Shown piece after piece: positions 1 through 42,343 of a stretch of 42,343 nucleotides of DNA (the first letter of the stretch is position 1; every line of letters begins with the position of its first letter). Source of the stretch: a virus; IMG/VR virus record IMGVR_UViG_3300017917_000554, positions 1-42,343 of that record, one strand, 5' to 3'. A program made the translations under genes and the position numbers. The notes under the pieces are model-generated. The model was not told where the DNA came from and ran no database searches. It saw only the letters and a list, made by a program, of their open reading frames with translations.

Positions 1-263
1 TGAACGAAGATAATTTAGAAAAAATAAAATTAGTAGAATTGTTAAAGGGCAAAAAGACTCCGATAACAGAGGCTTCATTAAATCTTCAATTTCCAGCAAT
101 GACCTTGTATGAACTTAAAGAGTATTTGTACAGTGACAAATATTACAACTGGAATGTTACTCTAGACGAAGATGGATATATTTGTGTACAATCAAGAAAG
201 AATACTCCTAAGACCCGCATTGGGTGGGGTGTCTTTGAAAAGGATTTAGTATGTCGAATTTAG
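1..263 (+). CDS. Small phage protein of unknown function (5' end cut by one base)
   Basis: The frame is open from position 3, and bases 1-2 are TG, so the start codon is probably an ATG whose A lies just outside the window. The product would be 87 residues, acidic and Tyr-rich, ending in a Trp/Phe/Arg-containing tail. It overlaps the next gene by 13 bases, which suggests translational coupling. I do not recognise a family. An internal TTG at 39 is a possible alternative start, but the upstream codons read as ordinary coding sequence, so I prefer the longer form. Confidence 0.6.
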   Translation, partial: NEDNLEKIKLVELLKGKKTPITEASLNLQFPAMTLYELKEYLYSDKYYNWNVTLDEDGYICVQSRKNTPKTRIGWGVFEKDLVCRI

Positions 264-517
264 AAGAACAGATTTCTCAAGAGTTTGCAGAACAAATGTG
301 CAGTAGTATTGACTTTGAAATACTATCAGATATATTAGTCAATGCCTGCGGATGGCATAAAATAAAGTTGACAAGATTCACAGATAATCGACACGCAGTA
401 GATATTGCCAATTGGTGTCACGATACACTTAAGAACGAATGGAAACGTAACGGTTCAACTTTTATTTTTGAAGACCAGGGAGATGCTGTAAACTTTACAT
501 TAAAGTGGGTACGATGA
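251..517 (+). CDS. Small phage protein, FxLKW-tail paralogue 1
   Basis: This 88-residue protein is the first of five neighbouring small proteins with the same C-terminal 16-residue pattern: an aromatic pair, an acidic stretch with D or E, then F-x-[LM]-[KR]-W within one to three residues of the end. Here it reads FIFEDQGDAVNFTLKW. The N-terminal part is not obviously related to the others. Its stop overlaps the next ATG (ATGA), so the genes are probably translationally coupled. Function unknown. Confidence 0.75.
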   Translation: MSNLEEQISQEFAEQMCSSIDFEILSDILVNACGWHKIKLTRFTDNRHAVDIANWCHDTLKNEWKRNGSTFIFEDQGDAVNFTLKWVR

Positions 518-735
518 TCAAGGTTAGTACGGCAGATCCGTTATTCAATCAAGCATACTTAAATGCTTTTCGTGCCTTGCCAGTTATTGAATTAGAAATG
601 CCTCGTCAATATGGACAACGTTGGCGTGAAGCCTACAAGTGTAGAGTTGATGTTGGCGGAGGCGAATGGCCGCATCGCAGTTATATCTTTGACAACGATG
701 AAGATTACACACTGTTTATGCTAAGGTGGCTATGA
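514..735 (+). CDS. Small phage protein, FxLKW-tail paralogue 2
   Basis: A 73-residue product starts at the ATG that overlaps the previous stop as ATGA. A GTG at 505 in the same frame would extend it, but the overlapping ATG matches the arrangement of its neighbours. The C-terminal motif is YIFDNDEDYTLFMLRW. The protein has no predicted membrane segment and no recognised domain. It is likely a diverged tandem duplicate of the neighbouring genes. Confidence 0.72.
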   Translation: MIKVSTADPLFNQAYLNAFRALPVIELEMPRQYGQRWREAYKCRVDVGGGEWPHRSYIFDNDEDYTLFMLRWL

Positions 736-992
736 AAGTTAGCATACAACATTGGCGTTTTGAAGACGGCTCAACAGTTCCTAATCCCGATAGTCGTTGG
801 AAAATGGAGCCACCGCCTCGCGGGTGGTACTGTTGGGCCTATACACAGAACGATGCGGAGTTTGTAGATTGGATGGCAGCAACTTGTCCTACAGCAGATG
901 TTACTCATCGATTTAACAGTGGCAATCCAATGTATACTGTCTATATCAAAAACGACAACGAAGCAACTTTGTTTAGTTTAAAATGGATGTAA
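732..992 (+). CDS. Small phage protein, FxLKW-tail paralogue 3
   Basis: An 86-residue protein starts at an ATGA overlap with the previous gene. It is rich in Trp and Pro and has a repeated Cys/Trp character in the middle. The C-terminal motif is VYIKNDNEATLFSLKW followed by the final Met. Only the tail is clearly shared with its neighbours, so the family may have a common C-terminal strand-helix element on variable N-terminal parts. Function unknown. Confidence 0.72.
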   Translation: MKVSIQHWRFEDGSTVPNPDSRWKMEPPPRGWYCWAYTQNDAEFVDWMAATCPTADVTHRFNSGNPMYTVYIKNDNEATLFSLKWM

Positions 993-993
993 T

Positions 994-1395
994 ATGGCAC
1001 AGATTAAAAATTCTATTGCGTGGCCCAATGCGCTGGATAGAACACCGCAGGTTAATCAAGCTCTTGCGGACTGGTACTTCAAAGCCCACCCAGACCGGAT
1101 CTACAGGCCCCCAGTGAATAAGTACAACCTTATAGGAGATCGTGTGGAAGAATGTAGAGAACTAGAAGTACATACATTTCAAATGGGAGATGTTGACGAT
1201 CCAGACTTGTATGCTGCAGAACCATTATGGCAGTGGCAGCAAAGTGAATTTGGTCAGTGGGTTATGAAAAATGCAGCAGATACTCCCACTTGGCACAGAA
1301 TGGCCGATCCTACAAGTTTTGGTTATCGATATATAATTACAGCAAAGTTTATGGGACCAGCACTCACCAAAATGTTGTTGAGAAAGGGCAGTTAA
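994..1395 (+). CDS. Phage protein of unknown function (133 aa)
   Basis: This 133-residue soluble protein begins two bases after the previous stop. It is Trp- and Pro-rich and lacks the FxLKW tail of its neighbours. Its stop (TAA) shares one base with the next ATG (TAATG). I recognise no catalytic motif. Because it sits inside the FxLKW paralogue series it is probably co-expressed with them. Confidence 0.72.
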   Translation: MAQIKNSIAWPNALDRTPQVNQALADWYFKAHPDRIYRPPVNKYNLIGDRVEECRELEVHTFQMGDVDDPDLYAAEPLWQWQQSEFGQWVMKNAADTPTWHRMADPTSFGYRYIITAKFMGPALTKMLLRKGS

Positions 1396-1652
1396 TGGAT
1401 AATCCAAAAAATTTTGTTAATATGGCTCACAAAAAAGTAGGAGCCACGCTGTTAGAAGATGACAAACTAATGGCAATATTAGAATCGTATCATATCGTTC
1501 GTCTTGAGAAAGACGATGACTTTTCTGAAAAATTGGGCTGGTGTTTGGAACACTGTCAAAATAAATTTCGAGATATTAAAGAATCAAATTGTCGAGCTTG
1601 GTATTTCCAAAATGAACAAGATGCTTCTATGTTTGCAATGAGATGGTCGTGA
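1395..1652 (+). CDS. Small phage protein, FxLKW-tail paralogue 4
   Basis: An 85-residue protein starts at the ATG of a TAATG junction. The in-frame region upstream (from 1257) overlaps the preceding gene and is not needed. The C-terminal motif is WYFQNEQDASMFAMRW plus a final Ser. Two Cys lie in the middle (GWCLEHCQ). Function unknown. Motif, position and size make it a paralogue of the genes at 251, 514, 732 and 1643. Confidence 0.72.
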   Translation: MDNPKNFVNMAHKKVGATLLEDDKLMAILESYHIVRLEKDDDFSEKLGWCLEHCQNKFRDIKESNCRAWYFQNEQDASMFAMRWS

Positions 1653-1900
1653 TTGATCCAAAATATCTCAAGGATTTGACTCCGCCAAAAAACCTGTTAG
1701 ATCAGTGCTATCAGGTGCTACTATCTGATCCAGAGGAGCCTATGTGGCGTATTAAAAAATGGGCTCGGGAGCATTGTCAAAGTTTCATTTGGGCAGAATT
1801 GGTAGACACTTCAGATGTTAGTTACCAATATGACAGCGTGGCAGCATTCTATTTTATTGAAGAAGCAGACAAAATAATGTTTGCTCTAAAATGGAAATGA
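1643..1900 (+). CDS. Small phage protein, FxLKW-tail paralogue 5
   Basis: This 85-residue protein ends with FYFIEEADKIMFALKW plus Lys. The start is uncertain: ATG at 1643 overlaps the previous gene by 10 bases, while GTG at 1649 would give the 4-base overlap seen for its neighbours. The last codons contain the -35 element of the promoter for the following gene. Function unknown. Confidence 0.7.
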   Translation: MVVIDPKYLKDLTPPKNLLDQCYQVLLSDPEEPMWRIKKWAREHCQSFIWAELVDTSDVSYQYDSVAAFYFIEEADKIMFALKWK

Positions 1901-1909
1901 TGCTATAAT
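1881..1909 (+). promoter_or_regulatory. Sigma70-type promoter
   Basis: TTGCTC at 1881-1886, a 17-base spacer and TATAAT at 1904-1909, with TGC just before the -10 (extended -10). It lies 35 bases upstream of the ATG at 1945. Confidence 0.65.
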
Positions 1910-1944
1910 AGTATATCAATAACATCTAAACGAAAGAAACAAAA

Positions 1945-2346
1945 ATGAAAATTGGTTTTAGTTTAGGACGTTGCGTCCGCGATATTGTTAACGAATCGGT
2001 GTCTTTTGATGATGTGGCATTTATCATTGCTGCCACTAATATTCATTCTGAAGAACAGCTTGCTCAGGTTGTTGATAGCTATTTGTATCGAGACGAATAT
2101 CTGTACGGGCTAGATGACGCCCGTTGTCAAGAAATAGCTCTGGCCCTTTGGAATTCAAATAAAATTTTACAACCACGTAGACAGGGTATGCATCGACACA
2201 AACAACCAGAAAATGCCGTTTGGGTTGATATATTTCCTACAGTAAATAGTAATAACGATGCTGTTAAAAAAGCCTGGGACGCTTATCGTTTTATGCTACA
2301 TATGACAGAAAACGTTGACAACGAGGCAGTTGAAATCTTTAAGTAA
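1945..2346 (+). CDS. Phage protein of unknown function (133 aa)
   Basis: This 133-residue protein is the first gene after a sigma70-like promoter. An A-rich GAAAG stretch precedes the ATG. The protein is mixed alpha/beta by composition, with a regular N-terminal segment containing VSFDDVAFIIAATNI and a basic middle (RRQGMHRHKQ). No family recognised. The following gene starts 10 bases after its stop, behind a good AAGGAG ribosome-binding site. Confidence 0.75.
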   Translation: MKIGFSLGRCVRDIVNESVSFDDVAFIIAATNIHSEEQLAQVVDSYLYRDEYLYGLDDARCQEIALALWNSNKILQPRRQGMHRHKQPENAVWVDIFPTVNSNNDAVKKAWDAYRFMLHMTENVDNEAVEIFK

Positions 2347-2356
2347 GGAGAGCGTA

Positions 2357-2548
2357 ATGGTCAAAGTAGGAAGCATTTGGGAAGGTACTGATAAAAAATT
2401 CTGTGTTATTAGTGTAACAGACGTAAATGGTCATACCTGGGTACACTATAGAGAAGATCTTGGTATTAAAGTACCGACTAAAGAATGTAAAGAATATAGT
2501 TGTTATCTAGAAAGTTTTGTTGCAAGATTTCGAGAAATTGTAAATTGA
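2357..2548 (+). CDS. Small phage protein (63 aa)
   Basis: The start is the ATG at 2357, chosen because TAAGGAGAG lies eight bases upstream. The protein looks like a small beta-barrel: GSIWEGTDKKFCVISV and GHTWVHYRED resemble the SH3-like regulatory domains common in phage genomes, but this is only an impression. It overlaps the next gene through a TTGA junction. Confidence 0.68.
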   Translation: MVKVGSIWEGTDKKFCVISVTDVNGHTWVHYREDLGIKVPTKECKEYSCYLESFVARFREIVN

Positions 2549-2820
2549 TCAATCTTCATTTTTCTTTAAGTAATCCATATAGTGATCATTTTAACAGTGG
2601 TCATACCTGGAACGGTATTGTTGGATCTAGTTATAAAGTCTGGGAAGTGCAGATTATGGAAACCAATAATATTGTTGAATTTCAATTTAGATTAAATTTT
2701 AGGCAAGATCACGCAGGAATTTCACTCGAGTTGGGATTGCTAGGTCGTAATATTTGTGCTCAAATTTACGACACACGCCATTGGAACCGCAACGAAAATA
2801 AATGGGAAAACTATGACTGA
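2545..2820 (+). CDS. Small phage protein (91 aa)
   Basis: The most economical start is TTG at 2545, which overlaps the TGA stop of the preceding gene. A longer in-frame extension back to 2500 would run inside that gene. The product is 91 residues with alternating hydrophobic strands. It contains GHTW, as does the preceding protein, which hints at a distant relation. The end overlaps the membrane protein that follows by 8 bases. Function unknown. Confidence 0.6.
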   Translation: MINLHFSLSNPYSDHFNSGHTWNGIVGSSYKVWEVQIMETNNIVEFQFRLNFRQDHAGISLELGLLGRNICAQIYDTRHWNRNENKWENYD

Positions 2821-3196
2821 AGCACAGGCCGTAATTTTACTTCTAGCATTTTTTGGTATAAAACACTTTGTTGTTGATTTCCCGTTACAGGGCCCGTATC
2901 AATGGATGAACAAAGGTACCTACGGGCACCCAGGCGGACTGCTACACGCAGCCCTACACGGAATTGGTACTGTTGCAGCCCTTTGGTTGTTTGCTGACTT
3001 GCCCTGGATTTTTCTAATGATGCTATTCGATGTAGTTGTACACTATCACATCGATTGGGCAAAAATGAAGCTAAATGCACGATACGGATGGAAGGCTAAC
3101 GAGCACCCTCAATTTTGGTGGTTGCTGGGCTTTGATCAACTGCTTCATTGGCTAACTTACTGCATAATTATTGGCTGGACTATAGGTGCTTTTTAA
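2813..3196 (+). CDS. DUF3307-like small membrane protein
   Basis: This 127-residue integral membrane protein starts at the ATG overlapping the previous gene. It has about four hydrophobic segments and the motif KHFVVDFPLQ near residue 17, followed by conserved His residues (HAALHG, VVHYHIDW). This pattern is what I know as the DUF3307 family, seen in bacteria and many phages and of unknown function. It probably sits in the host inner membrane. Family call from motif memory only. Confidence 0.7.
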   Translation: MTEAQAVILLLAFFGIKHFVVDFPLQGPYQWMNKGTYGHPGGLLHAALHGIGTVAALWLFADLPWIFLMMLFDVVVHYHIDWAKMKLNARYGWKANEHPQFWWLLGFDQLLHWLTYCIIIGWTIGAF

Positions 3197-3205
3197 ATTA
3201 ACTTA

Positions 3206-3214
3206 TGCTATAAT
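3206..3214 (+). promoter_or_regulatory. Extended -10 promoter candidate
   Basis: TGC followed by TATAAT (3209-3214), 42 bases upstream of clpP. No good -35 is seen at the usual spacing, so it would rely on the extended -10. Confidence 0.45.
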
Positions 3215-3256
3215 TATTAAGAGGATAAGTAAGAGTACACTTAGTGGAGCCAAAAA

Positions 3257-3820
3257 TTGAAAAAAATTGATGAATTTAATGCAGAAGATCGTGTTGATAT
3301 CAAATTACTGGAAAATTCAGTACATTTTCTTGTTGGCGAAATTGAAGAAGAAAACATCACAAAATGTATCAAGTGGATCACATACGAAAATTATATCAAC
3401 AAACAAGATAAAATTTTAACATTGTATGTAAACAGTACAGGCGGAGACCTCTACCAGGCATTTGCACTGATTGACATAATGAAATCAAGTGAGTATCCAA
3501 TTAGAACTATTGGCATTGGTAGTGTAATGAGTGCTGCATTTTTAATTGTTGCCGCAGGCACAAAGGGCGAACGATATGTTAGTCAAAACACCAGCTGTAT
3601 GTGTCATCAGTTTAGTTCTGGTACAGATGGCAAATATCACGATCTCAAAGCTGAGATGAAAGAAACAGAATTACTGAATAGTAAAATGGTTGACATTTTA
3701 GTTACGGCAACTAAACAACCACCAAGTTACGTAAAGAAACGTTTACTCCCACCAACTGATCAGTATATGACCGCACAAGAAATGATTGAACACGGTGCCG
3801 CTGATTATCTTTTAGAATAA
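3257..3820 (+). CDS. clpP: ClpP-type serine protease
   Basis: This 187-residue protein is close to the usual ClpP size. LYVNSTGGDLYQAFALIDIM matches the ClpP oligomerisation and oxyanion region. The nucleophile is probably Ser92 (SVMSAAFLI; Ser89 less likely), the histidine is in MCHQF (His117), and the acidic residue lies near 168 in PTDQYMTAQE. The start is TTG, supported by GGAG seven bases upstream. In hosts ClpP works with ClpA/ClpX; phage copies may redirect host proteolysis or act in head maturation. No Clp ATPase is in the window. The active-site loop differs from the common ASMGA form. Confidence 0.88.
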   Translation: MKKIDEFNAEDRVDIKLLENSVHFLVGEIEEENITKCIKWITYENYINKQDKILTLYVNSTGGDLYQAFALIDIMKSSEYPIRTIGIGSVMSAAFLIVAAGTKGERYVSQNTSCMCHQFSSGTDGKYHDLKAEMKETELLNSKMVDILVTATKQPPSYVKKRLLPPTDQYMTAQEMIEHGAADYLLE

Positions 3821-3825
3821 ACAAA

Positions 3826-4074
3826 ATGAAAAATGTAATTACATTTGACCCAGTAGCTAAAGCCAACGAAGAGCGTAAAGAAGAATTATTATCTGTAGTA
3901 GACGAAATACGTAGACAGATAGAAGCAGGTGAGATCAAAGAATTTGTTGCCTGTAGTCTAGACGACGTAGGAGTTGCACAAATACACGTTTCTGCACTAG
4001 ACCTTCCGGGTAGTGTAGGACTATTCGAAATTGGTAAAGTAATGTTAATCAACAGTCAGGAAATGCTCGATTAA
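3826..4074 (+). CDS. Small phage protein (82 aa)
   Basis: An 82-residue protein starts five bases after clpP. The N-terminal half is a charged amphipathic helix (EERKEELLSVVDEIRRQIEAG). The C-terminal half has short strands, including a VACSLDDVG segment. I have the impression of a protein common in T4-like phages, but I cannot name a function. Tight spacing suggests co-translation with clpP and with the oxygenase that follows. Confidence 0.72.
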   Translation: MKNVITFDPVAKANEERKEELLSVVDEIRRQIEAGEIKEFVACSLDDVGVAQIHVSALDLPGSVGLFEIGKVMLINSQEMLD

Positions 4075-4076
4075 AT

Positions 4077-4691
4077 ATGGATTCGGTTGTTTATCACAAA
4101 TACCTAAATCTTCCTTTTGATTTTCCTAAACCAACAAGTTTTAATGAGCCACCCGAGGGCTACGCTGCGTTAGTTAACAGAGATCAAATCTATCCTCCTT
4201 TCGAAGAATGGATTAACAGTCTTGGATTAAAAATTTCAAATGTGTTAGAAGCATTCTATACAAAGCCCAACGGCGGTAGAGTGCCTCTACATTCAGATAC
4301 AAGTTATATACCCGGCACACACGATATATGTAAATTAAATTTTACCTGGGGACCACCAGACAGTACTACTCAATGGTACAAAATTAAAGACGAATCTAAA
4401 TTACAGAAATATCATTTCGGTGATGGCGGTGCTAATAAAAAATTCTATGAAGCAGGTATAGTACCTGATATAGATATCGAATATGTATTATTTGCTGACT
4501 GGGAAGATGCTGAGTTAGTCTACGAAGCTGTTATTGATCGTCCTAGTTTGCTAAACATCAGTCAACTACATTCTACTTGGAATCCTTCGCCAACTGAAGA
4601 TCGTTGGACCTTATGTTTTACTCTATTAGAAAACGGTGAACTGCTAACTGTTAAACGAGCCCTTGAGATTTTTAAAGATTACATAGTATGA
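4077..4691 (+). CDS. 2OG-Fe(II) oxygenase-like (AspH-type) protein
   Basis: A 204-residue protein with a double-stranded beta-helix iron-binding pattern: HSD (His72, Asp74), a second His at 165 in SQLHSTWN, and Arg176 in EDRWTLCF, placed as expected for 2-oxoglutarate binding. This resembles aspartyl/asparaginyl beta-hydroxylase-like proteins. The start ATG is two bases after the previous stop, and the end overlaps the aminotransferase by 4 bases, so the two are probably made together. The substrate is not deducible. It is one of eight such proteins in the window. Confidence 0.75.
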   Translation: MDSVVYHKYLNLPFDFPKPTSFNEPPEGYAALVNRDQIYPPFEEWINSLGLKISNVLEAFYTKPNGGRVPLHSDTSYIPGTHDICKLNFTWGPPDSTTQWYKIKDESKLQKYHFGDGGANKKFYEAGIVPDIDIEYVLFADWEDAELVYEAVIDRPSLLNISQLHSTWNPSPTEDRWTLCFTLLENGELLTVKRALEIFKDYIV

Positions 4692-5818
4692 AATATAGAG
4701 GCTTAATACCTAACGAACAACAAGAAACGATACATCCGCCCCTGCCACGATGGCAGTACGGAGAAATTCGTGATGGTAGAAAAATTGTAGATCCTATACT
4801 ACATTATGGCTGCTTTGTGTTAGGTTATGAAAATAATGAAATTGTAGATTTTGTAGCAGATGTTATTAAGAATAACAGACCAGAGATAGCCGAGCATATG
4901 ATGCCAAGAACCAACGATGTTCGATTAAATCATATCAGCTTTGATTTTGTAGATAGAATTTATAACCTTTCGGGAATGAATTCGTTCTTTGCTCTTAGTG
5001 GATCAGACGCCAACGAAGGCGCAGTAAAACTGGCCAGTGCTTATCACTATCAGAAAGGTAATCACCATAAAAAAACTGTTGTAGGATTTGAAAAAAGTTA
5101 TCACGGCAGCACGTGGTTAACTATGAGCATTGGCCACGATAATTTTATGGATAAGCCGTTTTATACAATGGATCCTTATCAAAGCATAAAACGCATACCT
5201 AGAGATTTTACTGACGACTGCGTCGATTGGAATACTGTCGCTGCTATTATGATTGAAACCTGTGCCTACGGACAACCGTTAATTCCGCCAAGCGCAGAGT
5301 TCTGGGCAAGACTAGATCGCATACGAACAGAACACGATGTATTGATAATCATCGATGATATTTTTATGGGCGGTGGAAAAACTGGACACTATCTAGGTTG
5401 GAAGCAGTTCAACATTGAACCAGACATCGCTACAATGGGTAAGGCAATAACCGCAGGGTTCTTTCCCCTAAGTATGGTTCTTTATAATAAAAAAGTTGAA
5501 GAGGCCCTTCCTCCAGGCTTTCGATGGGAACACGGGTTTACCTACTGCTTTAGCCTAGCAGGCATCGCTAGTGCTACAAAATATTTAGATATCTTAGAAA
5601 GAGATAATCTATTAGCCAATCACGATCAACTTGTAAAGACTGCAACGGCTACATTTGAAGAATGTGGATTTACAGTTAACAGTAGATTTGGTCTACATTA
5701 CAAAGTTAGCAACGAACACGAAAAATACTTTTACATAATTCCAGTGAATGCCACTGACGAATACTTTGAAGTACTAAGGGATAACCTACAATGGTTTACA
5801 CAGAGTACGACCCGCTAG
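4688..5818 (+). CDS. Class-III PLP-dependent aminotransferase or aminomutase
   Basis: This 376-residue protein has class-III aminotransferase landmarks: SGSDANEGAVKLA (around 105), SYHGST (137-142), the PLP-ring Asp in IIIDDIFMGGGKTG (Asp223/224) and the Schiff-base Lys252 in TMGKAITAGFF. This is the fold of glutamate-1-semialdehyde aminomutase and ornithine or diaminobutyrate aminotransferases. It starts at an ATGA overlap with the oxygenase and overlaps the amidinotransferase-like gene by 28 bases. Context with an arginine-type enzyme and a SpeD homologue suggests amine or guanidine chemistry, which is inference. Confidence 0.87.
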   Translation: MKYRGLIPNEQQETIHPPLPRWQYGEIRDGRKIVDPILHYGCFVLGYENNEIVDFVADVIKNNRPEIAEHMMPRTNDVRLNHISFDFVDRIYNLSGMNSFFALSGSDANEGAVKLASAYHYQKGNHHKKTVVGFEKSYHGSTWLTMSIGHDNFMDKPFYTMDPYQSIKRIPRDFTDDCVDWNTVAAIMIETCAYGQPLIPPSAEFWARLDRIRTEHDVLIIIDDIFMGGGKTGHYLGWKQFNIEPDIATMGKAITAGFFPLSMVLYNKKVEEALPPGFRWEHGFTYCFSLAGIASATKYLDILERDNLLANHDQLVKTATATFEECGFTVNSRFGLHYKVSNEHEKYFYIIPVNATDEYFEVLRDNLQWFTQSTTR

Positions 5819-6858
5819 AAGAAATTATTGTAGCAGACTCGTATCTGCCTGGCGACTTAGATCATCTATTTCCAAACAACTCTCTGTCATCGTTTAATCG
5901 TATATTAGACGAAACTAAACAAGACTTTGACAAGCTAGCAGACTTTCTTACAGCCGGCGGCATAAAAGTTACTAGACCCCAAGTGATGAAGTATTCCAAT
6001 CACGTTGCTATGAGCGGCTTTGATGTAAAATTTCCTATGGGTCCTACAGTACCAAGAGACCAATACAAGGTACAAGGAAAGACCATACTTCAGACCTATA
6101 CTAGTCTTACCGATCGATACTTTGACGGACTAAGCTATTATAAAATATTTTCTGATCTATTTGATCAAGGTTATAACTGGATCAGCCAACCAAGTCCGCC
6201 GCTGGTCAATGTAACCCCAGAGGACATATGGTATGTTAGTGGAGAGATCTATCATACAAGATTAAAGGACCGTTTGCTGTTTCACACAGCTACTATGTTT
6301 CCGGTGGGCGATAAAATTATTATGAACTCACAAGGTCCAGGTAACAAAATGGGCTTTGAATGGTTAAAAAGAAACTTACCAGAATTTCAATTTATTGAGA
6401 ACCACGGAACTCGTGCTGAAAATTATGGACACATTGATCACGGATTTATAATGATTGATGATGAAACAGTTGTACACGCAGGAATTGATTGGGTGCCACT
6501 GGCATTGCGTCATCTTAAATTAATTGATGTTGAACAGTATGTTCCTAAAGCTAATACCGCACAGTACAAACAAGATTATATTAGTGCTGGCGGTAGATAT
6601 AACTTGTCTTGGATTGAAAAATATCTAGATAACTGGCGTGGGTATAATCAGGACGTTTGTTTTGATCTTAACGTGTTAGTTATTGATCGTCACAACATAG
6701 TATTTGGTCGCCCACTGCCTGAGCTATTTCAATACCTAAAAACTTTTGGTATAGAATGCCACGTATGCGAACAGCGTCATATGCTGTTTTGGGAAGGCGG
6801 TGTTCATTGTTCTACACTAGACGTTAAACGTCGCGGTAATCTTAGATCTATTATCTAA
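5791..6858 (+). CDS. Amidinotransferase / deiminase-fold enzyme
   Basis: A 355-residue protein whose N-terminus (YDPLEEIIVADSYLP) and C-terminal GGVHCST with Cys340 match the guanidino-modifying superfamily (glycine and other arginine amidinotransferases, arginine deiminase, dimethylargininase). The catalytic His-Asp pair is probably GHID at 213-216. Full length (about 350) fits amidinotransferases better than dimethylargininases. The ATG at 5791 lies inside the end of the aminotransferase gene. A likely reaction is transfer of an amidino group from arginine to an amine, possibly one made by the upstream enzyme; the acceptor is unknown. Confidence 0.83.
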   Translation: MVYTEYDPLEEIIVADSYLPGDLDHLFPNNSLSSFNRILDETKQDFDKLADFLTAGGIKVTRPQVMKYSNHVAMSGFDVKFPMGPTVPRDQYKVQGKTILQTYTSLTDRYFDGLSYYKIFSDLFDQGYNWISQPSPPLVNVTPEDIWYVSGEIYHTRLKDRLLFHTATMFPVGDKIIMNSQGPGNKMGFEWLKRNLPEFQFIENHGTRAENYGHIDHGFIMIDDETVVHAGIDWVPLALRHLKLIDVEQYVPKANTAQYKQDYISAGGRYNLSWIEKYLDNWRGYNQDVCFDLNVLVIDRHNIVFGRPLPELFQYLKTFGIECHVCEQRHMLFWEGGVHCSTLDVKRRGNLRSII

Positions 6859-7652
6859 TCAAAACTGCGTATTTCAGCTAGATAGTCTTGATCCCAGTAT
6901 TGATAGTAATCTGTTTTTTCTAAGGCAGTTCTAGCTGATGTTAATTCTTGCTTAGTCTGCACAATAATGCAGGGAAAAACTCCGTTGCCTGTTTCGTGTC
7001 CGTTAATATAATTTGGCTTGTGCGGATGATCAGGCAGAAACACAAAGTTAGGGTTAAGCTCTTTGAGCGTTCTGCATAGATCTTCTAATTCGCTGTAACT
7101 GCTGCGAATACCGTTTTCCATATAAACTGTGATTTGATCTGTTAAACCTACAAATTCTTCCATAGATAATTTTTCTACAGAAACAATACGAGGCATCTTG
7201 GCAAATGGACAAATTCTATTTCCGCCAAGGTCTTGATGTTTAACAGTTATTCTAGCTATCCATTTTTCTACCACACGTTCTGGAGAATCTACAATATCTG
7301 TAAATCCGTGTTCTCGATCTAAAAATTTATAGTCTAGTGTAATAGGTTGAAACATAGACAAAGATTTAAACACTATGTCTGTTTCTAGATTAGCACAGGT
7401 GTACACGTCTAACTGAAGTGTTGCTGGATCTGTTTCGTCCCAGGTATGAAGGACGATATGACTGGTTTCGATCACAGCGAACGAAGTGATACCTCGATTG
7501 CCAACCTTGTCGCAGTACACAGATACCGGACCGTGCAGGATTTTCATCTGTATGTCGTTTACTAAATTTGAAATCCATTCTGATATTTGATCAGTGTCCG
7601 ATATAGGATTAGCAATCTGCGCTCTTACTAAAAGATGTTTATGTTGAAGCAT
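6855..7652 (-). CDS. speD: SpeD-like S-adenosylmethionine decarboxylase with extra C-terminal domain
   Basis: This 265-residue protein is about twice the length of class-1B SpeD. Residues 1-120 carry the SpeD pattern: Ser64-His65 (ETSHIVLHTW) where the pyruvoyl group would form, His69, and Cys86 in LDVYTCAN. The residue before the Ser is Thr rather than the usual Glu, so self-cleavage should not be assumed. Residues from about 130 form a second domain with GGNRICPFAK that I do not recognise. Convergent with the amidinotransferase gene (4-base overlap). Decarboxylated AdoMet is the aminopropyl donor for polyamines. Confidence 0.78.
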   Translation of the reverse strand: MLQHKHLLVRAQIANPISDTDQISEWISNLVNDIQMKILHGPVSVYCDKVGNRGITSFAVIETSHIVLHTWDETDPATLQLDVYTCANLETDIVFKSLSMFQPITLDYKFLDREHGFTDIVDSPERVVEKWIARITVKHQDLGGNRICPFAKMPRIVSVEKLSMEEFVGLTDQITVYMENGIRSSYSELEDLCRTLKELNPNFVFLPDHPHKPNYINGHETGNGVFPCIIVQTKQELTSARTALEKTDYYQYWDQDYLAEIRSFD

Positions 7653-7729
7653 ACGTTACTTATCAGTACACAATTAGCTCAATATAAAATTTTGTTGCAA
7701 AAAAGCCACATTATCAGGCCATATTTCAC

Positions 7730-7758
7730 TTGACAGCTAAATAAAAAGACAATATAAT
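7730..7758 (+). promoter_or_regulatory. Sigma70 consensus promoter, upstream of a tandem pair
   Basis: TTGACA (7730-7735), 17-base spacer, TATAAT (7753-7758). It drives rightward into the tRNA island. The 249-base gap 7653-7901 holds this promoter, the next one and no gene that I can see. Confidence 0.82.
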
Positions 7759-7815
7759 AGATACTGTTGCTTAGGAAGGCGTCAAAAAATATTTTGCCAA
7801 AATTGCAAATAGGGG

Positions 7816-7844
7816 TTGACAACAAGGCTAAGTAATAGTATAAT
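7816..7844 (+). promoter_or_regulatory. Sigma70 consensus promoter, downstream of a tandem pair
   Basis: TTGACA (7816-7821), 17-base spacer, TATAAT (7839-7844), 86 bases after the first. Transcription would start near 7851, about 50 bases before the ATG at 7902. Confidence 0.85.
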
Positions 7845-7901
7845 AGATACATAGGTTAGCGAGGTCGCTGATCTTTTTAAAGGATTTAAAGAGAAATAAA
7901 A

Positions 7902-8045
7902 ATGCAAACGATTTTTAATAGACATCAGTTTATATCCACAGCCAAACAAGGCGGCGTGATGCCATCTTGCTGGTATGCGATTGAGACAAGTCTATCAAAT
8001 GATCGTTTACCTAGTTTAGGGTCTAAGGAGATCGTGTATAGTTAA
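7902..8045 (+). CDS. Small leader-position ORF (47 aa)
   Basis: A 47-codon ORF starts at ATG 7902 with AAAGAG about nine bases upstream. It lies directly behind two consensus promoters and is followed after 28 bases by an intrinsic terminator. It has no recognisable domain; the middle reads GGVMPSCWYAIE. Size and position fit either a small early phage protein or a leader peptide in front of an attenuator controlling the downstream tRNA and RNA island. I cannot decide between these. Confidence 0.5.
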   Translation: MQTIFNRHQFISTAKQGGVMPSCWYAIETSLSNDRLPSLGSKEIVYS

Positions 8046-8073
8046 CAAATAACAACTACACAAACTTTAAGGA

Positions 8074-8102
8074 CCCTAGGATTAAAAACCCTGGGGTTTT
8101 TT
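8074..8102 (+). terminator. Intrinsic terminator or attenuator
   Basis: Stem CCCTAGG (8074-8080) with CCTGGGG (8090-8096), seven pairs including one G-U, a 9-base A-rich loop, then TTTTTT (8097-8102). It separates the leader-like ORF from the next small gene. Confidence 0.75.
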
Positions 8103-8120
8103 GTTTTTAACAAAGGAATT

Positions 8121-8291
8121 ATGAAAGAGAATAAGATAGATTACACAAAATTAAATGAACAGATCGTTAGACAGGCTTATGCAGGGTTGTTTGTTTTAAA
8201 TGAACAACAAAAGCATAAACTGATTGAAGATAAGTTTAAACGAGCCAAACAATATTCGGCTGCACTTGAGAAGAGTCCAGTTACGTTTTAA
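8121..8291 (+). CDS. Small phage protein (56 aa)
   Basis: A 56-residue, highly charged, probably helical protein starts at ATG 8121, with AAAGGA (8112-8117) three bases upstream (spacing short). It comes just after the terminator and before a long structured RNA. Composition (many Lys, Glu, Gln, Asn) suggests a single soluble helical domain. No family recognised. Confidence 0.6.
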   Translation: MKENKIDYTKLNEQIVRQAYAGLFVLNEQQKHKLIEDKFKRAKQYSAALEKSPVTF

Positions 8292-8545
8292 GTTGGCAAA
8301 GTGTGAATAAGAGGTAACGAGGACCTCGCTGGGCACTATAAACATCTGGCAAACGGGCGGCCTAGGCGATGGAATCTCTCTTGTGAGACTAAAAACCCTA
8401 GCGTAATAAAGCACATTATCAAGATGCGGTTCGATTCCCCACCTAAGGAACGAGGTTGGCTGGTAGCTTAGTGTGCTTTATTACACACTCTCCTTGGGGA
8501 CGTCCATTCGGGCCCTGGACAAGCATAGCTCGGAGAGTGTTACAA
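8292..8545 (+). ncRNA. Structured non-coding RNA candidate A (three perfect long stems)
   Basis: This 254-base stretch has no convincing ORF but strong nested pairing. CGCTGGG (8327-8333) pairs with CCCTAGCG (8396-8403, one bulge). GTAATAAAGCAC (8403-8414) pairs perfectly with GTGCTTTATTAC (8473-8484). ACACTCTCC (8485-8493) pairs perfectly with GGAGAGTGT (8532-8540). The loop of the middle stem holds a tRNA T-arm look-alike, GGTTCGATTCC (8428-8438). Inside the third stem is a hairpin GTCCA/TGGAC (8502-8520). An 18-base segment (8509-8526) recurs in candidate B at 10276-10293. It lies immediately upstream of tRNA-Tyr. No Rfam family is claimed. Confidence 0.6.
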
Positions 8546-8550
8546 TTTAT

Positions 8551-8635
8551 GGAGGTGTAGGAAAATTGGTAACCCCAGTGGACTGTAAATCCGCCGTCTC
8601 TGACACTGCTGGTTCAACTCCAGCCGCCTCCACCA
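8551..8635 (+). tRNA. tRNA-Tyr (GTA)
   Basis: Class II cloverleaf with acceptor GGAGGTG/CGCCTCC, anticodon GTA, a variable arm, T-loop TTCAACT and encoded CCA. First tRNA of the island. Confidence 0.93.
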
Positions 8636-8642
8636 AATATGG

Positions 8643-8671
8643 TTGACAGCAATGATATTTGCTGTTATAAT
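8643..8671 (+). promoter_or_regulatory. Sigma70 consensus promoter with inverted repeat in the spacer
   Basis: TTGACA (8643-8648), 17-base spacer, TATAAT (8666-8671), TG one base before the -10. ACAGCA (8646-8651) and TGCTGT (8660-8665) form an inverted repeat between the two elements, a possible operator. The tRNA-Asp gene begins nine bases after the -10, at the expected start site. Confidence 0.85.
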
Positions 8672-8679
8672 AAATGTAT

Positions 8680-8754
8680 GGCCCGTTGATATAATGGTGA
8701 TTATGCCTGCCTGTCTAGCAGGACAAAGGAGTTCGATTCTCCTACGGGTCGCCA
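8680..8754 (+). tRNA. tRNA-Asp (GTC)
   Basis: Acceptor GGCCCGT/ACGGGTC, anticodon stem CCTGC/GCAGG, anticodon GTC, T-loop TTCGATT, discriminator G and encoded CCA. Confidence 0.95.
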
Positions 8755-8762
8755 AGTTTTAT

Positions 8763-8837
8763 GCACCTATCGTCTATCGGTTAGGACACCGCCCTTTCAC
8801 GGCGGGAAGAGGAGTTCGATTCTCCTTAGGTGTACCA
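8763..8837 (+). tRNA. tRNA-Glu (TTC)
   Basis: Acceptor GCACCTA/TAGGTGT (G-U first pair), anticodon TTC, T-arm GAGGAG/CTCCT, encoded CCA. Confidence 0.95.
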
Positions 8838-8842
8838 ATAAT

Positions 8843-8916
8843 ATCTCGGTGGTGTAATGGTAGCATAGCAGTCTCCAAAACTGTTTGTCGGGGTTCGAGT
8901 CCCTGCCGGGATGCCA
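8843..8916 (+). tRNA. tRNA-Trp (CCA)
   Basis: Acceptor ATCTCGG/CCGGGAT, anticodon loop CTCCAAA giving CCA, T-loop TTCGAGT, discriminator G, encoded CCA. Confidence 0.93.
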
Positions 8917-8923
8917 AATTTAT

Positions 8924-8997
8924 GCGGGTATGATGTAATGGTAACCTGAAACCTTGCCAAGGTTTATTCGCGAGTTCGATTCTCGCTACCCGCTCCA
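8924..8997 (+). tRNA. tRNA-Gly (GCC)
   Basis: Acceptor GCGGGTA/TACCCGC, anticodon GCC in a five-pair AACCT/AGGTT stem, encoded CCA. A second Gly tRNA (TCC) lies at 15204. Confidence 0.95.
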
Positions 8998-9005
8998 AAT
9001 AATAT

Positions 9006-9083
9006 GCACCGGTGGCAGAGAGGCCCAATGCAGTGGATTGCAAATCCGCAAAACCGTAGGTTCGAATCCTACTCGGTGCTCCA
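9006..9083 (+). tRNA. tRNA-Cys (GCA)
   Basis: Acceptor GCACCGG/TCGGTGC (one mismatch, G7-T66), anticodon GCA in a GGATT-GCA-AATCC arm, T-loop TTCGAAT, encoded CCA. Confidence 0.94.
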
Positions 9084-9093
9084 AATAACACGG

Positions 9094-9133
9094 CTTCAAC
9101 CTCTGAAACATAGTCTTTACGTTGAAGTTTTTT
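9094..9133 (+). terminator. Intrinsic terminator inside the tRNA array
   Basis: CTTCAAC (9094-9100) pairs with GTTGAAG (9121-9127) across a 20-base loop, followed by six T. It sits between tRNA-Cys and tRNA-Leu and would end the transcript begun at 8680. The long loop lowers confidence. Confidence 0.5.
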
Positions 9134-9138
9134 ATTAT

Positions 9139-9219
9139 GCCCCTATGGCCAAATTGGTAAAGGCGGCTCTCTCAAAAGGAGTGTCATAACTATCGGTTCG
9201 AATCCGATTAGGGGCACCA
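9139..9219 (+). tRNA. tRNA-Leu (CAA)
   Basis: Acceptor GCCCCTA/TAGGGGC, Leu-type D-arm, anticodon loop CTCAAAA giving CAA, discriminator A, encoded CCA. The variable region is about nine bases, short for a Leu tRNA, so the isotype rests mainly on the anticodon. Confidence 0.88.
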
Positions 9220-9225
9220 TTTTTA

Positions 9226-9233
9226 TTAAATAC
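9226..9233 (+). promoter_or_regulatory. TAAATA box (late-promoter-like)
   Basis: TTAAATAC ends eight bases before the ATG at 9242. Similar boxes precede other oxygenase and radical-SAM genes. T4 late promoters have TATAAATA at -10. Confidence 0.4.
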
Positions 9234-9241
9234 TCGTTGCT

Positions 9242-9847
9242 ATGATACAACAAATTTTTGGGTCAACTGTGGTTATACTTAAAGCAGATAATGTTGAAGA
9301 ATTATTTTCAAGAGATCTCTATGAAAGTACTGTTGACTATCTTATGCAGATAGATAATAAATTTGTTGATCACCCGTATGTACGGGGTGGAAAAATTTGC
9401 ACAACAGATCTTAATTCTAAAACAGAATTTAATACTACTATTGTATTAGATGCGCTAAGAGAATTTTTAAAAAGAACAGCGTTAAACTATGCACATCTGT
9501 ATTCAGACAAACCTGTAAAAGATTTGACGTTTAGACATTCTTGGGTTAATCTTACATTTCAAGGTTGTGAAATTAAAAATCATAATGATCGCGACGACGG
9601 TATTAATAAATCTTTAATAGCGACCTTTTATCCAAAGGTACCTGCAGATAGCGCAAACTTAGTTTTTATACGCAACAGCAAGTACGGAGATTGGGCTAGT
9701 GATTTTTTAGAAAAAGATCTAGTTCGAATAAAGATCGAAGAAGGCACTATTGTTATTTTTGATAATGTAACATTACACGCAGTCGATGCACATAAAGCAG
9801 TTGATCCTAGACTGTGCATAGCTACTGAATTTATAATAGAAACCTAA
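9242..9847 (+). CDS. 2OG-Fe(II) oxygenase-like protein in the tRNA array
   Basis: This 201-residue protein carries HND (His114, Asp116) with the GCEIKNHNDRDDG context, a second His at 179 (FDNVTLHAV) and Arg190 (VDPRLCIA), the layout of prolyl-hydroxylase-type or phage-type 2OG-Fe(II) oxygenases. No Shine-Dalgarno sequence is visible before the ATG; a TTAAATAC box sits there instead. It stands alone between tRNA-Leu and tRNA-Ser, so it probably has its own late promoter. Substrate unknown; protein, tRNA and nucleobase hydroxylation are all possible. Confidence 0.75.
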   Translation: MIQQIFGSTVVILKADNVEELFSRDLYESTVDYLMQIDNKFVDHPYVRGGKICTTDLNSKTEFNTTIVLDALREFLKRTALNYAHLYSDKPVKDLTFRHSWVNLTFQGCEIKNHNDRDDGINKSLIATFYPKVPADSANLVFIRNSKYGDWASDFLEKDLVRIKIEEGTIVIFDNVTLHAVDAHKAVDPRLCIATEFIIET

Positions 9848-9851
9848 ATAT

Positions 9852-9941
9852 GGAAGTGTGGCTGAGTCTGGTTTAAGGCAGCAGTCTTGAAAACTGTCGT
9901 GTCGCAAGGCACCGTGAGTTCGAATCTCACCGCTTCCGCCA
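9852..9941 (+). tRNA. tRNA-Ser (TGA)
   Basis: Class II tRNA with acceptor GGAAGTG/CGCTTCC, anticodon TGA, long variable arm (GTGTCGCAAGGCAC), T-loop TTCGAAT, discriminator G, encoded CCA. Confidence 0.95.
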
Positions 9942-9947
9942 AACAAT

Positions 9948-10022
9948 ACCGGTGTAGCTCAGGGGTAGAGCAGCGTCTTGATAAGGCGTTGGCCGATGGT
10001 TCAAATCCATCCTCCGGTACCA
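9948..10022 (+). tRNA. tRNA-Ile (GAT)
   Basis: Acceptor ACCGGTG/CTCCGGT with one T-T mismatch, anticodon loop TTGATAA giving GAT, T-loop TTCAAAT, discriminator A, encoded CCA. Reads AUU and AUC. Confidence 0.92.
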
Positions 10023-10027
10023 TATAA

Positions 10028-10105
10028 CTCGGATTCGCCTAGTCTGGTATGGCACCTGGTTTGGGACCAGGAATAACGTAGGTTCGAATCCTACATCCGA
10101 GACCA
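10028..10105 (+). tRNA. tRNA-Pro (TGG)
   Basis: Acceptor CTCGGAT/ATCCGAG, anticodon arm CTGGT-TTGGG-ACCAG with TGG, encoded CCA. Confidence 0.95.
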
Positions 10106-10127
10106 ATTTTAAAAAGGAGATCCTGTT

Positions 10128-10166
10128 ATGGACAGTGACAAGAGTGGTAAGATGATGGGGGTATAA
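10128..10166 (+). CDS. Possible 12-codon mini-ORF with strong ribosome-binding site
   Basis: ATG 10128 lies seven bases after AAAAAGGAGA, a strong Shine-Dalgarno sequence, but only 12 codons follow and the stop lies inside tRNA-Lys. It could be a tiny peptide, a ribosome decoy or the remnant of a gene deleted between tRNAs. Length alone cannot show that it is coding. Confidence 0.25.
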   Translation: MDSDKSGKMMGV

Positions 10167-10231
10167 CTTAACGGCTAAAGTAGTAGGCTTTTAACCTATT
10201 AATCAGAGTTCGATTCTCTGTGCCCCTACCA
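10157..10231 (+). tRNA. tRNA-Lys (TTT)
   Basis: Acceptor GGGGGTA/TGCCCCT, anticodon loop CTTTTAA giving TTT, T-stem CAGAG/CTCTG, encoded CCA. The 5' end overlaps the mini-ORF at 10128. Confidence 0.93.
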
Positions 10232-10312
10232 TAAGAGAGAACATTACCTAGCGGCTGTACCCGCTAGTGGGCGTACAGGCCCGGCACAAGGATGTGTAGT
10301 GTTCTCCCTTAT
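10231..10312 (+). ncRNA. Structured RNA candidate B with two hairpins whose loops can kiss
   Basis: An outer near-perfect 14-base stem (10231-10244 with 10299-10312) encloses two hairpins: CTAGCGG/CCGCTAG (10248-10267) with loop CTGTAC, and GGGC/GCCC (10269-10282) with loop GTACAG. The loops are exact reverse complements, so a loop-loop interaction is possible. Segment 10276-10293 matches 8509-8526 of candidate A at 14 of 18 bases. The outer stem fills the whole space between tRNA-Lys and tRNA-Met and takes in the last base of the tRNA-Lys CCA. Confidence 0.62.
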
Positions 10313-10387
10313 GGTAATGTAGCATAATGGTAGTGCAGCACCTTCATACGGTGTACAGTGAAAGTTCGACTCTTTCCATTACCACCA
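10313..10387 (+). tRNA. tRNA-Met (CAT), elongator type
   Basis: Acceptor GGTAATG/CATTACC, anticodon CAT, T-loop TTCGACT, encoded CCA. The first pair is a normal G-C, so it is not an initiator. Because a TAT-anticodon tRNA for AUA is present, elongator Met is more likely than lysidine-type Ile. Confidence 0.88.
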
Positions 10388-10393
10388 ATCTGT

Positions 10394-10467
10394 TGGGCTA
10401 TAGTGTAATGGTAACACAACGCACTTTGACTGCGTCGTTCTAGGTTCGAGTCCTAGTAGCCCTGCCA
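10394..10467 (+). tRNA. tRNA-Gln (TTG)
   Basis: Anticodon loop CTTTGAC giving TTG in an ACGCA/TGCGT stem, T-stem CTAGG/CCTAG, acceptor TGGGCTA/TAGCCCT with an open first pair, encoded CCA. A weak first pair is typical of Gln tRNAs. Confidence 0.93.
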
Positions 10468-10474
10468 AACATAT

Positions 10475-10551
10475 CGGTCCTTACGTCAATTGGAGAGACT
10501 ACCTGTCTTCGAAACAGGAGGTTGTGGGTTCGAATCCTGCAGGGCCGGCCA
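10475..10551 (+). tRNA. tRNA-Arg (TCG)
   Basis: Acceptor CGGTCCT/AGGGCCG, anticodon loop CTTCGAA giving TCG, T-loop TTCGAAT, encoded CCA. A second Arg tRNA (TCT) is at 11187. Confidence 0.93.
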
Positions 10552-10557
10552 ATCAGT

Positions 10558-10633
10558 GGTGTCTTTAGTGTAGTGGCCTGCACACTGCTCTGTGAAAGCG
10601 GTAGTACCAGATCGATACTGGTAAGACACCCCA
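10558..10633 (+). tRNA. tRNA-His (GTG)
   Basis: Acceptor GTGTCTT/AAGACAC with a G at -1 opposite C73, the His identity signature; anticodon GTG; encoded CCA. The T-loop reads ATCGATA instead of TTCRANN, which is unusual. Confidence 0.9.
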
Positions 10634-10635
10634 AT

Positions 10636-10711
10636 GCTGGTTTAGCTGATGTGGTCATAGCGGCGGTCTGAAGAGCCGTTGAAGTTGGTTCGATTCCAAC
10701 AGCCAGCACCA
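10636..10711 (+). tRNA. tRNA-Phe (GAA)
   Basis: Acceptor GCTGGTT/AGCCAGC, anticodon loop CTGAAGA giving GAA, T-loop TTCGATT, encoded CCA. Confidence 0.93.
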
Positions 10712-10716
10712 ATTTT

Positions 10717-10790
10717 GCCTCGGTAGTTTAAAAGTAGAACATCCTCCTTACAAGTGGAAGACGGCGGAGCATTACCGCAACGAGGTACCA
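10717..10790 (+). tRNA. tRNA-Val (TAC), degenerate
   Basis: Anticodon loop CTTACAA gives TAC. The acceptor GCCTCG/CGAGGT has six pairs. The T-arm is GCGG-AGCATTA-CCGC and lacks the TTCRA loop, and the anticodon stem has one mismatch. Encoded CCA is kept. It may still be charged, or may be decaying. Confidence 0.75.
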
Positions 10791-10795
10791 AGTTT

Positions 10796-10894
10796 GCCCC
10801 TGTAGCTTAATGGTAAAGAAACGAGCTTATACCTCGTCAAAGCAGTGGCTAGATAAGCCACAGTGTGCAGGTTCGAGTCCTGCCAGGGGCACCA
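10796..10894 (+). tRNA. tRNA with anticodon TAT (Ile) and a long variable arm
   Basis: Acceptor GCCCCTG/CAGGGGC, anticodon arm ACGAG-CTTATAC-CTCGT giving TAT, T-arm GCAGG-TTCGAGT-CCTGC, encoded CCA. The variable region is about 29 bases and contains a six-pair hairpin GTGGCT/AGCCAC (10848-10863). Ile tRNAs are normally class I, so a class II body with an AUA anticodon is unusual. Confidence 0.85.
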
Positions 10895-10899
10895 ATTAT

Positions 10900-10985
10900 G
10901 CGGTTATGGTGGAATTGGTAGACACAACAGACTTAAAATCTGTCGCCGAAATAGCGTCCCGGTTCGACTCCGGGTAGCCGCACCA
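10900..10985 (+). tRNA. tRNA-Leu (TAA)
   Basis: Class II, acceptor GCGGTTA/TAGCCGC, anticodon TAA in CAGAC/TCTG, variable arm CGCCGAAATAGCG, discriminator A, encoded CCA. Confidence 0.95.
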
Positions 10986-11048
10986 AAATGTGTCAACGTA
11001 GCCACAGCCTTAGGCGTTATATAAGTATGCAAACTACAGGAGACATTG

Positions 11049-11180
11049 ATGTCACCGGTGCTACTTGAAATTAAAGAACTTCTAAGTCGTAATTTGGATG
11101 CTGTAGAAATATCGCATCGCTTACATCTTAATGTTGATTATGTAAGAGCGGCTATAGAAATGTTGTCACAATTAAGTTAA
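11049..11180 (+). CDS. Small FeoC-like winged-helix protein (43 aa)
   Basis: A 43-residue ORF starts at ATG 11049 with AGGAGA about seven bases upstream. The sequence reads as a short helix-turn-helix: LLEIKELLSRNLDAVEISHR then a turn and VDYVRAAIEML. This recalls the FeoC-like / DeoR-type winged helix used to bind DNA, shortened to its core. It lies between tRNA-Leu and tRNA-Arg and may be a small regulator. Family call is tentative. Confidence 0.55.
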   Translation: MSPVLLEIKELLSRNLDAVEISHRLHLNVDYVRAAIEMLSQLS

Positions 11181-11186
11181 AGTAAT

Positions 11187-11262
11187 ACCCCTGTAGCTCA
11201 GTGGACAGAGCAGCAAGCTTCTACCTTGCGGGCCGTAGGTTCGAATCCTTCCGGGGGTGCCA
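11187..11262 (+). tRNA. tRNA-Arg (TCT)
   Basis: Acceptor ACCCCTG/CGGGGGT, anticodon loop CTTCTAC giving TCT in GCAAG/CTTGC, T-loop TTCGAAT, discriminator G, encoded CCA. Confidence 0.94.
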
Positions 11263-11263
11263 A

Positions 11264-12277
11264 TCAAATTGGAATAATTTTAATCTTTTTATCAGTGCCG
11301 ACAAAATTGTGTCTATCGTATTTGCTTGGACAAAATTTACACTGAGGAATTGGTTGATTAATATTCTTAATAAAATTTGAAATAGTTGTGTCGTTATCTA
11401 ATATAGATACAGGTCGATAAGCAACTGCCAATGTTTGATCATCAACATCTACATCAAATTGATTTAAAAAATCTGGAAGTACACTCACTAGTGGACACTT
11501 ATAAAGTTTTCCTTTGTTTAGTTGATGACAACTTTTAAAGTAGCAATTATTATGTGCCTGTGTTGGATCACTGTTATATTTTAATGTTGTTCGTTGTGTG
11601 TCAAGAACTTCTATTGCACTAGGAACAAATGTCTGAGACCAATCTATTCTAACTTCAACCCCATTTTTATCCACTAGTATCCTAGATGCTGTTTTTAAAT
11701 GAAGATTTGAATTGAGTCTATGTTTTTCAACAAACTGCTGTTTAACAGTGTCCGGTAAGTCAGCAAACTGTTCAATTGAGTCACAGTCTGGCCACGAACT
11801 ATCTTTAATAGTGTTGTAAGAAATTTTCCAATTTTCTTTTGATTCTTCATCAGGGCAATAATCAGAAACAATTTCTTTAAGGAACTGTTTAGAAAAATCT
11901 AACATTTTATTGTAAGTGTTAATGTCGTGACCGGTTAACCACAACAGTCCATTGTTCTTTGATAACACCTGATAAATGGTATCATTTATTTTGTCAAGTC
12001 TTGATCCATTAGTAGAAATTTCTAGTTTAGAGTTAGGCCATAAGTTAGAAATTCCAATGACCCATTTTTCAAAATCAGGATTTAATGTGGGTTCACCACC
12101 AATAATCTGAAGTCGATCAAAGTCAATGCGAGTACTTAGTTTTGTATACTCGTCTTGATACTCGCTCCACAGTTGGTGACCTTTAAATGCAAAATTATTA
12201 AAACTTTGACAATGTGTGCAACTGAGATTGCACACATTAGTAATATATATTTCTGCATAGTTTAATCGATGTTTCAT
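11264..12277 (-). CDS. Radical SAM protein in the tRNA island
   Basis: This 337-residue protein has the radical-SAM CX3CX2C cluster at Cys16, Cys20 and Cys23 (CNLSCTHC) and GGEPTLNP near residue 60 for SAM binding. A Cys-rich C-terminus (NNCYFKSCHQL, YKCPLVS, PQCKFCPS) suggests a SPASM/twitch-like auxiliary iron-sulfur cluster. It is antisense to the tRNAs and ends one base after tRNA-Arg. AAAAGGGG lies upstream of the ATG and a TTAAATAT box at 12300-12307. Target unknown; it belongs with the nine other radical-SAM genes at 26-37 kb. Confidence 0.87.
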   Translation of the reverse strand: MKHRLNYAEIYITNVCNLSCTHCQSFNNFAFKGHQLWSEYQDEYTKLSTRIDFDRLQIIGGEPTLNPDFEKWVIGISNLWPNSKLEISTNGSRLDKINDTIYQVLSKNNGLLWLTGHDINTYNKMLDFSKQFLKEIVSDYCPDEESKENWKISYNTIKDSSWPDCDSIEQFADLPDTVKQQFVEKHRLNSNLHLKTASRILVDKNGVEVRIDWSQTFVPSAIEVLDTQRTTLKYNSDPTQAHNNCYFKSCHQLNKGKLYKCPLVSVLPDFLNQFDVDVDDQTLAVAYRPVSILDNDTTISNFIKNINQPIPQCKFCPSKYDRHNFVGTDKKIKIIPI

Positions 12278-12299
12278 AAACCCCTTTTACAACAGTATC

Positions 12300-12307
12300 A
12301 TATTTAA
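12300..12307 (-). promoter_or_regulatory. TAAATA box (late-promoter-like), minus strand
   Basis: TTAAATAT on the minus strand, 22 bases upstream of the radical-SAM ATG at 12277. Confidence 0.4.
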
Positions 12308-12350
12308 TCTAAATATTTTCTGTATTTTTTAAAATACTTTCAAAAAACAG

Positions 12351-12379
12351 TTGACAGCTGACAAATATGACTATATAAT
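12351..12379 (+). promoter_or_regulatory. Sigma70 consensus promoter
   Basis: TTGACA (12351-12356), 17-base spacer, TATAAT (12374-12379). It restarts rightward transcription about 44 bases before tRNA-Leu(TAG). Confidence 0.85.
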
Positions 12380-12429
12380 AGTTACTTAACTTAGCAACTT
12401 GTTCATTAAAAATTTAAAGAAGTATCTTT

Positions 12430-12513
12430 GCCCCGATGGTGGAATTGGTAGACACGCTGGTCTTAGAAGCCAGTGCCTTGTGCGTCCGAGTTCAAGTCTC
12501 GGTTGGGGCACCA
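12430..12513 (+). tRNA. tRNA-Leu (TAG)
   Basis: Class II, acceptor GCCCCGA/TTGGGGC, anticodon loop CTTAGAA giving TAG, variable arm, T-loop TTCAAGT, encoded CCA. Its CCA is the first part of the inverted repeat that bounds the next element. Confidence 0.94.
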
Positions 12514-12617
12514 TATTAAAGTACATAAATGCGTAGGCCACGCAGATGTAGCGGATTACAGCCCTTGCTATTGCTCGGGTTGGCAGGTTCGATTCCTGCG
12601 AATGTACTTTAATATGG
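12511..12617 (+). ncRNA. tRNA-like element in a 16-bp perfect inverted repeat, no CCA
   Basis: The 16 bases 12511-12526 (ending TACAT) are perfectly complementary to 12602-12617. Inside are a D-like hairpin GCGT/ACGC (12531-12543, loop with GG) and a canonical T-arm GCAGG-TTCGATT-CCTGC (12583-12599). The middle does not form a standard seven-base anticodon loop; AGCCC/GGGTT would enclose 12 bases. No CCA follows the stem. It could be a tRNA remnant, a tRNA mimic or part of a processing signal between tRNA-Leu and tRNA-Ser. Confidence 0.6.
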
Positions 12618-12630
12618 TAACAAGATTTAC

Positions 12631-12724
12631 GGAGTATTGGCTGAGCTGGCTGAAGGCACCTTCCTGCTAAGAAGGCGATCTGGGATAACTGGGTCCGTTG
12701 GTTCGAATCCAACATACTCCGCCA
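12631..12724 (+). tRNA. tRNA-Ser (GCT)
   Basis: Class II, acceptor GGAGTAT/ATACTCC, anticodon GCT in CCTTC/GAAGG, long variable arm, discriminator G, encoded CCA. Confidence 0.95.
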
Positions 12725-12743
12725 CTAATTAAAAAGGATGATT

Positions 12744-12914
12744 ATGAAACCAAGTGCAACATTCAAATTAAGTAAAGAAACAAAACGTAGTCTAGCATTG
12801 AGTAAGTGGAAAGATAAAGATCAAAGAGATGCGTGGAAACGATCAATGATTCAAGCAGAATTACACGCAGCAATTCAACCTAGAGTTTCTAGAGAACGCA
12901 AGGCAGGCGCATAA
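12744..12914 (+). CDS. Small basic phage protein (56 aa)
   Basis: A 56-residue protein starts at ATG 12744, with AAAAAGGATG upstream. It is strongly basic and probably helical (KLSKETKRSLALSKWK). The next gene follows after one base. No family recognised. Basic charge would fit nucleic-acid binding, but nothing specific shows it. Confidence 0.68.
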   Translation: MKPSATFKLSKETKRSLALSKWKDKDQRDAWKRSMIQAELHAAIQPRVSRERKAGA

Positions 12915-12915
12915 T

Positions 12916-13110
12916 ATGGCCGAACATTGGAATGGCGGAACAGGCGGTAAAGGCAGTAGACCAAGACCATACAGTGTTCCCAAAGAAGTATTTGACAATA
13001 ACTTTGATAGAATTTTTGGTAAAAAGAAAACCGAAGAACAAACTATCAACGAAGTATCTAAGTTAATTGCAGAAGAAACACTAGACGAAACAGAAGTAGA
13101 TAAAAAGTAA
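12916..13110 (+). CDS. Small phage protein with HWNGGTGGKGS N-terminus (64 aa)
   Basis: This 64-residue protein has a glycine-rich start (HWNGGTGGKGSRPRP) and a second half that looks helical and acidic. The pattern of a Gly-rich lead followed by DNNFDRIFGKK is one I associate with small conserved phage proteins of unknown function. It directly follows the 12744 gene and precedes tRNA-Ala by five bases. Confidence 0.72.
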   Translation: MAEHWNGGTGGKGSRPRPYSVPKEVFDNNFDRIFGKKKTEEQTINEVSKLIAEETLDETEVDKK

Positions 13111-13115
13111 GATTT

Positions 13116-13191
13116 GGGGGTGTAGCTCATCTGGTAGAGCAGGACCTTTGCAAGGTCAAGGTAGCGGGTTCAAGTCCTGTCACCTCCACCA
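13116..13191 (+). tRNA. tRNA-Ala (TGC)
   Basis: Acceptor GGGGGTG/CACCTCC, but G3-T70 is paired with neighbours rather than the usual G3-U70 alone; anticodon loop TTTGCAA giving TGC, T-loop TTCAAGT, encoded CCA. Confidence 0.94.
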
Positions 13192-13210
13192 AATAATATA
13201 AGAGGAACGT

Positions 13211-13402
13211 ATGGCAAAGTCATTACAGCGTAAGAAACCTGGATTCACAAAAAGTGGTGAAGTTAAGGTAGTAGCACTAAATATCAAACAGTTGTTAGAT
13301 GCTCGTCAAAAGGCCAGTAAGAAAAAACTTATTGCTAAAATTAACAGTCGTCTAACAAGATTAGGTTATGTAGTTCCAGTAACTTCAGAAGCGGTAGAAT
13401 AA
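13211..13402 (+). CDS. Small basic phage protein (63 aa)
   Basis: A 63-residue protein rich in Lys and Arg starts at ATG 13211, with AAGAGGAACG upstream. A central helix (NIKQLLDARQKASKKKLIAK) suggests a nucleic-acid-binding or packing role, which is inference from charge alone. It sits alone between tRNA-Ala and tRNA-Thr. Confidence 0.68.
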   Translation: MAKSLQRKKPGFTKSGEVKVVALNIKQLLDARQKASKKKLIAKINSRLTRLGYVVPVTSEAVE

Positions 13403-13408
13403 TATCTA

Positions 13409-13485
13409 TGCCCCTTTAGCTCATCTGGTAGAGCAACTGATTTGTAATCAGTAGGTGGTCTGTTCGAGTCGGACAAGGGGCACCA
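13409..13485 (+). tRNA. tRNA-Thr (TGT)
   Basis: Acceptor GCCCCTT/AAGGGGC, anticodon TGT in CTGAT/ATCAG, T-loop TTCGAGT, encoded CCA. Confidence 0.95.
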
Positions 13486-13491
13486 AACAAT

Positions 13492-13566
13492 TCCAAAGTA
13501 GCACAGCGGTAGTGCAGCAGACTGTTAATCTGTTGGTCGATGGTTCGATCCCATCCTTTGGAGCCA
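13492..13566 (+). tRNA. tRNA-Asn (GTT)
   Basis: Acceptor TCCAAAG/CTTTGGA, anticodon GTT in CAGAC/ATCTG, T-loop TTCGATC, discriminator G, encoded CCA. Confidence 0.95.
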
Positions 13567-13833
13567 GTTTTGCTAGTTCTTAAACTAGCCGGTAAGTGAA
13601 GGGTAGATGAGGATAGACATTGGTTGGACTACGAATCCAATCCGACTAATTCTGGCAAACACTATTGAAAAGTGTGTGCTTGAGTGACCCGATTCTAAAA
13701 CCTGTCAATTGCTGATCGGAAATATTCAGGCTCTTGTCGCCTGTTTGTTGTGCATTGTCAAAGGAAGATTGAATTCTTCCGTTGTTCATTGTCCGGTCTA
13801 TTACTTGACCTTTCACTATCCGTTATTTTTAAT
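13567..13833 (+). ncRNA. Structured non-coding RNA candidate C
   Basis: No ORF is convincing here. GCTAGTT/AACTAGC (13572-13589) opens the region. AGTGAAGGGT (13595-13604) pairs with ACCTTTCACT (13808-13817) with one G-U, and CGG (13590-13592) with CCG (13820-13822), so one helix closes about 230 bases. Inside, TTGGA-CTACGAA-TCCAA (13624-13640) has the exact geometry of an anticodon arm with ACG. Other hairpins are ACAC/GTGT near 13662, AGGC/GCCT near 13728 and GGAAGA/TCTTCC near 13765. No T-arm or CCA is seen, so it is not a plain tRNA. Confidence 0.55.
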
Positions 13834-13872
13834 AAGGTAGGGGTTGACACTACCTTGTAAATTTGTTATAAT
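13834..13872 (+). promoter_or_regulatory. Sigma70 consensus promoter with inverted repeat around the -35
   Basis: TTGACA (13844-13849), 17-base spacer, TATAAT (13867-13872), TG one base before the -10. AAGGTAG (13834-13840) and CTACCTT (13850-13856) flank the -35 as a perfect inverted repeat, a candidate operator. It drives the gene at 13896. Confidence 0.82.
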
Positions 13873-13895
13873 TAATCATTGAAAGAGAGACACAT

Positions 13896-14468
13896 ATGAA
13901 TATCACACTTCGTAAAGCAAACGCAGTACAAAACAGCATCAACGAAGCAATTCGTGGAATTAAAATTGTAACTGCTATTGAGATCAACGAATTCCAAAAC
14001 GTTGAAGCAGAATTAGAAAAAGCAAATAACGTGTTGATCGAAGCCGATGCACGTCGTCAAAAACTGTTGTTGGCTTTGTACAACATTCGTGGACTAGTAG
14101 GTCAAGCAAATGCCGCAAGCGGTATTGACACTAGCCTTGCCAAGGCGGCATTTATTGACAAGCGTGTTGCACAGCTTGAAGAATTAGCGAATCTTAATGC
14201 AATCACAGCTCTTGATGTTATCAAAGGCAAGATTGAAAAGATCAAAAATCGCAAGGACGAAAGCCGTGCAAGTTTGTACGGACGTGACGACACTGTGTCT
14301 ACTAGTGTAGTAGCACAAGAGCAGATTGACCAAGCAAAGGCTGAGATTAAAAATCTTAAAAAGCAGAAGCAGAAGATCAATGACGAAGTGCTTGAACTTA
14401 ACATTAAAACTGAGATCCCTCTCAGTGATGATGTGGTAGCAACACTTACAGCAGAAGGCCTGCTGTAA
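13896..14468 (+). CDS. Coiled-coil phage protein of unknown function (190 aa)
   Basis: This 190-residue protein is nearly all helical, with heptad-like segments at about 30-65 and 135-170 (AKAEIKNLKKQKQKINDEV). It starts at ATG 13896 behind a consensus promoter and GAAAGAGAG. I recall long helical proteins of this kind in T4-like aquatic phages but know no function. It lies between two structured RNA candidates, and the second begins right after its stop, so one transcript probably carries both. Confidence 0.8.
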   Translation: MNITLRKANAVQNSINEAIRGIKIVTAIEINEFQNVEAELEKANNVLIEADARRQKLLLALYNIRGLVGQANAASGIDTSLAKAAFIDKRVAQLEELANLNAITALDVIKGKIEKIKNRKDESRASLYGRDDTVSTSVVAQEQIDQAKAEIKNLKKQKQKINDEVLELNIKTEIPLSDDVVATLTAEGLL

Positions 14469-14825
14469 CAGACCCCGGTTTACACTTTTACGTTAAAAAG
14501 TGGGTAAATTGGCTTCACCATAATGCCAGGGTACAAACGGTAACGACCCTAAGGCTTCATCTAAGGAGCGACTTAAGACACCGTGGCGGCAGAAGTAGAA
14601 CTGACGACAAAAATGCAAATACTAACGGACAGAGTAACAGCTCAGTCTAGGGCGGAACAGGGAACCGTAGCTAGACACTTTAGTTGATGACATAGCTCGT
14701 GTGGCAAAGTACAAGCCTAACCTTGTTCGAAGCGGAAAGCCTATGATACTAGTAACTGGTGCTGTGTAACAGGCCAACAATAGGTAGCAAGAGAATAGTA
14801 AACTGTGTCATCAACTAAAGTCTAT
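14469..14825 (+). ncRNA. Large structured non-coding RNA candidate D fused to tRNA-fMet
   Basis: About 357 bases lack a credible ORF and are dense in pairing. CACTTTT/AAAAGTG (14483-14502); GCCAGGGT with ACCCT..GGC (14525-14555); GTCTAG/CTAGAC (14645-14676); and a perfect 16-bp stem joining 14677-14692 with 14806-14821, which closes a 113-base domain. The 3' strand ends four bases before the tRNA-fMet gene, so RNase P cleavage would separate them. Large ornate phage RNAs next to tRNAs (GOLLD, ROOL) are a known precedent, but membership is not shown. Confidence 0.62.
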
Positions 14826-14899
14826 CGCGGGATAGAGAAACGGCATCTCGAGAGTCTCATAAGCTCTAGTTCCTGGTTCGATTCCGGGTCCCGCAACCA
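14826..14899 (+). tRNA. tRNA-fMet-like (CAT), initiator type
   Basis: The 5' CGCGGGA opposite TCCCGCA leaves C1-A72 unpaired, the hallmark of bacterial initiator tRNA. Anticodon CAT, T-arm CCTGG-TTCGATT-CCGGG, encoded CCA. The anticodon stem AGAGT/GCTCT lacks the three G-C pairs usual for initiators, so P-site selection may be altered. Confidence 0.85.
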
Positions 14900-14917
14900 A
14901 TTTATAAAAAGGTGAAT

Positions 14918-15148
14918 ATGAAAAAATCAACTCTAAGTCGTGGTCCTAGCATTAACACAGAGAAGTGTACACAAATGGTAGGAGGCAATCGTTTTGATTT
15001 AGTCCTTATTGCCGCAGCTAGAGCACGTGAAATTGCACGTAACCATAAGTCTGCAGAACTAACAACACAGGTTAATTCACCTGTGTCGGCTTTAATTGAT
15101 ATTCAAGAAGGTCGAGTAGGCATAGAGTATCTTAAGAAAGTAAAATAA
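14918..15148 (+). CDS. rpoZ: RNA polymerase omega subunit homologue
   Basis: This 76-residue protein has the omega core: GGNRFDLVLIAAARAREIAR (22-41), then a short variable region and an ending like ALIDIQEGRVGIEYL, matching the ALREIEEG region of RpoZ. In bacteria omega wraps the beta-prime tail and helps assembly and ppGpp response. ATG 14918 is preferred over GTG 14912 because AAAAAGGTG lies upstream. A phage-encoded copy next to tRNA-fMet could replace or modify host omega. The N-terminal MKKSTLSRGPS is unlike host omega starts. Confidence 0.85.
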   Translation: MKKSTLSRGPSINTEKCTQMVGGNRFDLVLIAAARAREIARNHKSAELTTQVNSPVSALIDIQEGRVGIEYLKKVK

Positions 15149-15160
15149 CAGAGTTCAAAT

Positions 15161-15190
15161 TTTACAATTTTAAATATTTAGAATTGTAAA
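15161..15190. other. Inverted repeat before tRNA-Gly
   Basis: TTTACAATT (15161-15169) and AATTGTAAA (15182-15190) form a perfect 9-bp AT-rich hairpin with a 12-base loop. No T-run follows, so it is a weak terminator at best and could be a binding site or RNA-processing signal. Confidence 0.4.
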
Positions 15191-15203
15191 TAGTAGTAAC
15201 AAT

Positions 15204-15277
15204 GCGGGGTTCGTATAGTGGTAATACCTCAGCCTTCCAAGCTGATGCGGAGAGTTCGATTCTCTTACCCCGCTCCA
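15204..15277 (+). tRNA. tRNA-Gly (TCC)
   Basis: Acceptor GCGGGGT/ACCCCGC, anticodon TCC in CAGCC/AGCTG, T-loop TTCGATT, encoded CCA. Last tRNA of the main array. Confidence 0.95.
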
Positions 15278-15285
15278 AGGATATT

Positions 15286-15864
15286 ATGATACCAGTAATT
15301 GATCAAAACGAAACTTTTAAAAAGTTTGATTTTAGTTCTGTGATTACAGAACAAGACAATCAAGAAGCCTGTGGTATCATTAGAAATATTATTGCCGATG
15401 GTAATTACTTTACTAACAGTCCTAAGTTTCAAACTAAAGAAAACATATTTGCTAGACAAGAAGCTGTATGGTTAAAGTACCGTATGAGTTTCTTGTTTTC
15501 AGTGTTTATGTACTTAGGCCGTGAAGTTAGAGTTAGTAATATGATGGCTTGGTCGTTTATGACTAATATTGAGAGTGCCGAAGATCGCGAAAAACTATGG
15601 CACGATCATTGGCATCCACAAAACGCTGGTGCTAAAATGATGAGCGGAATTTGGTATCTACATATCCCTAACGATGTAAAAGATCGAGACTATTGCGGCA
15701 CAGAAATGGCTCCAAACGGACCAACAAACGATGGCAAATTTTTTGTCAAACCTACAGATTACAATTGGTTAATCTATCCCTCAGACAAATGGCACAGGCC
15801 GGGTATTGCACAAAGCGATCAGTACAGATTTGTACTGGCAGTTGATGTAGAATACTTTGATTGA
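15286..15864 (+). CDS. 2OG-Fe(II) oxygenase-like protein (HDH type)
   Basis: A 192-residue protein starting at ATG 15286, eight bases after tRNA-Gly. It has WHDHWH (iron ligands probably His106 or His108 and Asp107 region), a strand pair ending SGIWYLHIPND, and a distal His170-Arg171 (DKWHRPG) followed by Arg181 in QYRFVLA. This is the double-stranded beta-helix layout of 2OG oxygenases, in the size range of phage members. The in-frame extension into the tRNA is ignored. Its last codons carry the -35 of the next promoter. Substrate unknown. Confidence 0.75.
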   Translation: MIPVIDQNETFKKFDFSSVITEQDNQEACGIIRNIIADGNYFTNSPKFQTKENIFARQEAVWLKYRMSFLFSVFMYLGREVRVSNMMAWSFMTNIESAEDREKLWHDHWHPQNAGAKMMSGIWYLHIPNDVKDRDYCGTEMAPNGPTNDGKFFVKPTDYNWLIYPSDKWHRPGIAQSDQYRFVLAVDVEYFD

Positions 15865-15889
15865 CAATAGCACCGAAAGGTGCTATAAT
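15861..15889 (+). promoter_or_regulatory. Sigma70 consensus promoter with inverted repeat in the spacer
   Basis: TTGACA (15861-15866), 17-base spacer, TATAAT (15884-15889), extended -10 TGC. AGCACC-GAAA-GGTGCT (15869-15884) is a perfect inverted repeat in the spacer. The start site would fall near the ATG at 15897, giving an almost leaderless message. Confidence 0.82.
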
Positions 15890-15896
15890 TTTATGT

Positions 15897-16127
15897 ATGT
15901 ATAAGATATATTGGACAGACCCAATTGGCAACGACTGTCATTCAGAAGATTTTGAAGATCTAGCCACTGCATTAAAGGCTTCGGCATTTCATCGAAGTGT
16001 AGGTCGTAGATTTGTAACTATGGTTAGTGAAAATCCTGATGTTGTTGGTAAGCCTGGAGTAGACGGTATCGTAGATGGTAAATTACCAACCGGCGAAACT
16101 TACGATTGGAAAAAGAGAAGAGTATGA
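15897..16127 (+). CDS. Small phage protein (76 aa)
   Basis: A 76-residue protein beginning at ATG 15897, seven bases after a consensus -10, so the message has little or no 5' leader. The sequence has an N-terminal beta-like lead (YKIYWTDPIGN), an alpha-helical ALKASAF segment and a basic end. It overlaps the next gene through ATGA. Function unknown; it is probably co-expressed with the PTH2-like and phosphatase-like genes. Confidence 0.72.
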   Translation: MYKIYWTDPIGNDCHSEDFEDLATALKASAFHRSVGRRFVTMVSENPDVVGKPGVDGIVDGKLPTGETYDWKKRRV

Positions 16128-16522
16128 GATTTTATTCAGCAGGTAATATGTACCTAAGTAGTATTCAACAAGGCATACAGGCTGCCCATTGCCTTGGCGA
16201 AATGGCCTTAGAACATACTGGCAATAAAATGTTTGAAGATTGGTTGTCTATACACAAGACTTTAATCTGTGTCAACGGTGGTAACAATGCTTCATTGCAA
16301 GAACTTCACACACTGTTTACCGAAGCTGACAATCCAGGATATCCTGTTGCACATTTCTGTGAAGATGAACAGAGTATGGCAGGTATGCTTACTACGGTAG
16401 GTATTATTGTACCAGAAAAGATTTATGGAATTGATCCAGCTGACGCTAATACGTGGGCTGGATTAAGTGAGTGGGAAGTTAGACTTGCACTTGCATTAAA
16501 ACGTTTGCCGTTGGCAAGATAA
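16124..16522 (+). CDS. Peptidyl-tRNA hydrolase 2-like protein
   Basis: This 132-residue protein starts at an ATGA overlap. Features recall PTH2: an N-terminal beta strand, IQQGIQAAHCLGEMALEH (compare the K-x-A-A-Q-C-x-H-A helix), a strand with KTLICVNGG, the ELHTLFTEADNPGYPVAHF region (compare L..A...G.P...I) and TTVGIIVPEKI at the end (compare TVLAIGP). The family recycles peptidyl-tRNA. The key Lys and Asp of PTH2 are not obvious, so function may have changed. A tRNA-rich phage makes the role plausible. Confidence 0.55.
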   Translation: MRFYSAGNMYLSSIQQGIQAAHCLGEMALEHTGNKMFEDWLSIHKTLICVNGGNNASLQELHTLFTEADNPGYPVAHFCEDEQSMAGMLTTVGIIVPEKIYGIDPADANTWAGLSEWEVRLALALKRLPLAR

Positions 16523-16532
16523 GGAGAGCAGT

Positions 16533-17000
16533 ATGCCGTGGATTGAAAACGTAGCAGCCGCAGACATTCCTACAGGTTTTCACCACGATGTAGGACCAAA
16601 CAGTATGCTAATTAGTATTACTGACCCTGCAGGGTGGCGACCAGAGGCAAAACAACAGTTCAAAGAAAGACATAACTTTGAATTTTTAGATGTAGAAGAA
16701 CAAGATCACGTTGATGACGAAGCTATGCGGTGTAGTCAAGAGCAGGCCAACGAGCTTGTTCGTTTACTGCAACACGCATTAGATAATCGTATGAACGTAG
16801 TAGTACACTGTATGGCAGGTATATGTCGAAGCGGTGCTGTAACTGAGGTTGGTGTTATGATGGGCTTTCAAGATACTGAAAGATTTCGTAGCCCAAACTT
16901 ATTGGTTAAACATCGTATGATGAAAGCACTGGGTTGGACATATGATGAAAACGAAAAGCCAAACATTGATGATTGGCGAACTTTTAAGAACGAACTATGA
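16533..17000 (+). CDS. Tyrosine/dual-specificity phosphatase-like protein
   Basis: This 155-residue protein carries the signature HCMAGICRSG (His92, Cys93, five residues, Arg99) of cysteine-based phosphatases. An upstream DPAGW loop could hold the general acid. Start ATG 16533 has AAGGAGAG upstream. Phage and host DSP-like proteins of this size dephosphorylate proteins or small phosphates; the substrate is unknown. It follows the PTH2-like gene by ten bases and precedes a small ORF through ATGA. Confidence 0.83.
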   Translation: MPWIENVAAADIPTGFHHDVGPNSMLISITDPAGWRPEAKQQFKERHNFEFLDVEEQDHVDDEAMRCSQEQANELVRLLQHALDNRMNVVVHCMAGICRSGAVTEVGVMMGFQDTERFRSPNLLVKHRMMKALGWTYDENEKPNIDDWRTFKNEL

Positions 17001-17164
17001 AAATTAAATTTGACAAAGAAACTATGCCCGACGAACTTTATAATGCGCTGTTACAGCACTTTGTAAATGAAGCAGTAGGACTAGGAGTTGATGTATCTAA
17101 GTTTACGCAGTTCAATAATTGGATAGTAGAATGCGAGGTTGATACTAAAACCTCCATTCATTGA
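16997..17164 (+). CDS. Small phage protein (55 aa)
   Basis: A 55-residue protein starting with an ATGA overlap with the phosphatase-like gene. Composition suggests one alpha-beta unit (DELYNALLQHFVNEAVGLG). No family recognised. The next gene follows after 15 bases behind AAAAGGAGG. Confidence 0.65.
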   Translation: MKIKFDKETMPDELYNALLQHFVNEAVGLGVDVSKFTQFNNWIVECEVDTKTSIH

Positions 17165-17179
17165 TAAAAGGAGGGCAAG

Positions 17180-17785
17180 ATGCCTAGTGTATTTTTAGTA
17201 TCAGACACGCATTTCGGACACGCCGGCGTTTGCCGCTTTACCCGCAATGACGGTTTTACAAAGTTGCGTCCTTGGGATGATCCTGCAGAAATGGACGAAG
17301 CAATGATCAAGGCCTGGAACGAACGTGTTAAGCCTACTGACAAAGTCTACCATTTAGGTGATGTTGTCATTAACCGCAAGGCTTTAGGAACGTTACGTAG
17401 ATTAAACGGAGATAAAGTTTTAATTCGTGGAAATCACGATATTTTCCGTGATGATGAATACCGTATGTATTTCCGTGAACTACGGGCTTACCACGTTATG
17501 AACGGTATGATCTTAAGTCATATTCCTGTACATAGCGATAGTTTGGGTCGTTTTGGTGTTAACATTCACGGACACTTACACGCAAATCGTGTACGTAAGC
17601 CTAGAGGAGTTGATGCTAAAACTGGTGAAATTTTGTACGGTGATGAAATTGATACCAGATACCACTGTGTTTGCGTAGAACAAACTCCAGACTTTGCACC
17701 CATTTTGTTTGAAGATGTGTTAAAGCGCATTGCTGAAGAAGGCGGACAAGTAGGGTTTAAGAACGGCAACGGTCCTACAATGTAA
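17180..17785 (+). CDS. Calcineurin-like metallophosphoesterase
   Basis: A 201-residue protein with the dimetal phosphoesterase motifs in order: SDTHFGH (Asp9, His11), GDVV near 60, GNHD near 85-88, a lone His near 114 (SHIPVH) and HGHLH near 131. This fits phage and bacterial members acting on cyclic or mono-phosphates or nucleic-acid ends. AAAGGAGGGC upstream of ATG 17180 is a strong ribosome-binding site. Transcription probably ends at the terminator at 17801. Confidence 0.88.
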   Translation: MPSVFLVSDTHFGHAGVCRFTRNDGFTKLRPWDDPAEMDEAMIKAWNERVKPTDKVYHLGDVVINRKALGTLRRLNGDKVLIRGNHDIFRDDEYRMYFRELRAYHVMNGMILSHIPVHSDSLGRFGVNIHGHLHANRVRKPRGVDAKTGEILYGDEIDTRYHCVCVEQTPDFAPILFEDVLKRIAEEGGQVGFKNGNGPTM

Positions 17786-17800
17786 TAATAGTAGCAGTTT

Positions 17801-17831
17801 AAAATAGGGTTCTTCGGAGCCCTATTTTTTT
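17801..17831 (+). terminator. Strong intrinsic terminator
   Basis: A 12-bp stem (17801-17812 with 17817-17828, one G-U) capped by a TTCG tetraloop and followed by a T-run. It ends the 15.9-17.8 kb unit. Confidence 0.92.
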
Positions 17832-17855
17832 GGCTCTAGGTTCTAGTACGTGTGG

Positions 17856-17863
17856 CATAAATA
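17856..17863 (+). promoter_or_regulatory. T4-late-like promoter box CATAAATA
   Basis: CATAAATA (T4 consensus TATAAATA) lies 31 bases before the tail-fibre ATG, directly after the terminator. Position before a virion gene is what a late promoter would show. Confidence 0.6.
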
Positions 17864-17894
17864 TATTGAATAGGATATTTCCAGGAGTTATACT

Positions 17895-19058
17895 ATGCCC
17901 TTACAGATTCGCAGAGGCACTAATGCTGAAAGATTAGCTATGGCGCAACCGCTCGCACAAGGTGAGCTGTTATACGTTACAGATGATCAAAGATTATATA
18001 TAGGTAACGGTGCGACCTTAGGCGGCGTACAGATTACCGGTTACAATGATGAAAATGCTGTTGATGCAGTAGGTGCTGCTCTAGCCAGCGGTGTTCACAC
18101 TGGCATTTCGTTTACATATGGCCTAACACAAGATACCGCAGGAAGAATTGATGCGGCTGTTGATTTATCAAATTACACAGGAGTTATTAGAGCCGATGCA
18201 TTTAAAGGATCAGTATTTGCTGATGACGGATCTACTATCGGCGGCACACTGTTAGTTGACGCAGTTGATGGTGTATTACGTGGTCCACACATTGGTAATG
18301 TTACAGGTAATGTTACAGGCAATCTTACTGGTAACGTCACCGGCAATGTTACAGGTAATTTAGTTGGTAATACTACCGGTTTCCATACTGGTGATTCTAA
18401 GGGTTCTCTATTTGGTGATGACTCGTCAGCGTTAGTAGATGCGATTGATAGAATTTTTTATGGTTCTGTAGATGCAGGAAATACTGTACTGTCAGATGGC
18501 GTTTTAACCGGCACAAATTTTGCATTTGGTACTGTTAATTCAACAATGAATCTAACATTGAATCTAGATAATAATCTACAGATTCGCCAGGTTGCCGATG
18601 CGGTTAATGGAAAATTTATTTCTATGAACCTAAGCAGAGGAACACTACCTTCACCGACAGCAGTTCAGGCAGGCGACGAATTGGGCGGTGTGTTAATTAG
18701 AGCATACACTGACTCCAGTACTTCTGCAATTGCTGGAGCATTTGGTTTTGTTGTAGATTCTACTGCTGTAATTGCTGGTGGAAGTTTTGTAAAATCAAAA
18801 GCTATTATCAGTGCTTCTAGTGATACATCTGCTGATGTAGCAGACTCGTTGGTATTAGACTCTGCAGGTAAAGTAACTTCAAATTCATTTGTTGCTAGTA
18901 AATTTTTCCAACTGCCTGTATATGCTGACGATACTGCTCGAGGAACAGCAATTCCGACACCGGCTAAGGGTATGATGGTGTTTATGACATCTGGTACTGT
19001 ACCAACAGTTAGTAACAAACCTGTAATTTATAACGGTACTGCTTGGGAAGCGTTCTAA
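17895..19058 (+). CDS. Tail-fibre-like structural protein
   Basis: A 387-residue protein with CAGGAG before the ATG. The N-terminus (LQIRRGTNAERLA, GELLYVTDDQRLYIGNG) is the common opening module of phage fibre and fibre-accessory proteins. Residues about 134-160 are GN(V/L)TGN hexapeptide repeats, likely a beta-helical or triple-stranded shaft, followed by Ser/Thr/Ala-rich domains and a C-terminal IPTPAKGMMVF segment as in the tip of marine phage fibres. It probably contacts the host surface. The sulfotransferase and desaturase genes behind it are on the opposite strand. Confidence 0.85.
   Translation: MPLQIRRGTNAERLAMAQPLAQGELLYVTDDQRLYIGNGATLGGVQITGYNDENAVDAVGAALASGVHTGISFTYGLTQDTAGRIDAAVDLSNYTGVIRADAFKGSVFADDGSTIGGTLLVDAVDGVLRGPHIGNVTGNVTGNLTGNVTGNVTGNLVGNTTGFHTGDSKGSLFGDDSSALVDAIDRIFYGSVDAGNTVLSDGVLTGTNFAFGTVNSTMNLTLNLDNNLQIRQVADAVNGKFISMNLSRGTLPSPTAVQAGDELGGVLIRAYTDSSTSAIAGAFGFVVDSTAVIAGGSFVKSKAIISASSDTSADVADSLVLDSAGKVTSNSFVASKFFQLPVYADDTARGTAIPTPAKGMMVFMTSGTVPTVSNKPVIYNGTAWEAF
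18294..18380 (+). repeat. GNxTGN-coding tandem repeat inside the fibre gene
   Basis: About seven imperfect 12-base units of the GGTAATGTTACA type encode the GNVT-like series. Codon choice varies between units, so protein sequence rather than DNA identity is being kept. It is a likely site for length change by slippage. Confidence 0.75.
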
Positions 19059-19059
19059 G

Positions 19060-19665
19060 TTAAACTTTATATTCAAAGAAGTCCACGTCTCGTTCGTGGA
19101 CTTTTTTTATGGCTGCAATACTAGCATCGTTAAAATATTTTTTAAATTCCCAATGGTCATATCCGGACAGGTCAGGCAAAGGTACTGTACATTTTAAGTA
19201 TTCTTGTACAGGTTTAAATCCCGTTTCTAGTTCTTCTGCTTTGATAATAAAGTCTACCCAATTACCATCGTAGTTTATAAAGTCTATTTGATTTGTAGCT
19301 TTATTAAACCATCTAGGAAATTCAAAAGGAATATCCGGATTACAATAATCAAGTACCCATTCGTTAATAGGTTTGAGTTCTAGTAAGGTCATACCGTTCC
19401 AATCTAACCAATAGCCTTCTGTGCTTATTTTACGATAGAAACTATAAACACGCTGCCAAGGATTACGGACAACACTTAGAGTTTTTCCTGTGGGTATATG
19501 TTCACGAACCATTTCTAAACTAGGATGGTTGATCATCCAAGGTGTTTCGTCATCTACTTCAAAGTTTGGTTTGAGCCATTCTTTGATAATTTTTTTCATT
19601 GCCATACCGGTACGAGGTACGTGTACGTAGCTAAGTTCTGGATTCGGTATGTAGAATGTTCCCAT
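19060..19665 (-). CDS. Sulfotransferase-family protein
   Basis: A 201-residue protein. YVHVPRTGMAMKKIIKEWL (13-31) resembles the PAPS 5'-phosphosulfate-binding loop of Sulfotransfer_2-type enzymes and SVVRNPWQRVYSFYRK (about 63-78) the 3'-phosphate site. The donor would be PAPS, the acceptor a sugar, lipid or other hydroxyl. It begins one base into the end of the desaturase gene (shared base 19665), so the two are coupled. The loop has one G after T where the classic form has GG, so activity is likely but not sure. Confidence 0.75.
   Translation of the reverse strand: MGTFYIPNPELSYVHVPRTGMAMKKIIKEWLKPNFEVDDETPWMINHPSLEMVREHIPTGKTLSVVRNPWQRVYSFYRKISTEGYWLDWNGMTLLELKPINEWVLDYCNPDIPFEFPRWFNKATNQIDFINYDGNWVDFIIKAEELETGFKPVQEYLKCTVPLPDLSGYDHWEFKKYFNDASIAAIKKVHERDVDFFEYKV
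19079..19108 (+). terminator. Intrinsic terminator after the fibre gene
   Basis: AAGTCCACG (19079-19087) pairs with CGTGGACTT (19095-19103), 7-base loop, followed by a T-run to 19108. It lies within the 3' end of the sulfotransferase coding sequence on the other strand, so the two genes share this DNA. Confidence 0.85.
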
Positions 19666-20435
19666 TATTTGATTTTAATTAATTGAATCAAGCGGCCCAT
19701 TAGATCCCATTCCCACCATTTTTCACCACTATGCCATCTTAAGCCGTGTGCGTGATGATTATTATGCCATCCGTCGCCGAGACTTACTATATTAGCAATC
19801 CAGCTATTGGTACTACGATCGGCTGTTTCGTGGTTTCTATAACCGTGTCCGTGACCAAGAACATTTACCACTCCTATAAGATGAACTGTCATACTAGCTG
19901 GCACAACATACACAAACAACCATAATACAGGATTAATTAAAATTACAATCAATGAAAATACAAAAATAATTTTAAAATAATTATTAAAAATAAACTTGTG
20001 TGTAGGACTACGCATTAAGTCTTTAACATAGGCCACAGGGATATTCGGAATATCCCAGTCGTATCCTAACCAAACTTTTACTGCTTGAACAAAATTAAAC
20101 TTACCGTTGATATAGGGACTGTGTGGATCACCTTCTCTATCAGATGTTGCGTGGTGTTGTCGATGTAATGCTACCCAACTAATAGTAGGTCCCACAGTTG
20201 AGATAACACTAATATAGCTTAGTGTTTTTTCTAACCACTGGTATGTTTTAAAACTACGATGTGTTAACAATCTGTGTAATGTAATAACACTACTGATAGG
20301 ACCAATGATTAACCAAGACACAAACGCAACTGCAAATAGATAATATTGTTGTGTATAGATAGCATAGGCAATAGCAGGAATCGTTGCTATGTGATTAAAT
20401 GTCTGTAGTAATCTAACTTTGGTATTTAAATTCAT
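19665..20435 (-). CDS. Fatty-acid desaturase (delta-9 acyl type)
   Basis: A 256-residue membrane protein with the three histidine boxes of acyl desaturases: HRLLTH (54-59), HRQHH (91-95) and HNNHH (224-228). About four hydrophobic segments flank them in the usual order. The enzyme would put a double bond in membrane acyl chains with di-iron chemistry and an external electron donor, none of which is in the window. It overlaps the 20432 gene by 4 bases. Confidence 0.9.
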   Translation of the reverse strand: MNLNTKVRLLQTFNHIATIPAIAYAIYTQQYYLFAVAFVSWLIIGPISSVITLHRLLTHRSFKTYQWLEKTLSYISVISTVGPTISWVALHRQHHATSDREGDPHSPYINGKFNFVQAVKVWLGYDWDIPNIPVAYVKDLMRSPTHKFIFNNYFKIIFVFSLIVILINPVLWLFVYVVPASMTVHLIGVVNVLGHGHGYRNHETADRSTNSWIANIVSLGDGWHNNHHAHGLRWHSGEKWWEWDLMGRLIQLIKIK

Positions 20436-21043
20436 ACACCTTCAGGCATTGCTGCCCATCCTTCGTCATTAATAATTTTTGGATTCCATTCTTTAAATGC
20501 GTTCGAGACCGTTTCGAAATATACATAGTTCTGCCAACATTTTTGTACCTGAGCATTACAGGTTTGAATATAACCTGCACCTAAAGTCCATTTGCTGTTA
20601 CTAGCAAGATCCATATGTTTAACCCAGGTATCCCACCAACGTTTACCGCCTCTGGGTCTATTCTGCATAGTAATCAAGTATATATCATATGAGTTAACTT
20701 TTTCTAATGCGTCTATTAGACTGCAAGTAACTCTGAAACCGTCTGTCATATCAGTATGCTTCATACGAAATTCTGGAAACGTATACAGTCGGTTAATCTG
20801 TTTAGCTACATTTTTTGGATAACGACCGTCATTAAACACACCTCCCATTACCATAGGTTTACCAGTTGACTTTTGGTAGACTACCCCATATCCTGTGTGT
20901 TGCTCTATCACTAGATTCTCTTTAGTGTAATTACTGCGTAGCCAATTATCCTCTTGTAAACATATCTCTCGTACGGTTTCAAACTCCGAACACGACTCGT
21001 AGTATATTTTAATTTCAGTATTGGATAAATCGTATCTGTACAT
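20432..21043 (-). CDS. Protein of unknown function, possibly GNAT-like
   Basis: A 203-residue protein. A central region (GYGVVYQKSTGKPMVMGGVF, residues about 52-71) looks like the beta hairpin of GNAT acyltransferases; QINRLYTFPEFR follows as strand and helix, and RGGKRWWDTW lies later. The key acetyl-CoA-binding Q/RxxGxG/A loop is not clear. It starts the leftward unit that continues with desaturase and sulfotransferase. I would rate the fold call as weak. Confidence 0.5.
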   Translation of the reverse strand: MYRYDLSNTEIKIYYESCSEFETVREICLQEDNWLRSNYTKENLVIEQHTGYGVVYQKSTGKPMVMGGVFNDGRYPKNVAKQINRLYTFPEFRMKHTDMTDGFRVTCSLIDALEKVNSYDIYLITMQNRPRGGKRWWDTWVKHMDLASNSKWTLGAGYIQTCNAQVQKCWQNYVYFETVSNAFKEWNPKIINDEGWAAMPEGV

Positions 21044-21068
21044 TTTTTTATAGTAGCAGTTTATTTAC

Positions 21069-21076
21069 TTAAATAC
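21069..21076 (+). promoter_or_regulatory. TAAATA box (late-promoter-like)
   Basis: TTAAATAC ends three bases before ATG 21080. No Shine-Dalgarno sequence is visible. The gene at 21043 runs away in the other direction from the same short gap. Confidence 0.42.
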
Positions 21077-21079
21077 ACA

Positions 21080-21700
21080 ATGATGGAAAATATTCTAACC
21101 AAACTAGATGTTAAAGTTAATATTGAAGAACTAAAAGAATATTATAACACGCTTAACATTCGATATCAACACCTAGACTGGAGTTGGGAGAAGTGTGGCA
21201 GTAGTATTGTTGAACAGTGGCGCGATGCCGCTTACGCAGATCCTGCTAATCTTCTAACACACGGGTGGGCCATTCAAAGTAATTTAAAAGATATAACACT
21301 ACCGTGTCCTCCTTGGAATATCAGCACATTAGAAACTGTCGAATATAGAAATACAGAATTAGCATTTGGCATTATAGAAAGATTACAATCAGTGATACCC
21401 TACGGATATCGTTGGTCTGTGAGTGTTCAGCCGCCCGGCGGCAAGGTAAGTTTACATTCGGATCAAGAAGATGAATGCACTGTATGGATTCCAATTTATA
21501 CAGACGGTGTTGCTATCACATTTGTAACATCAGAAAAAAATACAGGATATTGCTTAGACAGTGACGGAAGTTTATATCTTTTAGATACTACTGTTCCGCA
21601 TTTTACATATAACTCTTCTCAACAAGATCGTGTTACAATTATTTTTAGAATGAAAAAAACACATATAGATGAACTATTGTCTTTAAAGGACACTATATGA
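21080..21700 (+). CDS. Aspartyl/asparaginyl beta-hydroxylase-like 2OG oxygenase
   Basis: A 206-residue protein with the AspH pattern: PPGGKVSLHSD (His126, Asp128), a strand pair VWIPIYTD..ITFVTS, then VPHFTYN (His174) and DRVTIIF (Arg184). These are the iron ligands and the 2OG-binding Arg. AspH-like enzymes hydroxylate Asp/Asn side chains in proteins. ATG 21080 is followed directly by a second ATG. It overlaps the 21697 gene by 4 bases. The true substrate is unknown. Confidence 0.82.
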   Translation: MMENILTKLDVKVNIEELKEYYNTLNIRYQHLDWSWEKCGSSIVEQWRDAAYADPANLLTHGWAIQSNLKDITLPCPPWNISTLETVEYRNTELAFGIIERLQSVIPYGYRWSVSVQPPGGKVSLHSDQEDECTVWIPIYTDGVAITFVTSEKNTGYCLDSDGSLYLLDTTVPHFTYNSSQQDRVTIIFRMKKTHIDELLSLKDTI

Positions 21701-22389
21701 AATACGATTACTATTGGAACGATATACCGGGTGTAGGATTAAGTCGAAACAATCTTATCTATACCAGCCTTATCTCTGAAGATAAAAAGACATTCGTCCA
21801 ATGGTACTTTAATGATGTAAATTATCATAAAGATCAGAACGAAGTTGTTGATCCTGCACTAATGAAAGACAAATGGGACCGTGAAATATGCTATCTATAT
21901 CAGATGAGTCAATACTATCCTGACCTTGTTCCTAAGATTAAGAATATTGATATTTTAGAAAAGAAAATATATCTAGAAATAGACGGATTAGACTTTTGGA
22001 ATCGTGCTGGTTGTTTAACAGAAAACTATGACAGCGTTTTACCTAATTGGCAAGAACAGATGTTGAACATTATTCAAGCATACAAGGACCTAGGTTGGTA
22101 TAAATTTAGTATGCACCCTAGCAGTTACTTTGTAGTAGACGGTAAACTTAAAAGTATCAACTACTTCTTTGTTTACAATCAAGACGAAGGTCCTATCAGC
22201 ATAGCAGATCACAGCAGTCACATACACAGTCAACGACAGGCATTTATGCGTACACAAGTAGAAGCTATGGGATTAGATTGGAATGAACCACAGCCGCTAA
22301 GTAAACTACAAGAGTTATGCTTTGAAAGTTTTAGAAACAACTATCCAGCAGACTTTATAGAAAAAGCCAAGGAAATTTATCGTGATTAA
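21697..22389 (+). CDS. Kinase-fold-like protein (degenerate)
   Basis: A 230-residue protein. The segment YKFSMHPSSYFVVDGKLKSINYFF (residues about 137-160) aligns by eye with the catalytic and metal loops of small-molecule kinases (H-G-D-L-H-P-x-N then D-F), but the catalytic Asp is replaced and the DF pair reads NY. This looks like a pseudokinase or a binding protein with that fold. It overlaps the 21080 and 22382 genes, so all three are coupled. Role unknown. Confidence 0.5.
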   Translation: MKYDYYWNDIPGVGLSRNNLIYTSLISEDKKTFVQWYFNDVNYHKDQNEVVDPALMKDKWDREICYLYQMSQYYPDLVPKIKNIDILEKKIYLEIDGLDFWNRAGCLTENYDSVLPNWQEQMLNIIQAYKDLGWYKFSMHPSSYFVVDGKLKSINYFFVYNQDEGPISIADHSSHIHSQRQAFMRTQVEAMGLDWNEPQPLSKLQELCFESFRNNYPADFIEKAKEIYRD

Positions 22390-23194
22390 AGGTATTAACG
22401 GAACTCCTTACATTGATATGAGTCAACATATTGACTTGAATCATTTTAAAAATCTTCAACCTGAGATACTTAGAGGCTTTGCCGAAGCACGGATGTATGC
22501 TAAAGAAGGTACTTGGATGAAGCCCGGCTTTACCTATGAAAAGATGAGTTATATTGTTAACTGGAAACCAATCTTTACTGCGGTTGACGAGTACCTAGCG
22601 TTGCCAGATGATGATCCTATTAAACAAGGCGGATGGGATCTATATACAAATATTAAAGACTACGAAACACGCAATAAATTCACACGCTATCTAAAAATGG
22701 CTATGGGTGCATATGACCCTTACATATATTATTTCTTGTGGGAAGAAGGTTCGTGGGATGATCGATCAGCGCCACGCAAACTAACCGAGGAAGCAGCACA
22801 CTTTCCTGAAACAGTTAAGTGGGTTGAAAGTATGATTACTGATGGAATCTTTGAACACATTGGCCGTGTTATATTCTTTCATTGTGATCACAACGGTATT
22901 CCGTTTGAACACAGAGACTTAGGTGGGCATAACGGTGTATGGGACATCAATCAATACAGTCCGCATCGTAATGAGTTTATACATATTCGCCCTAACACCA
23001 AGAAAGCATTTTATCTGTGGGACCCGGATAACAAAAATAAGACCTATATTAATACACAGGCTGCTTGGTGGAATGATCAAGACTGGCACGGCGGCGAAAC
23101 TATTATGGAACAGAGTTATAGTTTACGTGTAGATGGAAAATTTACCGAAGAGTTTCGTAAGAAACTTGGCATCGATCACTTAGACAGTTATTGA
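22382..23194 (+). CDS. 2OG-Fe(II) oxygenase-like protein
   Basis: A 270-residue protein starting with GTG (overlapping the previous stop); an ATG 36 bases later is an alternative. IPFEHRD holds a His177-x-Asp179 pair, QDWHGGET a later His236, and SYSLRVDG Arg249, in correct order for a double-stranded beta-helix oxygenase. An N-terminal 150-residue region is not recognised. Convergent with the next gene (7-base overlap). Larger than its paralogues, so the N-terminal part may set substrate choice. Confidence 0.65.
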   Translation: MIKGINGTPYIDMSQHIDLNHFKNLQPEILRGFAEARMYAKEGTWMKPGFTYEKMSYIVNWKPIFTAVDEYLALPDDDPIKQGGWDLYTNIKDYETRNKFTRYLKMAMGAYDPYIYYFLWEEGSWDDRSAPRKLTEEAAHFPETVKWVESMITDGIFEHIGRVIFFHCDHNGIPFEHRDLGGHNGVWDINQYSPHRNEFIHIRPNTKKAFYLWDPDNKNKTYINTQAAWWNDQDWHGGETIMEQSYSLRVDGKFTEEFRKKLGIDHLDSY

Positions 23195-23736
23195 TAGCCA
23201 GTTAAGGTTAATAAAAACTTTGGTGTGAGGCCAACATTACTACCTGCGTGGTAAGCGTGTGCATCTGAATACTGATATATTGCGCCTTGTGTTTCATTAT
23301 AGTATGCGTCTTGTTCTGTGACAAAAATATGTCCGGGTTGTGGCTTACTCAAAAAACAAAAATAACGAACTAGTGTTCCGTGTTTTTTATGTTCTTCCTC
23401 CCAAGGATTAACATCCCAGTGCCAGGGTGTACATTTACCAGGACGAATTTCACTAACCCAACACATCAACGGAGTACAACCTACAAGCTCTCCAAGCATT
23501 TGTGTATATTTGGAATCAAAATGTGTACCAGATTGATAGTGTCGATACTCAACAGAGTCGTCGGTGTAACCTGCTTGTTCTAATTTAACTGTTTGAGAAT
23601 GTATATCGTTGTAATAGGGATTAGACGGATCTAATTTCATAAAACCGTGAAAGGGTTCGACCTGTTGAGATTGAAGGTGTTGTATAAGTTTATCACAATC
23701 AAACTTACTTTGGCAGTTACCTATGTATAATTTCAT
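23188..23736 (-). CDS. 2OG-Fe(II) oxygenase-like protein
   Basis: A 182-residue protein with CTPWHWD (His106, Asp108), a hairpin around GHIFVTEQD, and a distal His (AYHAG, His163) followed by TPKFLLTL, where Lys173 would take the place of the usual 2OG-binding Arg. Iron ligands are in order, but a Lys in that place is less common and points to a different clade. It starts inside the end of the 23733 gene (4-base overlap). Confidence 0.68.
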   Translation of the reverse strand: MKLYIGNCQSKFDCDKLIQHLQSQQVEPFHGFMKLDPSNPYYNDIHSQTVKLEQAGYTDDSVEYRHYQSGTHFDSKYTQMLGELVGCTPLMCWVSEIRPGKCTPWHWDVNPWEEEHKKHGTLVRYFCFLSKPQPGHIFVTEQDAYYNETQGAIYQYSDAHAYHAGSNVGLTPKFLLTLTGYQ

Positions 23737-24398
23737 TGCGTAACCTCAAATATATCGGGTAGTATCTGTTTTAATGATTCTACACAATCTTGTTCAATAC
23801 TAAAACTCACTTCACTGTCAACAAATTTAAAATTATTAATAACTCCTTGTTTGTTAGCACGATTTAACCAAGGACTTATTGTGCTATCAAATTGATATCT
23901 AAAGTCGGGGGTGTTAATTTTTAATACTATCTTTATATCAACAGGATTTACAAGTGCATTTCTATTAAGTAAATGTCTAACAACTAATTGTATTCGATCA
24001 ATATGTCCAAAATTAGCTGCGGTGTGTTTACGACCAGCATCCATATCGTACCATATACCATCGGTATGTAATTGATGCATTGTTGAATTGTCTAGATCAA
24101 GAAGATAACCATATTCCGACTGAAGATTAAGATGCCATCTATCGTCTGCATCGGCGTGACAGTAATATGATGTTCCCGGTTTAAGCACAATTACTCGTGC
24201 CTCACCTTGTTTAACCGGTAAAGAATTTAAAATATCTTCCCAAACTGTGCCTTTTAGTTCAGGTTTAATAATCCAAGGATCGTAGAAAAAATCGCCAGTG
24301 GGCTGATTGATTGTGTACTTAAATTCAGTATGCTGCGATTGGCTAACTGCTTCATTTAAGACTGCTACGTCAATTGAATATTTGGTTGGGGATAACAT
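23733..24398 (-). CDS. AspH-like 2OG oxygenase with extra C-terminal domain
   Basis: A 221-residue protein. GTSYYCHAD (His81, Asp83), RKHTAANFG (His125) and HIDRIQLVV (Arg135) fit the AspH-like iron and 2OG sites. The last 75 residues, beginning after RHLLNRN, form an unrelated domain with predicted strands (IKIVLKIN). It is the first gene of a leftward pair; its ATG lies behind a CATAAATA box. The partner gene at 24439 goes the other way. Substrate unknown. Confidence 0.72.
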   Translation of the reverse strand: MLSPTKYSIDVAVLNEAVSQSQHTEFKYTINQPTGDFFYDPWIIKPELKGTVWEDILNSLPVKQGEARVIVLKPGTSYYCHADADDRWHLNLQSEYGYLLDLDNSTMHQLHTDGIWYDMDAGRKHTAANFGHIDRIQLVVRHLLNRNALVNPVDIKIVLKINTPDFRYQFDSTISPWLNRANKQGVINNFKFVDSEVSFSIEQDCVESLKQILPDIFEVTQ

Positions 24399-24403
24399 AA
24401 AAA

Positions 24404-24411
24404 TATTTATG
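24404..24411 (-). promoter_or_regulatory. TAAATA box (late-promoter-like), minus strand
   Basis: CATAAATA on the minus strand ends five bases before the ATG of the leftward oxygenase gene at 24398. Confidence 0.42.
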
Positions 24412-24426
24412 TGCGTAGATAACTGG

Positions 24427-24434
24427 TTAAATAA
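24427..24434 (+). promoter_or_regulatory. TAAATA box (late-promoter-like)
   Basis: TTAAATAA ends four bases before ATG 24439. Shares the 40-base divergent gap with the minus-strand box at 24404. Confidence 0.38.
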
Positions 24435-24438
24435 TTAA

Positions 24439-25170
24439 ATGTTACAAGCCCTAGAGTTTCTTCAAACTAATGCAGAATTAAAAAAACCTCTTCCTCAAAT
24501 TCCTAACAATTTGGTAACGGACGAAGAAGTTTCCAGATGGGTACTTAGACAAGATATTCCGTATATTGAATTAGATATTAGTTTTAATATTACTGAATGG
24601 CAGCAAGAAGCAAAGTTAGCTGAACCATATTTTGTAAATCACAGAGAATCGCAACCGCATAGGGGTTGGCGCAGTTGTTGTATACACGGCATCGACGTTG
24701 ATAAAACAGGTATTTGGAATATGTATGCCGACGAAGAACCAGAATATCGCTGGACTAGTTTGTCAGAATTAACACCGACTATTAAACAATTCTGGCAACA
24801 GTTTCCTTTTGAAAAGTTAGCCAGAGTAAGGTTTATGAAATTAGATCCAGCTGGTTATATTGCACCGCATCACGATACTCCTAAAGGTTATACTACAGAT
24901 TTAGAAATATTAGATTATCTAATACCAATTAATATTGCTATAGATCATCCAGATAACTGCCATATGGTATTAAAAGATCACGGAATTGTTCCTTGGCAAA
25001 CTGGAAATGTTAAGTTAGTAAACATCACTAATTACCATTCGGTTGTTAACTTTAGTGACCAACCTCGAATGCATCTGATAGCACACGGAATTGTAGGTAA
25101 CTGTATTACAGAATTTTCAAATTTAATTGCAAGAAGTTATAAAAAACAATATGAACGTAGTAGAATTTAA
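24439..25170 (+). CDS. AspH-type 2OG oxygenase
   Basis: A 243-residue protein with a clear AspH core: DPAGYIAPHHD (His144/145, Asp146), strands YLIPINIAID and CHMVLKDHG, then ITNYHSVVNFS (His200) and QPRMHL (Arg210). It is the clearest AspH-like member in the window. No Shine-Dalgarno sequence is seen. The following gene starts within its last 20 bases, so they are probably coupled. It starts a five-gene rightward unit that goes on with three radical-SAM proteins. Confidence 0.82.
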   Translation: MLQALEFLQTNAELKKPLPQIPNNLVTDEEVSRWVLRQDIPYIELDISFNITEWQQEAKLAEPYFVNHRESQPHRGWRSCCIHGIDVDKTGIWNMYADEEPEYRWTSLSELTPTIKQFWQQFPFEKLARVRFMKLDPAGYIAPHHDTPKGYTTDLEILDYLIPINIAIDHPDNCHMVLKDHGIVPWQTGNVKLVNITNYHSVVNFSDQPRMHLIAHGIVGNCITEFSNLIARSYKKQYERSRI

Positions 25171-26344
25171 ATCTCAAAATAAACCCCTAGCATTTTGTTT
25201 TATTGATCACACACATCAATATGAGTCTGCTTGGTCAACTGAGCTTATTAAAAATTTAGCCGATTATACTATTAGTAATATCACAAAAAAAGGTTATGAT
25301 ATACTTCAGTCTAAGGACGAAGATTCAGCACTGCTTCGTGCTGTTGAATTAGGTTACAAGTATGCTGTGGTATTTTCAACTGGAACTGAATTTATTAACG
25401 GTAGTGATTTTTTTAAAGAAGTTGAACATTTAATTAATACAGATTTTTATGTCTACGGCCATATATTAGATCGAGGCGATGCATATTATGAGTTACATCA
25501 TCAGTGCTATCTAATAAATCTTAAAAAATATCAAGAATTAGATTGCCCTATAGTTGGTCAATCTGTGTTAGGTAGTGTTCATCAACAGCAGTCTCCTCGA
25601 CGTTCTATAGAAAACATACACGACAGTTATACTCCCCTATGGATAAGCTCTGGAAATTATGATCGGGTATATAATCATAAATTACACGGATGGAATCTTA
25701 TTTCTAAAATTTTAGCATCGGGTGGAACAATCTATGCATTTGATGAAAAAATTAGAAATAATAAAAAACACTATTATCCAGAAAGTCAAAAAGATTTCTT
25801 AAAGCAGATCGCTTGGGCATATGCTCGTTACAACTATTGTGTTAACGATTTTGTACATACTAGCAATACTGAAACTATTGATTGGCCAGAGAACAATTAT
25901 GAACAAATAATAACTCCAGCTAGCGGTACCTGGTTTGTTGATTATATTTCTAAAGATAAACCAGTTACTGTTGTTTATTATGATTACAATCAACAGGCAT
26001 TAGACTATTGGAAAGAAAATGCTCCTTGTATAGATAATGTATCTTATAAATTTTTAAAAATTGATCTACTAGGGATATTTGATATTTCAACTCTTACCGA
26101 AGACATTGATAAAAAAACTTTAATTAATTTTTCTAACATTTTTTGTTACGAAGGAACAGCAATGTTTTCTAGTTTAGAATATAGACTACACAAGGAAACA
26201 GAACTCATTAATCAAATTCCAAAAAATTGGAGTATTGTGTCTAGTATGACTAGCACACAAGGCTTTACAAATCAACAAAAACCTGTTAAACTTACACAGT
26301 TAATTAAACCAACCTGGCACTATGGAGGGGATTGGAATGAATGA
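25151..26344 (+). CDS. Two-domain protein of unknown function
   Basis: A 397-residue protein starting at ATG 25151 inside the preceding gene. The N-terminal half has the flavour of a glycosyltransferase-like fold: YAVVFSTGTEF, FYVYGHILDRGDAYYELHHQ and CYLINLKKY, with no clear DxD donor site. The C-terminal half (from about residue 250) has GTWFVDYI and VTVVYYDYN, then a SAM-methyltransferase-like or Rossmann-like arrangement. It sits between an AspH-like oxygenase and the radical-SAM genes, so it probably acts on the same target. Function unknown. Confidence 0.55.
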   Translation: MNVVEFKSQNKPLAFCFIDHTHQYESAWSTELIKNLADYTISNITKKGYDILQSKDEDSALLRAVELGYKYAVVFSTGTEFINGSDFFKEVEHLINTDFYVYGHILDRGDAYYELHHQCYLINLKKYQELDCPIVGQSVLGSVHQQQSPRRSIENIHDSYTPLWISSGNYDRVYNHKLHGWNLISKILASGGTIYAFDEKIRNNKKHYYPESQKDFLKQIAWAYARYNYCVNDFVHTSNTETIDWPENNYEQIITPASGTWFVDYISKDKPVTVVYYDYNQQALDYWKENAPCIDNVSYKFLKIDLLGIFDISTLTEDIDKKTLINFSNIFCYEGTAMFSSLEYRLHKETELINQIPKNWSIVSSMTSTQGFTNQQKPVKLTQLIKPTWHYGGDWNE

Positions 26345-27602
26345 ATCAAAGACATTCTGTATGCACCCTTTCACAGGGCTAGCTACTAGAGAAGACGGTG
26401 CTATAAAAGTATGTTGCCGTAGTCAACCTGTGGGATGGATCCAGGATGAACCGCTAGAGAATGTTTGGAACGGCAGCAATATGCGTGAAATTCGCAAACA
26501 GGTTTTATGCGGAGAACGTCCTGCGGTATGCAAGCCTTGTTTTGATCTAGAAGATCAAGGAGTAGAAAGTCTACGCCAACGACATATTAAGAATACTATT
26601 CCAGAAAGTCGTATAAATCTGTACCCTAACGTTTTAGATCATCTGAGAGATGATTATACAATGCCGTTTGAATTTCCTACAATAGAAATCAAACTTAACA
26701 ATTTATGCAATCTTAAATGTCGAATGTGTAATCCGTTAGATAGTACTAATTGGAAAGACTGGGATTCTGTTGTACCTTTTTACAAAAAAGAAAATAACTA
26801 TCTTGTTCCCACAGTTGAAAAACTAGTTAAGAAACCTGGACAGTATATAGGCCCGTTTGACGACACAGACAATTGGTGGGCTAGTTTTGAAAAACTATTG
26901 CCTCACTTTAGACGTGTAGAGTTTGCTGGTGGAGAACCTTTAATGGATCCGCAGCATTATAAAATTTTAGATATGCTCAAACCCTATGGCAAGAACATAG
27001 AAATCAAATATGCCACTAACGGCACAACACTAGGAATTAGTAATGGAAGATCCATACACGATTATTGGCCACATTTTAAATCAGTTGCCGTTAATGTCAG
27101 CCTTGATGGCATTCACGATGTTTACAACTACATTCGCACTAACGGTAACTTCAGTGAAGTTGAAGCAAACATTAAAGAAATTCAAACAATACCCAATGTA
27201 AGTCGTGTGGTAGGGGCATTTACAGCGCAGGCAGGCAATATATTACAGGCAGCGGAATGTATTGATTACTTTATCAACAAGATGAACATTGTGTTTTATA
27301 GTCATAGAGTAAGTTATCCTAGTGTACTATCTGCACAGGTATTGCCGCAGGAATTAAAAAATAGAGCTATTACTCGATTGTTAAATGTTAAGGATACAGT
27401 CGGATCATTTAATAACGTTATCAAGTATCCAATACTTGAAAGAATAACTAAACAACAGATACAAGATAATATTAACTACCTTCAAGCCCGGGACCTAAAT
27501 CATCTATGGCCAGAGTTTGTAGAGTTTAATCGCAAGCTAGATGCCACAAGAAATCAAGGTCCATTAGAATCTGTTGTTCCGGAATTTGCACCATATGTAT
27601 AA
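26337..27602 (+). CDS. Radical SAM protein with N-terminal twitch domain
   Basis: A 421-residue protein. Residues 1-85 hold Cys8, Cys26-Cys27, Cys65 and Cys68 with a SPASM-like pattern (DGAIKVCC, VWNGSNMREIR), as in the N-twitch radical-SAM family. The radical-SAM site is CNLKCRMC (Cys124, Cys128, Cys131) with FAGGEPLM at about 200. ATG 26337 is chosen over 26322 because GGAGGGGA lies just upstream. Its end overlaps the next gene. Peptide-modifying chemistry is typical of this type, but the substrate is unknown. Confidence 0.87.
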   Translation: MNESKTFCMHPFTGLATREDGAIKVCCRSQPVGWIQDEPLENVWNGSNMREIRKQVLCGERPAVCKPCFDLEDQGVESLRQRHIKNTIPESRINLYPNVLDHLRDDYTMPFEFPTIEIKLNNLCNLKCRMCNPLDSTNWKDWDSVVPFYKKENNYLVPTVEKLVKKPGQYIGPFDDTDNWWASFEKLLPHFRRVEFAGGEPLMDPQHYKILDMLKPYGKNIEIKYATNGTTLGISNGRSIHDYWPHFKSVAVNVSLDGIHDVYNYIRTNGNFSEVEANIKEIQTIPNVSRVVGAFTAQAGNILQAAECIDYFINKMNIVFYSHRVSYPSVLSAQVLPQELKNRAITRLLNVKDTVGSFNNVIKYPILERITKQQIQDNINYLQARDLNHLWPEFVEFNRKLDATRNQGPLESVVPEFAPYV

Positions 27603-28488
27603 AGTTACTAGTTCGTGGCCTCATCAAGATCAAATCAAAGTTGAATGGAATATTGGCAAACGTTGTAACTATGATTGCAGTTATTGTCCAGAAAGCATAC
27701 ACGATAATTATAGTCCGCACACCGCAATCGATCTATTAGAAGCAACTGTTGATAAACTCAGTGAGTTGCCTAAGCCAGTTCGTATTAGTTTCACAGGCGG
27801 AGAACCCGCTGTGCATCCAGACTTTGAAAGTCTATTAGAATATTGCAAAAGAAAAAACATTTACTGGGTTAACTTAACCACTAACGGCACACGTACTGCC
27901 AATTGGTATTTGAATCACGAAATGTTTATCAATCATATTGTATTCAGTTTGCATTTTGAACACGACTGGAAACGAATAGTTCGAACAATATTAGAATATT
28001 ATGACAGCACCGAACGTGAGTTTTTTGTTAATATTATGGCACATCACAGTTATATGGACAATGTGCGTGAAGTAGTTAAAAAATTCAGCGAACTTGGTAT
28101 AAAATTTGCAGTTAGAAGAATTCGCTGGACCGAAGGCGATCATAATATATTTGATGATATGCGTTATGACGGCAAAGACCTAGAATGGCTGTTGGCTCAA
28201 GATGCTACTGCTAAACCAAACTGTCGTGTAGATGATCGTCATATCATACACGCTAATGATATTATTAAAAAACACTTAAATCAATTTAAAGGTTGGCAAT
28301 GTAATGCCGGTATTGAAAGTCTAATGATTAATTGGGACGGCGAAGTACATCGTGCTACCTGTCGTGTAGGTGGAAGTTTAGGCAATATCTATACCGGTAC
28401 CTTTGCTATTCCTTTAGAACCTGTTACTTGTACTCGAGATTGGTGTACTTGTGCAGCTGATATTCCGCTGACTAAGATTAAACAATGA
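27595..28488 (+). CDS. Radical SAM protein, short form
   Basis: A 297-residue protein. Cluster site CNYDCSYC (Cys24, Cys28, Cys31), FTGGEPAVHP near 70, and a Cys-rich tail (WQCNAGIE, ATCRVGG, VTCTRDWCTC) suggesting one extra iron-sulfur site. Start ATG 27595 lies in the last eight bases of the twitch protein. It overlaps the next gene by 4 bases. It is close in layout to the 28485, 30672 and 35923 genes, which look like paralogues. Confidence 0.87.
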   Translation: MYKVTSSWPHQDQIKVEWNIGKRCNYDCSYCPESIHDNYSPHTAIDLLEATVDKLSELPKPVRISFTGGEPAVHPDFESLLEYCKRKNIYWVNLTTNGTRTANWYLNHEMFINHIVFSLHFEHDWKRIVRTILEYYDSTEREFFVNIMAHHSYMDNVREVVKKFSELGIKFAVRRIRWTEGDHNIFDDMRYDGKDLEWLLAQDATAKPNCRVDDRHIIHANDIIKKHLNQFKGWQCNAGIESLMINWDGEVHRATCRVGGSLGNIYTGTFAIPLEPVTCTRDWCTCAADIPLTKIKQ

Positions 28489-29573
28489 TTAAAACCACAG
28501 CCATCAATTTAGTTAGATCTGAACCTATGATGGTCACTTGGGATATTGGTCGCAGATGCAACTATGATTGCACCTATTGTGAAATATCTAGACACGATAA
28601 TGTTAGTGATTACACAGAGTTTACTACTTTAAAAGACACCTTTGAATTTATTAAGTCTTGGACAGCATTGTATAATGCTAAAAGAGTAGGTGCAGACTCT
28701 ACTAGTATTAACTTTACTGGTGGTGAGCCTACTATCAATCCTAATTTTTGGAAGTTAATTGATCATATTAAACAAGATGCTGGCAGGTTTAATTTAAGTT
28801 TAACTACCAACGGTTCTTGGGGTCCTAAATATTCAAAGCGTATTGCTAAAGAGTTTCAGGGTGTAACCATTAGTTATCACGCAGAAGCATCAGACAAATT
28901 TAAAAAACGTGTTGTTGATAATATTATTGCACTGTCTCAAACCGGAATATGGTTACAGGTTAATGTTATGCTTCACGTAGATTATTGGCAAGAGTGCGTT
29001 GACCTCTGTGACTTATTAAAGAGCAAAGGTATACGTTACAATCCTCGACCTATTGGCGATGGTAATATTGAACGCAAGGGTTGGTTTATTGACAGTGACG
29101 GTTCAACTAGACGAACATCACATACATATACCGCAGAACAAAAGGAATGGTTTTGGGCCCATAACGGAATAACTGCTAAAAGCAATACCGAATCAGAAGG
29201 CACCAACCTTGGTAGAGTCTGTTGTGGGGGAAGATGTTTACAAGCAAAGGTCAACGACCAGTGGCAGGAAGTTAAATTAATCAATACAGAATTTAAAGAT
29301 TGGAGCTGTATGGTCGATTGGTACTTTCTACACATAGACCAGCACACAGGTTTAGTTTATCATCACCAGACCTGTCAGGCATTACACAATAATCAGCGAG
29401 GTGCTATAGGTAATATTACTGAATCTAGTAAATTGCTTACAGAACTAGAGCAAAGATTAAAAACTCCAAGCCCTATTATCTGCCCTAATCAAAGATGCGG
29501 CTGCGGTATGTGCATACCTAAAGCAAAAAACCCAGAAGACTTTGATACAATTTGGAATTCTTTAGTAATTTAA
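28485..29573 (+). CDS. Radical SAM protein with Cys-rich C-terminus
   Basis: A 362-residue protein. CNYDCTYC (Cys25, Cys29, Cys32), FTGGEPTINP at about 75, then CCGGRCLQA and WSCMVDW in the second half and a final CPNQRCGCGMCIPKA. The C-terminal Cys cluster is near identical in layout to that of the convergent gene at 29570, so these two are sister proteins. It is the last gene of the rightward unit and overlaps the leftward gene by 4 bases at the 3' ends. Confidence 0.87.
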   Translation: MIKTTAINLVRSEPMMVTWDIGRRCNYDCTYCEISRHDNVSDYTEFTTLKDTFEFIKSWTALYNAKRVGADSTSINFTGGEPTINPNFWKLIDHIKQDAGRFNLSLTTNGSWGPKYSKRIAKEFQGVTISYHAEASDKFKKRVVDNIIALSQTGIWLQVNVMLHVDYWQECVDLCDLLKSKGIRYNPRPIGDGNIERKGWFIDSDGSTRRTSHTYTAEQKEWFWAHNGITAKSNTESEGTNLGRVCCGGRCLQAKVNDQWQEVKLINTEFKDWSCMVDWYFLHIDQHTGLVYHHQTCQALHNNQRGAIGNITESSKLLTELEQRLKTPSPIICPNQRCGCGMCIPKAKNPEDFDTIWNSLVI

Positions 29574-30679
29574 ACTGTATAACGAGTCATCATTTTGTTA
29601 TAAAGCTCTAAAGATTTAGCCTTTGGCGCACACAATCCGCACCAACACTTGGCTTTCTTACAATTAATAACAGGTAGTGTATTATTTTTAAAGTTTGCAG
29701 ATAATTCTTCTAAGATTTTATCAGCATCATCTAATGACCCATACGGTCCCACAGTTCCATCGAAGGTCATACGACAATCTTTGTTTAGGTATATGTTACG
29801 TTCTAGCTGTTTGATAAACACAAAGAACCAATTAACACTACAACTCCATCCTTCAAAATTATTTCCAGGTACAAATAATACTTTATTGTCAAAGTCTTGA
29901 TCAACACAAAGGGCCTCACCGCCACAACAGGCTCTACCAATCTTAGCCATATCAGTTTTTTCTTCTGACTGTTTGGCTGTTTCAAGTTTATCTGACTCCA
30001 TAGGTTTAGTACTGCGTTTTTTATAAAGATTATCAAACCAAATAACCTGTTCTTGCTTGTAACTAAACTTTGTATTACCTTTGTCTTGATCCAACTGTCT
30101 AGGTAGATATGTGATATTGTTTTCTTTGCACCATTCGATCATTGATAAGTTGTTATCAAAATAGTCTGGGTGCATTAATACAGAACATTGATACCATTTA
30201 CCGGAATCTCTGAGAGCCAAAAGATTGTTTCTCATTTGTTCTTGTTGTTTTTCTGTACTTTCTGTGTGATAGCTGATAGTAAAAGAATCAACATATGATA
30301 AAATTTTAAACCAATGTTTTTCAGTTGCAACGGCATTAGTGATACAATGTATATTCATTCCCCATTTGTGTTTATAGGGTTCGTGTCTTAGTCTTATTTC
30401 CTCAAGAATTGTAGTGAAGTCTGGATGATAAATTGCTTCACCCCCGAACAAATTTAAAATAGCAAATCTTTGAGATTCTGGTTTGTGCTCCATATAAAGA
30501 TCAGCATACTTCAATAGAAAGTCTACAGTTTCTAGACACTCTTCTAGTGTTGGGTGTTTAGTTTGATTGTCGTGACTACTACAATACGTGCAGTCTAAAT
30601 TGCACTTCATTGTAAGTTCCCAGTCCATATGAAATATAGGATTGGTTTTATGTGTTTCTAATATATTAAAATCAGGCAT
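29570..30679 (-). CDS. Radical SAM protein with Cys-rich C-terminus
   Basis: A 369-residue protein. The start is taken at ATG 30679, because the longer form would run through the preceding gene. CNLDCTYC (Cys26, Cys30, Cys33), FGGEAIYHP (GGEA rather than GGEP), RACCGGEALC and WSCSVNW in the middle, and KCWCGLCAPKA at the end. Shares the CCGG, WSC and C-x-CG-x-C pattern with the 28485 gene. Last of a leftward unit of four radical-SAM genes. Confidence 0.86.
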   Translation of the reverse strand: MPDFNILETHKTNPIFHMDWELTMKCNLDCTYCSSHDNQTKHPTLEECLETVDFLLKYADLYMEHKPESQRFAILNLFGGEAIYHPDFTTILEEIRLRHEPYKHKWGMNIHCITNAVATEKHWFKILSYVDSFTISYHTESTEKQQEQMRNNLLALRDSGKWYQCSVLMHPDYFDNNLSMIEWCKENNITYLPRQLDQDKGNTKFSYKQEQVIWFDNLYKKRSTKPMESDKLETAKQSEEKTDMAKIGRACCGGEALCVDQDFDNKVLFVPGNNFEGWSCSVNWFFVFIKQLERNIYLNKDCRMTFDGTVGPYGSLDDADKILEELSANFKNNTLPVINCKKAKCWCGLCAPKAKSLELYNKMMTRYTV

Positions 30680-31637
30680 TTTTAATTTTCTTAATTGTAA
30701 TTTCGTGTGTACATTCACAAATTGATTTTTCACAAACAATAGGAATTATTTCAGGACTAAATTCATTTATAAAATTTTTATCATATAGATTATAAAAATG
30801 ATCGATACCGTAAATCTTTTGTCTACAGTTACCGTTAATGTATCCGTCTCTATGAATCTTAATTAGATCGACTCCTAGGTTGCAGGACCATCCTTGAAAA
30901 CAATTTAAATCATTTAAAGCAAACCAATTTTCGTTGACCAGTTTCTTTTTAGAATTTTTAACAGCCCATACTTTAGTTTGATTGCGATTTTTTAAACTGA
31001 ACCACCAAAATAAATTTGGCATTCTTTTTAAGGGCGTTAAAAGAAACTTTTTTTGACTTTCTGAATATCTAGTCACACCATTAAAATGTACAGTCTTAGC
31101 TATTATTGTCCATCTACGTTTACTAGATTTTAATTGATGTATAATAGCTTGGCATTTTTCAAAATGATCAGGATCCATTAATACATTGGCAACGTTATTA
31201 ACTTTGTTGTCATAGATTAGATCTAACACATTTGAAAGGTGTTCTATATCGGCGTACTCGTGATGTACTGAAACTTCAATTTCATCAAAAAACTTTACAT
31301 TGTCTTTCCACCAATCAAGTTTTCTACTACCATTTGTTGATAATCTAATATTAATATCGTAATTGTTTTTTAAGTGTTGACACAACTTAGGTAACTCTTT
31401 CCATAGAGTAGGTTCACCACCAATTAGATAGATGTCAAATTTAGTCTTGCCAGCATTTTTATAATGAGCTAACAAGTGATCTAAATTTTTAATAACTAGA
31501 TCTACGTCAGGCCAGGGAATTGTTCCTTCGTTGCTGCCTGGAAAACAATAGCTACATCTATGGTTACAGAGATTCCCAAGATCATATTCGATATGTAACA
31601 GATCTTTAGGTTGAGAATTAATAATTTCTGTTAGCAT
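30672..31637 (-). CDS. Radical SAM protein, short form
   Basis: A 321-residue protein with CNHRCSYC (Cys24, Cys28, Cys31) and LIGGEPTLW near 75. The tail has CFQGWSCNLG, GNCRQK and VCEKSICECT, like the 27595 and 35923 proteins. It overlaps the 29570 and 31631 genes by 8 and 7 bases, so the unit is translationally coupled. Substrate unknown. Confidence 0.87.
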   Translation of the reverse strand: MLTEIINSQPKDLLHIEYDLGNLCNHRCSYCFPGSNEGTIPWPDVDLVIKNLDHLLAHYKNAGKTKFDIYLIGGEPTLWKELPKLCQHLKNNYDINIRLSTNGSRKLDWWKDNVKFFDEIEVSVHHEYADIEHLSNVLDLIYDNKVNNVANVLMDPDHFEKCQAIIHQLKSSKRRWTIIAKTVHFNGVTRYSESQKKFLLTPLKRMPNLFWWFSLKNRNQTKVWAVKNSKKKLVNENWFALNDLNCFQGWSCNLGVDLIKIHRDGYINGNCRQKIYGIDHFYNLYDKNFINEFSPEIIPIVCEKSICECTHEITIKKIKNA

Positions 31638-33043
31638 AGATGAGCAAGTTCAGGGAACACAGATTTAAAATTAGTGTTTCTACTCTGATCTAACGTGTTA
31701 ATGTATTCTTTAAAGGCTGGTAATTGATCTGTGTGATCTTCGCTGTCCATAAATTCTAATACCGCTTGCCAACGTTTCCATCCATATGGGTTTTTCTTCC
31801 AGAAATCTTCGTCCTGTCTGTAATTTTCATACAACCACGTAGCAAACTCAGCAAACAATCTACGTACTTCTTCTTTATCCTCTGGCGGTAATACTCGAAT
31901 ACTTAACCAGGTTGGTATGTATAACAGATGCATATTAACAATACCGCCGCCGGCCTCCATTCCTTCCATTACATTTTGTAAATTAATTTTACGGAAGTTC
32001 TGTTGAATCTTCCAGCGAGCAAAGTCGGGTAGGTGTTTAATGTTTAGAACCTGTATTGCCGTTGCTATACTAACCTGAATGTTATCCGGTGTATTATCTA
32101 ACTTATGAAGATTAGATTCTATAGTGGCCCAATCGCTAGGATAACGAATGTACCAATTTCTAAGATCAGTTGCATCTATACTGAATCCCACCTTAACTAA
32201 TTTAAACTGTTTCCATAGTTCAATTATTTCGTCATCTACTAATAGTCCATTAGTATTATAACGAACTAGGATTTTATCTGCGTATCCTTGGCGAATAATT
32301 TCTTCTAAGAACCATTTATGCTCACGTATCATTAAAGGTTCACCGCCAGCAAAATAAACTTGCTTTAGATTAGGGATCTGGGCATACATTTCTTTCCAGA
32401 AGTCTGGATTTTCGTGCCACTTATTGTTAAAATCTTTACGTTCCCAAGCCATTTGTTCTTTAAGTTCCTTGGCCTGAAATAAAGGATAAATCTTTTTGTG
32501 TTCACCTACCCATTGACTACTGTCGTGTGGACTGCACATCACACATTTTAAATTACAAGTGTGACCTAATCTTAGATCAAGATAGACTAATTTTTCTGGA
32601 ACAGTTCCATCTTCTTGTGTTTGTTTAATTAACTCTGGAATATCGATACCATCTTGAATCCACGTTCCAGTTTCCCACATACGTTTACTAGCAACACCCC
32701 TGCTTTCTTCTTCATAGCACTTGCTACAGCTTTTAGGAATATTGCCTTCTAACATTGTGGTACGTACTGAACGCATATATTCGTTGTTCCACGCACTCAT
32801 AGGAGTTTCACGACCAAAGTTTGCAGGCACACCTTTTTCATTCTTAACTAATCCAACTGTGTGGTCATCACCTGCGCCGCTGGCATTTGCCGAACAACAT
32901 AAACGCATATCGCCGTTAGGACGAGTAGCAAAGTGAATCCACGGCAATACACAAAAAGTATTGCTGCCACTAAGTTCATTGACTTTGCGCTGCCATCTTC
33001 CTAGCATTGTATCTTCAGGTTGGATCCAAAATACTTTATCCAT
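31631..33043 (-). CDS. Radical SAM protein with N-terminal twitch domain, long form
   Basis: A 470-residue protein. Cys31, Cys49-Cys50, Cys106 and Cys109 form the N-terminal twitch pattern (NGDMRLCC, CSKCYEEESRG), and CNLKCVMC (Cys163, Cys167, Cys170) is the radical-SAM site with FAGGEPLM near 240. It is the counterpart of the 26337 protein on the other arm of the island. C-terminal 100 residues are Trp-rich and basic. Overlaps its neighbours by 7-8 bases. Confidence 0.87.
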   Translation of the reverse strand: MDKVFWIQPEDTMLGRWQRKVNELSGSNTFCVLPWIHFATRPNGDMRLCCSANASGAGDDHTVGLVKNEKGVPANFGRETPMSAWNNEYMRSVRTTMLEGNIPKSCSKCYEEESRGVASKRMWETGTWIQDGIDIPELIKQTQEDGTVPEKLVYLDLRLGHTCNLKCVMCSPHDSSQWVGEHKKIYPLFQAKELKEQMAWERKDFNNKWHENPDFWKEMYAQIPNLKQVYFAGGEPLMIREHKWFLEEIIRQGYADKILVRYNTNGLLVDDEIIELWKQFKLVKVGFSIDATDLRNWYIRYPSDWATIESNLHKLDNTPDNIQVSIATAIQVLNIKHLPDFARWKIQQNFRKINLQNVMEGMEAGGGIVNMHLLYIPTWLSIRVLPPEDKEEVRRLFAEFATWLYENYRQDEDFWKKNPYGWKRWQAVLEFMDSEDHTDQLPAFKEYINTLDQSRNTNFKSVFPELAHLC

Positions 33044-34106
33044 TAAGTGATTCTCTTTCTATAAATTGATCTATGGGTTTTGACAAGTGATTTTTTCCAC
33101 AGGTTTTTGCACAGGTTATTAATTTTTTAGTTGTCCAGTATTCTGCCCATATACTTTGATATTCTGGCGAATCAATAATATTTTTAACAGTTTTTTCTAA
33201 TGTACTAATTGTTCCTAGATCTTTAATTAATTCATTATATTGTTCAAGTGCGTGTTGTCGAATGCCGTAGGCTAAACTGTCTACTGTAGAATAGTTATAT
33301 GGTGTAGATGCTAAGAAACAACAGGGCATTAAATTCTTAAATGCATCAATATACACTTCTTTGGTTTTTAATACATAACAATCTATTTCTGTGTTCTTAA
33401 CAACTTCTTTGTAATTCTCAATAATTTGTTTATCTAAAAATTTAATTACGGTATCAGTAGGAGGTCTCAACACGTCAACAGTATTACCTTGTTTGTCATA
33501 AACTTCAAAGTTAGTGTCCCCTATAAATCTGGTACTATTCTTTGTAGTAAATCTTTCAAATCCAAGTTCGGTGGCAATCTTTTTTGCAGAGTCAACTTGA
33601 TGTTGATTGTGTTCAAACACAATGTAGGCCCACTCTGCGTGACCGCCTGCGGCAATAAATGCTTGAGCATTTTTTAATATTTTATCGTAGTGTGTTCCAA
33701 TGCGATATCGACTATGTGTGTCGCTTAGACCATCAATGCCAAATATAACCAAATGATTCTCAGGCAAGGCTTTGGATAGTTGTTGCCACCATTCAGTTGT
33801 TCTTAGACTTCCATTGGTATGAATTCGTATTGAAACACTGCTGTTGTCAGTTACATACTGACACATATCAATAAGATCGTTGTTTAATAACGGATCTCCA
33901 AAGTTTCCACAGAAATATAAATGTTCAATTTGATCTAAAACTTCTTGATTAATAATATGTTTAAAATCTTCCAAAGTCCATTCTTGAATTTTAATCAACG
34001 GATTTTCCAAACCGCCGTGATGATTTCTACTACACATTGGGCAACTTGCCTGGCAGTTATTGGTAATTTCTAAATGTATCTGTTTAAGATCTTTGAAAGG
34101 AAACAT
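33036..34106 (-). CDS. Radical SAM protein, MoaA/SPASM-like
   Basis: A 356-residue protein with CQASCPMC (Cys18, Cys22, Cys25) and FCGNFGDPLLN in place of GGEP, then LIDMCQY. MPCCFLAS (about 265) and CAKTCGKNHL near the end form a SPASM-like set of Cys. It is the first gene of the four-gene leftward unit; a CTAAATAT box lies just upstream of its ATG, divergent from the 34151 gene. It is less like the other family members, so it may do a different step. Confidence 0.85.
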   Translation of the reverse strand: MFPFKDLKQIHLEITNNCQASCPMCSRNHHGGLENPLIKIQEWTLEDFKHIINQEVLDQIEHLYFCGNFGDPLLNNDLIDMCQYVTDNSSVSIRIHTNGSLRTTEWWQQLSKALPENHLVIFGIDGLSDTHSRYRIGTHYDKILKNAQAFIAAGGHAEWAYIVFEHNQHQVDSAKKIATELGFERFTTKNSTRFIGDTNFEVYDKQGNTVDVLRPPTDTVIKFLDKQIIENYKEVVKNTEIDCYVLKTKEVYIDAFKNLMPCCFLASTPYNYSTVDSLAYGIRQHALEQYNELIKDLGTISTLEKTVKNIIDSPEYQSIWAEYWTTKKLITCAKTCGKNHLSKPIDQFIERESLNG

Positions 34107-34112
34107 TGCAGA

Positions 34113-34120
34113 ATATTTAG
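34113..34120 (-). promoter_or_regulatory. TAAATA box (late-promoter-like), minus strand
   Basis: CTAAATAT on the minus strand ends six bases before the ATG at 34106. Confidence 0.4.
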
Positions 34121-34137
34121 TAAGTATTATAGTATGC

Positions 34138-34145
34138 TATAAATA
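34138..34145 (+). promoter_or_regulatory. Perfect T4-late-type box TATAAATA
   Basis: TATAAATA, identical to the T4 late consensus, ends five bases before ATG 34151. Divergent partner of the minus-strand box at 34113. Confidence 0.55.
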
Positions 34146-34150
34146 TCTTT

Positions 34151-35377
34151 ATGGACGAACAAATTTCCTTTAAAGGTCTTAACCAATTTACACAATCAGC
34201 AATTGATTTAATTCAATCCGAAATATCAAAGACCAACGGAAATTTACTATTACCCACCGTAAGTCTTTGCCATCAATGTCATAGTCACGTTCCGGCCTGG
34301 CGGTATCACAAAGATGGAAAGGTATACATTGCCAAGCACTGTAAATTACACGGTGTTAGTCATCATATGATCGAAAGCGATTATGAGTTTTATAAGGGTC
34401 TTTACTATACTCAAGATAACCCTAGATACAATTTTAACGGCGGAATATTAATCGAAGCCAGTGATCGTTGTAATTTAGAATGCCCGCATTGCTATCACTT
34501 GCCCGACAACCAAATTGTAGATCAACCAATTGAATCACTGTTAGATCAAATTAAAAAATTGCCCCTAGGCAGCGATCAAATAAGCCGTATTATTTTATCT
34601 GGTGCTGAAGCAACACTACGTCCAGACTTTGTAGAATTAGTTACAGCAATTCAAAAATTGCATCCGAACATCGATGTTACTGTTATGACAAATGGTATTC
34701 AATTTGGTAACAGCGATTTTGTTAAAGCAGTCAAGGAGTGCGGACTAGCGGGTGTGAATATAGGACTGAATCATCCCGAGTATATCGATCACAAAGTTAT
34801 TAGACGTAAACAAGTGGCTGCTATTGAAAATATGTATGCTTACGATATTCCAATTAGCTATATTTCTTACACTATGATTAGTCTAAATGAAGTACACGAC
34901 ATTATGACAGAAATATGTGATAACTATTGGCGCCCTAAAAACTTTAGAATTCGATATGGTTCAGACATCGGACGCAATCCTGGTCAACAACGTATCTTTG
35001 TCAGCGATGTATACAAGGCTATCGAAACTTGGTGTAAAGAAAATAACAAATCATTTGAACGTATTGTTGAAGCAGACAATAATATCTATCACGTTATGGC
35101 TAACGTAGAAGGCAAGGACATACGTATTATTCAATGGTGCGATGAAACAGACATCGATATGGAAGAATTGCGCTCAGGCCCGTGGTGTGATTTTGTACCT
35201 GACGGTGTTACAAACTTTTTACATCAAATTATTCGCAGAGATGTTTGGAAAAATCAAGGACTGATATTACCCGACACACCGCCCGATAGATATAAGTTTG
35301 ATAGGAATCCTGACAAGACTCCCTTGGATCTTTTAAACTTAACTTGGTCTACCAATAATCATAAATCGCTTGTATAA
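34151..35377 (+). CDS. Radical SAM protein of the Tes/MJ0619 type
   Basis: A 408-residue protein. The N-terminal module SLCHQCHSHVPA (Cys40, Cys43), DGKVYIAKHCKLHG (Cys64) is what precedes the radical-SAM core in the MJ0619 / tetraether-synthase class. The core has CNLECPHC (Cys107, Cys111, Cys114); LSGAEATLRPDF stands in place of GGEP. Related enzymes act on lipids or on other large substrates. No Shine-Dalgarno sequence; a perfect TATAAATA lies upstream. The 3' end overlaps a methyltransferase gene on the other strand by 39 bases. Confidence 0.82.
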   Translation: MDEQISFKGLNQFTQSAIDLIQSEISKTNGNLLLPTVSLCHQCHSHVPAWRYHKDGKVYIAKHCKLHGVSHHMIESDYEFYKGLYYTQDNPRYNFNGGILIEASDRCNLECPHCYHLPDNQIVDQPIESLLDQIKKLPLGSDQISRIILSGAEATLRPDFVELVTAIQKLHPNIDVTVMTNGIQFGNSDFVKAVKECGLAGVNIGLNHPEYIDHKVIRRKQVAAIENMYAYDIPISYISYTMISLNEVHDIMTEICDNYWRPKNFRIRYGSDIGRNPGQQRIFVSDVYKAIETWCKENNKSFERIVEADNNIYHVMANVEGKDIRIIQWCDETDIDMEELRSGPWCDFVPDGVTNFLHQIIRRDVWKNQGLILPDTPPDRYKFDRNPDKTPLDLLNLTWSTNNHKSLV

Positions 35378-35932
35378 AGGCAAGTCAAGTTCTCCTGCCC
35401 ACAAAACATTTAAATTACTCTGTTGTTTAAATTCTTCTAGATCTTTAGCTGTACGAATATGTTCAGGTATCTGGTAATTGTTACTCTGTAATACTATAAG
35501 ACTATTATGAGGCATTCCGCTTAGCCACAGGTCATATTGTTCTTGTGTAATATGTTCACAACTAGTATTGATAATAACATCAGCATCGCTACGGATACTA
35601 CACATATCTGCTGTAACTGCACGGAACTTACCAAACATTTCTTCGGGCTTGTTCATCATAATGGCAATAGGCTCACAGGCTGGATCGATATCAATACTGC
35701 GGATGTTTAATACAGGAACATCGCTTTGAAATAACATACTGGCTAGCACACCATTCCATCCACCGTGAATATCCACTGACACAAATTTATGAACGTGTTT
35801 ACGTAATTGAGTACACAACCATTCTTTGCTTTTCATTTGCCCTTGCCAAAAGCAATCAAGTGTGCGCATCGGGTCTGGGCTTTGTCTTACTGCCTGCATC
35901 CAATGGTGAAAATGTTCTAAGTCTATTTGCAT
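35339..35932 (-). CDS. SAM-dependent methyltransferase-like protein
   Basis: A 197-residue protein. FVSVDIHGGWNGVLASMLF (about 49-67) is motif I of class-I methyltransferases, IRSIDIDPACEPIA (78-91) the acidic loop, and ADVIINTSCEHI (117-128) the motif IV region. Start at 35932 overlaps the radical-SAM gene at 35923 by 10 bases, so they are co-made. Target unknown. The overlap of 39 bases with the 3' end of the 34151 gene is convergent. Confidence 0.78.
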   Translation of the reverse strand: MQIDLEHFHHWMQAVRQSPDPMRTLDCFWQGQMKSKEWLCTQLRKHVHKFVSVDIHGGWNGVLASMLFQSDVPVLNIRSIDIDPACEPIAIMMNKPEEMFGKFRAVTADMCSIRSDADVIINTSCEHITQEQYDLWLSGMPHNSLIVLQSNNYQIPEHIRTAKDLEEFKQQSNLNVLWAGELDLPLYKRFMIIGRPS

Positions 35933-36903
35933 TTTGGTATCTTTGAATCTGCTGAACTAACACAACTTGTAGTGATACATTGCGTTGGTTCTTTGAACAA
36001 AGCGAATCCTTCTGTTAGTGTTCCTAAAGGAGCATCGTGACAACTGTACGATCTCTTAACTTCATTTCCTCTTATTATAACACTTTGATAACCACTATTG
36101 CAACTCCAACCTTGGAATTTATTAAATCCAAAAGCATTAAATCGCTCTGCCTGATCAAACAGATATTCATTATTGTTTTGATCATACAAAGCAATCTGAT
36201 AAACTTCGCTGCCGTGTGCGTGTTGTGGAAATCCTGTCTGCATCAAATGTATCATTTCTTCTGTGTAGCCATCTACAATGCTACTAGCTGTTGGATCACT
36301 TTGCGGTTTAAGTGTTACATTAATTCCTCTATTATGAAACTTTTCCATTCTAGCATATAACTCAAAAAACTTTTCAGGAACCATTACTTGATTAATTGTA
36401 ACGTGTACAGTGTCGTTTATTAATTGTAAACACTTATCACCAAATTCTTGTTCTTTGGCAAATTCATCGTGATAGCTGGCTGTGATACTTCTGCGTTGTA
36501 GATCACGTGTAGCGTGGCTCCAAGCATTCCACCATTTTGAACCAGGACTTAGATTAGTGGTCATATGCACACTTTGATAAGGTGTAGTTGGACCATCATC
36601 TAGATGATGTATAAGATTAATCAATTCTTTATAAGCAGTTGGTTCGCCGCCACTAAAACTCCAATGAAATTGATTAAATCCGTTAGCTCGAGCTTGCCGT
36701 TTTATTTCATCTACTGTTCGTTTGTAAACTTCTAATGGTTGGTGATCCAATTTATCGCTGCGAGCATATGGCCAGCAGTAAGAACAGTTATAATTACAAA
36801 ATCGTCCTAGGATCCAGCTTGTAGAAAATAACGGATTGGACAACATCGTTCTTTGACCAAACTTAACTATATTTTGAAATGGTATTTGTTGAAAATCTTG
36901 CAT
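35923..36903 (-). CDS. Radical SAM protein, short form
   Basis: A 326-residue protein with CNYNCSYC (Cys36, Cys40, Cys43), FSGGEPTAYKE near 85, and a tail with WSCNSGYQS, YSCHDAPLG and CITTSCVSS. A TTAAATAC box lies five bases before the ATG and no Shine-Dalgarno sequence is seen. It is paired with the methyltransferase gene. The last of ten radical-SAM genes in the window. Confidence 0.87.
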   Translation of the reverse strand: MQDFQQIPFQNIVKFGQRTMLSNPLFSTSWILGRFCNYNCSYCWPYARSDKLDHQPLEVYKRTVDEIKRQARANGFNQFHWSFSGGEPTAYKELINLIHHLDDGPTTPYQSVHMTTNLSPGSKWWNAWSHATRDLQRRSITASYHDEFAKEQEFGDKCLQLINDTVHVTINQVMVPEKFFELYARMEKFHNRGINVTLKPQSDPTASSIVDGYTEEMIHLMQTGFPQHAHGSEVYQIALYDQNNNEYLFDQAERFNAFGFNKFQGWSCNSGYQSVIIRGNEVKRSYSCHDAPLGTLTEGFALFKEPTQCITTSCVSSADSKIPKCK

Positions 36904-36908
36904 TGCCA

Positions 36909-36916
36909 GTATTTAA
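36909..36916 (-). promoter_or_regulatory. TAAATA box (late-promoter-like), minus strand
   Basis: TTAAATAC on the minus strand ends five bases before the ATG at 36903. Confidence 0.42.
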
Positions 36917-36927
36917 TCAACAAAAGG

Positions 36928-36956
36928 TTGCGTTGAAGGATTTAAGGTTATATAAT
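36928..36956 (+). promoter_or_regulatory. Sigma70-type promoter before an odd tRNA
   Basis: TTGCGT (36928-36933), 17-base spacer, TATAAT (36951-36956). The tRNA at 36963 begins seven bases after the -10, at the start site. Confidence 0.68.
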
Positions 36957-36962
36957 AGTAAT

Positions 36963-37074
36963 GTGGTCGTGAGTGGAATAGGCAGACCTCCCGCTAGTCC
37001 CATAGGCTAGAAAGGGGACGGGGCGCTGACATAGTTCGCAGCCTTTGTAGGTTCGAAACCTACCGACCACACCA
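36963..37074 (+). tRNA. tRNA with an inserted sequence in the anticodon arm (isotype unresolved)
   Basis: Acceptor GTGGTCG/CGACCAC, Leu-type D-arm, T-arm GTAGG-TTCGAAA-CCTAC, a variable region and encoded CCA are all good. The anticodon arm is not standard. TCCCG and CGGGG pair but enclose about 25 bases, with CTAGT-CCCATAG-GCTAG inside, so either the anticodon is CAT in an unusual hairpin (no T33) or an insert of about 18 bases splits the loop. Length 112 bases. Separated from the main array. Confidence 0.6.
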
Positions 37075-37115
37075 ATTACTTTTATAAGTAAAGACACATA
37101 ACAAAAGGAATCATT

Positions 37116-37310
37116 ATGTCAAACACAGTAGAACAATTAAAAGCAGCATTTGAAACATTCTTAGCAGAAGATGCAAAATTCACAGGCGGTAATTCCGCAG
37201 CAGGTACTCGTGCTCGTAAAGCACTAGCAGAAGCAGGCAAGTTGATCAAAGCTCGTCGTAACGAAATTACAGCAGAAAAGAACGCCCGCAAAGAAGCCAA
37301 GGCAGCGTAA
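37116..37310 (+). CDS. Histone H1-like (Hc1-type) DNA-binding protein
   Basis: A 64-residue protein, basic at its C-terminus. GGNSAAGTRARKALAEAGKL (residues about 25-44) closely matches the GNKAAGTRVRKAMQ-type motif of the chlamydial Hc1/histone H1-like family, which compacts DNA. It starts at ATG 37116 with AAAAGGAAT upstream. It ends two bases before the GTG of the next gene. It may help condense phage DNA or alter the host nucleoid. Confidence 0.75.
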   Translation: MSNTVEQLKAAFETFLAEDAKFTGGNSAAGTRARKALAEAGKLIKARRNEITAEKNARKEAKAA

Positions 37311-37311
37311 C

Positions 37312-37764
37312 GTGTCAACGTGCGATCCTAAAGATACTATCTTAGGTGGGCCATACGGTGCCGGACAGCCTTCATATACTATTAATGTTGGCTCCGGTGC
37401 AGGTGGCTTTGGAGGATCTGGTGTTGATACTATTACATTAGATCCCTCTTTATATGGCACTAGCATTACATCAGCATCAACTGTATCTTGGAATCAAGAT
37501 TACAGTAATTGGACTACTACCTCTAGCCCCGTTAACATAAGCACCGACGGCATTAGTATGCCAAAAGGTACTGATATTAAAATTGGTGATTTAAGTCTAG
37601 CAGATGCTATTAGTAAAATTGAAGAAAGACTAGGAATTTTACATCCTAACCCAGAGCTCGAAGAACGCTGGGATGAGCTAAAACAATTAAGAAACAGATA
37701 TCTAGAACTTGAAAAAGAACTTCTCGAAAAAGAGAAGATGTGGAAAATATTAAAGGAAAAATAA
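37312..37764 (+). CDS. Probable structural protein with Gly-rich start and coiled-coil end
   Basis: A 150-residue protein with GTG start. Residues 10-45 are rich in Gly and Ser (GAGQPSYTINVGSGAGG), 90-150 form a charged helix with heptad pattern (LKQLRNRYLELEKELLEKEK), and the join has LSLADAISKIEERLGILHP. I associate this C-terminal pattern with virion-associated proteins of marine T4-like phages, from memory only. It is in one unit with the Hc1-like protein and thyX, which starts directly at its end. Confidence 0.62.
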   Translation: MSTCDPKDTILGGPYGAGQPSYTINVGSGAGGFGGSGVDTITLDPSLYGTSITSASTVSWNQDYSNWTTTSSPVNISTDGISMPKGTDIKIGDLSLADAISKIEERLGILHPNPELEERWDELKQLRNRYLELEKELLEKEKMWKILKEK

Positions 37765-38436
37765 ATGGATGTTCGACTTATCTCCTACAGTCAACCAACA
37801 GAGGAATTTACAAATATGGGCATCTCAGATGCGCAGGAACTCATTGCGTATTGCGCCCGTGTCAGCAATCCCTCAAACCAACTTAACACTGAAACATCAG
37901 AAAAACTTATCAAGTACCTTGTCAAACACGCACACTGGAGCCCACTCGAAATGGTCTCAGCCTGTGTGGAAATTACAACTACTCGAGACATTGCCAGACA
38001 AATCCTCAGACATAGATCTTTTAGCTTTCAAGAATTTTCTCAGCGATACGCAGACCCTACTAAAGACCTTAACTTTGTCACAAGAGAAGCTAGACTCCAA
38101 GACGAAAAGAATCGCCAGAACAGCGTCGAAGTTGATGATCAAATGTTACAAAACGAATGGTATAGAGCTCAACAACGAGTCATCTATGCAGCCAAACGTG
38201 AATACGAATGGGCTATCGCTAATGGCATAGCTAAAGAACAGGCTCGCGCTGTATTGCCAGAAGGACTAATTGAAAGTCGCTTGTATATGAATGGTACATT
38301 GCGTAGTTGGATTCATTTTATTGAATTGCGTTCTGGTAACGGCACACAAAAAGAACACCAATTAATTGCGTTGGCCTGTGCTAAAGCTATCGCTGCAATC
38401 TTTCCAATGACTGAAAGTTTAACCGCAAAAGGATAA
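37765..38436 (+). CDS. thyX: Flavin-dependent thymidylate synthase ThyX
   Basis: A 223-residue protein with the ThyX signature RHRSFSFQEFSQRY (82-95) and RAVLPEGL further on (near 160-167). The enzyme makes dTMP from dUMP with FAD, NADPH and methylene-tetrahydrofolate. This is standard phage equipment for DNA synthesis. It starts directly after the previous stop with TAA/ATG touching and is followed by a small ORF two bases on. No ThyA is seen. Confidence 0.95.
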   Translation: MDVRLISYSQPTEEFTNMGISDAQELIAYCARVSNPSNQLNTETSEKLIKYLVKHAHWSPLEMVSACVEITTTRDIARQILRHRSFSFQEFSQRYADPTKDLNFVTREARLQDEKNRQNSVEVDDQMLQNEWYRAQQRVIYAAKREYEWAIANGIAKEQARAVLPEGLIESRLYMNGTLRSWIHFIELRSGNGTQKEHQLIALACAKAIAAIFPMTESLTAKG

Positions 38437-38438
38437 TT

Positions 38439-38597
38439 ATGAGTGCATCAGATATTTTAAAAGCAGCGTTAGAAAAGAAAAAAGCTGCTAATCAAAAACC
38501 AGGTAAGAAAAATGCCGGCGGTAGTGATAAGAGTATCGGCGGCAACCAAGTAACAACTAATAGACCAGCAAAGAAATCAGCAGGCCGTGGACGATAA
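38439..38597 (+). CDS. Small basic phage protein (52 aa)
   Basis: A 52-residue ORF starting at ATG 38439 behind AAAAGGATAA. Lys/Gly/Ser-rich, disordered in appearance (KKNAGGSDKSIGGNQ), with a GRGR tail. Overlaps the next gene by 11 bases. Function unknown; the basic, low-complexity content suggests nucleic-acid contact. Confidence 0.6.
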   Translation: MSASDILKAALEKKKAANQKPGKKNAGGSDKSIGGNQVTTNRPAKKSAGRGR

Positions 38598-38973
38598 TAA
38601 ATTAAAAAATTTCTGTGAAAACTATGAGGTCCGTGTACTTGACAATCAAAAACGCAGGGCACGGTACCACCCCCCACGATTCTTTACAGATCCAGAACGT
38701 GCCGATATCATACGCAAAGACGTTGTAGAGTACGAACACGAGCGAGTGTTTACTGTTGAGATTCCAGAAGGTAGACTTCGAGCATTAGTAGAATTAGAAC
38801 AGCGATTTTTCAAATGGCAGAATCACAGTCGCGGTGAAGTTGATATGTTTCAAACACTTATGGACAAAGAGCGTGAAGAAGCTTTCTATCGCAATTCAAA
38901 CAAAGCTGTCCAAAAAGCCTACGAGCAATATTCAATTATGCTCAATCTAGCAGGATACCAAAGAAAACTCTAA
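38587..38973 (+). CDS. Phage protein of unknown function (128 aa)
   Basis: A 128-residue protein with GTG start overlapping the previous gene. Mostly helical and charged, with FFTDPERADIIRKDVVEYE and a long C-terminal helix (DKEREEAFYRNSNKAVQKAYEQ). I recall nothing that fixes a function. Overlap and strand put it in the thyX unit. Confidence 0.72.
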   Translation: MDDNKLKNFCENYEVRVLDNQKRRARYHPPRFFTDPERADIIRKDVVEYEHERVFTVEIPEGRLRALVELEQRFFKWQNHSRGEVDMFQTLMDKEREEAFYRNSNKAVQKAYEQYSIMLNLAGYQRKL

Positions 38974-38990
38974 CACAGCTTAGTTTGGTA

Positions 38991-39019
38991 TTGACACTCT
39001 GTTAAATTCAATGTATAAT
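38991..39019 (+). promoter_or_regulatory. Sigma70 consensus promoter
   Basis: TTGACA (38991-38996), 17-base spacer, TATAAT (39014-39019), TG directly before the -10. It is 26 bases upstream of the ATG at 39046. Confidence 0.85.
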
Positions 39020-39045
39020 TAACTTACTTTACAAAAGGTACATCA

Positions 39046-39873
39046 ATGAGAGAATATTGGTCCTGTTCTAAATTTGCGGATTGGCTGCGAGGATCTCGTA
39101 AGCTATCTGCTGGTACTTCTAAAGAATGGTACGAATGGAAGAAGGCTTCTAAAGAATCAAACCCAATTCGTTACTGGTTGGCTGAAGAAGGCCTAGACTA
39201 TCTGGAAAACATTTGGCTTTATATTCCAAACCGTATCAATGATGTACGCTACTACATTAACAATCGTTGGGTACATCAAACCCACGGTATGTATGCCAGC
39301 AGTCTTGCAAAGGGTAAATGGCACGAATTTGATACTAGATTGCTTCATTCTATGTTTGATCAGCTTATAGACTTTGTTGAGATTGAACAGGCCTGGCATT
39401 ATGTTGTTTGGAACGACGAAGAACAGAAAAAATATAATGTTCCATACTGGCGCAAGCAATGGTGGACTCGTTGGTTTAGTGTATGGCGTTGTCCAGAAGC
39501 CGGCCTAGCTTATTTAGAATGGGCAAAAACTCTTACCAATGCAGAATTTTTAGAAGAAGATAAAAAACATCTAGCAGTTCCAACTGGACAGGCCGAAACT
39601 GCTACTGAACTTCTCAAATTATATCGTTGGTGGAAAGAAGAGCGACCAAAACGTCCCGACCCTTACGATGTTAGTGGCTGGAGTGCGTTGTGCGAAAAGC
39701 GTCGAGAAACACACAAAGAAGATGGATGGTTGTGGCAAGATCGTTCTGCCGCAGAAAAGAAAGAATCACGTAATGCTCTTAAAGTTATTTCTAAATTGGA
39801 AGAGCAGTATGAAAAAGAAGATGAAGCTATGATGATTCGTTTAATTAAAATTCGCAAAGGACTTTGGACCTAA
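39046..39873 (+). CDS. Phage protein of unknown function (275 aa)
   Basis: A 275-residue Trp-rich, mostly helical protein. Opening MREYWSCSKFADWLRG and middle NRINDVRYYINNRW are segments I associate with a protein conserved in T4-like phages of aquatic and enteric hosts, without known function. AAAAGGTAC is upstream of the ATG and a consensus promoter lies before it, so it begins a new transcription unit that runs to the window end. Confidence 0.82.
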   Translation: MREYWSCSKFADWLRGSRKLSAGTSKEWYEWKKASKESNPIRYWLAEEGLDYLENIWLYIPNRINDVRYYINNRWVHQTHGMYASSLAKGKWHEFDTRLLHSMFDQLIDFVEIEQAWHYVVWNDEEQKKYNVPYWRKQWWTRWFSVWRCPEAGLAYLEWAKTLTNAEFLEEDKKHLAVPTGQAETATELLKLYRWWKEERPKRPDPYDVSGWSALCEKRRETHKEDGWLWQDRSAAEKKESRNALKVISKLEEQYEKEDEAMMIRLIKIRKGLWT

Positions 39874-39874
39874 T

Positions 39875-40048
39875 ATGAAACCCAATACTGCCTTTAGACT
39901 GTGGGTACAACGAGTTTGGATGGAAAATGTTGAAGAACATTTGACATACGGTGAACAACCATATAAAATAAAAGAGTATTGGGATCGATATAAATTTTGG
40001 CTTAAACGAGAATTTAAGCACCAACAGGAAAAGAATGGATCAGAATAA
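39875..40048 (+). CDS. Small phage protein (57 aa)
   Basis: A 57-residue ORF starting one base after the preceding stop. Rich in Trp, Tyr, Lys and Glu. It overlaps the next gene by 14 bases. No domain is visible; coupling to both neighbours suggests it is real. Confidence 0.62.
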   Translation: MKPNTAFRLWVQRVWMENVEEHLTYGEQPYKIKEYWDRYKFWLKREFKHQQEKNGSE

Positions 40049-40262
40049 ACAAGACGAAATCTATAGCAAGTATATGGCGTTTCATAGTGTGATGCTAGAA
40101 GATTTCAAAGCAATGGAAATTGCCGCAGTATTAATTGTACAAGGTCTCAGTATCTATAGAACTGTTTTATCAGAAGAAGACTATCAAAAGATGGTTGATG
40201 AAATCTACGGAAGCAAAGACGATGTTTATATTTTTGAAGATAATGGACCCATTATAAAATGA
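40035..40262 (+). CDS. Small acidic phage protein (75 aa)
   Basis: A 75-residue acidic, helical protein, ATG 40035 preceded by AGGAAAAGA. Contains a hydrophobic helix AMEIAAVLIVQGLSIYR that could be an interaction surface. It overlaps the next gene by 4 bases (ATGA). Function unknown. Confidence 0.7.
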   Translation: MDQNKQDEIYSKYMAFHSVMLEDFKAMEIAAVLIVQGLSIYRTVLSEEDYQKMVDEIYGSKDDVYIFEDNGPIIK

Positions 40263-40732
40263 AAGCACAAACACCAGCAGAAGGTATTCTAAAAACTAAC
40301 GACTTTGGAGATTCAAAGTGGTATAAGATTGTCTGTGGTTGCGGTCAACCCGACCATTCCGTTGACTTTGAAGTAGAAGCAGATGTAACTGGTGTTAATG
40401 TTAATACCTATGTAACTGCTAAAACTGATTATTGGAATGAATCTATTAAGAAACGCTACGACATCAACGATCCATACCTACAAGAACTTGATTGGGCTAT
40501 TAAAGATATCTGGAATGGTTTAGTCACACGTTTAAAACTTACTTGGACTGTGTGGACTAAAGGTTATGTTCGTTGCGAAACTACCATTGCAATGAGTGAG
40601 CAACAGGCTCTTAACTATGCTGAAACGCTAAAGTCTGCTGTTAAGGATGTTGAAACGTTTAAAAATCAAAGTATTTCAAAAGTAAACAACAAGGCAACAA
40701 TTAAAGAGGCAAACGAAGGAGATTGTGTATAA
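40259..40732 (+). CDS. Phage protein with short Cys motif (157 aa)
   Basis: A 157-residue protein. IVCGCGQPDH (residues about 25-34) is a short Cys-x-Cys pair and His that could bind a metal. The rest has alternating strands (FEVEADVTGVNVN, LKLTWTVWTKGYVRCET) and a helical end. Starts at ATGA overlap and ends with TAATG coupling to the next gene. I recall similar proteins in T4-like genomes but no function. Confidence 0.72.
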   Translation: MKAQTPAEGILKTNDFGDSKWYKIVCGCGQPDHSVDFEVEADVTGVNVNTYVTAKTDYWNESIKKRYDINDPYLQELDWAIKDIWNGLVTRLKLTWTVWTKGYVRCETTIAMSEQQALNYAETLKSAVKDVETFKNQSISKVNNKATIKEANEGDCV

Positions 40733-41817
40733 TGGCAACTAACGAAGAAAAACAAGAACTTATTGAAATTCTTAAATTTACACCACGAACTTATAATATC
40801 TATATCGGCGGGTATGGTGGCGAAGCGTATGCTGGCAAAGTAGACAGAGCCATTTACGAATATTTCAAAGAACACAAAATTGACATTGAAGAATATGCCA
40901 ATGACTGGGATGATAAGTTTGGTGATGTGCCTAGTGAGATGCAACCTTTTAGCCCAGGCAGTCCTTATGATTGCGATGGTTTATTTCACGCATCGGGCGC
41001 AGAGCTTTCTAATCTAAATGAAATTCAAATTAATGATGAGAATGGCAACGAACATTGGACCTGTGCTGCTGGCCTTAATGAATTAGAGGATGCAGGTGTT
41101 ACTGTAGACGAATGGGGTGGTTATGACTTTGATGATCTACCCGAAGACACTATTGTACACTGGGGCGGTCAGGGAGAAAAAGGTACTTTCTTCGATGGCC
41201 AGATTGAATTAACACAACCATTTGATCCAAAGAAACTTACTATCAAATATGAAAACTGCGACGGTTGGTGGTTAATTAATAGCGTTGAATACGACGGTGA
41301 AGAAATTGACGGTTCAGGTGGTTACTCAACTACTGGCAAGTGGAACGAAAATAAATGGGTTCTTTGCAACGGTGAAGAAGTATATACTCCTGTTAGCCGC
41401 GAGGATAATGAGGACGAAGACGAGGATGATGAACCAGAAAGTGCTTGTACTAGTGAAGACTGGGATCCGGCAGAAGAACTTGATAAAATTATTGAAGAGC
41501 ATCTAGTAACTGATTGGTATCCTGTAGACGTTAAACCTGTACACAAAGGTACATACGAAGTCGATCTAGGAAAAACTGTAGCTTGGCCGTTTCCAAGAAT
41601 TGTTCGAGCAGAATGGACTGGTCGTACCTGGAAAGACGATGAAGGTAAGACTATTAAAGGTATTGAATCTTGGCGTGGCCTTGCAGAAGATCCTAATGCA
41701 ATTAAATTTGACTGCGAATGTGTGCAATGCGATTGGCGAGGTATGGTAGATGAATGTAATGATTGGGATGGTCAAATGTGCTGTCCCGAATGTGGTGAAC
41801 CCGTAGAATTTAAATGA
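40732..41817 (+). CDS. Phage protein with C-terminal zinc ribbon (361 aa)
   Basis: A 361-residue acidic protein. YIGGYGGEAYAGKVDR near the start is a glycine-rich motif; the middle is rich in Asp/Glu (NEDEDEDDEPES, about 223-240). The last 40 residues hold two Cys pairs, CVQC and CPEC with CC before, typical of a zinc ribbon. ATG 40732 is used rather than GTG 40723. Function unknown; the ribbon suggests DNA, RNA or protein contact. Confidence 0.75.
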   Translation: MATNEEKQELIEILKFTPRTYNIYIGGYGGEAYAGKVDRAIYEYFKEHKIDIEEYANDWDDKFGDVPSEMQPFSPGSPYDCDGLFHASGAELSNLNEIQINDENGNEHWTCAAGLNELEDAGVTVDEWGGYDFDDLPEDTIVHWGGQGEKGTFFDGQIELTQPFDPKKLTIKYENCDGWWLINSVEYDGEEIDGSGGYSTTGKWNENKWVLCNGEEVYTPVSREDNEDEDEDDEPESACTSEDWDPAEELDKIIEEHLVTDWYPVDVKPVHKGTYEVDLGKTVAWPFPRIVRAEWTGRTWKDDEGKTIKGIESWRGLAEDPNAIKFDCECVQCDWRGMVDECNDWDGQMCCPECGEPVEFK

Positions 41818-42343
41818 CCAAAGTAAGTAAAAGTCCCAAACGTTATACGTTTCAGGCCCAATCAACTTTAAAAAAGCTAGAAGAAAATCCCACTGATGAG
41901 TCTGCTATTTCTATGTTAAAAATGTATCAATCGTGGAAAGACGAAGCTGATGCAAAAACATTAGATGCTGAATGGCAGAAAAACAATCTCGAATACGAGC
42001 TACGCACCTGCGAATGGATTCTTACAAAAGTTCGTGAAAGTGACAAGTATGCTCAAAATCTTTATGCTGCAATGTGCAATATGCAGTTTCAAAAACTCGA
42101 TGTTTTACCAATTTTAAAAAATGACCTTTGGAGTTGTAGTTGGAGACACAGCGGCGGAATAATTGCCGATATGCGTCAGCAAGGAGATTACATCGATTGG
42201 TATTGTTCAGGTATTGGTGGCGGACTGGGTAACGGTGACGAAAATGGTGATCGTGGGTATGTTCCTGAAGGAACAGTTACTGAAGAAATCAAAATTGATT
42301 TAAATAAGCTAGGTTGGGTTCCAGTTGAATGGCCCGATGACAA
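41814..42343 (+). CDS. Phage protein of unknown function (3' end outside the window)
   Basis: The ORF starts with ATGA overlap at 41814 and is still open at the last base, giving at least 176 residues. The N-terminal half is helical and charged; the second half has WSCSWRHSGGIIADMR and a Gly/Asn-rich stretch (GIGGGLGNGDENGDRG) reminiscent of another small family of T4-like phage proteins. No name can be given. Confidence 0.72.
   Translation, partial: MTKVSKSPKRYTFQAQSTLKKLEENPTDESAISMLKMYQSWKDEADAKTLDAEWQKNNLEYELRTCEWILTKVRESDKYAQNLYAAMCNMQFQKLDVLPILKNDLWSCSWRHSGGIIADMRQQGDYIDWYCSGIGGGLGNGDENGDRGYVPEGTVTEEIKIDLNKLGWVPVEWPDD

Follow-up and report, generated by a model that had tools for sequence, protein, structure and literature searches.

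Why a phage would carry a dense block of radical-SAM and 2OG-Fe(II) oxygenase genes against its tail-fibre gene was the question raised by a single DNA strand of 42,343 nt (IMGVR_UViG_3300017917_000554), here called the window. The block, referred to as the island (positions 19060-36903), is one of the densest phage radical-SAM/2OG loci reported, with nine radical-SAM genes among roughly twenty that encode enzymes. It adjoins a tail-fibre-like gene (17895), homologues of which also lie at the island edge in relatives, and Hc1 and thyX form the right flank of the window. Annotated genes cover 99% of the island, and by hydropathy the desaturase is the sole protein with membrane character, the rest appearing soluble. 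The lineage is that of a T4-like myophage of water bacteria. The initial annotation, made from the letters alone, had called the DNA phage, which was borne out by T4-like gp23 (present in three large relatives, with nearest matches in jumbo T4-like phages of varied hosts, which gave no pointer to the host), the late sigma factor gp55 (in one relative; phrog_12791, 7e-77) and baseplate genes in relatives. The window itself is a fragment; in relatives G001 and G002 the order is baseplate/tail genes, glycosyltransferases, island, fibre, and ahead of the island there is also a gene for a giant structural protein, with no assignment as VrlC. Megablast found no close cultured relative; the only matches among cultured phages were distant N-twitch ones. 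Features are listed in Table 1.

The ten radical-SAM proteins proposed for the window, nine of them in the island, all passed the PF04055 gathering cut-off of 29.5 bits (37.9-58.7 bits). Alignments with relatives showed CX3CX2C to be invariant in every family; no cluster cysteine was lost, so the assignment stands. Only 26322 and 31631 passed the N-twitch model NF033640 (cut-off 170 bits, whole-protein score), and the other seven island radical-SAM proteins failed it. These two are sisters (116-119 bits), as are the CCGG/WSC proteins 28485 and 29570 (about 150 bits), in agreement with the duplication suspected inside the island. NF033640 is given no function, and the phage proteins form a clade of their own, apart from the bacterial sisters. 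PhyH was considered as a general N-twitch neighbour and was set aside as evidence because its enrichment came from just 7 of the 78 bacterial loci, chiefly in a small number of Bacteroidota clusters. A viperin/pVip defence reading was rejected (best 55.5 bits against the NF038283 cut-off of 180, with the match covering the shared radical-SAM core only). Also rejected was the assignment of 34151 to Tes or TrsS (65 and 74 bits against NCBIfam cut-offs of 450 and 490), with which it has the Zn ribbon and radical-SAM core in common.

Eight oxygenases had been proposed in the window. The five in the island held, with an HxD...H iron triad invariant in alignments of all five families and a distal Arg in four; a distal Lys was read by eye in 23188. 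Protein 15286 is doubtful, having HDHWH instead of HxD. Among the island oxygenases only 24439 passed any Pfam cut-off, that of PF05118, with 21080 and 23733 below it. A profile search matched 23733 to the solved beta-hydroxylase Cpz10 (7V4F, E 1.7e-14) over the catalytic half. Cpz10 belongs to the pathway of the nucleoside antibiotic caprazamycin (PMC9814697); the match is to the oxygenase subfamily only, and the island lacks caprazamycin-type scaffold genes. Three of the oxygenases are Asp/Arg beta-hydroxylase-like; since that family includes enzymes of lipid A and of natural-product pathways, their substrates may also be amino acids, lipids or small molecules.

For the other island proteins, the desaturase call is solid by score and His boxes. 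The sulfotransferase call kept both PAPS-binding motifs, read by eye, and fell below the PF03567 cut-off. The name methyltransferase for 35339 comes from its motif pattern; no Pfam or NCBIfam match was found, and a PDB profile search gave no useful match. Protein 21697 keeps the kinase fold and was rejected as an active kinase: in the TTK alignment the HRD-Asp, catalytic Asn and DFG-Asp are replaced by Ser, Ser and Asn. Position 25151 is the likely start of a two-domain protein gene (a small start-site correction). Foldseek matches of its AlphaFold2 model were weak (R699, LARGE1 and GT8; methyltransferases for the second domain), with low TM-scores (0.2-0.4). The model has a GT-A-like fold, but DxD is missing, and it was not accepted as a full GT-A glycosyltransferase.

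Table 1. Features of the island and its fibre-side edge, in order of position. Counts are out of 45 relatives.
Feature	Position	Strand	Remarks
Late-promoter core CATAAATA, tail-fibre gene	17856..17863	+	Then 31-nt leader with Shine-Dalgarno-like CCAGGAG
Tail-fibre-like protein, flanks island	17895..19058	+	PF18454 37.1 bits; major tropism determinant N-terminal domain and GNVT-type repeats
Sulfotransferase-like protein, accessory	19060..19665	-	PF03567 E 0.011, 16.3 vs cut-off 22 bits; 1/45
Membrane fatty-acid desaturase, accessory	19665..20435	-	PF00487 68.8 bits; three His boxes
Protein without family match	20432..21043	-	Opens minus-strand unit 21043-19060; 89% identical in L108
Late-promoter core TTAAATA	21069..21075	+	4 nt before 21080 start; leaderless type
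2OG-Fe(II) oxygenase, Asp/Arg-hydroxylase-like	21080..21700	+	H126xD128...H174...R184; PF05118 below cut-off
Kinase-fold protein, pseudokinase-like	21697..22389	+	Profile match to TTK E 2e-5; family in 41/45
2OG-Fe(II) oxygenase	22382..23194	+	H177xD179...H236...R249; 26/45
2OG-Fe(II) oxygenase	23188..23736	-	H106xD108...H163; often duplicated in relatives
Core 2OG-Fe(II) oxygenase, beta-hydroxylase type	23733..24398	-	H81xD83...H125...R135; 44/45
Late-promoter core CATAAATA	24404..24411	-	5 nt before 23733 start
Late-promoter core TTAAATA	24427..24433	+	5 nt before 24439 start
2OG-Fe(II) oxygenase, Asp/Arg-hydroxylase family	24439..25170	+	PF05118 41.9 bits; usually paired with 25151
Two-domain protein, GT-A-like (nucleotide-sugar transferase) without DxD plus methyltransferase-like	25151..26344	+	AlphaFold2 pLDDT 91.4
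Core N-twitch radical-SAM enzyme	26322..27602	+	NF033640 317 bits; 45/45; likely start 26337
Core radical-SAM enzyme	27574..28488	+	PF04055 56 bits; 45/45; likely start 27595
Variable radical-SAM enzyme, CCGG/WSC type	28485..29573	+	PF04055; 30/45
Variable radical-SAM enzyme, 28485 sister	29570..30739	-	PF04055; 15/45
Variable radical-SAM enzyme	30672..31637	-	PF04055; 34/45
Core N-twitch radical-SAM enzyme	31631..33043	-	NF033640 405 bits; 45/45; Bdellovibrionota orthologues
Core radical-SAM enzyme	33036..34106	-	PF04055; 43/45; Bdellovibrionota orthologues beside 31631 orthologues
Late-promoter core CTAAATA	34114..34120	-	7 nt before 33036 start
Late-promoter core TATAAATA	34138..34145	+	5 nt before 34151 start
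Radical-SAM enzyme, HMPTM-type N-terminal Zn ribbon	34151..35377	+	PF04055; 3/45; nearest TrsS/Tes
Rossmann/methyltransferase-like protein, highly conserved	35339..35932	-	Alignment A3; 40/45
Core radical-SAM enzyme	35923..36903	-	PF04055; 36/45; Bdellovibrionota orthologues 51-59% identity
Late-promoter core TTAAATA	36910..36916	-	6 nt before 35923 start

Conservation was counted over 45 distinct relatives, each 15 kb or longer. The same core set recurred in dozens of related phages with strong synteny, and every gene tested was under strong purifying selection (dN/dS 0.03-0.21). The core comprises five radical-SAM enzymes (26322, 27574, 31631, 33036 and 35923), one oxygenase (23733), the kinase-fold protein 21697 and 35339; 27574 adjoins 26322 in 34 relatives. 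The remaining genes vary between loci as exchangeable cassettes, with the sulfotransferase, desaturase and Zn-ribbon enzyme 34151 as rare accessories. The reading of nine radical-SAM and five oxygenase genes as a multi-step modification pathway was thus upheld, while the set proved not to be fixed and is better described as a conserved core with cassettes. Since the core recurs in dozens of relatives, and part of it in Bdellovibrio-like chromosomes, it represents a real shared chemical pathway of freshwater and marine T4-like phages, and it provides a short list of enzymes to test. Islands of relatives include epimerase, DegT, RmlD-like and SGNH-like genes, as well as Trp halogenase, AMP-ligases, B12 radical-SAM, amidinotransferase and APS kinase. 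No precursor peptide had been obvious in the window, and a search of all relatives found no conserved small ORF inside the island apart from one of 60-66 aa preceding 31631 in 14 loci; neither the window nor the majority of loci has this ORF, which looks like the tail end of a larger oxygenase.

T4-type late-promoter cores were found 4-7 nt from the start codon in six of the seven island units of the window. Of 87 unit starts in relatives, 47 had a core 3-9 nt upstream (2.0 expected from shuffles), none with a Shine-Dalgarno-like site; among internal starts the count was 6 of 546. The fibre gene has the same type of core. From this spacing the late mRNAs of the island are predicted to be leaderless. 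Late expression, already suspected from the letters, is supported by these TATAAATA-type cores together with gp55 in a relative, and the late, leaderless signature sets the island genes apart from most structural genes.

Orthologues of 31631, 33036 and 35923 are grouped in Bdellovibrionota chromosomes beside a glycosyltransferase family that flanks this trio in phages too. The family has a GT-A fold (13 Foldseek matches at E<=0.001, all glycosyltransferases) and DxD is present. In eight Bdellovibrionota genomes neither 23733 nor the kinase-fold protein had a match at orthologue level, so the shared module consists of the trio and the glycosyltransferase only. This module links the phage pathway to a bacterial phylum.

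That the fibre region carries one late-expressed pathway can be stated with high confidence. Most likely the island serves to make or decorate a glycoconjugate in the late phase of infection, probably on the virion. It would then be a tailoring pathway, its core building one modified moiety, housed in the variable host-recognition (tail-fibre) region of an aquatic T4-like myophage. The cassettes (other radical-SAM enzymes and 2OG oxygenases, the GT-A/methyltransferase fusion, sulfotransferase, desaturase and Zn-ribbon radical-SAM enzyme) would diversify this moiety. The product would be a sugar-containing conjugate whose attachment would take place in the cytoplasm at a late stage of infection, with a virion (tail-fibre) protein as the most likely target, and cassette exchange would thereby alter the surface chemistry of the phage. 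This reading draws on the adjacent fibre gene with the same promoter core, the GT-A family beside the trio, sugar-type genes in relatives, the lack of a conserved precursor or of any membrane protein but the desaturase, and the grouping of N-twitch-like and glycosyltransferase-like genes in Vibrio phage K566. Against it were counted the missing DxD in 25151, the low TM-scores, the wider substrate range of the Asp/Arg beta-hydroxylase family, and the GT family itself, which occurs in 17 of 45 loci and has no DxD member in the window. The whole chain, up to attachment to a virion protein, is offered tentatively, at somewhat less than an even chance. Its most specific form, in which the phage hyper-modifies its tail fibres by hydroxylation, glycosylation and further oxidation through a cassette-diversified pathway with leaderless late mRNAs and a radical-SAM core common to Bdellovibrionota, is unlikely to be correct in every part. 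Solving the pathway would give the N-twitch family a function and could show how large phages alter surface chemistry or make metabolites.

A virion change and a host-surface change are not separated by sequence alone. Alteration of the host surface (LPS, lipid A or capsule) in infection, blocking superinfection or aiding release, would suit the desaturase, PagP in K566, the sugar-nucleotide enzymes of relatives and the Asp/Arg-hydroxylase family, to which LpxO belongs. Such a role has been published for glycosyltransferases in pelagimyophage host recognition clusters (PMC7029224). We consider it improbable here, as late expression is ill-timed for excluding superinfection, membrane proteins are almost absent, and the island showed no recognisable flippase, polymerase or ligase. 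A biosynthetic cluster for a diffusible natural product of amino-acid, nucleoside or sugar type, freed at lysis to act against competitors or as a signal, is a minority possibility. The nearest profile match of 23733 (Cpz10, PMC9814697) and the halogenase, ligase, B12 radical-SAM, amidinotransferase and APS kinase genes of relatives fit it, and lysis would stand in for an exporter; the strong physical tie to tail-fibre genes does not, and neither a scaffold-forming synthetase nor a resistance gene was recognised.

Peptides are frequent substrates of Twitch/SPASM radical-SAM enzymes, and together with the ORF before 31631 this would suit a RiPP pathway, with the radical-SAM and 2OG enzymes acting as maturases of a ribosomal peptide or a short protein. 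With that ORF confined to 14 loci, no other small island ORF conserved and nearly the whole island occupied by annotated genes, such a pathway is very unlikely. Hypermodification of nucleotides or DNA, suggested by QueE-like and QueC-like genes in relatives, is more doubtful still: expression would come after DNA synthesis, no DNA-binding modification enzyme was recognised, QueE is encoded elsewhere than in the island, and Pfam gave no match for the QueC-like protein. Chance gathering of unrelated auxiliary genes at a recombination hot spot would explain why many genes differ between islands, but it is hard to credit given a core invariant in 45 of 45 loci, the strong purifying selection and the trio found together in another phylum.

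Radical-SAM cassettes in such regions are already known (PMC7029224, PMC5332604); the late-promoter cores at unit starts, the trio with a glycosyltransferase in Bdellovibrionota, and the lack of a conserved precursor peptide in an island whose proteins, bar the desaturase, look soluble, are new. In pelagimyophages and cyanomyophages the host recognition cluster adjoins the tail fibres, varies in content, and includes radical-SAM cassettes along with sugar genes and glycosyltransferases (PMC7029224). Like it, the locus described here is a large variable island of a T4-like phage with radical-SAM cassettes and a tail fibre (Mtd_N) at its edge. It differs in its defined enzymatic core, predicted leaderless late promoters and shared Bdellovibrionota module, and the cluster bounds, VrlC to gp14, differ from the right flank (Hc1, thyX) of the window, itself a fragment. 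The freshwater group of the pelagimyophage study is reported to lack radical-SAM genes (PMC7029224). The T4-like environmental genome TARA_ERS488813_N000010 has many radical-SAM genes, as here; its 12 were interpreted as Fe-S metabolism, with no mention of an island, core or oxygenases (PMC5332604). In the cultured large Vibrio phage K566 (OZ196521), identity is about 24% and the other core families were not recognised; several N-twitch-like enzymes are grouped with glycosyltransferase-like genes, and PagP lies near its radical-SAM genes.

All ten proteins of the window that had been annotated as radical-SAM enzymes scored over the Pfam cut-off, and the cluster cysteines, whose loss was looked for, were invariant when each family was aligned with its relatives. 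HxD...H was kept in alignments of all five island oxygenases. Both proposed duplications were borne out: 26322 and 31631 (proteins are named by start coordinate) are members of the N-twitch family NF033640, and 28485 and 29570 form the second sister pair. The desaturase label was firm, whereas the sulfotransferase and methyltransferase labels are based mainly on motifs. The genes listed cover ~99% of the island. The 42,343-base window is an IMG/VR virus record in which ARAGORN called 26 tRNA genes.

Viral contigs were searched with 31631 (112 matching stretches, 80 kept) and 28485 (32, all kept). Once near-copies were dropped, 45 distinct loci of ≥15 kb were left, and the island was present and conserved in them, with a median of 7 radical-SAM genes per locus (range 5-11) and 4 oxygenase-family genes (1-7). 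The radical-SAM genes 31631, 26322 and 27574 were each found in 45/45 loci, oxygenase 23733 in 44, radical-SAM 33036 in 43, the kinase-fold family (21697) in 41, the Rossmann/methyltransferase-like 35339 in 40 and radical-SAM 35923 in 36, absences being partly due to contig ends. Genes 28485, 29570, 30672, 22382, 24439 and 25151 varied between loci; 34151, the sulfotransferase and the desaturase were rare. Gene-order comparison showed that entire cassettes are exchanged among relatives. All genes tested were under purifying selection (dN/dS 0.03-0.21, the higher dS values being close to saturation). The island is a conserved system. As the initial annotation had it, there is no obvious precursor peptide: none was conserved across loci. 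A 60-66 aa ORF immediately 5' of 31631 in 14 loci resembles the C-terminal tail of a cold-shock/oxygenase fusion protein.

Six of the seven transcription units in the island open with a TAAATA-type late-promoter core, which ends 4-7 nt upstream of the start codon. At 47/87 divergent unit starts of relatives, TAAATA lay 3-9 nt before the start codon (4 nt being the commonest distance), compared with a mean of 2.0 (maximum 6) in shuffles and with 6/546 same-strand starts, the compared sequences being mutually related. None of these 47 starts had a Shine-Dalgarno-like site. Since T4 late promoters occupy positions -13 to -6 relative to the transcript start (PMC1524935), island mRNAs are predicted to start at or a few bases from the ATG, and the late mRNAs should be leaderless. 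Such starts also occur at a few genes beyond the island. In the fibre gene the TAAATA-type core is instead followed by a 31-nt leader that bears a Shine-Dalgarno-like site, and many core-bearing structural genes are built likewise. The promoter pattern supports the late expression previously proposed for the island.

A gp23 gene was found in three large relatives of 105-186 kb (E ~1e-98), and relatives also encode baseplate wedge proteins and the late sigma factor gp55. Two of the three, each examined along 100-120 kb, run from capsid and baseplate genes through one for a giant structural protein (~5,000 residues), tail genes and a pair of short glycosyltransferase-like genes to the radical-SAM island, which is followed by a homologue of the window fibre gene. 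The window fibre protein, encoded directly left of the island, has an Mtd_N domain. This arrangement, in the large relatives and in the fibre/island layout of the window, is that of the pelagimyophage host recognition cluster, in which radical-SAM cassettes and glycosyltransferases were previously noticed (PMC7029224). Another T4-like genome was reported to have 12 radical-SAM genes (PMC5332604). The cultured Vibrio phage K566 (255 kb) has several N-twitch-like radical-SAM genes, glycosyltransferase-like genes and PagP in one region, annotated mostly as hypothetical.

Features of the window and of related loci (L, related locus)
Feature	Position	Strand	Remarks
2OG oxygenase, class-III aminotransferase, amidinotransferase-like protein, AdoMet decarboxylase	4077-7652		consecutive; distant homologues occasionally within relatives' islands
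ORF 15202	15202-15864		overlaps tRNA-Gly (15204-15277), so true start near 15286; HDHWH motif, not a typical HxD oxygenase site
tRNA-like element	36963-37074	+	island's right edge; paired acceptor ends, T-arm, CCA; not called by ARAGORN, under Rfam cut-off; tRNA-like translations at equivalent position in relatives
Hc1 histone-H1-like protein	37116-37310	+	64 aa; PF07432, 48.7 bits; adjoins 35923; relatives too
QueC-like PP-loop protein	L104:6257-6952		example; 58 loci in all
60-66 aa ORF	L028:8839-9039, L042:5508-5702		examples

The nearest profile match of 23733 was Cpz10, the beta-hydroxylase of caprazamycin biosynthesis (PMC9814697). The kinase fold of 21697 is without canonical catalytic residues. 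Protein 25151, usually encoded downstream of oxygenase 24439, was modelled confidently as two domains (pLDDT 91.4), which weakly match GT-A enzymes and methyltransferases; it is without DxD. Relatives' islands also contain epimerase, DegT, SGNH-like, PP-loop ATPase-like, halogenase, AMP-ligase, B12 radical-SAM, amidinotransferase and APS-kinase genes. The QueC-like protein (SGGADS and CxxC motifs; no Pfam match), which is not in the window, adjoins 26322 in many islands. The desaturase is the sole membrane protein of the island.

Where one or several multi-step modification pathways were initially suggested, a single tailoring pathway with exchangeable steps, acting late and in the cytoplasm and linked to the fibre region, is well supported. 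The most economical reading is that it yields a virion-borne glycoconjugate, because of the late timing, soluble enzymes, fibre neighbour and glycosyltransferase company; the island may instead modify the host surface or make a diffusible product.

A profile scan of bacterial genomes picked up 31631 orthologues in Bdellovibrionia, Oligoflexia and Bacteriovoracia (44-50% identity); several of them lie amid ordinary chromosomal genes, their contigs being 100-940 kb long. Of 31631, 33036 and 35923, two or more (mostly all three) were grouped in at least 12 bacterial loci. Orthologues of 35923 (51-59% identity) were present in 12/192 sampled Bdellovibrionota genomes and, at E ≤ 1e-20, in 0/399 Pseudomonadota and 0/297 Bacteroidota genomes. 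No orthologues of 23733 or the kinase-fold protein were found in eight of these Bdellovibrionota genomes. The N-twitch radical-SAM model matched 10-27 times per genome in five Bdellovibrionota (G013-G017), an expansion within predatory bacteria. In a tree built by a quick method, the phage 31631 clade was sister to a Bdellovibrionota clade, inside a Bdellovibrionota-rich region (SH-aLRT 93-99). PUNK01000001.1, labelled Thermoplasmata, nests among the phage sequences, probably as a contaminating phage contig mis-binned into a MAG. A DGD/DxD-motif family adjoins the trio in phages and in the Bdellovibrionota, and its model (pLDDT 82.7) matches GT-A glycosyltransferases.
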